The translations under genes and the position numbers were made by a program. From IMG/VR virus record IMGVR_UViG_3300017951_000073, positions 1-30,175 of that record: a DNA stretch of 30,175 nt; one strand, 5' to 3'. How positions within the stretch are numbered: position 1 is the stretch's first letter; each line of letters starts with the position of its first letter. Below the pieces are notes generated by a model. The model did not search any database. It was not told the origin of the DNA and worked only from the letters and a program-made list of their open reading frames with translations. This DNA is from a virus. Of this stretch, positions 1 through 30,175 are shown one piece after another.

Positions 1-147
1 GTAAATGGTGATAGCACAGGTAGTGCGCATATAGTTCAGTGGTTTGCAGGACAAAGATTAGCGGCAGAAGAAAATAAAGGTTTTAGTTTATATTTATCAA
101 CTGAAACATTTACCAATGCATCAATCAAAATAGTTGGGATGGGCTGA
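1..147 (+). CDS. Tail fibre protein, C-terminal fragment (partial)
   Basis: The reading frame is open from the first base and ends in TGA at 145-147, giving the last 48 residues of a protein. The end of the peptide (SLYLSTETFTNASIKIVGMG) looks like the C-terminal end of a phage receptor-binding or fibre protein, but no domain can be named from so short a piece. It lies directly upstream of the lysis genes, where T7-like marine phages often place the end of their fibre gene. The fibre gene that runs off the right end of the window stops at a codon boundary and would join this frame without a shift. That fits one gene cut by linearisation of a circular map. Identity as a fibre is inferred from position. 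Confidence 0.55.
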   Translation, partial: VNGDSTGSAHIVQWFAGQRLAAEENKGFSLYLSTETFTNASIKIVGMG

Positions 148-194
148 TGGACAACGATGCTCACACTGACATTGCCCTAGAGGATGCTAACTGA
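147..194 (+). CDS. 15-codon mini-ORF coupling fibre and lysis genes
   Basis: An ATG overlaps the fibre stop codon (TGATG), and this 15-codon frame ends in a TGA that overlaps the ATG of the next gene. The peptide is acidic (MDNDAHTDIALEDAN) and unrecognised. It may serve only to carry ribosomes from the fibre gene to the lysis genes, or it may be chance. It also contains the AGAGG Shine-Dalgarno-like stretch used by the next gene. Confidence 0.25.
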   Translation: MDNDAHTDIALEDAN

Positions 195-364
195 TGGCTA
201 GGCCTACTGTCCAAGGAGTGCAGCATCAAATAGATACACATGAAGCTGTATGCGCGGAGCGTTGGAAGGAAACCATACTGCGGATCAAACGTATTGAGCA
301 TATCATGATTGGTACTGCTGGCACGATGATCGTTCTTTTGCTGGGTGTAATCTTGCGAGGATAA
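194..364 (+). CDS. Small membrane protein, XhlA/holin-accessory-like
   Basis: 56 residues, too short for most ORF cut-offs. The N-terminal two thirds is an amphipathic charged segment (CAERWKETILRIKRIEHI). It is followed by one C-terminal hydrophobic helix of about 17 residues (MIGTAGTMIVLLLGVIL) and a short basic end. A charged helix followed by a single TM segment at the head of a lysis cassette is the layout of XhlA-type haemolysin/holin-associated proteins, and small proteins with this ERWKET-IKRIE pattern are common in marine phages. Membrane location is clear. A role in lysis is inferred from the neighbours, which are more TM proteins and an endolysin. The start has AGAGG about 9 bases upstream. 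Confidence 0.7.
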   Translation: MARPTVQGVQHQIDTHEAVCAERWKETILRIKRIEHIMIGTAGTMIVLLLGVILRG

Positions 365-365
365 A

Positions 366-860
366 ATGGTTGTCGCTGAAGTGCTGACAGGCATAGCCCT
401 AGTACAGCAGTCCGTCAAATTTATTAAAGAGAACATCAGTACCGCAAAAGACATCGGCGATATTGCTAGTCAGATTGATGATCTGTTTACTGGTGAAAAG
501 CAAGTACAACAAGCGCGAAATAAAAAATCTAACTCAAGTCTTAGCGATCAGTTTGGTGTTAATACTGTAGCTAAAGAAATCATTGATGCAAAACTTGCGG
601 CTGAAAAACTGCAAGAGGTTGCTACGATGGTTGACATGCGCTTTGGTCATGGCACATGGGCAAGCATATTAGCTGAACGTGCAAAGCGTATTCAAGAAGC
701 TAAAGAAGCTAAAGCGGCTGAACTTAAAAAACGTAAGCAAGAACAAGAAGACTTGTTTGACATGCTCAAACTAGCGGCATCTGTTATTGGTGTTGTTATT
801 GTAGCTGTTGGTGCTTTTGTTATGCTTATGGTTACAACAGCAAAGGGTATCATGCGATGA
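366..860 (+). CDS. Conserved phage protein with C-terminal TM helix, lysis cassette
   Basis: 164 residues. The N-terminus is partly hydrophobic (MVVAEVLTGIALVQQSVKFIKE). The middle is helical with a conserved-looking stretch KEIIDAKLAAEKLQEVATMVDMRFGHGTW (split: KEIIDAKLAAEKLQE at about 71-85, then a histidine-containing MRFGHGTW at about 91-98). A lysine/glutamate-rich coiled-coil segment at about 104-127 follows. The C-terminus is a TM helix (about 134-158, ASVIGVVIVAVGAFVMLMV). GAGGATAAA before the ATG serves as ribosome site. The stop overlaps the next start (ATGA). Similar proteins recur next to holins in marine podoviruses, but I know of no assigned function. A spanin-like or holin-accessory role is only an inference from topology and position. 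Confidence 0.7.
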   Translation: MVVAEVLTGIALVQQSVKFIKENISTAKDIGDIASQIDDLFTGEKQVQQARNKKSNSSLSDQFGVNTVAKEIIDAKLAAEKLQEVATMVDMRFGHGTWASILAERAKRIQEAKEAKAAELKKRKQEQEDLFDMLKLAASVIGVVIVAVGAFVMLMVTTAKGIMR

Positions 861-1060
861 TTACTGTAGAGCAGTTTCTTAAATGGAAGATTTTACCTAG
901 AGCTATGATGCTTGCTATGACTGTAATGAGTTATCAGGTTGTGCAATGGTTTATGGATTTAGGTACAACAGCCACAACTCAACAGACTGCGTTTGTATCT
1001 ACTGTTGTTGGTGCAATGACTGGTGCATTTGCTGTATGGATGGGTCATGAAACTAAATGA
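857..1060 (+). CDS. Small two-TM holin-like protein
   Basis: 67 residues with two hydrophobic helices: roughly 12-34 (LPRAMMLAMTVMSYQVVQWF) and 44-62 (TAFVSTVVGAMTGAFAVWM). They are separated by a short polar loop (MDLGTTATTQQ), and the protein ends in a short charged tail (GHETK). Size and topology fit a class II holin or a related inner-membrane lysis protein. The gene overlaps both neighbours by four bases, so translation is coupled. A separate 3-TM holin candidate lies two genes downstream, so which one forms the lethal membrane lesion cannot be decided from sequence. Confidence 0.65.
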   Translation: MITVEQFLKWKILPRAMMLAMTVMSYQVVQWFMDLGTTATTQQTAFVSTVVGAMTGAFAVWMGHETK

Positions 1061-1266
1061 TGTACCAATCTATAATTATTGCTTGCCTCATAGGGGGAAC
1101 ACCTGATCAGTGTATTACTCTTGAATCACAATCATGGCATAACACCGAAAGAGAATGCAAAACTAATGCTTTGCAAATGGCTAAGACAGTTCATAAGCAT
1201 ATGAGAGGCTACAAAGCTAGTAGCTATAGATGTAGAGCGTTACCAGATGGAGTACTAACTAGATGA
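1057..1266 (+). CDS. Small cysteine-containing phage protein, possibly exported
   Basis: 69 residues. A weakly hydrophobic N-terminus (MMYQSIIIACLIGG) is followed by a polar domain with cysteines at residues 10, 19, 34 and 59 and a basic segment (MAKTVHKHMRGYKASSYRC). The N-terminus could act as a short signal or membrane anchor, and even spacing of cysteines hints at disulfides outside the cytoplasm. The protein belongs to a family often seen between holin-like genes in marine phages, with no function known to me. It sits in the lysis cassette with ATGA overlaps on both sides. Confidence 0.65.
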   Translation: MMYQSIIIACLIGGTPDQCITLESQSWHNTERECKTNALQMAKTVHKHMRGYKASSYRCRALPDGVLTR

Positions 1267-1628
1267 TACAGGCATTAATCGGCCCTATAGCGTCACTGGC
1301 TGGCTCTTGGATGGAGTCGAAGGTAGAAGCTACCAAGGCTAAGGGTAAGGTGGCTCAGGCGAAGGCTGAGGCCGAAGCAGAGTTAATGAAGCATGAAGCT
1401 GGTTGGGAAAAGGTGATGGCTCAGGCTTCAGATAATAGCTGGAAGGATGAGGCGTGGACGATATTGTTCATAATCATTATAGGTATGTGCTTCGTGCCGC
1501 CGCTTCAGCCTTATGTAAGGGAAGGCTTTGCGGCTCTCGAAGCTACCCCTGAATGGTTTCAGTATGCTGTTTATGCCAGCATTGCGGCTAGCTTTGGGTT
1601 GCGTAGTCTGAAAGGTATTAAGAAATAG
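1263..1628 (+). CDS. 3-TM-type holin-like protein
   Basis: 121 residues. An N-terminal hydrophobic stretch (ALIGPIASLAGSW) is followed by an alanine/glutamate/lysine-rich helix (about 20-50) and a central motif WEKVMAQASDNSWKDEAWT. A strong TM helix follows (about 66-83, ILFIIIIGMCFVPPL), then EGFAALEATPEWFQYAVYAS and a last hydrophobic segment (about 102-115) ending in a basic tail. This order matches the 3TM holin family also seen in gene transfer agents and many alphaproteobacterial and marine phages. It probably controls release of the downstream M15 endolysin. Family assignment is fairly secure; timing and topology are inferred. Confidence 0.75.
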   Translation: MIQALIGPIASLAGSWMESKVEATKAKGKVAQAKAEAEAELMKHEAGWEKVMAQASDNSWKDEAWTILFIIIIGMCFVPPLQPYVREGFAALEATPEWFQYAVYASIAASFGLRSLKGIKK

Positions 1629-1631
1629 ACA

Positions 1632-1679
1632 AGGGGCAGGGTATAGACCACCGTAAATAGGTCACCACGCACTGCCCCT
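1632..1679 (+). repeat. Inverted repeat / hairpin after the holin gene
   Basis: AGGGGCAG (1632-1639) is the exact reverse complement of CTGCCCCT (1672-1679), with a 32-base loop between. It starts right after the stop codon of the holin-like gene and precedes a second hairpin before the endolysin. No U-run follows, so it looks more like an attenuator, RNA-processing or stability element than a strong terminator. Confidence 0.55.
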
Positions 1680-1685
1680 CTATCG

Positions 1686-1717
1686 CTGGTCTTGCCTTTC
1701 TGCAAGGCGGTGTCCAG
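1686..1717 (+). repeat. Two-tier hairpin upstream of the endolysin gene
   Basis: CTGG (1686-1689) pairs with CCAG (1714-1717) around an inner stem GCCTT (1694-1698) / AAGGC (1704-1708) with a 5-base loop. It ends about 17 bases before the endolysin Shine-Dalgarno sequence (AAGGA at 1734-1738), so it may tune translation or protect the 5' end of a processed endolysin message. Confidence 0.45.
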
Positions 1718-1744
1718 CAAGTCCGAACAATGTAAGGATTGATT

Positions 1745-2191
1745 ATGAAACTGTCAAAGAATTTTTCTTTAGCTGAAATGGTTAAGAGCCAGACTGCTGA
1801 ACGTAAAGGTATCCCTAATGTGCCTAATGATGAGCATGTGTATGCCATGACATTGCTTGCTGAAAATATTTTGCAACCAGTTAGGGATGAGTTTGGTTCG
1901 TTCATTGTATCTTCTGGATACAGATCGCCTGAGTTGTGTGTAGCTATTGGCAGTAACATACATAGCCAGCATGCCAAAGGTGAGGCGGCTGACTTTGAAG
2001 TTGCTGGTATGGATAATTATGATCTAGCTTTGTGGATAGAACAGAACCTAGAGTTCGATCAGTTGATTCTTGAGTGTTATACTGGTGGCAATACTGGCTG
2101 GATTCATTGCAGTTATGTGCCGGAAGGAAACAGAAAAGAAACTCTGACATATGATAAGGCTAATGGTTACAGGAACGGTCTTATAAAGTAA
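1745..2191 (+). CDS. Peptidase M15A-type endolysin (L,D/D,D-peptidase)
   Basis: 148 residues. It matches the Peptidase_M15_3 layout: an N-terminal helix (FSLAEMVKSQTA), the VSSGYRSPELCVAIG segment, then the zinc motif SQHAKGEAADFE with His76 and Asp83, and the last zinc ligand His121 in WIHCSY. These are the expected metal ligands of M15A enzymes, which cut peptide cross-links of peptidoglycan. There is no signal peptide, so it needs the holins encoded just upstream. I chose the ATG at 1745 because AAGGA lies 6 bases before it; a TTG six bases upstream is an alternative. Last gene of the rightward late/lysis block. Confidence 0.9.
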   Translation: MKLSKNFSLAEMVKSQTAERKGIPNVPNDEHVYAMTLLAENILQPVRDEFGSFIVSSGYRSPELCVAIGSNIHSQHAKGEAADFEVAGMDNYDLALWIEQNLEFDQLILECYTGGNTGWIHCSYVPEGNRKETLTYDKANGYRNGLIK

Positions 2192-2217
2192 CGGTTCCAT
2201 CTCAGCCACTGTGAAGT

Positions 2218-2293
2218 GAGGGCCAGTGTAACGAGGTCTATCAAAAACACTGACCCTCTGCGGCTGGTCAAAGGAGAACTAAAGTCCAGCCGC
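2218..2293. terminator. Tandem hairpins between convergent transcription units
   Basis: The first hairpin is GAGGGCCAGTGT (2218-2229) against ACACTGACCCTC (2247-2258), with one mismatch. The second is GCGGCTGG (2260-2267) against CCAGCCGC (2286-2293), perfect, followed by TTGTTTGTT in the rightward sense. They fill the 109-base gap between the endolysin (+) and the SSB-like gene (-), where both units must stop. The loop of the second hairpin holds AAAGGAGAAC in the + sense, the same Shine-Dalgarno string used by many leftward genes here, but no credible gene follows it. Confidence 0.65.
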
Positions 2294-2300
2294 TTGTTTG

Positions 2301-2687
2301 TTAAAATGGTATATCATCACCATCAATTACTTGGCTAGTATTTTGTGGCTGTGGAGCAGAACCATTTTGCTTTTGCGTTATCTGGAATGACATATATTTT
2401 TTGTCATCCTTTTGCTTGCGCCATCCAGCAATGCGTAGGTTTATACCCATGTCGAATGGCCCACTGTAATCTGGTGCGCCTTCTTTCTGTGTATCTTTCT
2501 GGTCATTCTCAAACAGAACACCTACCTTGCGGTATACTTCCAAACGCTTAGAGCCATCCTTAGACTCTGCTGTAATAATGGCAATGTTCTCCTCATCACC
2601 ATTAACATCCAGCTTACCTTGCAAGATAAACTTTTGCTCTGGGTAAGGTGTGAATGCCGCACCTTGGTTTGTGTTATCGCGTTCCAT
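2301..2687 (-). CDS. Single-stranded-DNA-binding-like protein with DDIPF tail
   Basis: 128 residues. The body has beta-rich segments (KFILQGKLDVNG, LRIAGWRKQKDDKKYMSFQITQ) like small phage OB-fold or DUF736-like proteins. A proline/glutamine linker follows, and the C-terminus is DGDDIPF. An acidic tip ending in DDIPF is the hallmark of bacterial-type SSB proteins, which use it to dock replication and repair partners. It is the last gene of the leftward operon, behind an annealing protein and an exonuclease, so a role in covering ssDNA during recombination and replication fits. GGAGG lies 6 bases before the ATG. The OB fold itself is not proven from sequence alone. Confidence 0.7.
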   Translation of the reverse strand: MERDNTNQGAAFTPYPEQKFILQGKLDVNGDEENIAIITAESKDGSKRLEVYRKVGVLFENDQKDTQKEGAPDYSGPFDMGINLRIAGWRKQKDDKKYMSFQITQKQNGSAPQPQNTSQVIDGDDIPF

Positions 2688-3077
2688 TTATACCTCCATT
2701 GTGTAGTAGGAAACTAGCTTACCATTTCTGCGTTTAGTAATGCGGTCAATCTTATGACCAACCACTCTTGCGTCTCGCATGTATGTTCTTACAGAATTTT
2801 CTGTTAGGTTAAGTTTGATTGACAGTTGCTTAACTGAGTATGGTCTTTCAGATAGAATCAAAACCAATTTGTCTATTGTCTTTAAGCTGGTCTTTAGCTT
2901 TTTGTATTTAATAACAGACTTGGTTCTGCGTTTGTATGCTTGATCTACTTCAGACATAAACTGTTGTTTGAATGATTCATCAATGCTTTGTGGCTTGTCG
3001 CTGAGTATCCATAAGATACGCTCAAGTTTACGATTGATGTCTACAATTTCATTCTTTAGTTCTTTGATTCCAAACAT
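2688..3077 (-). CDS. Winged-helix-type DNA-binding protein, unknown role
   Basis: 129 residues. The N-terminus (about 5-27) is a probable coiled coil (LKNEIVDINRKLERILWIL), suggesting a dimer. The C-terminal half has a helix-turn-helix-like arrangement (SVKQLSIKLNLTENSVRTYMRDAR, here split at LSIKLNLTENSVRTYMRDAR) followed by a beta-wing-like basic segment (KIDRITKRRNGKLVSYYTM). The protein is lysine-rich. It lies between the annealing protein and the SSB-like gene, overlapping the former by TAATG and abutting the latter. It may be a replication or recombination accessory factor or a regulator. I do not recognise the family. Confidence 0.65.
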   Translation of the reverse strand: MFGIKELKNEIVDINRKLERILWILSDKPQSIDESFKQQFMSEVDQAYKRRTKSVIKYKKLKTSLKTIDKLVLILSERPYSVKQLSIKLNLTENSVRTYMRDARVVGHKIDRITKRRNGKLVSYYTMEV

Positions 3078-3538
3078 TACCAGTCTCCTTTACCTGTTGG
3101 TTTGTTTGATTTGCTGTCAGCACTGTACTTGTTGCCATCCATGGCACCTAAAAACACATCGGCATTGAAGCCAAGGTGTGACAACGCTTTGGTTAGGCCA
3201 TCGGTAATAGCCATCTTTGGTGCATCTTCACTCATGCGACCTTTGGCTGAGTCAAAGAATTTACGACAACCAGAGAAGGGGCCGTAAATATTGTCGCGTG
3301 ATACAGTCCAGATGCTTACATCTGCAACGACTGCTGTGTCACCGTTGGCTAGATTGACAAAGCGTGTTTCGTTGAGCCAGCCCCAGCCTTGACCTACTGG
3401 GCCAAACTGTTCTGTAGCTGATCTGACTTGGTACTGTGGATCAATAGCTGTGAATGATCTGGCACCAAACGAGACCTTCTTTAGATATGTTGGATTGGAA
3501 TCTTGTACTGCATTCCATAGCTTCATGTTATCTGACAT
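3077..3538 (-). CDS. Rad52/ERF-like single-strand annealing protein
   Basis: 153 residues. The pattern DPQYQVRSATEQFGPVGQGW (33-52), then GCRKFF, SEDAPKMAITDGLTKALSHL (103-122) and GFNADVFLG follows the signature of phage ERF/Rad52-superfamily annealing proteins: an FGP...GWGW strand pair and a DAxKMAxTDxxTKALxxLGFxADVF helix. Such proteins anneal complementary ssDNA. The gene starts two bases after the end of the YqaJ exonuclease gene, and its AAAGGAG site lies inside that gene's end. Exonuclease plus annealase side by side is the usual two-component phage recombination system. The ERF/Rad52 placement is by pattern and context. Confidence 0.7.
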   Translation of the reverse strand: MSDNMKLWNAVQDSNPTYLKKVSFGARSFTAIDPQYQVRSATEQFGPVGQGWGWLNETRFVNLANGDTAVVADVSIWTVSRDNIYGPFSGCRKFFDSAKGRMSEDAPKMAITDGLTKALSHLGFNADVFLGAMDGNKYSADSKSNKPTGKGDW

Positions 3539-3539
3539 G

Positions 3540-4388
3540 TCAGTTCTCCTTTACTGTGATGCGTAATGCTCCGCGCTTGTCGCGCTTGATGGTAAGAAGA
3601 TCACAGTATACTTCTCGCTCATCATCTCCGACCATAGCTTTGAGATCAGACTTGGCTGACTCAAACAGCTTGGCATTTGTTTCTGTTTCAATGTAGTCAT
3701 GGCATCGTGAGATAAACTCATTGTCGCTGGATGCGTCCCGCCTGACCATGCCATCTACTTTGATCTTGTCTATAGATACAGGCGGTACTGCATTGCTAGC
3801 TGGCTCTTGATCTTGTGATACACACTTCCAGAACTCGACTAGATGTACCTTCATCTGATCAATGTACTTCCAATCTTTTTGTACATAGACTGATTCCCAG
3901 CGGCGATTGCCAAAAAATACTGATAGGTAACAGCCCTTGGCTTGATGCACCCACATGTAAAACTGCATCTGTGGCATGTACATCTTGAGGCAGTTCTCCA
4001 TTGAGTTGCCTTCGTATGTATGCTTGCACTCAATGATCTCGTCTTCATAGACTCTATCAATCCATATAAAACCATCGACTGTGCCTTTTAATGGCACACC
4101 TTCCCAATTCATTTCTGCTGTAGGTCCGCGTGTTTTGGCACCATAAACTTCTTGTTGTTCATTGTCAGAATAAAAACCAGTTACAATAGTTTCACACTCA
4201 TCTGTTGTGTGTTGTTTGGCAAACCAATCTTTATTAAATCGTTCTGTCTGTACGCCCATCTGTACTGGCAGTACATCAGATAGATCATCAGGTATTACTC
4301 TGCCTGTCTTCTCTTGCCATAGTGACAGCCAGTCACCTTCCATGATGCGGCGCATATCGCTACCGCCGATAAAACCTTTGCGTTCCAT
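3540..4388 (-). CDS. YqaJ-family recombination exonuclease
   Basis: 282 residues. Family landmarks are GGSDM (8-12) near the N-terminus, the catalytic acidic residue in GTVDGF (Asp105), and IIECKH with Glu120 and Lys122 forming the PD-(D/E)XK core, followed by YMPQMQFYMWV (Gln140, Gln142, Tyr144). It is predicted to be a Mg-dependent 5'-3' dsDNA exonuclease that makes ssDNA for the annealing protein encoded next. I chose the ATG at 4388 because AAGGAG (4395-4400) sits 6 bases upstream; an in-frame start at 4418 lies inside an operator-like palindrome and is less likely. First gene behind a separate promoter/operator-like site. Confidence 0.88.
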   Translation of the reverse strand: MERKGFIGGSDMRRIMEGDWLSLWQEKTGRVIPDDLSDVLPVQMGVQTERFNKDWFAKQHTTDECETIVTGFYSDNEQQEVYGAKTRGPTAEMNWEGVPLKGTVDGFIWIDRVYEDEIIECKHTYEGNSMENCLKMYMPQMQFYMWVHQAKGCYLSVFFGNRRWESVYVQKDWKYIDQMKVHLVEFWKCVSQDQEPASNAVPPVSIDKIKVDGMVRRDASSDNEFISRCHDYIETETNAKLFESAKSDLKAMVGDDEREVYCDLLTIKRDKRGALRITVKEN

Positions 4389-4406
4389 ATCGTTCTCCTT
4401 TGTTGC

Positions 4407-4435
4407 AAAGTACTGCATATATGCAGTTAGGTCAA
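4407..4435 (-). promoter_or_regulatory. Leftward promoter with palindromic operator before exonuclease
   Basis: On the minus strand TTGACC (4435-4430) is followed 17 bases later by TACTTT (4412-4407), a plausible but weak -10. The spacer holds ACTGCATATATGCAGT (4412-4427), a perfect 16-bp palindrome. The -35 is formed by the last codons of the upstream gene. The 12-bp core TGCA-N4-TGCA recurs at 6338-6349 and 9376-9387, also inside promoter-like DNA. It would let the recombination genes be regulated separately from the upstream part of the operon. Confidence 0.6.
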
Positions 4436-5053
4436 CAGCTTTTTCCTCTGTTGTTCGATAGCGCGAAGCAGTAGCTTGCGCTTGTGTAATCTCCAGTCGA
4501 TGTGTTTGTAGAACTCAGCATATGCAGGCCAGAATGTAGCAGTCTTAGATACCTCTTTGATTGCATGAACAACAATATCTGCTGGGTACTCTGTGAGTTG
4601 CATAGCTATTGCATTCATACGAAATGTATAATCTTCAACCGACTCGCCTGCTGGCTTTACCACCAGCGCGGCCAGCAGAGCGAGTTGGTTGGTAATTTCA
4701 TCTACAGATAGTGAGGCCATAGAAGCGCGTACAGCGCGTTCAGCTTTGTCACACTGCTCTAGCGTATCTAGTTGTATCTGAAAGCCCTGTGTAGTGAATA
4801 CAGCCTCAGTATCAGTGAATCTAGTTTTGGTTTGCTCGACCACTGTTGAGTTGCTGATGGATTCCAGCGAAGAAACTAGGCGCTTGTCTGCCTCTGCTGG
4901 ATTGTCTATTTCCAGTAGTCTTGCCACCGCCGCTTGACGCATCTCTGTACTTAATGCTGTTGCGGCACCAGAGTCGGTATGCTTTTCTGACATCTGCGAA
5001 GACATTGCCTTTGGATTGATGGTGGTCACAGAACCTAGATGCTTCATGCTCAT
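4427..5053 (-). CDS. Phage protein of unknown function, replication-region
   Basis: 208 residues. The N-terminal 78 residues are polar and overlap the preceding gene out of frame. The C-terminal part has the conserved-looking pattern ALVVKPAGESVEDYTFRMNA then LTEYPADIVVHAIKEVSKTA and FWPAYAEFYKHIDW, ending in a basic helix (RLHKRKLLLRAIEQQRKKLL). The YPADIV...FWPxxAE signature is widespread in proteins encoded next to phage replication initiators; a helicase-loader-like or replisome role is possible but unproven. AAAGGAG lies 10 bases before ATG 5053, and I see no better site downstream, which supports the long overlap. The stop overlaps the next promoter. Confidence 0.7.
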   Translation of the reverse strand: MSMKHLGSVTTINPKAMSSQMSEKHTDSGAATALSTEMRQAAVARLLEIDNPAEADKRLVSSLESISNSTVVEQTKTRFTDTEAVFTTQGFQIQLDTLEQCDKAERAVRASMASLSVDEITNQLALLAALVVKPAGESVEDYTFRMNAIAMQLTEYPADIVVHAIKEVSKTATFWPAYAEFYKHIDWRLHKRKLLLRAIEQQRKKLLT

Positions 5054-5465
5054 GGTCGATGTTCTCCTTTAGTATGCTATCGATAGACTGACGTAGATCA
5101 TCATCAGGATACCAATTGTCTGGCACCTGATTGCGTTTCTTTTTAGATTGACTGGTTACTGATAGGTTAGGGTTGCACTCTGCACCAGTACTGGTGCTGT
5201 CTGCACCAGTCGGAAATATTGTGTACAGTGTAGAGCGTCTGCTATTGCCACGCTCTCTGCTAATCCAGCCTTGTTCTTCTAGCCAGTTTAGTTTGCGTGT
5301 AACTGTAGACCTATTCATACATGCGCGTGTAGCTAGTCGATCAAGACTAGGCCAGCACTCATGTGTGTATTCGTTGGCATGATCAGCTAAAATTACCATC
5401 AGCCATTTGGCATGACAGTCTGGTATATCAGCTTGTATCGCTTTCGCCATCAGTGTGAAAGCCAT
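4821..5465 (-). CDS. Helix-turn-helix phage replication protein
   Basis: 214 residues. An N-terminal winged-helix domain (about 15-85) shows HAKWLMVILADHANEYTHEC, PSLDRLATRACMNRSTVTRK, LNWLEEQGWISRERG and then RRSTLYTI. This is the arrangement of phage replication-initiator-type proteins (first strand/helix, recognition helix RSTVTRKL, wing). After a serine/threonine linker comes a basic stretch (SKKKRNQVPDNW) and a C-terminal motif FADVRKAYRLWCRNSIKY, typical of replication initiators that bind origins and recruit helicase. The last ~75 residues overlap the next gene out of frame and turn Gly/Ser/Gln-rich. AAAGGAGAAC precedes the start. Likely the initiator of this polymerase-less phage. Confidence 0.78.
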   Translation of the reverse strand: MAFTLMAKAIQADIPDCHAKWLMVILADHANEYTHECWPSLDRLATRACMNRSTVTRKLNWLEEQGWISRERGNSRRSTLYTIFPTGADSTSTGAECNPNLSVTSQSKKKRNQVPDNWYPDDDLRQSIDSILKENIDHEHEASRFCDHHQSKGNVFADVRKAYRLWCRNSIKYRDASSGGGKTTGNRQSSRGRQAPSFFAGIHQQLNSGRANQN

Positions 5466-5790
5466 TGTTGTTCTCCTTTAGTAATGGCGCAATTTTTGAT
5501 TCAAACACATCGCCATCAAAAATTACAAGCGTTTTCGGTGTTCCTGTTTTGCGTTTATAAAACAGAACATCTCGTACAACATTGAAAGGATTGGGAAAAT
5601 TAGACTTGTCTCTGTACTTGACTTCGACTACCAGTCTGTGTCCTCCGAGTTCCCAGATGATGTCGCCGCTATACTCTCCTCCCAAGCTACCGCTGAGGGG
5701 CTGGCGTTTCGCTTGGAAGCCGAGCGTTTGTAACCAGTTGACGAACCACCTTTCGTGGTAGTTTCCTTTATTGCGGTTTTTGTTTGCCAT
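5428..5790 (-). CDS. PDDEXK-type endonuclease / Holliday-junction-resolvase-like
   Basis: 120 residues. Residues fitting a PD-(D/E)XK core are Glu13 (NYHERWFVNWL), Asp43 in GEYSGDIIW, and Glu56-x-Lys58 in LVVEVKYRDK, followed by a basic RDVLFYKRKTG. Length and motif order fit small archaeal-Hjc-like or phage resolvases that cut branched DNA before packaging. The ATG at 5790 is preferred (GGATGG upstream) over a TTG at 5808. Its end overlaps the start of the helix-turn-helix replication gene by 38 bases. Confidence 0.72.
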   Translation of the reverse strand: MANKNRNKGNYHERWFVNWLQTLGFQAKRQPLSGSLGGEYSGDIIWELGGHRLVVEVKYRDKSNFPNPFNVVRDVLFYKRKTGTPKTLVIFDGDVFESKIAPLLKENNNGFHTDGESDTS

Positions 5791-5960
5791 GTTCCATCCG
5801 TATAACAATCAACACATATTAGATAGTGAGTTACCTCTGGCTCTATTGTAGCTAGTGGCATTACAAAATATTCTGTAAACACACCGCATGTTTCACATGC
5901 GTACTCTCTACCGCTTTTGATTTTTTTTCTTGTGGACTTTGATTTGTAAGCCAAGTGCAT
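5628..5960 (-). CDS. Small zinc-ribbon protein, overlapping neighbours
   Basis: 110 codons. The region not shared with other genes (5791-5907) encodes two CxxC pairs, YACETCG and LICVDCY, about 26 residues apart, a probable zinc ribbon. The N-terminus is basic (YKSKSTRKKIKSG) and overlaps the end of the upstream XRE-like gene. The last ~54 codons overlap the nuclease gene in another frame and are Ser/Thr/Lys-rich. No good Shine-Dalgarno precedes ATG 5960, so the true start could differ. The zinc-ribbon core argues for a real gene; the extent of the tail is uncertain. Confidence 0.45.
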   Translation of the reverse strand: MHLAYKSKSTRKKIKSGREYACETCGVFTEYFVMPLATIEPEVTHYLICVDCYTDGTWQTKTAIKETTTKGGSSTGYKRSASKRNASPSAVAWEESIAATSSGNSEDTDW

Positions 5961-6162
5961 CTAACCAGCATGTAAACAAGAACCCGCTGGGTACTCGTTT
6001 ATACTGTTCCCATTTGTGAATTAAAGATTTAGCGCAACCAATTTTGTGAGCCAATGCTTCTTGTGACATGCCCTGCTTTTCTCGGTGCATGACAAGTTCA
6101 TTGATAACAGCTTCGTAACTGTCAGTTACTTCGGTCTGCTCTTTGAAGTGTTGAAAGTTCAC
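5908..6162 (-). CDS. XRE-family helix-turn-helix regulator
   Basis: About 84 residues from a GTG at 6162. The core VINELVMHREKQGMSQEALA then HKIGCAKSLIHKWEQYKRVP is a textbook XRE/Cro-C1 HTH: MSQEALAHKIG is helix 2 and CAKSLIHKWEQ the recognition helix. It ends LDALGLQIKVHKKKNQKR. The start is uncertain: the frame is open back to 6267 but that part overlaps the preceding XRE gene. GTG 6162 has only a weak AAGGTG site, and ATG 6090 would cut helix 1. Together with the next entry it forms a pair of phage DNA-binding regulators, perhaps repressor and antirepressor-like. Confidence 0.7.
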   Translation of the reverse strand: MNFQHFKEQTEVTDSYEAVINELVMHREKQGMSQEALAHKIGCAKSLIHKWEQYKRVPSGFLFTCWLDALGLQIKVHKKKNQKR

Positions 6163-6325
6163 CAATAGCTTTGAACACCTTGGTTGCAGTTGAGTAACGC
6201 AAGTCAACACCGTTCTTTGCACGATAGAATGTTGACGTTGGAATGCCAGCGTGAGTGAATGCATCAATCAATCTCACGCTGGCTCTCTGGGATTCACTAG
6301 ATAAAACATCAATGTAACTAAGCAT
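6122..6325 (-). CDS. Cro/C1-type repressor-like protein
   Basis: 67 residues. A compact helix-turn-helix (RLIDAFTHAGIPTSTFYRAK, then NGVDLRYSTATKVFKAIGEL) fills nearly the whole protein, as in small phage Cro-like regulators. The recognition helix is IPTSTFYRAKNG. The start ATG is 6325, with no Shine-Dalgarno and with promoter elements so close that the transcript would begin at or next to the ATG: a leaderless message, as for lambda cI from PRM. TGCA-type palindromes directly upstream suggest it binds its own promoter and the two similar sites at the ends of the operon. Repressor role is inferred. Confidence 0.72.
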   Translation of the reverse strand: MLSYIDVLSSESQRASVRLIDAFTHAGIPTSTFYRAKNGVDLRYSTATKVFKAIGELSTLQRADRSN

Positions 6326-6326
6326 G

Positions 6327-6360
6327 ATGCATGATTATGCATTCATGCAGTTAGTGTCAA
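6327..6360 (-). promoter_or_regulatory. Leftward promoter with operators for the XRE regulator
   Basis: On the minus strand a perfect -35 TTGACA (6360-6355) is followed at 15 bases by CATAAT (6339-6334, 5 of 6). Within and around it lie TGCATTCATGCA (6338-6349, matching the operator core at 4414-4425 and 9376-9387) and a second inverted repeat ATGCAT-N4-ATGCAT (6327-6342). Initiation about 7 bases after the -10 would fall on the ATG at 6325. The -35 includes the stop codon of the upstream gene. Confidence 0.65.
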
Positions 6361-6569
6361 CGATTTATTTTTTCTAGTGCGTATTGCGCCCAGCGTTTAG
6401 TGCCATTTGTTTTCATGTCAGTGCGAATGATGTGACCATCATCTCGCAAGTCACGGATGCGTGAAGCCAAGCGCATGCACCCAAACATATCAAGAGCCTC
6501 AAGCTGTGTGATAGTTTTGCCTGCATACATGTAGTTCAAGATTGCAAGTTTTTGATTAGCTAGTTCCAT
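6357..6569 (-). CDS. Small winged-helix DNA-binding protein
   Basis: 70 residues. The sequence LNYMYAGKTITQLEALDMFG, CMRLASRIRDLRDDGHIIRT then NGTKRWAQYALE is a helix-turn-helix plus wing of the kind common in small phage regulators: ITQLEALDMFG as first HTH helix, MRLASRIRDLR as recognition helix, wing to the end. I chose ATG 6569 because GGAGAAC lies 6 bases before it and it overlaps the previous stop (TGATG); an ATG 15 bases upstream is inside the previous gene and has no such site. Target unknown. Confidence 0.72.
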   Translation of the reverse strand: MELANQKLAILNYMYAGKTITQLEALDMFGCMRLASRIRDLRDDGHIIRTDMKTNGTKRWAQYALEKINR

Positions 6570-6790
6570 CACTTTGTTCTCCATACACGATAAGTATTAT
6601 CTTCTAGTTTGCGAATTGTAGCCGCCGCTTCTCCATCTGCTTGGCGTCTTAAACGCTGAACAAGAGCCTGTGCTACACTAGCATTTGGCAATACAACAGA
6701 ATCTCCAACAGACATTTTGTCTGCTATTGGTCTAATTTCACCATGTCTTCCACGCGCTTGTGGCATTGGTATATTCTTTTCGATTTTCAT
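6569..6790 (-). CDS. Conserved small phage protein (MKIEKNIPMP type)
   Basis: 73 residues beginning MKIEKNIPMP, then MSVGDSVVLPNASVAQALVQ and basic helix RLRRQADGEAA, ending NTYRVWRTK. This layout (short strand, 'M-VGDS-V-P', arginine-rich helix, terminal RVWR) recurs in small early proteins of many phages, without known function. Start is ATG 6790 with AAGGAG upstream; an ATG at 6808 contains that ribosome site and is less likely. It overlaps both neighbours by a few bases. Confidence 0.7.
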   Translation of the reverse strand: MKIEKNIPMPQARGRHGEIRPIADKMSVGDSVVLPNASVAQALVQRLRRQADGEAAATIRKLEDNTYRVWRTK

Positions 6791-7008
6791 TCTATTACTC
6801 CTTTCCATTTGTTACGCATGCATTCCATGCATGCTCCATTGGACACCATGCGTTCTGCAAAGTGACCTTTAAAACAGGGTTCACCTGTAAAATAGAAGCG
6901 CATTCCTTTATGTCTTGCGCGTTCTCTAGTGATGCGGCGACCATTCCAATGGTCGATGCTTACAAGTTCTAGTGCTTTGCGTAGTTCATTCCATGTAGGT
7001 ACAGTCAT
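6787..7008 (-). CDS. Small zinc-binding phage protein
   Basis: 73 residues from ATG 7008. The C-terminal half reads YFTGEPCFKGHFAERMVSNG followed by ACMECMRNKW, a Cys-x3-His ... Cys-x2-Cys pattern that should bind one zinc. The basic stretch NGRRITRERARHKG lies before it. Proteins with the YFTGxPCxxGH...CxxC pattern are frequent in phage genomes and loosely recall HNH/recombination-endonuclease-VII zinc centres, but the catalytic part is not evident. GAGGATG precedes the start, and the ATG overlaps the previous stop (ATGA). Confidence 0.68.
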   Translation of the reverse strand: MTVPTWNELRKALELVSIDHWNGRRITRERARHKGMRFYFTGEPCFKGHFAERMVSNGACMECMRNKWKGVIE

Positions 7009-7193
7009 CTTGCATCCTCTGGATATAAGGATTGAGTTGTGTAGTATATTACATCCCAATTTATACCTATGTTTGCATCGTGATTTTCTTTGAGATTGTG
7101 CAAAACATTAAGTGCTTGTTTGGTTGTAAGCCATTCGCATGTGTTCAACACATCTTCAACAGACCATACAATTTCAATTTCATCATTACTCAT
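7005..7193 (-). CDS. Small acidic protein, unknown
   Basis: 62 residues, acidic N-terminus (MSNDEIEIVWSVEDVLN), helical middle (WLTTKQALNVLHNLKENHDA) and aromatic C-terminus. No family recognised. AAGGAGA lies 9 bases before ATG 7193, and both ends overlap neighbours by ATGA, so it is clearly a translated member of the early operon. Small acidic early phage proteins are often inhibitors of host enzymes, but nothing here shows that. Confidence 0.65.
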   Translation of the reverse strand: MSNDEIEIVWSVEDVLNTCEWLTTKQALNVLHNLKENHDANIGINWDVIYYTTQSLYPEDAR

Positions 7194-7447
7194 CGTTCTG
7201 TCTCCTTGATTAGAATCTCACCACCTGTTGCTTTCCAATTGCCAATATCAAATGCTGTATCGAAAGCATCATCTGGTGTTTCAGCATATACAACTTGGTA
7301 AACTGTATACTGAGTCATCCATTTAAGATCATCAGAACCACAGTGTGTGCATAACTCCTGTTCAGAAAACATTTGTTTGTTGCAATGTTTGCACTCTAGA
7401 AACTCTTGAGTTCTTCGGGTGCCTTTGATTTCAGTATGGAATAACAT
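7190..7447 (-). CDS. Small zinc-ribbon protein
   Basis: 85 residues from ATG 7447, chosen because GGAGG lies about 8 bases upstream. Residues LECKHCNKQMFSEQELCTHC contain two CxxC pairs 13 residues apart, a zinc ribbon. The rest (YTVYQVVYAETPDDAFDTAF, DIGNWKATGGEIL) looks like a small alpha/beta segment. Role unknown. Coupled to both neighbours by overlap. Confidence 0.65.
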   Translation of the reverse strand: MLFHTEIKGTRRTQEFLECKHCNKQMFSEQELCTHCGSDDLKWMTQYTVYQVVYAETPDDAFDTAFDIGNWKATGGEILIKETER

Positions 7448-7640
7448 CGTCCAAATCCTCCGGTGGGTGTGCGGCTTCCCATGCCGCCACTGCGCGTGAA
7501 AGAAATTTATCTCTGTTAAACTTTGGATTTGTATCTGCAAGTTTATCAGCCATTTGGTGAATGTATGTAGGCCATGGTAAAAGTGGCGCTACATGATCTG
7601 CAAGATACTCAAAGTGTCGTTGTTGCATTAGTGTTGCCAT
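7431..7640 (-). CDS. Conserved small phage protein, unknown
   Basis: 69 residues: helical, with EYLADHVAPLLPWPTYIHQM and KFNRDKFLSRAVAAWEAAHP, ending acidic (EDLDDVIPY). The pattern 'hyeyla..lap...wp..i..la..l...np.Fnr..F...a...we' recurs in marine phage genomes with no function known to me. GGAGGTAAAGTA before the ATG is a strong ribosome site, and the ATG overlaps the previous stop (TAATG). Confidence 0.65.
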   Translation of the reverse strand: MATLMQQRHFEYLADHVAPLLPWPTYIHQMADKLADTNPKFNRDKFLSRAVAAWEAAHPPEDLDDVIPY

Positions 7641-7852
7641 TACTTTACCTCCTTCAAAACCATTTCTTTGATTTCGTTTCTGTCTCGTGCAACCACTTCT
7701 TCATATGTGCCAACAATTCTTTGCAATGCAAATTGTGCAGAGCTGATGTCATACTTGAAGTTTGAGTTTTCTGATTCGGCACGATCCATCAACTTGTTGA
7801 TAAGATTCAGTGCAACTTTAGCTTGTATGTATAGTGAGTAATTGTCTGACAT
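7640..7852 (-). CDS. Small helical protein, unknown
   Basis: 70 residues from ATG 7852, chosen because AGGAGAAC lies 5-6 bases upstream; the frame is open further but that part covers a hairpin. Predicted all-helical (LYIQAKVALNLINKLMDRAE, DISSAQFALQRIVGTYEEVV) with a charged C-terminus (RNEIKEMVLKEVK). No family recognised. It is the first gene after the internal hairpin of the operon. Confidence 0.6.
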   Translation of the reverse strand: MSDNYSLYIQAKVALNLINKLMDRAESENSNFKYDISSAQFALQRIVGTYEEVVARDRNEIKEMVLKEVK

Positions 7853-7884
7853 ATTGTTCTCCTGATTAAGTGATGATGAGGATG

Positions 7885-7911
7885 ACTGCCCCTCACCCAA
7901 GCGGGGGCAGT
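7885..7911 (-). terminator. Perfect hairpin after the DUF932 gene (attenuator or processing site)
   Basis: ACTGCCCC (7885-7892) and GGGGCAGT (7904-7911) form a perfect 8-bp GC-rich stem with an 11-base loop, directly behind the DUF932 stop codon in the leftward sense. No U-tract follows, so it is more likely a partial terminator or an RNA-stability element that sets different levels for the genes on either side. The stem sequence resembles the one at 1632-1679. Confidence 0.5.
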
Positions 7912-7923
7912 TATCCGAATCAG

Positions 7924-8796
7924 TTAAGCTACTTGCCATGCGTTAGACTTGAATGCTTTGGTCAATGCATTCTCGCGCAAACGCTGAGTGTTAGCTGGTG
8001 ATTTGTTGGCATCTGTATGCGTTGCCCAATAGGTGCAAGCGTTGTACAAAGCCCACTTGTTAGTGCCAAGAGTGTTAGACTCCTTGCCCCAGATACCCAT
8101 GAGGTTGTCAAGCTGACGCTCGTTGACCTTGGATTTACTGGTATTTGTTTTGACATTGCAAAGTGTAGCTGAGAAGAATGCCTCAGCGATTGCATCACTG
8201 ACATGTATTGCCATCCATTCTTTGTACATAGCTGGTGTATCTAGAAATGATTGAAGGCCAGCATGTATCTTGGCGGCAGAGCCTTCGACATTGACATTGC
8301 TTGTATGCTTTGCCCATGTGTTAGCTACTGTGTCTGCTGTTGTGCAACCATTGAGACACCAAAGACGAATGCCTTGAGCGATCTGTTGGAATGCCCAGCT
8401 ACCATCGTATGAGTTAAAGAACTTAATCTGAAACTTGATGTAGTCATCTTTGACTGGTTGCACAGTGACATCGTTGAATGTGATAACGCCGCGCATCTTT
8501 GCGCCGTTGTCAAATACTTCAACGCTAGATGTGTAGTCATAGCTGATGTTTGCTTTAGCTACAGCATCGAACACTGAGTTCACAACGTCATCATGTTTGA
8601 TTGCTTTGTACTTAGAACCGTGAACACCAAGTACTTCGTGTGTATCAGTGCGAACAATGCAACGTGCCATTGATGGTGGTACATTGTGATAGTGTGGATC
8701 ACCGTCTTTGATGGCGGCTAAGTCCCATGTTTCTACAGGGAATGACCAGTCATCTGTTACACACATGTGGTCGTTAATGTTAGATAGTTCATTCAT
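7924..8796 (-). CDS. DUF932 phage/plasmid-like protein
   Basis: 290 residues. Landmarks of the family are the early ARCIVRTDTHEVLGVHGSKYK, the central FKIQ-type strand followed by FNSYDGSWAFQQIAQGIRLW with CLNGC (the SxDGSxA...RxxCxNG signature), KHTSNVN, and the C-terminal WALYNACTYWATHT. DUF932 proteins are common on phages and plasmids; their biochemical role is not settled, though DNA metabolism has been suggested. Being near the front of the early operon suggests early, abundant expression. Strong AAGGAGAAC site; the ATG overlaps the preceding stop (ATGA). Confidence 0.85.
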   Translation of the reverse strand: MNELSNINDHMCVTDDWSFPVETWDLAAIKDGDPHYHNVPPSMARCIVRTDTHEVLGVHGSKYKAIKHDDVVNSVFDAVAKANISYDYTSSVEVFDNGAKMRGVITFNDVTVQPVKDDYIKFQIKFFNSYDGSWAFQQIAQGIRLWCLNGCTTADTVANTWAKHTSNVNVEGSAAKIHAGLQSFLDTPAMYKEWMAIHVSDAIAEAFFSATLCNVKTNTSKSKVNERQLDNLMGIWGKESNTLGTNKWALYNACTYWATHTDANKSPANTQRLRENALTKAFKSNAWQVA

Positions 8797-9026
8797 GATG
8801 TTCTCCTTTTCATTTTGTCACCATCTAGATAATACAGGCCATGAAAGCGATATAATCCTGACCTGTTCCTTGTGCAGACACGCACGAAATTATATTCTTT
8901 TCCGAATGCATCGGCTTGTCTGCGCAAATCCTTGCCCATCTGGTTTAACGAATGAGCGACAGAATATATTGTCATGCATTCGTTAGTTTGATCAGGCGTA
9001 TGATAATAATATTTTGTTTTTCCCAT
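8793..9026 (-). CDS. Small protein, unknown
   Basis: 77 residues, tyrosine- and arginine-rich: KYYYHTPDQTNECMTIYSVA, LNQMGKDLRRQADAFGKEYN, then RVCTRNRSGLYRFHGLYYLD and a basic end. AGGAG precedes the ATG, placed inside the end of the small membrane-protein gene. No family recognised. Early operon member. Confidence 0.62.
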   Translation of the reverse strand: MGKTKYYYHTPDQTNECMTIYSVAHSLNQMGKDLRRQADAFGKEYNFVRVCTRNRSGLYRFHGLYYLDGDKMKRRTS

Positions 9027-9029
9027 AGC

Positions 9030-9182
9030 TTATCTCCTGTTCAGCCATACGCCACACCCAGCCAGCACCATGCCGAATAATATGAGTGCAATGTGCATGT
9101 AGAATGCATCAGTTGTGTGCGGCTCAATTGTAGTTGCAGATACAAATATAAAAATACCAAGGCATATCAATGTGTTAGGCAT
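9030..9182 (-). CDS. Small two-TM membrane protein
   Basis: 50 residues, short enough to be missed. Two hydrophobic helices, LICLGIFIFVSATTI (about 5-19) and MHIALILFGMVLAGCGVWL (about 29-47), are joined by a short polar loop (EPHTTDAFY), with NRR at the end. GGAGACTAAGT precedes the ATG and the stop codon lies in the ribosome site of the next gene, so translation is well supported. An early, inner-membrane phage peptide could act in superinfection exclusion or membrane takeover; that is conjecture. Confidence 0.62.
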   Translation of the reverse strand: MPNTLICLGIFIFVSATTIEPHTTDAFYMHIALILFGMVLAGCGVWLNRR

Positions 9183-9184
9183 AC

Positions 9185-9361
9185 TTAGTCTCCATACTGT
9201 GGAGTGAAGATGAGAAACTCAATTTCCCAACGACGTTGAGCTAACTTGACTGCGGCTTCATGGTGTTGTTGCTGATTATGAATCCAGTAAGAACCGTATA
9301 GATCTTCATAAGCCTCATCATAAAGTCTTTCCATAATTTCTTGGTTCTGTGTGTTAGACAT
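9185..9361 (-). CDS. First gene of the leftward early operon, unknown acidic protein
   Basis: 58 residues from ATG 9361, chosen because AAGGAGAACGAA precedes it. The sequence is acidic and aromatic (MERLYDEAYEDLYGSYWIHN) and then helical (HHEAAVKLAQRRWEIEFLIF). No family recognised. As the first gene behind the early promoter it would be the earliest and strongest expressed phage protein, typical of host-takeover peptides, though nothing in the sequence proves this. Confidence 0.62.
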   Translation of the reverse strand: MSNTQNQEIMERLYDEAYEDLYGSYWIHNQQQHHEAAVKLAQRRWEIEFLIFTPQYGD

Positions 9362-9373
9362 TTCGTTCTCCTT

Positions 9374-9416
9374 ACTGCACATATGCAGTATATATGATTA
9401 GGTTGCACACTGCAAC
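9374..9416 (-). promoter_or_regulatory. Main leftward early promoter with two operator types
   Basis: On the minus strand TTGCAG (9415-9410) and TATACT (9392-9387, 5 of 6) are spaced 17 bases. Two palindromes overlap them: GTTGC-N5-GCAAC at 9402-9416 covers the -35, and ACTGCACATATGCAGT (9374-9389, one mismatched pair) covers the -10 to start region. The first matches sites in the late region (14934, 18223); the second matches the sites at 4412 and 6338. AAGGAG and the first ATG follow immediately. Confidence 0.65.
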
Positions 9417-9473
9417 GAATAAAAATTCTGATGTTGTAGTTTGTGAAAGTCGCGCGGCAAATACTCCACCGAT

Positions 9474-9535
9474 GCGGGGCCTCCCCGCCACGCCCCGAAG
9501 GGGCGGGCGAAGCCAAGCCCCAAGGGGCTGGCTTC
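9474..9535. repeat. Array of three GC-rich hairpins
   Basis: Three hairpins lie end to end: GCGGGG/CCCCGC (9474-9488), CGCCCC/GGGGCG (9491-9505), and a longer one at 9509-9535 made of GAAGCC and AGCCCC pairing with GGGGCT and GGCTTC around a 2-base loop, with one bulged base. The DNA is much richer in G+C than the genes around it. No ORF on either strand looks coding. The third is followed by TTT on the + strand, so it may stop rightward transcription. Confidence 0.6.
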
Positions 9536-9564
9536 TTTGCGGGTCGGGGTAGCTCACACTGCCA

Positions 9565-9600
9565 CAAAAAAAGCCCCGCTAGCCGAAGCTAGCGAGGCTT
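9565..9600 (-). terminator. Strong rho-independent terminator
   Basis: In the leftward sense AAGCCTCGCTAGC (9600-9588), loop TTCG and GCTAGCGGGGCTT (9583-9571) form a 13-bp stem with one mismatch, closed by a UUCG-type tetraloop and followed by a run of seven T. It lies 12 bases behind the stop codon of the 9613-10041 gene, so that gene is a separate leftward unit that does not feed the early operon. Confidence 0.85.
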
Positions 9601-9612
9601 GGTGTTTGGCGT

Positions 9613-10041
9613 TTATGACGCTGACTTGTTGTCGGCGTAACGCTTGGCATATGAGTCGAGAAGACGGTCAGCGGCTTTGGCTGAGTCTTCAGACTTCTTG
9701 TGCTGTTCTGGGAACAGTTGCTGTGAAGCCTGAAGCAAGTACGCTCTCCAATCTTCGTTGATAGCAATCTGGAACTTCAACCATTCGATGTCACGATCGT
9801 TCTGTAACATCTTGTCTTGGTCAATGGCAGTGCCTTTTTCTTGTTGCTTGACAAACATGTCATAGTTTTCAGCATCGAGCTTTTCAATACGTTCATTTTT
9901 GTTCTTGGTATTGTAATCAACAGCGTTAATGTGACCCTGCAAGTGGTATGCAATTTGAGAGCCGACAGTGCGATCCGAAATCGTGAACATACGCTGAGCG
10001 TCAAGAGCCAGACCATTTTTAGAAGTAAGTACTTTAGACAT
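9613..10041 (-). CDS. Monocistronic phage protein, unknown
   Basis: 142 residues. The N-terminus (MSKVLTSKNGLALDAQRMFT, ISDRTVGSQIAYHLQGHINA) is followed by a long helical stretch rich in Asp, Lys and Gln (DRDIEWLKFQIAINEDWRAY, then QQLFPEQHKKSEDSAKAADR). No family recognised. AAAGGAGAAC is the ribosome site. The gene has its own strong terminator, and a perfect GGCGATG-N6-CATCGCC hairpin (10061-10080) in its leader just upstream of the ribosome site, so it is regulated apart from the early operon. A 17-base part of its coding sequence recurs inverted at 10360-10376. Confidence 0.68.
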   Translation of the reverse strand: MSKVLTSKNGLALDAQRMFTISDRTVGSQIAYHLQGHINAVDYNTKNKNERIEKLDAENYDMFVKQQEKGTAIDQDKMLQNDRDIEWLKFQIAINEDWRAYLLQASQQLFPEQHKKSEDSAKAADRLLDSYAKRYADNKSAS

Positions 10042-10113
10042 AACAGTTCTCCTTTACAGTGGCGATGAACAGCCATCGCCTTACGGGTCTTGCCTCCGCA
10101 TGGGCTGGGGCAA

Positions 10114-10223
10114 CAAGCAAGTCAGGCTCGGCCGGCGTGCCAGTTTGACCCAGCCCGCTTGCCCGCAAGGGCATGATAAGCGCGGGCTGGCTAGGCAAAC
10201 TGAGCATGGGCGAGACTTGCTTG
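10114..10223. repeat. 110-nt nested hairpin
   Basis: Four stems nest in order. CAAGCAAGTC (10114-10123) pairs with GACTTGCTTG (10214-10223), CAGTTTG (10141-10147) with CAAACTG (10196-10202), CCAGCCCGC (10150-10158) with GCGGGCTGG (10182-10190), and TGCCC (10160-10164) with GGGCA (10169-10173) around GCAA. All are perfect within the stem. This is far more pairing than expected by chance and would form a long rod in RNA or a cruciform in DNA. Confidence 0.7.
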
Positions 10224-10380
10224 GGGCAACAGTTTATGCGAGGCTTAGACCCTAGTTGGCGATGACTGTTTATTGACGCTGGAAAGACAGAGAACTGTTT
10301 GGCTAAAGTGCGCAACGGAGAAAAATGGGCTGGGTCGCAGACATCAGTGTAGGTTCTAAGATTTCGGATCGCACTGGCGG

Positions 10381-10466
10381 GGTAGGTGTGGCCCAAGGGC
10401 TGTGCGCCAGCGCAGTCCTTAGCTTTAGCTAAGCGAGACGCAAGGATCGCTTGGGCCACACCTACC
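10381..10466. repeat. 17-bp perfect terminal stem enclosing two inner hairpins
   Basis: GGTAGGTGTGGCCCAAG (10381-10397) is the exact reverse complement of 10450-10466. Inside lie TGCGC/GCGCA (10403-10414) and CTTAGC/GCTAAG with a TTTA loop (10418-10433). On the + strand TTTT follows (10467-10470), so it could end as a small structured RNA; equally it could be a DNA element such as an origin or packaging site. Confidence 0.7.
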
Positions 10467-10544
10467 TTTTGCAACGTGCCACTTGTGTATGTGTATTCCC
10501 CCGTGTCCTTCGCGTGTTGCTATGCGCGGTGCAACGTCCGGCGT

Positions 10545-10565
10545 GAACAAGGCCGTGCCTTGTTC
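10545..10565. repeat. 9-bp hairpin with 3-base loop
   Basis: GAACAAGGC (10545-10553), loop CGT, GCCTTGTTC (10557-10565); three more pairs outside (one G-T) extend the stem to 12. Part of the structured non-coding block before the terminase genes. Confidence 0.6.
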
Positions 10566-10629
10566 GCGGCGCAACGGCCACTCGCGCCAGCATATCCACG
10601 CGAATTGCCGCGTTCAGCAAGGTGCTTAT

Positions 10630-10665
10630 TTGTGCGTTGACAAAGGTGTCAGAATTGCGTGATGT
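10630..10665 (+). promoter_or_regulatory. Rightward late promoter-like site before TerS
   Basis: The shared 10-mer TTGTGCGTTG (10630-10639) runs into a perfect -35 TTGACA (10637-10642) that also forms an inverted repeat TGACA-N4-TGTCA (10638-10651). A -10 at 17 bases (TGATGT, 10660-10665) is weak, so an activator or a modified polymerase may be needed. The same 10-mer precedes three other late modules. Confidence 0.5.
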
Positions 10666-10703
10666 TTGGGGGGGAACACAAGGGGGGGCAAGTGAGATTG
10701 AGT

Positions 10704-11075
10704 ATGACTGATGTAGTGAAGTTAACCGAGAAACAGTACGCTCTTGTAGATACACTCGTAGCAGAAGGCTGTAGCATCACAGAGGCGGCTGGCAAAGCCG
10801 GTTACGCAGAGGGTGAAAGCGGTAGGGTCAGCGCCAGCCGTGCTTTGCGTCAGCCGCATGTGCAAGCGTACATGATGCAGAGAGTTGGTGAAACACTCGG
10901 TGTTAATGCTACGACAGCGGCGGCGCGCCTTGTCAGGCTTGCCACGGGGGCCAAGAGTGAGTACGTCCAGCTAGAAGCTAGCAAAGATATCTTGGACAGG
11001 GCTGGGTTCAAGGCCCCCGACAAGCATATGCACTTACACAGTGGTGATATTAAAGTCAGTATAGATCTGAGCTAA
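10704..11075 (+). CDS. terS: Terminase small subunit
   Basis: 123 residues from ATG 10704. LTEKQYALVDTLVAEGCSIT then EAAGKAGYAEGESGRVSASR and ALRQPHVQAYM form the N-terminal DNA-binding HTH of small terminases. The C-terminal part (VGETLGVNATTAAARLVRLA, EYVQLEASKDILDRAGF) matches their oligomerisation/TerL-contact region, with the usual 'ILDRAG-K' end. It recognises the packaging site and recruits TerL, encoded about 2.3 kb downstream rather than adjacent. Starts at 10659 or 10662 are possible but lie upstream of the expected transcript start. The structured region before it is a good pac candidate. Confidence 0.82.
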   Translation: MTDVVKLTEKQYALVDTLVAEGCSITEAAGKAGYAEGESGRVSASRALRQPHVQAYMMQRVGETLGVNATTAAARLVRLATGAKSEYVQLEASKDILDRAGFKAPDKHMHLHSGDIKVSIDLS

Positions 11076-11096
11076 ACTAGCCGAGGGCTAGTTTTT
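11074..11096 (+). terminator. Rho-independent terminator after TerS
   Basis: AAACTAGCC (11074-11082), loop GAG, GGCTAGTTT (11086-11094) with the stem running into a TTTTT tract (11092-11096), overlapping the terS stop codon. It separates TerS from the following mini-gene cluster, at least partly. Confidence 0.8.
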
Positions 11097-11118
11097 GCTC
11101 AGGGGGTGGGGGTCAAAA

Positions 11119-11202
11119 ATGGCAATACGTTACTGGCAAGGTGTCTACCACGAACATAAATGCTTAAAAAGGCTCGCAACCAAATTGAAAATATTTTTTT
11201 AG
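11119..11202 (+). CDS. Possible 27-codon basic peptide
   Basis: An ATG behind a G-rich stretch (GGGGGT) opens 27 codons ending in TAG: basic with a hydrophobic end (CLKRLATKLKIFF). It fills the gap between the TerS terminator and the mini-gene cluster. Support is weak, and it may be a leader peptide or chance. Confidence 0.25.
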   Translation: MAIRYWQGVYHEHKCLKRLATKLKIFF

Positions 11203-11215
11203 CTAGAGGTGCGTC

Positions 11216-11392
11216 ATGATGTTTTCAGACCCGAACAACAGTTTAGTTGTTAGGTTATTTAAAAAGATGCAGCAAGAGCGTGGTTTACAGGCTCAAGCGG
11301 CGAAGACTGAGAACCGCAAAAAGAAGCAAGCTCGTAAGCAGAGGCTTACTTTACTTCGTGGCAAGCGTAGATATGATGATGTAAGGGGTTAG
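11216..11392 (+). CDS. Basic mini-protein, paralogue A
   Basis: 58 residues (57 if the second ATG is used), AGAGGTG upstream. A hydrophobic/basic N-terminus (SLVVRLFKKMQQERG) leads to an arginine/lysine helix (KTENRKKKQARKQ) and the C-terminal motif RLTLLRGKRRYDDVRG. The last 16 residues closely match the next gene, also 58 residues, so the two are tandem duplicates. Strong positive charge suggests nucleic-acid or capsid-interior binding; function unknown. Confidence 0.6.
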   Translation: MMFSDPNNSLVVRLFKKMQQERGLQAQAAKTENRKKKQARKQRLTLLRGKRRYDDVRG

Positions 11393-11394
11393 TC

Positions 11395-11571
11395 ATGTTA
11401 AGAAAAGGTGTACAGTTAGCGGTTCAATACGGCGCTATCAGTCCAAAGTCTGAGGTTGATGCGAAGCAAAAAGTCAATGCAGAATCAAAAAAGAAACGCA
11501 AAGCAAAAGCAGAACGGCGCAAGCGTTTAACTTTATTGCGTGGTTCTCGCAGATATAGGGATGTGACGTAA
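11395..11571 (+). CDS. Basic mini-protein, paralogue B
   Basis: 58 residues, starting two bases behind paralogue A. N-terminus MLRKGVQLAVQYGAISPKSE differs, but a basic helix (ESKKKRKAKAERRK) and the C-terminus RLTLLRGSRRYRDV align with the upstream copy. The stop overlaps the next start (TAATG). A tandem duplication kept in such a compact genome suggests both copies are used. No family known to me. Confidence 0.6.
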   Translation: MLRKGVQLAVQYGAISPKSEVDAKQKVNAESKKKRKAKAERRKRLTLLRGSRRYRDVT

Positions 11572-11834
11572 TGTGCGTTGGTGGTGGTTCAGGCCCAGTT
11601 TATAGTACTGCTGTTTCGGTTGACACTAGTACACAACCCATTAAGAGCAAGTACCCATTGACTGAAGCTCAGAAGAAAGAGAATGCGCGTCGCCGCAAGT
11701 TGCTTGAGCGAAAGAGTTTACTTGGAACTCAAGGCAATAATGATAAAGGTGGTGATGGCAATTTGGGTGGTTCATCAAAAGGCGGCAGTAATTTTGGCGG
11801 GTTTAATGACGCAAGTGGGGGCTTTGGCGTGTAA
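11571..11834 (+). CDS. Small glycine-rich protein (MC-GGG type)
   Basis: 87 residues. It begins MCVGGGSG and has the central motif EAQKKENARRRKLLERKSLL, then a Gly/Asn/Ser-rich tail (GGSSKGGSNFGGFNDASGGF, ending GV). The order 'MC-G..., proline/polar, RR-LL-SLL, GG-GF' matches the small protein encoded before the portal at 14989 and similar small proteins near terminase/portal genes in T7-like marine phages. The RRKLLERKSLL segment also echoes the LTLLRG motif of the two upstream genes. Role unknown; TAATG overlap at both ends. Confidence 0.6.
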   Translation: MCVGGGSGPVYSTAVSVDTSTQPIKSKYPLTEAQKKENARRRKLLERKSLLGTQGNNDKGGDGNLGGSSKGGSNFGGFNDASGGFGV

Positions 11835-12178
11835 TGCGTAGGACACCAGCATGGCAGAGAAAAGAAGGCCAGAACCCTCAAGGTGGGTTGAACGACAAAG
11901 GACGCGCATCTTACAAGGCACAAACAGGCGGCACACTCAAAGCGCCAGTCAAGGGTGCGGCAGACACACCAGAGAAACTGAGGCGCAAAGGAAGTTTCTT
12001 GACGCGCATGGGTTCCGCAAAGGGGCCATTGAAGGATGAGAAGGGCAGACCAACTAGATTGAAGAAGTCATTGGTTGCATGGGGCCACAGTGGTGACAAG
12101 GCTAGCGCGGTTGCTAAAGGCCGTTCCCTTCTAAAGCGTTACCAAAACACAAAGAAAAGGAAGAAAGCCAATGCCTAA
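11834..12178 (+). CDS. DUF6321-like basic protein
   Basis: 114 residues. The start AWQRKEGQNPQGGLNDKGRA followed by SYKAQTGGTLKAP and later SFLTRMG, KGPLKDEKGRPTRLKKSLVA, W matches the pattern I associate with DUF6321 (AWxRKEGKNPxGGLNxKGxxSY ... FxxRM ... SLxxW). Highly basic with no hydrophobic segment. Often found near packaging genes in marine phages; function unknown. It overlaps the next gene. Confidence 0.7.
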   Translation: MRRTPAWQRKEGQNPQGGLNDKGRASYKAQTGGTLKAPVKGAADTPEKLRRKGSFLTRMGSAKGPLKDEKGRPTRLKKSLVAWGHSGDKASAVAKGRSLLKRYQNTKKRKKANA

Positions 12179-12323
12179 TGTCGCGGGAAAATACTACACT
12201 TATACCCCTGCTGGTAAAAAGGCGGCTGAGAAAGCCGCGCAGAGTTTACTTACTAAGCAACAGAGAACGCTTCCAAAGGCTATCCAAGCCAAGATCATTA
12301 AGAAAAAGATGGGGAAAGCGTAA
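12171..12323 (+). CDS. 50-residue basic mini-protein (MPNVAGKYYTYTPAGKKAA type)
   Basis: Starts inside the end of the previous gene and ends in TAATG with the next. The N-terminus MPNVAGKYYTYTPAGKKAAE is the recurrent signature of a small marine phage family (MP-V-GK-Y-YTP-G-KAA). The rest is a lysine-rich helix ending IIKKKMGKA. Translation is supported by the coupling at both ends. Function unknown. Confidence 0.62.
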   Translation: MPNVAGKYYTYTPAGKKAAEKAAQSLLTKQQRTLPKAIQAKIIKKKMGKA

Positions 12324-12571
12324 TGGCTAGGTATCAAAAACATGATGGCACTATCTATGATGGGCCTGTAGTTACTATGCCGGATGGCAGAATTAAGACT
12401 GGCGCAACACTTACTGCTGACTCAGAGCGTGTATTCCCAATGCCAGAACGTGCAAGAGATGAGGATGGTGGGTTTAAATCTGACGATCCTTCTACAGCAG
12501 AAGTAAATGAGGCTTGGCAAGGTGGCAAAGCACCAATCAAAAAGAAGCGTGTAACTAAGAAGAAGGTATAG
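12323..12571 (+). CDS. Small protein of the late mini-gene cluster
   Basis: 82 residues. A beta-type N-terminal half (YQKHDGTIYDGPVVTMPDGR, IKTGATLTADSERVFP) is followed by an acidic linker and a very basic C-terminal tail (PIKKKRVTKKKV). The tail suggests contact with DNA or with acidic protein surfaces. The start overlaps the preceding stop. Not recognised. Confidence 0.6.
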   Translation: MARYQKHDGTIYDGPVVTMPDGRIKTGATLTADSERVFPMPERARDEDGGFKSDDPSTAEVNEAWQGGKAPIKKKRVTKKKV

Positions 12572-12573
12572 TC

Positions 12574-12816
12574 ATGGGTAAAACATTAATGAAGCCAACA
12601 TCAAAAGGTGTAATGCGTAAGTTAGGCAGTGAAGAAGCTCAAGCTAACATTAGAGCAAGAACTAATTATGCAAAGACAATTGGTGAGGCCAGCAAGAAAG
12701 CTAACGAAACAATGACGTTTTCTGGCAAAGCTGACTTTATGGAAAAAGTAAGAAAGCTGGCAAGAAAGCAATATGATTTAGATATTTTCTTTGAAGGCGG
12801 AAAGCCAAAGAGTTAA
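12574..12816 (+). CDS. Small basic protein of the late mini-gene cluster
   Basis: 80 residues: basic N-terminus (MGKTLMKPTSKGVMRKLGSE), helical middle (QANIRARTNYAKTIGEASKK), then KADFMEKVRKLARKQYDLDI and a short end. It begins two bases after the previous stop. No family recognised. Possibly helical and nucleic-acid binding by composition only. Confidence 0.58.
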   Translation: MGKTLMKPTSKGVMRKLGSEEAQANIRARTNYAKTIGEASKKANETMTFSGKADFMEKVRKLARKQYDLDIFFEGGKPKS

Positions 12817-12818
12817 TT

Positions 12819-12986
12819 ATGGCAGTTAATGAAGCTGGCAACTATACCAAACCAAAGATGCGAAAGAGTTTGTTCAATCGCATAAAGGCTGGCAACAAAG
12901 GCGGAGCTAGTGGTCAGTGGTCAGCGCGTAAAGCCCAGATGCTTGCCAAAGCATACAAAGCAAAAGGCGGAGGCTATACGTCTTGA
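12819..12986 (+). CDS. 55-residue basic mini-protein (AGNYTKP...GQWSARKAQMLAK)
   Basis: Short, but with a clear conserved pattern: NEAGNYTKPKMRKSLFNRIK then AGNKGGASGQWSARKAQMLA and KAYKAKGGGY. The same series of motifs recurs in small late genes of marine phages. Lysine/arginine/glycine-rich, no hydrophobic segment. Its last bases contain the TTG start of the next gene. Function unknown; perhaps a DNA-condensing or capsid-lumen protein by charge. Confidence 0.65.
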   Translation: MAVNEAGNYTKPKMRKSLFNRIKAGNKGGASGQWSARKAQMLAKAYKAKGGGYTS

Positions 12987-13228
12987 AAAATCCACAAAAA
13001 TCTTTGGTGAATTGGACAAAGCAAAAGTGGAGAACCAAGTCTGGTAAACCATCTACTCAAGGCCCAAAGGCTACTGGTGAACGTTACTTGCCAGCCGCCG
13101 CTATAAAAGCTATGTCTAGTTCACAGTATGCGGCTTCTTCAAAGAAAAAGCGTGAAGATACCAAGAAAGGGAAGCAATTCTCCAAGCAACCGAAAGGCGC
13201 GGCGGCGATTGCTAAAAGATATAGATGA
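12983..13228 (+). CDS. DUF5872-like basic protein (TTG start)
   Basis: 81 residues. SLVNWTKQKWRTKSGKPSTQ followed by GPKATGERYLPAAAIKAM, SSSQYAASSKKKRED and GKQFSKQPK matches the pattern of DUF5872 (WTKQKWRTKSGK...TGERYLP...GKQF), found in phages and some protist viruses. The start is a TTG overlapping the previous stop (TTGA). Function unknown, strongly basic. Confidence 0.7.
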   Translation: MKNPQKSLVNWTKQKWRTKSGKPSTQGPKATGERYLPAAAIKAMSSSQYAASSKKKREDTKKGKQFSKQPKGAAAIAKRYR

Positions 13229-13419
13229 GTTTTCTACACACACTGAAGGTAGAAGAACGTGACCTTCTTCGCAGAATAGTGAAGAAAGTACACCTTGCTC
13301 ACCACCCAAAAGAATTTTGTACCGACCATGAGGCTGATAAAGTTATTGCTGTTATTGGCCCAGAAGTAATTGATCGCATGATTAAGTTCGGTAAGGATAA
13401 CAAGGTTGACCAGCTTTAA
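13225..13419 (+). CDS. Conserved small protein preceding TerL
   Basis: 64 residues: LKVEERDLLRRIVKKVHLAH, HPKEFCTDHEADKVIAVIGP, EVIDRMIKFGKDNKVDQL. Four histidines plus a cysteine and Asp/Glu residues (HLAHHPKEFCTDHEAD) could bind a metal. The pattern is a frequent companion of terminase large subunits in marine phages. It overlaps TerL by 14 bases. Possible packaging accessory; not demonstrated. Confidence 0.65.
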   Translation: MSFLHTLKVEERDLLRRIVKKVHLAHHPKEFCTDHEADKVIAVIGPEVIDRMIKFGKDNKVDQL

Positions 13420-14926
13420 CTACAAGCCTGATGGCAATGTACTAAAAGCATTTATGAAAGATGATAGTTTCTTTCGTGGCATTCGTGGGCCTGTAGGCTC
13501 TGGGAAATCTGTGGGTTGTTGTGTTGAAGTCTTTCGCAGAGCTTTAATGCAGAAGAAAAACAAAGATGGTGTTCGGCGTAGCCGCTGGGCAATCATCAGA
13601 AACACTAACCCACAACTTAGAACAACCACAATAAAGACTTGGCTTGACTGGTTTCCAGAGGATGAGTGGGGCAAGTTTATGTGGTCGGTTCCATATACAC
13701 ACTGGATTAAGCAGGGTGATCTGGAACTAGAAGTAATCTTCCTAGCACTCGACAGGCCTGAAGATGTCAAAAAGCTCCTCTCCCTTGAACTTACTGGCAT
13801 CTGGATTAATGAGGCTAGGGAGATACCTAAATCAATTATTGACGCATGTACTATGCGTGTTGGTCGTTTCCCTTCTATGCGTGATGGTGGGCCTAGTTGG
13901 TCTGGGGTCATCGCTGATACTAATGCTCCTGAAGAAGATCACTGGTGGCCTATTATGTCTGGTGAAGTTCCTGTGCCGGATCATATCCCGCTTGAGCAAG
14001 CGCGGATGCTAGTCAAACCAGATAACTGGAACTTCTATATTCAGCCAGCGGGAATGGATGAAGTTAATGGAGAAGATGGTTCTGTTGTTGATTACAAGCC
14101 AAACAAGAAGGCTGAGAACGCAAAGAACATGCTTGAAAGCTATTACCCGAATCTAATTCGCGGTAAAACAAAAAGCTGGATTGATGTCTATGTGATGAAT
14201 AAACTTGGCACTATTCAAGAGGGTAAACCAGTGTATCAAGGTTTTGTTACTGAAACACATGTAGCCAAAGAAGAAATACCTATTGCTGATGGCATACCGC
14301 TGTACATTGGAATTGACTTTGGTTTGACACCCGCCGCTGTGTTTGGACAGAAAGTACGCGGCAGATGGTTAATCCAGTCAGAGATTGTAGCTATTGACAT
14401 GGGCATTGTTCGCTTTGCTGAACTGCTCAGACAGGAGATTGCTACACGTTTTGCCAATCAAGAAGTCAAAATTTTTGGTGATCCGGCTGGTGACTTTCGC
14501 GCACAGACTGATGAAAGTACACCTTTTCAAATACTTAGAGGTGCTGGCTTACGAGCAACACCCGCACCAAGCAACTCTGTTGACTTGCGCTTAGAAGCTG
14601 TGTCGTCTTCTTTGAACAAGATGGTTGATGGCAAGCCAGCATTTTTGATTGATCGGCGTTGCCCAACATTAATTAAAGGCTTTGAAGGCGGGTATCAGTA
14701 CAAACGTATGCAAGTATCTGGTGAGCGTTTTGATGACAAGCCAGAAAAAAATATGTATTCACACATCCATGATGCGCTTCAGTATCTGATGCTTGGTGCT
14801 GGTGAAGGTAGACAGCTTATATCTGGGCAGAAACCTTTAACTGCATTCAATGCTAGATCTGAGTTTGATGTGTTTGCAAGGAAGCCAAAGCAACAAAAAC
14901 GTCAAGGCTTATGGGCAAGAATGTGA
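13406..14926 (+). CDS. terL: Terminase large subunit
   Basis: 506 residues, TTG start with AAGG upstream. ATPase: Walker A GPVGSGKS (28-35), Walker B GIWINE (131-136, Glu136 catalytic). The coupling/linker region around residues 165-180 reads GVIADTNAPEEDHWW. Nuclease (RNase H fold): Asp304 in YIGIDFGLTP, Asp359/Asp363 in FGDPAGDFR, Asp456 in HIHDALQY. This is the motor that packages DNA through the portal and cuts it at the end of each round. The length is usual. It abuts the conserved TTGTGCGTTG site that opens the portal module. Confidence 0.95.
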   Translation: MTSFNYKPDGNVLKAFMKDDSFFRGIRGPVGSGKSVGCCVEVFRRALMQKKNKDGVRRSRWAIIRNTNPQLRTTTIKTWLDWFPEDEWGKFMWSVPYTHWIKQGDLELEVIFLALDRPEDVKKLLSLELTGIWINEAREIPKSIIDACTMRVGRFPSMRDGGPSWSGVIADTNAPEEDHWWPIMSGEVPVPDHIPLEQARMLVKPDNWNFYIQPAGMDEVNGEDGSVVDYKPNKKAENAKNMLESYYPNLIRGKTKSWIDVYVMNKLGTIQEGKPVYQGFVTETHVAKEEIPIADGIPLYIGIDFGLTPAAVFGQKVRGRWLIQSEIVAIDMGIVRFAELLRQEIATRFANQEVKIFGDPAGDFRAQTDESTPFQILRGAGLRATPAPSNSVDLRLEAVSSSLNKMVDGKPAFLIDRRCPTLIKGFEGGYQYKRMQVSGERFDDKPEKNMYSHIHDALQYLMLGAGEGRQLISGQKPLTAFNARSEFDVFARKPKQQKRQGLWARM

Positions 14927-14927
14927 T

Positions 14928-14964
14928 TTGTGCGTTGCGTTCTGCAACTAATTGTGTTTATGAA
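14928..14964 (+). promoter_or_regulatory. Rightward promoter-like site before the portal module
   Basis: TTGTGCGTTG (14928-14937) flows into GTTGC-GTTCT-GCAAC (14934-14948). TTGCGT (14935-14940) could be a -35 with TATGAA (14959-14964) 18 bases on. Fourteen bases here (14925-14938) are identical to 18214-18227 before the capsid gene. It begins right behind the terL stop codon. AGGAG for the next gene follows. Confidence 0.55.
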
Positions 14965-14988
14965 TTGAGTTCTAGCTAGGAGATTGCA

Positions 14989-15201
14989 ATGTGTACAAGT
15001 AGACCACCAGCACCACCACCACCTGATCCAAACATTGCTTTACAGCAACAGGCTCAGAAGGCAGAAGCTACTGCTTCAAAGAAAGAAGCTAAGGCTAAAC
15101 AGCTAACATCAACAGTTTCTCGTATGCGCGGCGGCAAAGGTCGTAGATCTTTGATTAAGAGTTCAAGCGGCGGAATGGGTTTCTATAGCGAGTATTTGTA
15201 A
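14989..15201 (+). CDS. Small protein preceding the portal (proline/GG-rich)
   Basis: 70 residues: MCTSRPPAPPPPDPNIALQQ, a charged helix (KAEATASKKEAKAKQLTSTV), then RMRGGKGRRSLIKSSSGGMG, FYSEYL. It is the usual small gene before the portal in T7-like marine phages and is related in layout to 11571-11834. TAGGAG lies upstream; the stop overlaps the portal start. Role unknown. Confidence 0.65.
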   Translation: MCTSRPPAPPPPDPNIALQQQAQKAEATASKKEAKAKQLTSTVSRMRGGKGRRSLIKSSSGGMGFYSEYL

Positions 15202-16784
15202 TGATAACATACGCTGATACCTCTACTGGTGTTTATGAAGGCGGTAAGATTGCTCAAACATATTTGAAAAAATATGAAAGAGCCAAAACATTGCGTGAAA
15301 ATTTTCTTCCATTGTTTGAAGAATGTTACGAATACGCATTGCCTCAACGTGAATCATTTTATGCAGAATCAGTAGGACAGCGTAGAGATGACAAAATATT
15401 CGATGAAACGGCTGTTGTTGGAGTTCAGGAATTTGCTTCAAGACTTCAATCGGGCTTGGTTCCTAACTTTGCTAGATGGGCGGATTTTACTGCGGGTTCT
15501 GAAGTACCGCCTGAAGACAGAGATGAAGTTAATAATCAATTGGATGAAGTCACGGATTACGTCTTTGAAGTTATTCAGAATTCAAATTTCGGTCTGGAAG
15601 TTCATGAATCGTTTATGGACTTGGCGGTAGGCACTGGCGTTTTATGCGCTATGGAAGGTGACGCAGTAAACCCAGTTATGTTTTCTGCAATACCACTGCC
15701 GCATGTAGTTCTTGATACTGGCCCTGATGATCGTGTTGATCATGTATATCGTGAGCGTTCTGTACGCAACTCAGATATACCTGTAATGTATCCAAAGGTT
15801 GCATTATCTGAGAAAATACAAACTAGAATTAATAATAACCCTGATGAGCGTACAAAAGTTCTTGAAGTTGTATGCCGTGATTATTCTAAATTAAATCAAG
15901 AAGCATACTTATTTTATGCAATAGAAACAAATACTAAGGAAGTAATTAAGCAAGAAGCCTACAATGGGATAGGCTCAAATCCGTTTATTTGCTTTCGCTG
16001 GTCTAAGGTATCTGGTGAAATTTATGGACGCGGCCCACTAATAAATGCACTTAGTGCAATTAAAACTACTAACCTTACAATTGAGTTGATTCTTGAAAAT
16101 GCACAGATGGCAATCTCAGGCATTTATCAGATGGACGATGACGGTGTTATTAACCCAGATACTATTAATCTCGTCCCCGGAACCGTCATACCAAAAGCGG
16201 CGGGATCAATGGGCTTACAGCCTGTTCAAGCGGCTGGCTCTTTCGATGTTGCTAATCTTGTTCTTAGCGATATGCGTTTGAATATTAAACGCGCTTTGTA
16301 CAATGATATGCTTGGCGATCCAAATAAAACACCAGCTTCTGCAACAGAGATTGCAGAGCGTATGGCTGACTTATCAAGACGTATTGGCTCTGCCTTTGGC
16401 AGATTGCAAGCTGAACTAGTTCAGCCTGTATTGCAAAGAGTTGTGTACATTCTGAAAAAACAAGGACGCATTGAACTGCCAACAATGAATGGCAGAGAAG
16501 TAAAAGTGCGTTCTATTTCACCTCTTGCACAGGCTCAGGCGAACCAAGACATTTCCTCCGTGGCTAGATTCCTTGAACTTGTGCAAGGCAGATTTGGCCC
16601 AGAGTTGACAAACATTCTAATTAACTCTGAGGAAACTGCCGCTTATCTTGCTAAGAAGTTTGGTGTTCCAGATGTGCTTGTTCGTGATCTGGAAGAACGC
16701 CAACAGATAGTACAGATGGCGCAACAAATGGCTCAGCAACAACAGATGATGCAACAGGGAGAACCGCCAGTTGGTCAAGGATAG
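15201..16784 (+). CDS. Head-tail connector / portal protein, T7 gp8-like
   Basis: 527 residues. Early segment YLKKYERAKTLRENFLPLFE, CYEYALPQRESFY, then FDETAVVGVQEFASRLQSGL and VPNFARWADF is the signature of the T7-type head-to-tail joining protein. A mid-domain FICFRWSKVSGEIYGRGPLI and late TPASATEIAERMADLSRRIG follow, and a glutamine-rich C-terminus (QMAQQMAQQQQMMQQ) ends it. It forms the dodecameric DNA channel at the capsid vertex and docks TerL and the tail. It is followed by scaffold and capsid as in T7. Confidence 0.93.
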   Translation: MITYADTSTGVYEGGKIAQTYLKKYERAKTLRENFLPLFEECYEYALPQRESFYAESVGQRRDDKIFDETAVVGVQEFASRLQSGLVPNFARWADFTAGSEVPPEDRDEVNNQLDEVTDYVFEVIQNSNFGLEVHESFMDLAVGTGVLCAMEGDAVNPVMFSAIPLPHVVLDTGPDDRVDHVYRERSVRNSDIPVMYPKVALSEKIQTRINNNPDERTKVLEVVCRDYSKLNQEAYLFYAIETNTKEVIKQEAYNGIGSNPFICFRWSKVSGEIYGRGPLINALSAIKTTNLTIELILENAQMAISGIYQMDDDGVINPDTINLVPGTVIPKAAGSMGLQPVQAAGSFDVANLVLSDMRLNIKRALYNDMLGDPNKTPASATEIAERMADLSRRIGSAFGRLQAELVQPVLQRVVYILKKQGRIELPTMNGREVKVRSISPLAQAQANQDISSVARFLELVQGRFGPELTNILINSEETAAYLAKKFGVPDVLVRDLEERQQIVQMAQQMAQQQQMMQQGEPPVGQG

Positions 16785-17043
16785 GACGTATCTATCTCTT
16801 GATGGGTTTCGCCGCGATAAGAGTGAAGACACAAGAATCAGTTTAGACATAGCAACTTTATTCAATACCGACACAGGCAAATCGGTATTGCGTTACTTAC
16901 GGTCTATTACCATAGAACAAGTTAATGGCGCTGGCGTTAGCAATGACGAATTGCGCCATATGGAAGGACAGCGATATATCGTTGGCCTCATTGAGTCGCG
17001 TATGCAAAATGCACACAAATCAAAGAGGGCAGAAAATGAGTGA
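16771..17043 (+). CDS. Small conserved structural-region protein, Bbp19-like
   Basis: 90 residues from a TTG overlapping the portal end (GGGAG upstream). The core DIATLFNTDTGKSVLRYLRS, ITIEQVNGAGVSNDELRHME, GQRYIVGLIESRM is a pattern common next to portal genes of short-tailed phages (FxTxxGxxVLxYLRxIT ... ELRHxEGQRYLVGLI), which I associate with Bbp19-type proteins. Function unknown, possibly a minor head component. It overlaps the scaffold gene by 8 bases. Confidence 0.65.
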   Translation: MVKDRTYLSLDGFRRDKSEDTRISLDIATLFNTDTGKSVLRYLRSITIEQVNGAGVSNDELRHMEGQRYIVGLIESRMQNAHKSKRAENE

Positions 17044-17767
17044 AGAAGCAGAAGCACAAGTAGAAGATTCTGGTGTTGTTACCGAAGGTGGTGATCCACG
17101 TTTAGAAACTGTTGAGCAAGCTAGACCAGAATGGTTGCCAGAAAAGTTTAACACTCCAGAGGATTTGGTAAACTCATACACAAATCTAGAAGGCAAGCTA
17201 GGCAAAAAAGACGAAGACATTCGCAATGCGATTATTGAAGAACTAAGCCAAGAAGCCTTTGCTAATCGTCCAGAAACTGCTGGTGATTATCAATTACCAG
17301 AATCTATTGACGAAGAATCTGCTACAAGTAACGAGCTTTTAAGCTGGTGGGCAGAAACTGCATTTGAAAATGGTTATAGTCAGGAACAGTTTGAAGAAGG
17401 CATTAACATGTATGTTGAAGCCTTGAATGCTGATGTTCCAGACTATGATGCAGAAGTTGCAAAGCTAGGCGAAAATGCAGATGCAAGGCAAGAAGCCGCT
17501 AGCTTGTTTGCTAATCAGTTCTTTGAAGAACAGCATCTGCCAGCTATTGAGCGTATGTGTGAAACAGCCGATGGCATTGAGGCATTAGAATACATGATGT
17601 CTGCAATGAAACAAGCTGGCCCATCTATGCAAAGTCAACCAGCAGGGACAATTACACAAGATCAACTTAATCAAATGATGCTTGATCCACGTTGGCATGA
17701 TCCTGCAAAGCGTGATATGTCTTTTGTTAAAGAAGTAGAAGATGGCTTCAAGCGACTCTATGGATGA
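17036..17767 (+). CDS. Capsid assembly scaffolding protein, T7 gp9-like
   Basis: 243 residues from ATG 17036 (AGAGGG upstream). Very acidic. RPEWLPEKFNTPEDLVNSYT then NLEGKLGKKDEDI is the conserved N-terminal motif of T7-type scaffolds. The middle is helical and acidic, and the C-terminus (DPRWHDPAKRDMSFVKEVED, GFKRLYG) carries the basic helix that contacts capsid protein. Position between portal and capsid is canonical. A longer frame from 16925 covers the previous gene and is not used. Confidence 0.87.
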   Translation: MSEEAEAQVEDSGVVTEGGDPRLETVEQARPEWLPEKFNTPEDLVNSYTNLEGKLGKKDEDIRNAIIEELSQEAFANRPETAGDYQLPESIDEESATSNELLSWWAETAFENGYSQEQFEEGINMYVEALNADVPDYDAEVAKLGENADARQEAASLFANQFFEEQHLPAIERMCETADGIEALEYMMSAMKQAGPSMQSQPAGTITQDQLNQMMLDPRWHDPAKRDMSFVKEVEDGFKRLYG

Positions 17768-18278
17768 GGAAGTTGGTCGCATTGGCAAGCTATCTTTAGT
17801 TAAAGCTACTCTAGATCACGCTAGAATGATCGCTGACAGCCTTCGCATGCTTGATGCTAGGGAATGTCTAATATATGGCATGACCCCGCTAGAGGCGCTT
17901 CTAGAGCCGTTTACGGTAACAAATAATAAAACCTATGCCATAAAGTTTGAGGAAACTGTGATTGCTTTATGCGGTACAGTTCCTGTTGTTGAGAACATTG
18001 GCAGGGTTTGGATGCTAGGAACTGGTGGCATAAACCAGAACTGGCGTGTGTTTCTTAGGGGTTGTAAGCCAGCAATAGACATACTCCAAGACGAATACCA
18101 CATGATTGAGAACTTTGTTCCAGAGGATCATCAGGACACAATTATGTGGCTAACATGGTGTGGATTTACTTTTGATAAAGAGATCTACAATGTCCATGGG
18201 CATAATATGTTGCGATTTGTGCGTTGCAGAGAGCAACAAAATAATGTTTATTATCTGAAACGGCCTGTAATGCATTGA
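17742..18278 (+). CDS. GNAT-like / T7 gp13 (DUF2833)-like protein
   Basis: 178 residues. VKATLDHARMIADSLRMLDA, RECLIYGMTPLEALLEPFTV, then YAIKFEETVIALCGTVPVV, GRVWMLGTGGINQNWRVFLR and MWLTWCGFTFDKE resembles the DUF2833 family of T7 gp13-like proteins, which have a GNAT acetyltransferase-like fold. T7 gp13 is needed for assembly of the internal core. Here the gene lies between scaffold and capsid rather than among the internal-protein genes. It overlaps the scaffold gene by 26 bases, and its 3' end contains the promoter-like site for the capsid gene. Confidence 0.72.
   Translation: MASSDSMDEEVGRIGKLSLVKATLDHARMIADSLRMLDARECLIYGMTPLEALLEPFTVTNNKTYAIKFEETVIALCGTVPVVENIGRVWMLGTGGINQNWRVFLRGCKPAIDILQDEYHMIENFVPEDHQDTIMWLTWCGFTFDKEIYNVHGHNMLRFVRCREQQNNVYYLKRPVMH
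18217..18254 (+). promoter_or_regulatory. Rightward promoter-like site before the capsid gene
   Basis: TTGTGCGTTG (18217-18226) runs into GTTGC-AGAGA-GCAAC (18223-18237). TTGCAG (18224-18229) and TATTAT (18249-18254, 5 of 6) are 19 bases apart. It is identical over 14 bases to 14925-14938. It lies inside the end of the GNAT-like gene, about 115 bases before the capsid start: a fitting place for a strong capsid promoter. Confidence 0.55.
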
Positions 18279-18368
18279 GCGACCCGCAAGGACAATCGCG
18301 TTGATATAGCCACGCAGACAACCGCAGAAGAAGACTATTAACCTTAACCTTACGAGAAGGACTGTAAA

Positions 18369-19181
18369 ATGGCGAATACAATTGATACCGCCTTTATTAA
18401 GCAGTTTGAATCAGAGGTTCACATGGCGTATCAGCGCATGGGTTCTAAACTGCGGAACACTGTGCGTACTGTATCAAACGTGCGTGGGAACACTGTTCGT
18501 TTCCAAAAGATCGGAACAGGCTCTGCTTCAACTAAATCACGCAACGGCATGGTAACTCCAATGGAACTGGAACACACCAATGTCGAGGCAACCATGGCAG
18601 ATTACTATGCGGCTGAATACATTGATAAGTTGGACGAACTGAAGACCAACATCGATGAGCGTCAAGCTGTAGCTAAATCTGCGGCGGCGGCACTTGGTCG
18701 TAAGACTGATGAACTGCTAATTACAGCAATGGATGCTGGCGCTAATGCAACACAGATTAACGATACTGCTGGCGCATTGGTAAAAGCTGATTTGCTTACT
18801 CTGTTTGAAACATTTGGCTCTGCTGACATTCCAGAAGATGGTGGTCGCTACCTTGCGATGCACCCTGCTGGTTATGCAGATCTGTTTGCTATTACTGAGT
18901 TTGCTTCATCAGACTTTGTTGGTGACCAGAACTTGCCATACGCTGGCGGCATGACAATGAAAGAGTTCTTGGGCTTCAAGATCTTCTCAACATCAGCCGT
19001 TACTGGTGGTAAGAATATCGCGTATCACACATCATCTGTTGGTCTTGGTATCGGTGCAGACGTTACGACTGAACTGAACTATGTACCAGAGCGTGTGTCA
19101 CACCTTGCAACCTCCATGATGTCAATGGGTTCCGTGGTAATTGATTCCAACGGTATCTATGAAGTCTTGGACAACAACTAA
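18369..19181 (+). CDS. Major capsid protein
   Basis: 270 residues. The N-terminal MANTIDTAFIKQFESEVHMA, YQRMGSKLRNTVRTVSNVRG, NTVRFQKIGTG, then HTNVEATMADYYAAEYIDKL and GRYLAMHPAGYADLF ... SSDFVGDQN is characteristic of major capsid proteins of this podovirus group (HK97 fold; AYQRxGSxLRxTVR at the start of the N-arm). Slightly shorter than T7 gp10. GAGAAGG precedes the start. It should be the most abundant product of the window. Confidence 0.9.
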   Translation: MANTIDTAFIKQFESEVHMAYQRMGSKLRNTVRTVSNVRGNTVRFQKIGTGSASTKSRNGMVTPMELEHTNVEATMADYYAAEYIDKLDELKTNIDERQAVAKSAAAALGRKTDELLITAMDAGANATQINDTAGALVKADLLTLFETFGSADIPEDGGRYLAMHPAGYADLFAITEFASSDFVGDQNLPYAGGMTMKEFLGFKIFSTSAVTGGKNIAYHTSSVGLGIGADVTTELNYVPERVSHLATSMMSMGSVVIDSNGIYEVLDNN

Positions 19182-19193
19182 GGGGATTAGATA

Positions 19194-19463
19194 ATGGCTT
19201 TTGATTCAGCGAATTTAATCCGCATCGGTGGTGGCTCAGGTAAAAATTTGTGGTATTACTCAACTACAGAAGCTCAGACAGTTGTAGATGCCGCAAGTTA
19301 TTTTGATGAAGCCGCTAATATGCTTAATGTAAATGATGTGATTATTTGCATTACAGCTACTGGCGGTACACCTGTAGTAACTCATGCATATGTGAATGCT
19401 AATGATGGCTCTACTGTTGATATTGTCAACGGTGTAGCAATCACAGCAACCGATTCACGATAA
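19194..19463 (+). CDS. Capsid-associated small protein, possible decoration
   Basis: 89 residues: MAFDSANLIRIGGGSGKNLW, YYSTTEAQTVVDAASYFDEA, ANMLNVNDVIICITATGG, then a beta segment ending NGVAITATDSR. A common companion of this type of major capsid protein in marine phages, placed directly behind it; a head decoration or cement role is inferred from size and position. Only 12 bases separate it from the capsid gene, with GGGG upstream. Confidence 0.7.
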   Translation: MAFDSANLIRIGGGSGKNLWYYSTTEAQTVVDAASYFDEAANMLNVNDVIICITATGGTPVVTHAYVNANDGSTVDIVNGVAITATDSR

Positions 19464-19468
19464 AGGGA

Positions 19469-19506
19469 TATGGGGAAGGTCAAGGTATCAACTTACCTTC
19501 CCCATA
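19469..19506 (+). terminator. 12-bp perfect hairpin after the capsid unit
   Basis: TATGGGGAAGGT (19469-19480) is the exact reverse complement of ACCTTCCCCATA (19495-19506), with a 14-base loop. It lies between the decoration-like gene and tail tubular A, where T7 also ends its strong capsid transcripts. No long U-tract follows, so it is probably a partial terminator or processing/stability hairpin. It ends only 7 bases before the next ATG and hides that gene's upstream region. Confidence 0.65.
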
Positions 19507-19513
19507 ACTTGAC

Positions 19514-20107
19514 ATGGCAACATTAAGCACCACAGCAAACTCGCCAATTGACATTTGTAGTCGAGCATTAATTTTGATTGGTGCTGACCCAATTACATCA
19601 TTTGACGATGGAAACACTGAGGCTCTTGTAGCCTCAAATATGTATGAGGACGTTGCTAGGGCGGCTTTGGTAAACTCGCGTTGGCGGTTTGCTACAAATC
19701 AAGCATTGCTTAATCTTCTCACTGCAACGCCTACTGGTAGATATAATATTGCTTACCAGCTTCCAAGCGATCTACTTATGCTTCATGCTGTAACAGTTAA
19801 TGATCTTGCAATTGAATATCAAATTTATGGTAATAAAGTTTACACTGATGGCGATGTAAATGATGTTGCTGTAGCTGACTACACATATCGGGCTAGCGAA
19901 GTTGATTGGCCTTCTTACTTTACTATAGCTGTGGAATATTCCTTAGCTGTTGTGTTTGCAACATCTATTGCCAGAGATTCAACGCTTGGTGGTTTAATGC
20001 AAACTCAAGCAAGAGAGTCAATGGCAAAAGCTAGAAGCCTAGATTCACAGCAACAAACATCAAGGAAGTTGACCACATCTAGGTTTATTGCTGAAAGGCG
20101 CAGTTAA
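19514..20107 (+). CDS. Tail tubular protein A, T7 gp11-like
   Basis: 197 residues. SPIDICSRALILIGADPITS then FDDGNTEALVASNMYEDVAR, AALVNSRWRFATNQALL and YRASEVDWPSYFTIAVEYSL is the family signature (ICSRALxLIGAxPIxSFxDGTxEA...Y..xR..LL...WRFA; VDxWPxYF). It forms the upper tail tube ring (adaptor) bound to the portal. Its stop overlaps the nozzle start (TAATG). Confidence 0.9.
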   Translation: MATLSTTANSPIDICSRALILIGADPITSFDDGNTEALVASNMYEDVARAALVNSRWRFATNQALLNLLTATPTGRYNIAYQLPSDLLMLHAVTVNDLAIEYQIYGNKVYTDGDVNDVAVADYTYRASEVDWPSYFTIAVEYSLAVVFATSIARDSTLGGLMQTQARESMAKARSLDSQQQTSRKLTTSRFIAERRS

Positions 20108-22374
20108 TGAACAGGATAAGGATTCCGCTTACCAACTTCCAATTTGGCGAAGTAAGTCCATCTCTTGTGTCACGAACTGATACCAAGGTGTATCCAAACT
20201 CTGCTAAAACGGTGGAGAATTTTTTTCTTAGAAACGAAGGTGGACTGCTAAAGCGGTTTGGAACTCGCAAAGTATACGAGTTTGATACCACTTATGACGC
20301 TGATGCTGTTCAACAGCACAGATTAGTACCGTTTATTTTTTCTGATGATGAACGATATGTTATTTCGTTGGAGCATGAAAAGGTCAGAGTTTTTATCATT
20401 GACCCTGTAACTAGCGTTGTTTCGTTAACAGCAACAATTACACAAGACGTTGATTCTGCTACACTTCCAATAACAGATAGTATATTGCATGAGATAACAT
20501 ACGCTCAGTCTGGTGATATATTATTTTTATGCCATCAATCATTTATGATTAGAAAGATTGTAAGAACGAGTCTTACAGACTTTCAGTTTGAAACATTTGC
20601 ATTCGATGACAGTGCTGATGGATTTAAAGTAACTCAGCCATATTACTCGTTTCAGCCAAGTGGAATGACACTTGATCCGTCTGCCACAACTGGAACTGGT
20701 ATTACATTAACTACAAGTGGTGATTACTTTGACACAACAGGAACACAAGATGGTTCTGGTAATTATCCTGATTCAAAGCATGTTGGCGTAACATTAAGAT
20801 ACCATGAAAACGAAATTGTAATTACATCTGTTCAGTCAGCAACTCAGGCTACTGGTGATATATCAGATGAATTGACAGCCCATCTTGACGTTGATGCAAT
20901 TGAAACAACATCTGGCCTTGCTGATATTGAAATAACTTTTGCGCTTCATGGGTTATCAGTTGGTGACAGCATAGATATATCTCACGCTGGTACAGTCGGT
21001 GGTATATCTGTTAATCAAATTAATGGGACTAGAACTGTTCAAGAAATTGTAGATGAAAATGTGTTTATTGTTACTGCTGGCGCGAATGCAAGTGATTCTG
21101 CTGTTGGTGGTGGCTCACCAAAGATAACAACGCATGCGCCAACTACAGCTTGGGTAGAGCAGTCATACAGCGCATATAGAGGCTATCCAGCGGCTGTTGC
21201 TTTCCATGAAAATAGATTGTGGTTTGGCGGTACTATTGGACAGCCTGACGGTCTTTGGGGAAGCAAAAGTTCTGATTACTTTAACTTTGATACAGGTGAT
21301 GCACAGGAAAATGATGCTATTGATCTGACTGCAAGCATTGGTGAGATTAATACTATTCGTCATTTGATCTCTAATAGAGACTTGCAAGTTCTTACATCTA
21401 CATCTGAGTTTTATATTCCATCATTTGCAGAGAGTCCTGTTACACCAACTAATGCGATTATCCGGCGGCAAACTCCATATGGGGCTAACTTTGTAAGACC
21501 TTACTCATTTGATGGGGCAACAATTTATGTTCAGCGTCATGGCAATGTTGTAAGAGAATTTGTTTATTCTGATGCTGAAGGTTCATACGTTGCCAACAGT
21601 GTGAGTCAATTATCTGGGCATCTTATTAATACTGTTATTCAAGCTAGCGTTCTTAGAGGCGCAATAAACCGTCCAGAATCATATGCATTTTTTGTAAATA
21701 TTGATGGAACAATAGCTGTGTTTACATCTAACAGAGCAGAAGAACGTGCTGGCTGGTGTAAGTTTACAACCAATGGGTTATTTCATTCGGTGTGTACAGT
21801 AGATGAGCGTGTATTTATTGTTGGCGTTTATGATGTTGGTGATGGAACAAACAAATATATTTTGACTGAGTTTGACTCAACTTTGAATTTAGATTTTGCT
21901 GATGACTTTACAGGAACGGCTGGTGTCTTTGATGTATCTTCTCACTTTGCAAATGGTGCTGTAGTAGATGTTATTAATGGTTCTGATTATGTTGGTAGCT
22001 TTACAGTAGCTGGTGGTAATGTTGATGTATCTGCTGTGTCTGAGATTACAAGCGCAGAGATTGGTTATAAGTTTAATGTAGAAGCTGAAACACTGCCATT
22101 AGATGCACAGGTTACTGGTGGGCCTTTGACTGGTGAACCAAGATCTGTAAACAAAGTTATATTAGATTTGCTTAATACATTGTCTGTAAGCGTAAATGAA
22201 AAGGAAGTTGTGATCAGAAGGGTTGGTGATGACTTTAGCCTTGATCGCGTTGCTATTGATGGCAAGCAAGAGTTTAGATTGCTTGGCTACAGCAAAGACC
22301 CAACAATTAAGATTACACAAACAGCGCCACTATCTTTGCAAGTTAATGGCTTGGTAGCAGAGGTAACATTCTAA
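20107..22374 (+). CDS. Tail tubular protein B / nozzle, T7 gp12-like
   Basis: 755 residues. N-terminus IPLTNFQFGEVSPSLVSRTD, then TKVYPNSAKTVENFFLRNEG, GLLKRFGTRKVYEF is characteristic of the nozzle family, as is YRGYPAAVAFHENRLWFGGT ... GSKSSDYFNF near residues 358-395. Predominantly beta, as expected for the beta-propeller nozzle that closes the tail tube and binds fibres. Length agrees with T7 gp12 (about 794). Overlaps both neighbours by one base. Confidence 0.9.
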   Translation: MNRIRIPLTNFQFGEVSPSLVSRTDTKVYPNSAKTVENFFLRNEGGLLKRFGTRKVYEFDTTYDADAVQQHRLVPFIFSDDERYVISLEHEKVRVFIIDPVTSVVSLTATITQDVDSATLPITDSILHEITYAQSGDILFLCHQSFMIRKIVRTSLTDFQFETFAFDDSADGFKVTQPYYSFQPSGMTLDPSATTGTGITLTTSGDYFDTTGTQDGSGNYPDSKHVGVTLRYHENEIVITSVQSATQATGDISDELTAHLDVDAIETTSGLADIEITFALHGLSVGDSIDISHAGTVGGISVNQINGTRTVQEIVDENVFIVTAGANASDSAVGGGSPKITTHAPTTAWVEQSYSAYRGYPAAVAFHENRLWFGGTIGQPDGLWGSKSSDYFNFDTGDAQENDAIDLTASIGEINTIRHLISNRDLQVLTSTSEFYIPSFAESPVTPTNAIIRRQTPYGANFVRPYSFDGATIYVQRHGNVVREFVYSDAEGSYVANSVSQLSGHLINTVIQASVLRGAINRPESYAFFVNIDGTIAVFTSNRAEERAGWCKFTTNGLFHSVCTVDERVFIVGVYDVGDGTNKYILTEFDSTLNLDFADDFTGTAGVFDVSSHFANGAVVDVINGSDYVGSFTVAGGNVDVSAVSEITSAEIGYKFNVEAETLPLDAQVTGGPLTGEPRSVNKVILDLLNTLSVSVNEKEVVIRRVGDDFSLDRVAIDGKQEFRLLGYSKDPTIKITQTAPLSLQVNGLVAEVTF

Positions 22375-22817
22375 TGATTGAATTTGCAGTATTAGGTTTA
22401 TCAGCATTATCAGCTTACTCAACCATTCAATCTGGCAAAGCGGCTCAACAGGCGGCTAATGCAGAAGCTATGCAACTTGAGCAAGAGAGAAAGCAAAATG
22501 AAATTATTGCTATGCAACGCCATGTTGATCGGTTGAATCAATATGATGCCGCAAGAGCAAACAATTTAGCTTGGTTTAGTTTTGCTAATAGGGATGTTAG
22601 TGACAGGTCTGTTAAAGCATTTATGGATAAGCAAAGGCAAGTTGCCTTTACAGATGTAAACAGGTCTGACGCACAAGGTTATGCAGATTCATCACAGCTT
22701 GCAATGCAAGCAAATGTAACTCGTATGCGTGGAGCCATGGCTAGACGCTCTGCAAATATACAGGCATTAACTACAATAGCATCAGGGCTGTATCAATATG
22801 AAACAGTAAGGTCTTAA
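22374..22817 (+). CDS. Internal virion protein, gp14-like ejection protein
   Basis: 147 residues. A hydrophobic N-terminal helix (IEFAVLGLSALSAYSTIQSG) is followed by Ala/Gln-rich helices (AAQQAANAEAMQLEQERKQN) and a C-terminal RMRGAMARRSANIQALTTIA, SGLYQY. Composition and place directly behind the nozzle match the T7 gp14 group, which leaves the capsid and forms the outer-membrane pore of the ejectosome. Assignment rests on position plus composition. Confidence 0.7.
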   Translation: MIEFAVLGLSALSAYSTIQSGKAAQQAANAEAMQLEQERKQNEIIAMQRHVDRLNQYDAARANNLAWFSFANRDVSDRSVKAFMDKQRQVAFTDVNRSDAQGYADSSQLAMQANVTRMRGAMARRSANIQALTTIASGLYQYETVRS

Positions 22818-22818
22818 A

Positions 22819-25227
22819 ATGGCTGTCATTAGAGAAAAACAACAATTCCAAAATCAGCGCATTGGTGTGGTGCGCATGGATACTGGTGCTGAAAATTACT
22901 ACCAAACAGTTGCTAATGCGGCTGATACACTAACTCAGATTGCATTTAAAGAAGCTGGCAGGGTTGCACAGAAGAAAGGTGCAGAGCTTGCAGAATCTGC
23001 ATCAACACAAAGTTTGCGCACAATTAATCCTGAAACTGGAAAGCCAGAAGCATACAACATACCAGAAAACTTTGGTACTGCGGCTCAAGCCGCTTACGAA
23101 GAAGTTCTTGATCGCAGATTTATTTCAGACGTTGATAACCAAATTAAAGAACGTGCGCGTGAATTAGTTCTAAAATATCAAAACGATCCTCAAGGCGTAG
23201 AGAAATACGGTCAGGCAATGGAAGACTACGTTGCCCAGATGATTAATCCAAAAAACTCTGGCGCGTTAAATGATAGATTCCAGAACATAATACGAGACAC
23301 TGGCGCGGCATTTATTGCTAGCACTAAGTTTAATCTTATGACTAAACGTGCAGAGGTTGTTCAGAACCAACTGCGTGATGGACTTATTCAAGATGCGATT
23401 AATGGCGCAGAAGCCATTGAGGATTTAATTAAATCTGGCAAAGGCAGTGGTGTTGAATTTGTTGGTGTAAAAGAAGGTGAGCGTGAAGTAACAACAGCAT
23501 TAGACCTTATGATTCAAACAGAGATTGATCGTCAAGATGCTGGACTTGATGCCGGAATATTAACTCAGCCACAATTTGAAGCTAATGTAACAGCTTTAAT
23601 GAGTGCATTACCAACTGGCATTCTTAACAATAGACTTAATTATGATGCTGTGTTTGTAGATAATAACGGCAAAGAACAGCGCATGACATCAGACGTTGCG
23701 CTTGAGGTTGAGAATGCGCTTGATACTGGTGTTATTTCAAAAGATCTACCTGAGTCTTTGGTTGCAGAAGTAAACACTATACTTGAGTCAGATGGTTACA
23801 AAAGAAACAAAGCTGGAATACAGCGCAAGGCTGGTGAGTTGCGTGTTGCGTTAAGCAACAGAGAAAAAGAAGTTACAAAAGAAACAAAATTAGAAACAGC
23901 TATGAAGCAAGTTGCTGATGATAGCTATGTAGTTGATACACAAGATGGAATTAATCAAAAAGCTGTAGATGTTTTAATTGCGTCTGTTGAAAAATTAGAA
24001 GACCCAATGAATGCAAATATGGGTGCTTATTATTCAAGTCCAGAATCAACTAAGATTGATGCAAGCTGGAAATATTTTTTGCATACTAAAAACTTAATTG
24101 GTGAAGGTTTGAATCTTTCCTTAAAAAGATTAACTCGTCTTGAAAGAATGTCAGCTGATGAAATGCGAACTGTACTTGGACATTATGATTATATGTCTAA
24201 TGCTGTTGTTGGTGGCTCTATTGTTGATATGTCTTACGGTTCTAAATTATCAAAAGATGAACATGCTTTTCTTAAAGCATTAAACTCAATCACCAAAATT
24301 GCTGGCACTGAAAATATCGTTGAGCTTGCTTCATCGTTAAAAGAAAATATGCAAAATACAAAACTTGTAGATGATAGGGTAAAAACAATATTAGAAGCTA
24401 AAGGAACAGAAGGTGCTGAAAGTGCATTAACTAGATATTTGCAAGAAGGATTTGGCACTGACAGATATATGGTTGAGTTAGCAAGGCCATATGCAAAGCA
24501 TTTAATTATGGCTGGTGTTACTAAAGAAGATTTAGACACAGCTATGAATGAAATGTTTGAATCATCTTACGTTGATACTAATGGTGTTGTTGTAGATCGT
24601 TACAATCCACAAGTTGCAAAATCTATGTTTGCAATGAAAAGAATATTACCATCCGATAAAGACAGAGTTATTTTTTATAAAAATGCGCAAGAATATGTAA
24701 ATAAATTAAGCGGTGGTAATTTTTCTATTGGTGAAAATTTAGTTGGCGTTGATAGGAGCAGGCAAATAAAGCTTGTTCCTATGACTAACAATGCGTTGCA
24801 ACCTGATATGTTACCAATTGAATATACTATTATTGATGAATCTCAAGTTATTGCTGGGCAACCAAAAGAATTAAAAGAAACATCATCATTAGCAACATTC
24901 CAATATATAGCTCATTACATTGATGATAATGGTGAGTTAAAAATGATTCGCAATGAAAAAACTGGTGGGCCAATATTTGTTGGAACTGAATTAGCTAAAG
25001 ATGAAATAGCAATGGTTCGCAAGGCTGAGTCAGAAGATGCGTTACGCTACTCTAACGAGCAAGTTTTAGAAAAACTTCGTATTAATAGAAAGATAAGAAA
25101 GAACATAGAAGCGTTGTCACGTTCATTTGGTGGCCCTGATAAACCTGATAAACCGCCAAGACCACCTAAGCCATTTGTTGGCTCCAAACAATCAATACCA
25201 GATGAGATGAGTGGCGATGTCAATTAA
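22819..25227 (+). CDS. Internal virion protein, gp15-like ejection protein
   Basis: 802 residues. N-terminus QNQRIGVVRMDTGAENYYQT, VANAADTLTQIAFKEAGRVA is the usual opening of large helical internal proteins in this group. The body is long-helical, with a proline/lysine-rich C-terminus (GGPDKPDKPPRPPKPFVGSK). T7 gp15 forms the periplasmic tunnel of the ejectosome. It overlaps the next gene by 11 bases. The reading frame contains one GTTGC-N5-GCAAC repeat (23845-23859). Confidence 0.72.
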   Translation: MAVIREKQQFQNQRIGVVRMDTGAENYYQTVANAADTLTQIAFKEAGRVAQKKGAELAESASTQSLRTINPETGKPEAYNIPENFGTAAQAAYEEVLDRRFISDVDNQIKERARELVLKYQNDPQGVEKYGQAMEDYVAQMINPKNSGALNDRFQNIIRDTGAAFIASTKFNLMTKRAEVVQNQLRDGLIQDAINGAEAIEDLIKSGKGSGVEFVGVKEGEREVTTALDLMIQTEIDRQDAGLDAGILTQPQFEANVTALMSALPTGILNNRLNYDAVFVDNNGKEQRMTSDVALEVENALDTGVISKDLPESLVAEVNTILESDGYKRNKAGIQRKAGELRVALSNREKEVTKETKLETAMKQVADDSYVVDTQDGINQKAVDVLIASVEKLEDPMNANMGAYYSSPESTKIDASWKYFLHTKNLIGEGLNLSLKRLTRLERMSADEMRTVLGHYDYMSNAVVGGSIVDMSYGSKLSKDEHAFLKALNSITKIAGTENIVELASSLKENMQNTKLVDDRVKTILEAKGTEGAESALTRYLQEGFGTDRYMVELARPYAKHLIMAGVTKEDLDTAMNEMFESSYVDTNGVVVDRYNPQVAKSMFAMKRILPSDKDRVIFYKNAQEYVNKLSGGNFSIGENLVGVDRSRQIKLVPMTNNALQPDMLPIEYTIIDESQVIAGQPKELKETSSLATFQYIAHYIDDNGELKMIRNEKTGGPIFVGTELAKDEIAMVRKAESEDALRYSNEQVLEKLRINRKIRKNIEALSRSFGGPDKPDKPPRPPKPFVGSKQSIPDEMSGDVN
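23845..23859 (+). promoter_or_regulatory. Intragenic copy of the GTTGC-N5-GCAAC site
   Basis: GTTGC-GTTAA-GCAAC lies inside the gp15-like gene, the same inverted repeat and spacing as at 9402, 14934 and 18223, but without the TTGTGCGTTG leader. It may be chance or an internal site within the long ejection-protein genes. Confidence 0.25.
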
Positions 25228-28200
25228 TCCTTGGGACACAACTACGCCCACATTGTTTGAGTCTAATGTAGCTCGTAGAACACCTTTACAGCGTGTAGAG
25301 GAGCCTGAGTTTTTTGCTGATACATTACCAGCGGCTCTTGGTTATCAATACATGCCAATGTTTAATGCTGTAAAAAATGCTGTTAAGCATGGAACAGAAG
25401 TACAACAAGGATACAATGCTCTTAATGATGTAGATGGTTATGAAGAATACAAACACCATTTAATGAATGCTGTTAGTGAAGATCATATGATTGATCTTAA
25501 ATTTCAGCTTGATGAAAATAAAAGACGCAGACAAGTTTTGGCTGATTCATCCTTCTGGGCCAATCTAGGCGCTGGTGTATTTGATCCAATTAACTTAGTG
25601 GCACTGCCCTTTGGCGGTGTAGCGGCTACGGCTGGTAGGCAGTTCTTACGCACTGGCGCTGGCGTTGGTTTGACTCAGGCTGGTTTAGAGGTTGCTAGAG
25701 CGCCTTTTGATCCTTTGGCTACCAAAGAAGAAATAGCTATGAACATCGGCTCTGCGTTTGTTATAGGCGGAGCAATAGGTACTTTAACTACTATTCCAGC
25801 TAGACGCAGAGCGGCGGCAATTAAAAAGACTGAAGAAGACATTACTCAGTTTGTAAATGAGTTAGATGAAATTGATCCACAGTTTATGGATCAGTTGAAT
25901 AACAGAGAGCTAAGAGAGTTTGGTGACTTCGGTGATGCAGATCTGTCTAGACTAAGAACAACATTGCCCAAAGAATTGTTTGCGTTAGAAGAAAAACTAG
26001 CTACAGCTACAAAGAAGTTTGAAAGACTCAAAAGAACAATAGACAAAAAACAAAAGCGTAAAGAACAAATTTCTGACATAGAAGTTAAGAAACTAGAAGC
26101 GCTTACTGATGAAACATTTGCTTTGCGTATTGCTGTTTCTGATAAAAACAAACAGATCAAACAAGTCAAAGATGAAGAAAGAATCAGACGCATTCAAGGA
26201 ATTAAAGGCTATAGTGAAGATCTAACAAAGCCTTTTGATTTTGCAGATAACTTTTTTACTGATTCTTTCTTTTTCAAAGGCGTTAGCACAGGCTTCAAGC
26301 GAGTTTTGCAAAACAAGAAAGTTTCACAAACTGTTAAAAGCATGATGGTTAAATTAGCTGGTGACGCTGGCATGCTACATAAAATGAATGAAATGGGCTT
26401 TGCTACACCAAAGTCTGTTTATCAATATGCCGCAACCAGAAATGGTGAGTGGGCAAAAGTCTATATGGATATGCTTGAGCAATATGGTGAGCATACTAAA
26501 AAAGGCTACACACAATTAGGCGATGTAGTTATATCAAACATTGACGGTTCATTCTCAGCTTACCTAAAAGAAGTAAACAGAAAATACATTAACGGTGAAG
26601 AAGCAACTACAACTGCTGAAAAAGAATCTATTCAAGCACTTAAAAACTTTTACAAGACTTGGGAAGACAGGCTTGTAGAAGTAGGCATACTTGGCAATAT
26701 TGATAACATAAAATCAAGAATACTTAGCACTGAGCTAAAGATTAAAAAAGCAGATTCAGATCTGCTTGATGCGCAAATAAAAATTATTAAAGCGTTTATT
26801 GATGATGATGCCATCGAACCAAGCATTAAGCGCATGGTAGAAGGCGATTTCGATAAACGTGAAATATTTGAGAATGTAAAAAACTATGTTGCTAGTGGTG
26901 AAAAATTACCAAAAGGCGCTTCAGCATTTGACCTTGATAAAGTAACAAGGCTTAATACTCGCCTTACAGCATTAGAAGATCAGCTATATGAGCTTGAGTT
27001 TAGCTTGCTTGTTGCTCAAGAACAGCGTCTAGTGCCGCAAAATGAAGAAGATATGTTTCCCCGCTACTGGAATCGTGATGAGATTAGGGCAAGGCGCGGA
27101 GAGTTTGCTAACATTTTACGCGAACACTTCAAAGAAAACCCATACATTTATGAGCGTAATGAAGCGGCATTTGAGCAACGCCGGATTAGGAACCTAAGTG
27201 AATTATCTGATGTTGAGTTAGAAATTAGACTTGGGGAAGAATTTGGCATTAATCAAATTATGACTCAGCTTCAGCAAATAAGAAAAGGTGACAGTGAAAT
27301 TGGTCAAGGTAATGGCATTCTAGGCATGCACATTACCTACTATGGTCAAAAAGGCGATCCATTTAGACGTGTCCTCTTGGATAGAGATGGTATTTACAAA
27401 TACTACAAAGAACTATCTGAGGACATGAAGAACCCAACTGAAGCTATAAACAATTTAGAAAAGCGGTTTGCTAAAAATACTGAAGCCTACGCGCATAGAA
27501 TGATTGTTTATAGAAATTGGGATTTGTTTAAAACATTTAACGATTTTCAAGACTTTGTTTTGATGCATGAATTGCATCACACAAACATAAACAAAAGAAC
27601 TGAAAATGTTAAAACACGCGCTGATCATTTGCGCATGGAAAACAAAACAGACAGGGCCGCAATAGAATATCTAAGACGCGAGTTGCCAATAATTAGAGAA
27701 GGTCAGCCAACATACATTAGGCGTGAGCTTGATGTTACAGATGGGCCAATGCTCGACAAACGTGTTGAGGATACTATTGATAATATTCTTGGGTTGTCTG
27801 ATGTAGCTAATGACATGAATGCTTTTTATGGTGCTGGTAAATCAAAACACATGCGTCATAGATCATTAGATATACCAAACGCAAAGGTTTTTGATTTTAT
27901 TCAGAATGATCCGCTTGCTGTTATGAAAGCATATACGTCACGCGTTGCACCACAGTATGAGTTTGCAAAAGCATTTGGCGGCAAGACAGTTGATGAAGTG
28001 CTAGATGACATTGATATGGATATGGCAAGAACTGGTGCATCTAATGATGAAATAAATGCAGTTAGAAAAGACTTCTTGCATCTTTATGATCGTATTGTAG
28101 GCACAGTATTGCGTGAGCCGCATTCATGGGATCAGCGTACAGCCACAGTACTTAGAGACTTTGCACAGACTAATTATCTTGGTGCCGCTGGCTTTTCTAC

Positions 28201-29419
28201 ATTGCCTGACTTTGCAAAAATTATGATGGAGCATGAACTAAAAGATGTATTTAAAGTATTGTTTGCATCTTTAGGTGATAGTCGTGTTCGTAAAAGCTCA
28301 TTAGAAGGTAAGCTAGCTGGTGAAATATTAGAGATTATTCAAGGCGATGCGCATATGCGCCTTATTGATGATGTTACTAACAATCCATTTAATGAAGGCA
28401 CATACGACAAGTTTATGGGCAAATTAAAGTGGGGTTTTTATCAAGCTAACTTACTTGCACCATTGACAAACATTATGAAAAAGCTAGACGCTGTTGTGCG
28501 CGGTCACTCATTAATTCAAATGTCTGTGCGTCTTGCTGGCGGTGACAAAAAGCCTACAAAGTTTGAAATTGAATATCTTGCTCGTTATGGCATTGACAAA
28601 GCAAAAGCAAAACAGATTCGTGAGCTTGTTGATCAAGGTGTTATTGAACAAACAGATGGTGGTTTGTATCTACCAAACACAGAAAACTGGCCTAAGCAAT
28701 ATGATGATTTGAAGCTAGAGTTTCGTAGTTCGCTTAATAGCGGCATTATGAATACTATTTTGATGGGTACACCAGCAGATAAACCAAACATTGTTGATGG
28801 TGTGGTGTATGTTCCGTATCGCATAGCGCGTATGTTTGGCATGAAAGAAGATCCAAAGTTTCGCGGATATTCAAGGATTGAAAATGGTTTGCTTGGTTTA
28901 CCATTCCAGTTTTACTCATACACATTAGCCGCTATAAACAAGATCACAGCTTCATACGCCACAGGGCAAGCAAGAAATAGAGCAGTTGCACTGGCGGCAT
29001 CTATGGGCTTGGCATACATGGGTCTAGAGCTAAAGAACCCTGACTTTGTAATGGACAAGATGTCTATAGAAGACAAGATTGCGCGTTCATTCGATATGTC
29101 AGGTATAGCGGCACTATACTCAGACATGTTTTACACAGCCATGCACACATCAATGGCACTTGGTGGGCCAGATATATCTATGGGTTTATTGCAACCAAAG
29201 TTTCCACAAAAAGAAAATGTAGCAGATGCTGTTGTTGGTCTTGCAGGCGCTGGGCCAAGCATAGGATTAGACGTAGGCAGAGGCCTCAAAGAATTTATAG
29301 ATGGCAACCATGGCGAAGGTGCAAAACAAATAATGCGTTCAATGCCACTAGCTAGACTATGGATATGGAAAGATTTTATGAATGAAGCAAGTAATGCATT
29401 CACAGCAAAGCGTTACTAA
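25217..29419 (+). CDS. Large internal virion protein, gp16-like ejection protein
   Basis: 1400 residues from ATG 25217 (GTG 25211 is an alternative). N-terminus with DTLPAALGYQYMPMFNAVKN and then a hydrophobic region around residues 115-195 (GAGVFDPINLVALPFGGVAA, GSAFVIGGAIGTLTTIP). Long charged coiled-coil segments (EEKLATATKKFERLKRTIDK) follow, and a C-terminal part with several amphipathic or hydrophobic stretches (RAVALAASMGLAYMGLELKN). Size and last position in the ejection cluster match T7 gp16, which spans the inner membrane and pulls in DNA. I do not see the N-terminal lytic transglycosylase of T7 gp16, so cell-wall opening may differ. Confidence 0.75.
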   Translation: MSINPWDTTTPTLFESNVARRTPLQRVEEPEFFADTLPAALGYQYMPMFNAVKNAVKHGTEVQQGYNALNDVDGYEEYKHHLMNAVSEDHMIDLKFQLDENKRRRQVLADSSFWANLGAGVFDPINLVALPFGGVAATAGRQFLRTGAGVGLTQAGLEVARAPFDPLATKEEIAMNIGSAFVIGGAIGTLTTIPARRRAAAIKKTEEDITQFVNELDEIDPQFMDQLNNRELREFGDFGDADLSRLRTTLPKELFALEEKLATATKKFERLKRTIDKKQKRKEQISDIEVKKLEALTDETFALRIAVSDKNKQIKQVKDEERIRRIQGIKGYSEDLTKPFDFADNFFTDSFFFKGVSTGFKRVLQNKKVSQTVKSMMVKLAGDAGMLHKMNEMGFATPKSVYQYAATRNGEWAKVYMDMLEQYGEHTKKGYTQLGDVVISNIDGSFSAYLKEVNRKYINGEEATTTAEKESIQALKNFYKTWEDRLVEVGILGNIDNIKSRILSTELKIKKADSDLLDAQIKIIKAFIDDDAIEPSIKRMVEGDFDKREIFENVKNYVASGEKLPKGASAFDLDKVTRLNTRLTALEDQLYELEFSLLVAQEQRLVPQNEEDMFPRYWNRDEIRARRGEFANILREHFKENPYIYERNEAAFEQRRIRNLSELSDVELEIRLGEEFGINQIMTQLQQIRKGDSEIGQGNGILGMHITYYGQKGDPFRRVLLDRDGIYKYYKELSEDMKNPTEAINNLEKRFAKNTEAYAHRMIVYRNWDLFKTFNDFQDFVLMHELHHTNINKRTENVKTRADHLRMENKTDRAAIEYLRRELPIIREGQPTYIRRELDVTDGPMLDKRVEDTIDNILGLSDVANDMNAFYGAGKSKHMRHRSLDIPNAKVFDFIQNDPLAVMKAYTSRVAPQYEFAKAFGGKTVDEVLDDIDMDMARTGASNDEINAVRKDFLHLYDRIVGTVLREPHSWDQRTATVLRDFAQTNYLGAAGFSTLPDFAKIMMEHELKDVFKVLFASLGDSRVRKSSLEGKLAGEILEIIQGDAHMRLIDDVTNNPFNEGTYDKFMGKLKWGFYQANLLAPLTNIMKKLDAVVRGHSLIQMSVRLAGGDKKPTKFEIEYLARYGIDKAKAKQIRELVDQGVIEQTDGGLYLPNTENWPKQYDDLKLEFRSSLNSGIMNTILMGTPADKPNIVDGVVYVPYRIARMFGMKEDPKFRGYSRIENGLLGLPFQFYSYTLAAINKITASYATGQARNRAVALAASMGLAYMGLELKNPDFVMDKMSIEDKIARSFDMSGIAALYSDMFYTAMHTSMALGGPDISMGLLQPKFPQKENVADAVVGLAGAGPSIGLDVGRGLKEFIDGNHGEGAKQIMRSMPLARLWIWKDFMNEASNAFTAKRY

Positions 29420-29461
29420 TTGTGCGTTGTGCAGATTACACAAGGAAGGTAGGATTGCGCC
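29420..29461 (+). promoter_or_regulatory. Conserved TTGTGCGTTG site before the tail fibre gene
   Basis: The 10-mer (29420-29429) starts directly behind the stop codon of the gp16-like gene and overlaps an inverted repeat TTGTG-N7-CACAA (29427-29443). TTGTGC and TAGGAT are 17 bases apart, but that -10 would start the transcript at the ATG, behind the ribosome site AAGGAAGG, so the promoter reading is uncertain. The site is better taken as a member of the repeated late element. Confidence 0.45.
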
Positions 29462-30175
29462 ATGACAATTAATATAGCAGACAACACACCAAGAGTAGCT
29501 TACACGCTATCTCAGGGCGCGACACAGCAAGTATTTACTGTAGACTTCGAATTTTTCGATGATGCAGATCTTAATGTTTATGTCGATGAAACATTACAAA
29601 CTATAACTACAGATTATATTACAGCCGATAACAATGATGTATCTGCCCCCACGACTCATACATCAGGCACAACAGGTTTCATTCACTTTACAAGCCAACT
29701 TACTGGCGCAACAGGCGGCTCTAATATTGTTATTACAAGAAACATATCAATTGAGCGAGTTACCGATTTCCCGCCATCTGGAGCATTCCAGATTGCTTCA
29801 CTAAACACAGGCTTAGATAGGCTAACTGCAATTGCGGCAGATTTAAACGATTCAGTAAACAGAACAATTCGACTAACAGATTACGATACAACTGGCGCCT
29901 TAAATCTTGAGTTGCCATCTGCGTCTGACAGAGCCGGAAAGTTTTTGTCATTTGATGCAAGTGGCACACCAGTCGTTGCTTCATCTTCTGGTGACTATAA
30001 AGGTGCTTGGTCGGCTGGCGTTGCTTATGCTGTAGGAGATACAGTTACAGATACAACAACAAACAATGTGTATCGGGTTAGTGCGGCTCACACATCTGCT
30101 GGTGTGTTGCCATTAGATACAAATGTAAATTCATCTAATTATGTTTTGTTCATTGATGTTGCTACATTGCAAACA
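29462..30175 (+). CDS. Tail fibre protein, N-terminal T7 gp17-like part (partial)
   Basis: 238 codons, open at the window end. PRVAYTLSQGATQQVFTVDF, EFFDDADLNVYVDETLQTIT, then FTSQLTGATGGSNIVITRNI, ERVTDFPPSGAFQIASLNTG, LDRLTAIAADLNDSVNRTIR is the Phage_T7_tail N-terminal domain that attaches fibres to the nozzle. From about residue 178 YKGAWSAGVAYAVGDTVTDT begins a second small beta domain of the carbohydrate-binding, chitinase-linker type. AAGGAAGGTAGG is the ribosome site. The receptor-binding end is missing here; a C-terminus in a compatible frame opens the window. Confidence 0.88.
   Translation, partial: MTINIADNTPRVAYTLSQGATQQVFTVDFEFFDDADLNVYVDETLQTITTDYITADNNDVSAPTTHTSGTTGFIHFTSQLTGATGGSNIVITRNISIERVTDFPPSGAFQIASLNTGLDRLTAIAADLNDSVNRTIRLTDYDTTGALNLELPSASDRAGKFLSFDASGTPVVASSSGDYKGAWSAGVAYAVGDTVTDTTTNNVYRVSAAHTSAGVLPLDTNVNSSNYVLFIDVATLQT

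Follow-up and report, generated by a model that had tools for sequence, protein, structure and literature searches.

Predicted sites for a lambda O-like initiator at the probable replication origin and the early leftward promoter of uncultured marine podoviruses

Two described systems come closest to the locus analyzed here. In phage lambda, the iterons bound by the initiator O are inverted repeats that lie midway along gene O and adjoin an AT-rich region, as described in the lambda passages of two accounts (PMC7466680; PMC3985674). In the F plasmid, RepE binds the iterons of the origin and, in addition, inverted repeats at the promoter of its own gene, which results in autoregulation (PMC13028717). 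In the open-access literature searched, no report was found of a phage initiator with a role at an early promoter.

The DNA analyzed (hereafter, the window) comprises 30,175 nucleotides, positions 1 to 30,175 of the IMG/VR virus record IMGVR_UViG_3300017951_000073. Its early genes, among them those for a recombination exonuclease, the replication initiator and small HTH proteins, are read leftward, and its terminase, portal, capsid and tail genes rightward. Comparison of the window DNA with phage records gave no near match. At the protein level, the nearest isolate was Pelagibacter phage EXVC031P Hodr (TerL, 65%); the 10-mer TTGTGCGTTG of the late promoters and the palindrome GTTGC-N5-GCAAC were both absent from the part of Hodr that was compared. 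Relatives were collected via the terminase (80), via the initiator (80) and via the protein preceding the capsid (4). The phage group is a large set of uncultured marine podoviruses.

A preliminary description of the window had reported perfect copies of GTTGC-N5-GCAAC at 9402, 14934, 18223 and 23845, with about 0.1 copies expected by chance, and had proposed that one dimeric protein binds them, repressing early and activating late transcription. All four exact copies were recovered, and about 0.08 exact copies are expected for a pattern fixed in advance. When the 5-bp arm was left free and the spacing could vary from 0 to 12, families of four turned up in 2 and families of three in 47 of 100 random sequences. 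At these frequencies, the number of copies alone is weak evidence, and conservation has to decide. Among the relatives, the palindrome was conserved at the early promoter (9402) and not at the late promoters (14934 and 18223); of the operators proposed, the early one was retained and the late ones were not.

The early leftward promoter (9387–9415, minus strand) is sigma70-like, with TTGCAG (9415–9410) and TATACT (9392–9387) separated by 17 bp. The copy at 9402–9416, a palindrome of 15 bp that reads GTTGCA-N3-TGCAAC, covers its −35, as had been noted. A promoter scan of 9387–9415 indicated no consensus promoter, because TTGCAG is a weak −35. A strong intrinsic terminator was observed on the minus strand at 9571–9600, between gene 9613–10041 and the early promoter. 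Apart from the copies within the initiator gene, the GTTGC palindrome recurs at one place, 3.1–4.9 kb upstream of that gene (L123, L124, L127, L128, L131, L133–135, L163–165, L170, L171, L193 and the window). The aligned promoters have a common layout of GTTGC-N5-GCAAC, about 10 bases, TATACTGCA-N4-TGCAGT, ribosome site and start codon, the second palindrome being imperfect in some genomes. A search with the −10 only yielded 19 non-redundant matches, 17 of them early promoters (those in L130 at −4461 and in L147 at −3145 were not and were left out). In 15 of these 17, the −35 is covered by a palindrome whose arms pair at every position or at all but one. The register of this palindrome is the same in all but L155, mostly 18–19 bases ahead of the ACTGC in the −10, and its centre varies. 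Two lineages (L167, L180) carry the compensating arm change ATTGC/GCAAT, and in two lineages with GTTGC iterons (L148/G007 and L151/G009), the right arm or the entire site is gone. The left arm includes the −35 hexamer and is, consequently, partly constrained by the sigma factor. That every copy in the window, the early one included, is due to chance is hardly credible: the frequency of families of four with free arm and spacing (2% of random sequences) leaves some room for it, but the early copy keeps its register in many lineages whose flanks vary, which refutes chance for 9402. For the copies at 14934, 18223 and 23845, the chance reading stands. The comparison therefore supports the 9402 copy as a putative operator at the early leftward promoter that is conserved across many lineages.

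The predicted reader of this operator is encoded at 4821–5465 (minus strand), a lambda O-like replication initiator with an N-terminal winged helix and with iterons in the part of the gene encoding the linker. The protein matched a PHROG replication initiation protein (1e-26) and an O-like one (4e-15) as well as HTH_36 and MarR-like domains, and did not reach the curated O families of Pfam and NCBIfam. Its AlphaFold model, of modest quality overall (mean pLDDT 67) and usable for the N-terminal domain alone, gave MarR-like winged-helix matches; MarR-like folds ranked first in the structure comparison, and the plasmid Rep families of Pfam gave no match. The two iterons, GGTGCAGACAGCACC (5193–5207) and GGTGCAGAGTGCAAC (5172–5186), lie on the minus strand within the initiator gene, 21 bp apart. 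The second is the near match that the preliminary description had placed at 5171 without recognizing it as an iteron of the initiator gene. In the window, the iteron arms are GGTGC, whereas those at the early promoter are GTTGC.

Of the 81 initiator genes examined, every one had at least one iteron-like palindrome in this linker, by a tolerant criterion; the relatives mostly have 2–3 iterons spaced by 21 bp (e.g., ATTGCACACTGCAAC, ATTGCAGAGAGCAAC and GTTGCAGACAGCAAC). The iterons are conserved to a degree that the encoded protein does not account for: 17 non-redundant linkers contained 22 perfect palindromes, whereas 1000 synonymous-codon shuffles averaged 2.7 and never exceeded 9. The same shuffles ruled out that the iterons are a by-product of a repeated peptide. 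Across relatives, residues of the iteron region vary (Ser to Cys, Glu to Asp or His), and the DNA arms are unchanged. The 50 bases 3' of the iterons have an AT content of 65% versus 56% for the whole initiator gene, a modest excess. In the genes for diverged initiators of this phage group, the linker contains a pair of 15-bp 5-N5-5 palindromes with other arms, of the GTGAC, GTGTC or GTGCC type. The iterons at 5172–5207, in the middle of the gene, are thus the probable replication origin of this phage group. As in lambda, inverted-repeat iterons lie in the middle of the initiator's own gene and adjoin an AT-rich stretch; unlike the four 19-bp iterons described for lambda, those found here are 15 bp long, differ in sequence and number 2–3. 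Moreover, an extra copy is present here at the early promoter, and none is reported in the passages on lambda (PMC7466680; PMC3985674).

The 3' end of the initiator gene is overlapped by a gene in another frame (4427–5053, minus strand; overlap of about 230 bp) whose whole length is conserved in relatives and which, by a guess from its position, encodes a P-like helicase loader. In several relatives, both frames of the overlap (4821–5053) are conserved. In Hodr (L085:14100–14560), an HTH_3 domain and the C-terminal part of an O-like initiator seemingly form one fusion protein.

The early promoter also contains a second palindrome, ACTGCA-N4-TGCAGT (9374–9389), which overlaps the −10 and is taken as a separate operator. 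Further copies are located in the exonuclease promoter (4412–4427) and, in less perfect form, before a small HTH gene (6336–6351); many relatives have it between TTGAAC and TATAAT of their exonuclease promoter. Since this palindrome is common to three early promoters, a dedicated repressor that it serves probably exists.

The palindrome over the −35 could likewise be the operator of a separate phage repressor, such as the HTH proteins encoded at 5908–6267 or 6122–6325, its likeness to the iterons being coincidental or due to an ancient common origin. We regard this as unlikely, though it deserves consideration: the early operon also encodes small HTH proteins, and the promoter does carry another palindrome that it has in common with two other early promoters. 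However, a dedicated repressor would already have its site in that second palindrome, and a chance match to the iterons requires agreement at five free positions as well as in spacing. Furthermore, the arms at the early promoter drift together with the phage's own iterons. Six of nine deviating early-promoter arms matched the iteron arms of the same phage (permutation p of 0.00125, with shared ancestry not removed). The GTTGC palindrome was not found in genomes with other initiator types, nor was a copy of their own iterons found at their early promoters. Thus, the link holds within one initiator clade only.

On balance, GTTGC-N5-GCAAC is likely to be the binding site of the initiator at both the origin and the early promoter, where it would serve to switch off the early operon. 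The binders suggested in the preliminary description had not included the initiator encoded at 4821–5465. We infer from the sequence comparison that the same protein would act at the iterons and at the early operator and would repress by binding there. In the proposed mechanism, initiator dimers would bind the two iterons in their own gene (5172–5207), the presumed origin, and would also occupy 9402–9416 over the −35, blocking RNA polymerase. As the initiator accumulates, the early operon, including the initiator gene, would be turned down while replication starts. Repression is expected from the placement of the operator over the −35, and since the early operon includes the initiator gene, the result would be a negative feedback loop by which early transcription, too, would cease at the onset of replication. 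The arrangement resembles that of RepE in that an iteron-like inverted repeat overlaps the promoter of the initiator operon. It differs in that the promoter serves the early genes of a phage, lies 4 kb upstream of the gene for the initiator and is one at which repression is predicted; as far as searched, the sequences are unrelated, and RepE serves as an analogy only.

The 10-mer TTGTGCGTTG occurs four times in the window, always on the plus strand: before the small terminase (10630–10639), before the portal genes (14928–14937), before the major capsid gene (18217–18226) and 3' of a 1402-aa gene (29420–29429). As had been described, the palindromes at 14934–14948 and 18223–18237 are fused to late 10-mers, overlapping those at 14928 and 18217; the 10-mer ends in GTTG and so supplies the left half of the palindrome. 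In 769 kb of relatives, the 10-mer was found 73 times, always in the orientation of the late genes. Across 47 non-redundant late promoters, it is followed by mostly A or C and then, 15 bases on, by a weakly conserved −10-like TATGnT. By these comparisons, the late promoters of this phage group share TTGTGCGTTG as a box that is strongly conserved and strictly kept in one orientation. In T4 middle promoters, a fixed element at about −30, the MotA box, replaces the normal −35 and is followed downstream by a −10-like element. The likeness concerns the late 10-mer alone, which is also a fixed box with a −10-like element downstream; its sequence, spacing or reading protein are not matched to those of MotA. 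A search of the open-access literature for the string TTGTGCGTTG gave, at the top of the matches listed, entries unrelated to phages, and the box did not turn up in the phage papers that the search covered.

The right arm of the palindrome did not share this conservation. GCAAC at N5 was present in 1 of the 47 non-redundant late promoters, and downstream of the terminase the relatives kept TTGTGCGTTG wherever the promoter was present and did not keep the palindrome. Both late-promoter palindromes were perfect in the window species and its close relatives L005, L200, L201 and L202 only; these are so close that persistence is uninformative on selection. L203, with 80% nucleotide identity over 10 kb, has both late 10-mers intact and neither palindrome. 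The copy at 18223–18237 lies within the 3' end of gene 17742–18278, and its right arm is coding sequence (Glu-Gln-Gln) that is replaced in a relative.

These data bear on the proposal of one dimeric protein acting on all copies, which we consider very improbable. It would agree with the perfect late palindromes in the window species and its close relatives, and with the identity of the 18223 copy to an iteron of relatives, GTTGCAGAGAGCAAC. It is contradicted by the loss of the right arm, with the 10-mer intact, in L203 and nearly all other relatives; in addition, two of the four late 10-mers of the window (10630 and 29420) are without palindrome, and the right arm at 18223 has the coding role just described. 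Since the right arm is lost in nearly all but very close relatives while the 10-mer is intact, the late-promoter palindromes are most likely chance completions, as is the copy at 23845–23859, which lies within an 802-aa virion gene (22819–25227) without promoter context. There is a slim chance that, in this species alone, a site for the initiator was also gained at two late promoters. One initiator would then act on the origin and on early and late promoters, and late transcription would be coupled directly to replication. Altogether, the observations of the preliminary description were partly confirmed, and its interpretation was partly supported: the early copy does appear to be an operator, with the origin iterons rather than the late promoters as its partner sites.

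The late 10-mer is probably read by a protein other than the initiator. A candidate is the HTH_3 (Cro/CI-like) protein encoded at 5908–6267 (minus strand). Its gene was present in all 14 genomes that have the 10-mer and in which the early region is covered. It was absent from G005, G010 and G021, all of which are without the 10-mer and have the neighbouring genes covered. Hodr has a counterpart of this protein only as a distant fused form. By presence and absence, this protein is the best candidate for the reader of the 10-mer and late activator, and is offered as a lead.

For a large group of uncultured marine podoviruses, a probable replication origin has thus been located. The word over the early promoter is also the predicted origin-binding word, which suggests that, with the onset of replication, the phage probably silences its own early operon. 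Such an early shut-off at the start of replication would amount to a plasmid-like autoregulation built on a lambda-like origin. The word of the origin and early operator is, moreover, distinguished from another one, TTGTGCGTTG, a strongly conserved code of the late promoters for which one gene can be offered as the likely reader.

Follow-up and report, generated by a model that had tools for sequence, protein, structure and literature searches.

A conserved asymmetric box abutting the -35 element as a likely part of late promoters in a T7-like phage lineage without a detectable RNA polymerase

How are the structural genes switched on in a phage that carries T7-like virion modules and no RNA polymerase of its own? 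The question is raised by a stretch of 30,175 nucleotides (IMG/VR record IMGVR_UViG_3300017951_000073, positions 1 to 30,175; hereafter the window), in which the 10-mer TTGTGCGTTG occurs exactly at 10630, 14928, 18217 and 29420, on the + strand only, with a 14-bp identity, GATTTGTGCGTTGC, at 14925 and 18214. We recovered these copies and the longer identity just as the initial annotation had described them, and its remark that no phage polymerase is visible could be extended: PF00940 is absent from 11 records, namely the window and ten box-bearing relatives (T7 positive control, 1e-109), and its absence holds in G005, a probably complete relative. The early region is lambda-like, with a RecE-like exonuclease, a single-strand binding protein and an O-like initiator.

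The argument that four copies at gene boundaries lie far beyond chance proved too strong. Eight different 10-mers, TTGTGCGTTG among them, reach at least four copies in the window, the most frequent being GTTCTCCTTT with six; when one mismatch to TTGTGCGTTG is allowed, there are 7 matches against 3.1 expected. The copy count in the window is, by itself, weak evidence. The placement at gene boundaries was likewise overstated: the copies at 14928 and 29420 directly follow stop codons, the first beginning two bases beyond that of TerL and the second directly after that of a 1402-aa gene, whereas the 18217 copy lies within the 3' end of a gp13-like gene, 152 bp ahead of the capsid start. Further, the functional unit exceeds the 10-mer, as it takes in a -10-like element 17-18 bp downstream (Table 1). 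The importance of TTGTGCGTTG therefore derives from its being kept in relatives and not from its count in the window.

Table 1. Predicted late promoters and neighbouring features of the window
Feature	Position	Strand	Remarks
Replication initiator (O-like)	4821..5465	-	Same leftward early operon as X and Y
Y, 84-aa XRE/HTH_3 protein	5908..6162	-	Candidate activator; GTG start, overlaps X
X, 67-aa protein	6122..6325	-	First gene of X-Y pair; role from gene position
Putative late promoter A, before TerS	10629..10673	+	Box TTTGTGCG 10629-10636; -35 TTGACA 10637-10642
-10-like element of A, GATGTT	10661-10666	+	Predicted start about 10672-10673
GGGGGGGAACACAAGGGGGGG, paired G runs	10668..10688	+	Predicted initially transcribed region
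TerS	10704..11075	+	Likely true start ATG 10704
Putative late promoter B, directly after TerL stop	14927..14971	+	Box TTTGTGCG; -35 TTGCGT 14935-14940
-10-like element of B, TTATGA/TATGAA	14958-14964	+	Ahead of 70-aa gene (14989) and portal (15201)
gp13-like gene	17742..18278	+	FVRC codons spell site C; weak PF11090 match, below cut-off
Putative late promoter C, within gp13-like 3' end	18216..18260	+	Box TTTGTGCG; -35 TTGCAG 18224-18229; -10-like TATTAT/TTTATT
Major capsid protein	18369..19181	+	
Putative late promoter D, after stop of 1402-aa gene	29419..29462	+	Box ATTGTGCG; -35 TTGTGC 29427-29432; -10-like TAGGAT 29450-29455
Fibre gene	29462..30175	+	Motif start to ATG exactly 42 nt; gene continues past window end

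Across 0.88 Mb of capsid-anchored loci, there are 81 forward and 0 reverse copies of TTGTGCGTTG; a larger set of related contigs holds 310 forward copies, 118 of them non-redundant, and six reverse copies, which sit in the coding sequence of two protein families. By position, the copies in relatives fall into those upstream of TerS (class A), at the TerL stop (B), about 150 bp before the capsid gene (C) and before the fibre gene (D), and some phages have an additional class a short distance past TerS. The late positions match those of the window, and the flanks around them have diverged among relatives while TTGTGCGTTG is unchanged. Phages without the word at C generally also lack the short B spacer, the TerL stop almost abutting the next gene, and in L023 the word is found between TerS and TerL, with the C site one base off and B absent. 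That the repeat is due to chance, or to conservation of protein sequence only, might be entertained in view of the equally frequent 10-mers in the window and the coding nature of site C; however, A, B and D lie outside coding sequence and are retained across diverged phages, and codon choice at C is strongly biased (see below), leaving this explanation with a practically negligible likelihood.

The initial annotation had tied its reading to persistence of the motif in related genomes of the same gene order. The outcome is informative: the box is absent in some relatives, yet these retain -35 elements at the corresponding places before TerS and the capsid gene, and in these box-free phages the candidate regulator Y (discussed below) is missing or of a different form. 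The cultured relatives EXVC031P and MEP301 have no copy of the motif, and HTVC010P has one, antisense within the leftward genes. When viral contigs were scanned for the box with consensus -35 and -10 elements, 16 were recovered, a total close to the chance expectation, with one clearly belonging to this phage family. Terminase-bearing contigs in metagenome-assembled genomes come from scattered taxa only and indicate no single host.

The word itself is a composite, (T)TTGTGCG lying directly upstream of the TTG that opens a sigma70-type -35 box, a trinucleotide present at all sites by construction. Taken with its location, this makes it likely, in our judgment, that TTGTGCGTTG is the front (upstream) part of a late promoter read by the host RNA polymerase before virion genes. 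The earlier suggestion of a late-promoter element is strongly supported by position, orientation, conservation and the fixed register to the -35, the -10 and the start codon, and a promoter function may be regarded as well supported by sequence. At the TerS site of relatives, TTTGTGCG-TTGACA is followed after 17-18 bp by a -10-like hexamer (e.g., GATAAA or TGTAAA) and then a G run. The TTGACA before TerS is common to relatives with and without the box, and in G005-type phages TTGTGCG and TTGACA at TerS are one base apart; this shift shows the box to be separable from the -35. Counting from the predicted start, (T)TTGTGCG would span about -42 to -36, and the TTG -35 to -33. Among non-redundant sites, a spacer of 18 gives the maximal -10-like signal, both for sites of the TerS class and for the other non-coding class. 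Sites of this second class have A as the second -10 base in 44/68 (p 5e-8, spacer 18), and a strict TAnnnT has no enrichment there at spacer 17/18 (6/68). The class with a close start codon has the consensus ATATT at motif+32 to +36. The predicted -10 is thus weak and degenerate, xATATT or xATAAA placed 17-18 bp downstream, and promoters B, C and D of the window also have poor -35 ends.

These features bear on the proposal that an alternative sigma factor, encoded by host or phage, reads the entire 10-mer as its -35 element. Such a factor would account for the great constancy of the whole word and for a -10 unlike TATAAT, but not for the consensus TTGACA at the TerS promoter of box-bearing and box-free phages alike, nor for the displacement of the box against TTGACA in the G005 type; moreover, a search for sigma region 4 in 17 records gave no match over the cut-off and two sub-threshold matches only. 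We accordingly hold an alternative sigma factor to be improbable.

The spacing to start codons furnishes a further line of evidence. At 17 of 126 non-redundant sites, the ATG of an open frame stands at a distance of precisely 42 nt from the motif start, as against five sites at 43, three at 44 and hardly any between 33 and 41. Counting any ATG, +42 is occupied at 18/126, whereas neighbouring positions average about 3 (Poisson p 4e-9), and 17 of the 18 open a frame. This position is close to the base where a promoter with these elements should start; the ATG spacing hence serves as an independent ruler for the start site and predicts leaderless mRNAs, with some late transcripts probably starting on AUG. 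The fibre gene of the window is one such case (motif 29420, ATG 29462), its ATG coinciding with the predicted start of promoter D. For TerS, an ATG at 10704 is preferred, since the listed GTG at 10659 precedes the predicted transcript start. As a separate observation, a longer word, CATATTG(C/T)A, surrounds the -10 at a leaderless site after TerS in L078, L199, L200, L210 and L173. The placement of the motif upstream of the start in the predicted transcript also weighs against its acting at the RNA level, through a hairpin serving antitermination or processing. A short stem can be drawn just downstream of all four window copies and is predicted in some folds; nevertheless, folding of the real sequences shows no clear advantage over shuffled ones (z 0.30, -0.95, -1.96, 0.47) and the stems are not retained in relatives, so that we consider a role in RNA very improbable.

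Site C, which would be coding and promoter at once, offers a different view of the selection on the word. Here, it encodes FVRC: the phenylalanine is TTT and the arginine CGT in 39/39 non-redundant homologues each, with CGT making up 28% of arginine codons in the late genes of the window, and the valine is GTG in 25/29, with GTG making up 12% of valine codons in the late genes of this phage. This codon bias indicates that the DNA itself is selected beyond the protein. At the same site, a TTGCAA followed 19 bp downstream by TATAAT is frequent in box-free relatives, and the -10 elements are weaker in box-bearing than in box-free phages (medians 2.1 vs 4.8 bits, p 0.007, a value rendered optimistic by the relatedness of the sequences). 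A box found together with weaker core promoters is more in keeping with an activator than with a repressor.

Which protein might bind the box? The best candidate is Y, whose identity as an activator we propose from its sequence and distribution. It has an HTH_3 domain (PF01381, 33 bits against a curated cut-off of 23), and its structure model (pLDDT 82) has HipB and the C proteins of restriction-modification systems as nearest solved folds. We examined its association with the motif in 34 distinct loci anchored on TerS and extending 7 kb or more upstream; to count as motif-bearing, a locus needed one or more exact copies or a nearly exact box ahead of TerS. Y is present in 24/24 motif-bearing versus 3/10 motif-free loci (p 2e-5) and its W-E-x3-R-[VLIM]-P-S form in 24/24 versus 0/10 (p 8e-9), the W-E-x3-R pattern having been picked after the data were seen and the relatives not being independent: the tree needs only 5 motif changes, and independent pairs, in which Y follows the motif or stays unchanged and never goes in the opposite direction, are too few for significance. 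The three Y forms of motif-free loci lack the W-E-x3-R-[VLIM]-P-S stretch. Two further motif-bearing loci from metagenome-assembled genomes (L287 and L289) fit the association, and the motif-free L290 has a diverged Y; in the Y-divergent phage G020n, no convincing variant box was found elsewhere in the genome. The nuclease, exonuclease and O-like genes are present in both groups. X, probably a small DNA-binding protein judging by gene position, has a similar but weaker association (24/24 versus 4/10). X came top when early-gene clusters were scanned. Y had no cluster of its own there, being probably pulled into the initiator cluster by a fusion; its occurrence was scored with a profile search instead. 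In L085 (EXVC031P; 15431-15958, +), a Y-like HTH makes up the N-terminal end of a longer open frame, the rest of which resembles part of a replication initiator. Against Y as the binder counts the shape of the box: XRE dimers usually bind palindromes, and the box is not palindromic. Separately, we note that just before gene X (6325-6365, minus strand), TGCATGAATGCATAATCATGCATCATGC repeats accompany a TTGACA in an operator-like arrangement.

Briefly, reasoning from conservation, orientation, promoter geometry, start-codon spacing, the regulon, the lack of a phage polymerase and Y co-occurrence, all read from sequence, we infer binding by Y, activation rather than repression, and the timing as follows. 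Early on, the leftward operon would yield X and Y and then the replication genes. Y, XRE/HipB-like, would probably occupy the box (about -42 to -36) as a neighbour of sigma region 4 and bring the host sigma70-type polymerase to promoters that would be weak in the absence of Y. The TerS, portal, capsid and fibre modules would thereby be switched on together, late. Alternatively, the box could be an operator through which X or Y, as a repressor, covers the -35 of the late promoters early in infection. The two genes are placed like those of cro/CI-type regulators, the fold of Y is nearest to HipB, an antitoxin and repressor, and the perfect TTGACA of the TerS promoter would need blocking. However, a repressor has no need of sites that all share one orientation and nearly one register, and the core promoters at C are weaker, not stronger, in the presence of the box, with poor -35 ends at B, C and D; repression therefore seems unlikely to us, if marginally less so than an alternative sigma factor. 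Returning to activation by Y, we tentatively, and at somewhat short of even likelihood, envisage a previously undescribed family of small XRE/HipB-like phage activators using an asymmetric 7-bp box abutting the -35 to drive a late regulon whose mRNAs would often be leaderless. The phages concerned would form an uncultured marine clade that couples T7-like virion genes to lambda-like early genes.

Several known systems share parts of this architecture. In the way proposed here, the lambda CII promoters (PRE, PI, PaQ) depend on a small DNA-binding protein of the phage, encoded in an early operon of the cro-cII-O kind, with a site beside or over the -35, the sigma70 polymerase and a weak core promoter. 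CII sites are TTGC-N6-TTGC flanking the -35, whereas the present box is single, asymmetric and 7-8 bp long, lies against the -35 and has structural genes as targets, and the fold of Y is of the HipB/C-protein type; no direct repeat of the CII kind was found across the -35, with only TTGTGCGTTG invariant and nothing comparable up- or downstream. The T4 middle promoters (MotA box with AsiA) also combine a short asymmetric phage box, a fixed distance from the -10 and a host-polymerase regulon. The MotA box is, in contrast, centred at -30 and replaces the -35, while the present one is centred near -39 (about -42 to -36) with the TTG of the -35 retained. As the defining site features of both are missing here, we do not file the box with either the CII or the MotA promoters. 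The restriction-modification C proteins (e.g., C.Esp1396I) have an XRE fold close to that of Y and activate from next to the -35, but they act as dimers on palindromic half-sites, which are absent here, and regulate restriction genes. Finally, T7-like late promoters resemble ours as a repeated phage-specific element ahead of late T7-like virion modules, but differ in that here there is no single-subunit RNA polymerase and the geometry is that of bacterial -35/-10 promoters.

Polymerase-less relatives of T7-like phages, in the HTVC010P-type neighbourhood, have been reported to rely on the host RNA polymerase and to encode two transcriptional regulators; the paper, on a relative, reports sigma70 promoters alongside these regulators and does not describe the box (PMC10504331). 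In a literature search for the 10-mer, made largely among freely accessible papers, the matches listed (20 of 23) were all unrelated, and neither the box nor such a regulator was found described. In the literature searched, there is likewise no description of late-gene switching in these polymerase-less relatives of T7-like phages, for which the box offers a concrete regulon motif, together with a base-exact predicted start site and one named candidate protein; the start-codon spacing adds the prediction of leaderless virion mRNAs. The motif can also help assign fragmented viral contigs to this clade.

Some other features of these genomes deserve mention. Copies of GTTCTCCTTT lie at 3543, 4392, 5061, 5470, 8800 and 10046; on the minus strand they read AAAGGAGAAC, which probably serves the leftward genes as ribosome-binding site. 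The stretch separating the early from the late region (10379-10600) contains the long inverted repeats GGTAGGTGTGGCCCAAG...CTTGGGCCACACCTACC and the pair CAACGTCCG...CGCAACGGCCA, the latter found again in G005 and G006. In each of the contigs G005, G007, G014 and G020, k-mers of one end recur at the other at a constant offset; at about 33 kb, these assemblies probably close into circles and are complete, and it is this repetition of end k-mers at one offset by which G005 closes on itself. The paired G runs just after the -10 of the TerS promoter recur in L011, L017, L035, L069 and L078 and in two box-free phages, G007n and L204; retained in most relatives, box-bearing or box-free, they are possibly a packaging or regulatory element of the initially transcribed region.

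Follow-up and report, generated by a model that had tools for sequence, protein, structure and literature searches.

Ten small genes between TerS and TerL

The window (the whole 30,175-nucleotide stretch of marine phage DNA analysed here) carries ten ORFs of 50-114 aa, designated o1 to o10, that fill positions 11216-13419 on the plus strand between TerS and TerL. The upstream boundary, TerS (Terminase_2; 10659-11075, plus strand), was recognized by matches to Pfam PF03592 (1.3e-9), phrog_51 and phrog_2538, and the downstream boundary, TerL (13406-14926, plus strand), by matches to phrog_2 (4.2e-21) and phrog_10250 (2.5e-11). The 140 nt separating TerS from o1 are the sole gap in the run. From o1 through TerL, successive ORFs are spaced by -14 to +2 nt, with o10 overlapping TerL by 14 nt and the o8 stop overlapping the o9 start by 4 nt. 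Scans of the region for promoters and terminators gave no excess over shuffled sequences.

Across the stretch, 99.7% of the plus strand lies within ORFs of 50 aa or more, as compared to 33% for the minus strand and a mean of 28% (maximum 61%) in 200 dinucleotide shuffles. Where relatives exist, pN/pS values are 0.07-0.4 for o4, o5, o8, o9 and o10, 0.19-0.60 for o6 and about 0.5-0.7 for o3 and o7; o1 and o2 are without relatives among the 11 compared. Tight spacing, coding density and purifying selection wherever relatives exist confirm that the ten overlapping ORFs, all of which an earlier note had listed as a run of mini-genes, are real genes. The same note depicted most products as very basic and rich in glycine and lysine, a description that suits only some of them. 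Net charge per residue is +0.20 to +0.24 (strongly basic) for o1, o2, o4, o5, o8 and o9, mildly basic (+0.11) for o7 and near neutral for o3, o6 and o10, the other 23 window genes having a median of -0.014 and a maximum of +0.114. Glycine richness is confined to o3 (21%), o8 (15%) and o4 (12%).

Patchy inserts and a mobile three-gene module

The TerS-TerL interval ranges in length from 270 to 3303 nt, and six of the ten ORFs are patchy accessory inserts outside its core. Two of these, o1 (11216-11392; 58 aa, pI 11.5) and o2 (11395-11571; 58 aa, pI 11.3), are paralogues with a common LTLLRG.RRY.DV motif and a Smith-Waterman score of 83 (maximum 58 in 1000 shuffles); o1 is lineage-specific, with no relative among 160 loci. 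The fast-evolving o3 (11571-11834; 87 aa), glycine-rich with MC at its N-terminus, was found at 13 loci. Its kinship to the small gene following TerL (14989-15201) was considered and not accepted; the score exceeds those of 20 shuffles, but the alignment is a one-column one. The very basic o5 (12171-12323; 50 aa, YTPAGKKAA...LPKAIQ) occurs at 57 loci, and in locus L354 it also adjoins a relocated copy of the module described below. The near-neutral o6 (12323-12571; 82 aa), with a lysine-rich C-terminus, occurs at 59 loci, and o7 (12574-12816; 80 aa) has a single distant relative (L015). At the other extreme, o10 (13225-13419; 64 aa, neutral) was found at every one of the 77 TerL loci whose upstream sequence exceeds 250 nt and is the only one of the ten ORFs strictly linked to TerL. 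It would be a small protein always made alongside TerL.

The remaining three ORFs, o4 (11834-12178; 114 aa), o8 (12819-12986; 55 aa, AGNYTKP..GQWSARK..GGGY) and o9 (12983-13228; 81 aa, TTG start), here also called pieces S3, S1 and S2, form a module that moves en bloc and recurs in unrelated marine phages. At 134 of 137 places o8 is followed by o9 on the same strand and in the same order, at a median distance of 18 nt; the other three places are contig ends. Sixteen of the 17 named phage records bearing o8 also have o9. Among 44 intervals selected by TerL, and representing one TerL clade, 43 have either all or none of o4, o8 and o9, and the well-supported branches of a quick tree force at least four changes by gain or loss. 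The trio is absent from 11 of the 44, and in two such lineages pieces lie elsewhere in the contig: o4-o8-o9 in L044 and o8-o9 in L032 are found about 10 kb from the interval, in the lysis cassette. L032 also shows a sub-threshold DUF6321 match (the o4 family, see below) about 0.9 kb from o8-o9. MEP402 has the order DUF6321-o8-o9-TerL, and its TerL is not detectably related to that of the window.

Proteins of the o8 and o9 types occur in pelagiphages, roseophages, SAR116 phages and methylophages. Apart from L032 and L044, placement within or close to the lysis region is seen in HMO-2011 and CRP types, HTVC034P, Lederberg and HTVC033P, and the TerS-TerL position is therefore not essential; in some other phages the module sits in tail regions. 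The link to terminase is partial, since the module is found between TerS and TerL or ahead of TerL in some phages and in lysis or tail regions in others. In the records seen, it always accompanies late genes and never early ones.

The lysis-region copies raise the question of whether the module works in lysis, its small cationic products acting alongside those of the holin and endolysin genes. Endolysin-like and membrane-protein neighbours in HMO-2011/CRP types, HTVC034P, Lederberg, L032 and L044 speak for such a role. However, the sequences themselves are devoid of membrane-protein character, terminase, scaffold or capsid genes adjoin the module in the window clade, MEP402, cyanomyoviruses and Autographiviridae, and chromosomal relatives carry Rho_N; a lysis function thus appears very improbable.

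The run could also be a hotspot collecting unrelated small genes, whose co-occurrence reflects shared inheritance and local exchange rather than joint function. This holds for the six patchy ORFs and agrees with the range of interval lengths and with the known status of the cyanophage gp16-gp17 interval as a hotspot of variable genes (PMC3037559), which makes position in that interval weak evidence. For o4, o8 and o9 it is largely refuted by their joint movement, even out of the interval, by their association with unrelated terminases and by gene fusions, leaving the hotspot explanation quite improbable. The earlier note had suggested that the proteins could act together in DNA packaging, condensation or host takeover and had opposed to this a patchy occurrence in relatives, linked neither to terminase nor to one another. 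Such patchiness was found for o1, o2, o3, o5, o6 and o7, ruling out the ten genes as a single functional set, but not for the mutually linked o4, o8 and o9, nor for o10. What lies between TerS and TerL may be viewed as a variable run built around a core, namely o10 plus the o4/o8/o9 module.

Sequence families and predicted folds of o4, o8 and o9

The match of o4 to Pfam DUF6321 (PF19846; 9.6e-27, 93.9 bits, cut-off 28.5) spans profile positions 2-72 of 72. Judged by this profile, o4 is a full-length family member above the Pfam curated cut-off, bearing out its initial designation as DUF6321-like; it also matches phrog_4689. Elsewhere DUF6321 is the C-terminal domain of larger cyanomyovirus proteins, whereas o4 of the window is free-standing, with an extra C-terminal helix in the model. 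Cyanophages make up most of the 483 named phage records, out of 50,697, in which DUF6321 occurs, and a search of the literature for this family gave no match. Together with the spread of the o8 and o9 types, DUF6321 substantiates the view that several of these proteins are recurrent in marine phages yet undescribed.

Full-length profile matches make o8 a clear member of phrog_17747 (3.3e-31) and o9 a clear member of phrog_14910 (8.2e-30). The library assigns no function to these families and states neither their pairing nor a relation to DUF5872 (PF19197). The DUF5872-like member announced in the earlier note can be reached only indirectly: neither o8 nor o9 matches Pfam DUF5872 directly at E<1, and a direct match is likewise absent for o9 of HTVC034P and MEP402, for the fused Hodr protein and for the o8-bearing HMO-2011 gp63. 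The connection is provided by the intermediates L317, L319, L261 and L313. From o8, bridge L317 is reached at 2.5e-5, and L317 matches DUF5872 at 9e-12; from o9, bridge L277 is reached at 1e-6, and the bridge matches the SLRD-type domain at 1e-11. Through intermediates, o8 aligns to DUF5872 positions 1-38 and o9 to positions about 48-111. This transitive sequence evidence indicates that o8 and o9 are homologous to the N-terminal and C-terminal halves, respectively, of a DUF5872-type domain. When profiles were compared directly, o8 scored 7.8 against the cyanophage VWPSAYAS domain, less than its shuffles, and o9 scored 13.7 against the cyanophage SLRD domain, a value exceeded by 2 of 20 shuffles; neither result is significant, so that the link to the cyanophage domains also rests on intermediates. 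The window has the two halves in two ORFs overlapping by 4 nt; o8 and o9 are joined in one chain in Hodr and in Acetobacteraceae. A DUF5872 protein is listed in the algal giant virus CpV-BQ1 (PMC12085832).

No DNA-binding or nucleoid-protein domain was recognisable in Pfam for any of the ten ORFs, and a PDB sequence search retrieved no convincing solved relative, a match to 2c4i (E 0.036) being treated as chance. AlphaFold predicts folded structures for o4 (pLDDT 91) and o9 (pLDDT 93), making disordered protamine-like peptides unlikely. Compared with solved structures, the two models gave no convincing match (no Foldseek E value below 0.001; VIA Z scores of 4.6 or less). Against a library of viral structures, o9 returned five matches, each with E about 0.001 or better and each to a nameless protein.

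Possible roles and known counterparts

The reading that we tentatively favor, as the most likely one, is that the module is a late-expressed, nucleic-acid-binding set acting on phage DNA around packaging. The overlapping o8 and o9 genes would ensure joint synthesis, and the two halves would probably bind each other and assemble together. The set, mobile and made up of small, basic, folded and presumably late-expressed proteins, would most likely bind nucleic acid while the genome is being packaged and the head filled, and would coat or compact either the concatemer or the DNA already packaged; the proteins might also enter the virion and reside inside the capsid. The linkage and fusions of the three genes, together with the head-gene settings and virion detection of DUF6321 described below, speak for this reading; the lysis-region placements, a Rho_N match short of the cut-off and the S-SZBM1 virion table speak against it. 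Charge, and chromosomal relatives with Rho_N-like or H1-like parts, make it plausible that the proteins bind or condense DNA. In 12 o8-o9 fusions from bacterial chromosomes, Rho_N was detected in 11 (best 3e-7), mostly C-terminal to o8-o9, and DUF5872 in six (best 5e-7); in the member shown in full, the Rho_N match scores 21.5 bits, below the Pfam cut-off of 24.9. L375 has a K/A-rich, histone-H1-like tail.

Rho_N is a transcription-termination-factor domain that binds RNA too. The module might bind nucleic acid of the host, in late nucleoid remodelling or in RNA or transcription control, rather than serve phage packaging. The Rho_N or H1-like tails of the chromosomal relatives, the high positive charge and the many phages in which the module lies away from the packaging region would all suit a host target. 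Such a target is nonetheless rather unlikely given the exclusive association with late genes in the records seen and the repeated occurrence of DUF6321 beside scaffold, capsid and terminase genes. A blind scan of DUF6321 neighbours returned scaffold 11 times and major head protein nine times, and DUF6321 lies between the two in the Autographiviridae records P-SCSP2, HTVC142P and Ran. One virion detection points in the same direction: gp137 of cyanophage S-CREM2, whose gene lies between TerS and TerL and whose C-terminal domain is DUF6321, was identified by four unique peptides when purified virions were analysed (PMC10665884 Table 3).

The gp137 peptides, the three scaffold-capsid placements and the folded models of o4 and o9 would also be expected of minor proteins from the head or the virion interior, with a basic charge that simply tolerates DNA and no part in condensation. 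Against this, S-SZBM1_192, another DUF6321 protein from the TerS-TerL interval, is absent from the S-SZBM1 virion table (PMC9146016), and there is a family of chromosomal o8-o9 fusions that has no phage context. We regard a purely structural role as unlikely. A search of the literature found no virion proteomes for HMO-2011 or Hodr.

Recognizing three nameless families as one portable module, two of them as halves of one domain, and finding nucleic-acid-binding parts on chromosomal relatives, brings "hypothetical proteins" dispersed among very abundant ocean viruses under a single testable hypothesis. A bolder version of the DNA-packaging reading, possible though doubtful, is that DUF5872, whether split or fused, and DUF6321 together form a portable, chromatin-like module of viruses, common to unrelated marine phages and related to bacterial nucleoid-type proteins, that coats or compacts phage DNA at packaging or in the capsid. 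If true, it would be a common, previously undescribed DNA-handling system of ocean viruses.

The chromosomal o8-o9 fusions share their ends with bacterial nucleoid proteins that have H1-like tails or SAP/Rho_N-like ends; unlike these fusions, the phage proteins have neither an H1-like tail nor Rho_N. The phage counterpart is the cyanomyovirus T4-GC0119 protein (S-P4 gp060, P-HM2 PHM2_112, S-SSM7 SSSM7_236), which has DUF6321 and is encoded, in T4-like phages, after gp16 TerS as in the window region. The S-P4 type also has the o9-like and o8-like domains, while the P-HM2 and S-SSM7 proteins lack part of the three-piece arrangement; in total, 38 cyanomyovirus ORFs located after gp16/TerS have all three pieces fused in one protein. 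There, the pieces follow one another as o9-like, o8-like and DUF6321 in one chain of several hundred residues, whereas the window encodes them as separate genes in the order o4-o8-o9.

Layout and selection of the ORF run

The earlier note had described ten overlapping genes for mostly very basic proteins between TerS (10659-11075) and TerL (13406-14926), and had suggested that they could act together in DNA packaging, condensation or host takeover. All ten ORFs (o1 to o10, 11216-13419, plus strand) are present at the positions reported. From o1 through TerL, neighbouring starts and stops are spaced by -14 to +2 nt, the only gap being the 140 nt between TerS and o1. ORFs of at least 50 aa cover 99.7% of this strand, against a mean of 28% and a maximum of 61% in 200 dinucleotide-preserving shuffles. 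Purifying selection acts on the ORFs wherever relatives exist: pN/pS is 0.07-0.4 for o4, o8, o9 and o10, comparable to TerL (0.11-0.24), and about 0.5-0.7 for o3 and o7. Six ORFs, with +0.20 to +0.24 charges per residue, are strongly basic, o7 is mildly so, and o3, o6 and o10 are near neutral; the remaining 23 genes of the window have a mean charge of about zero. The small subunit belongs to Terminase_2/phrog_51, the large one to phrog_2. The window is a virus record of 30,175 bases; among named phages, Pelagibacter phage EXVC031P Hodr is closest to it.

A stem-loop-like sequence following TerS (ACTAGCC-GAG-GGCTAGT-TTTT, within 11069-11215) was spotted by eye and went unreported by the terminator scan. 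Together with the 140-nt gap, it suggests that TerS may be transcribed separately from o1 through TerL. Between TerL and the portal gene lies a small MC...RRSLI gene (14989-15201), whose profile matches twice per ORF in several relatives (loci L051, L068, L070 and L071).

Core and accessory genes of the interval

Profiles of every ORF were mapped onto 80 relatives of TerL (79-97% identity) and 80 relatives of o8. o10 was found in all 77 TerL loci with sufficient upstream sequence. Among the 44 complete TerS-TerL intervals of TerL-selected loci, 32 carry o4, o8 and o9, 11 carry none of them and one carries o4 alone. On a quick TerL tree this set changes state five to six times, at least four of the changes being forced by well-supported branches. 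Relocation was judged in two loci lacking the set in the interval, other such lineages being too fragmentary: L044 has o4-o8-o9 about 10 kb off on the same contig, and L032 has o8-o9-o5 at a similar distance, with a DUF6321 match, under the Pfam cut-off, about 0.9 kb from o8. Locus L030 kept o4, and no o8 was found across its 34 kb. Occurrence of the other ORFs is patchy, with 13 loci for o3, 57 for o5, 59 for o6 and two for o7; o1 and o2, paralogues of each other, do not recur in the collected locus set. A packaging role common to all ten genes is too broad a claim; the run is really an accessory-gene interval in which o10 is the partner gene of TerL and o4/o8/o9 make up a portable module of three parts.

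o1 and o2 (11216-11571) are tandem copies of one orphan gene and have a C-terminal motif, LTLLRG.RRY.DV, in common. Relative to locus L008, synonymous divergence is higher in o8/o9 (12819-13228; 0.64-0.76) than in the flanking o4/o10 (0.28-0.35), hinting at exchange of the o8/o9 cassette by recombination.

The o8-o9 pair and its chromosomal relatives

o8 and o9 are a pair. The order o8 then o9, on the same strand, occurs in 134 of 137 places (median distance 18 nt), and the three exceptions lie within 466 nt of a contig edge. o8 is matched by 17 and o9 by 19 of the 50,697 named phage records, with 16 matching both; carriers are HMO-2011/CRP-type phages, 34-55 kb pelagiphages and MEP402 (classed Zobellviridae). 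In Hodr the two are fused into a single 132-aa ORF.

Neither ORF of the window matched the Pfam DUF5872 model (PF19197), and comparing their profiles directly with those of the cyanophage domains gave no significant score. Intermediates provide the link. In single-sequence phmmer an L277-type protein scores about 1e-6 to o9 and about 1e-11 to the cyanophage-type SLRD domain, and an iterated profile includes both o9 and SLRD-type proteins. The protein of locus L317 (MAKPTNPKLYARIKAKVKARVKKWPSAYASGQLVREYKAAGGGYT) scores 2.5e-5 to the o8 family and 3e-4 to the o8-like cyanophage domain, VWPSAYAS. Positions 1-38 of the Pfam model cover L317, and positions 48-111 cover the o9-like ORFs of loci L319 and L261; bacterial chromosomal relatives have both halves within one ORF, with a DUF5872 match in six of 12. 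As judged from these sequence intermediates, o8 plus o9 is a split DUF5872-type domain. In locus L313, an 882-aa ORF (3299-5944) directly upstream of a DUF6321 gene ends in fused o8-like and o9-like domains; its match to ribosome modulation factor (PF04957, 0.0055) is weak and under the cut-off.

Chromosomal o8-o9 fusions occur in 19 of 150 sampled Acetobacteraceae genomes. A Rho_N-like end is present in 11 of 12 (L351, L352, L366-L375; best E 3e-7), the match being under the Pfam cut-off in the fusion displayed in full; one of the 12 matches DUF3140, and L375 has a long K/A-rich tail resembling histone-H1-type bacterial proteins. Three lines, namely strong basicity, the Rho_N-like ends and the H1-like tail, point to nucleic acid. 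The module probably has a late function related to it.

DUF6321 neighbourhoods and a possible head role

o4 is a DUF6321 (PF19846) protein. Structure models of o4 and o9 have confident folds, with no convincing match among solved structures. For the module, sequence homology and gene linkage are shown. In MEP402 the order is DUF6321-o8-o9-TerL, its TerL having no detectable relationship to that of the window (E 0.009). All three pieces form one chain in 38 cyanomyovirus ORFs, a number that is not a frequency since they were retrieved via such a protein. The cyanomyovirus gene comes after gp16 (TerS): in 54 DUF6321-matching loci, TerS is upstream in 37, the upstream sequence is cut short in 16 and one is without TerS. 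In P-HM2, gp17 also follows. Because the gp16-gp17 interval has been described by Sullivan et al. (PMC3037559) as a hotspot of variable genes, location there is weak evidence by itself. Autographiviridae have a lone DUF6321 gene between scaffold and capsid. For 80 further DUF6321 loci, the long neighbours lying closest were scanned blind; scaffold/assembly proteins of the head (11) and the major head protein (9) ranked with the most frequent named families, beside tail and other proteins. Within 3 kb, 18 of these 80 loci also carry a piece of o8 or o9 type. Several o8/o9/DUF6321 loci in metagenome-assembled contigs labelled bacteria or archaea (L337-L348), some with TerS or portal, resemble phage contigs placed in host bins.

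We infer binding, assembly and packaging roles for the module. S-CREM2 gp137, with a C-terminal DUF6321 and its gene between TerS and TerL, gave four unique peptides (4.1% coverage) in the virion proteome (PMC10665884, Table 3), and location together with this proteome suggests packaging or head involvement. Against this, the DUF6321 protein S-SZBM1_192 is absent from the S-SZBM1 virion table (PMC9146016), and HMO-2011/CRP-type phages, HTVC034P, Lederberg, L032 and L044 carry the module within the lysis region or close to it. The S-SZBM1 table ranks S-SZBM1_195, a small hypothetical protein encoded directly after TerS (locus L256, 725-988), third by emPAI, indicating that small genes of the TerS-TerL interval can encode abundant virion proteins.
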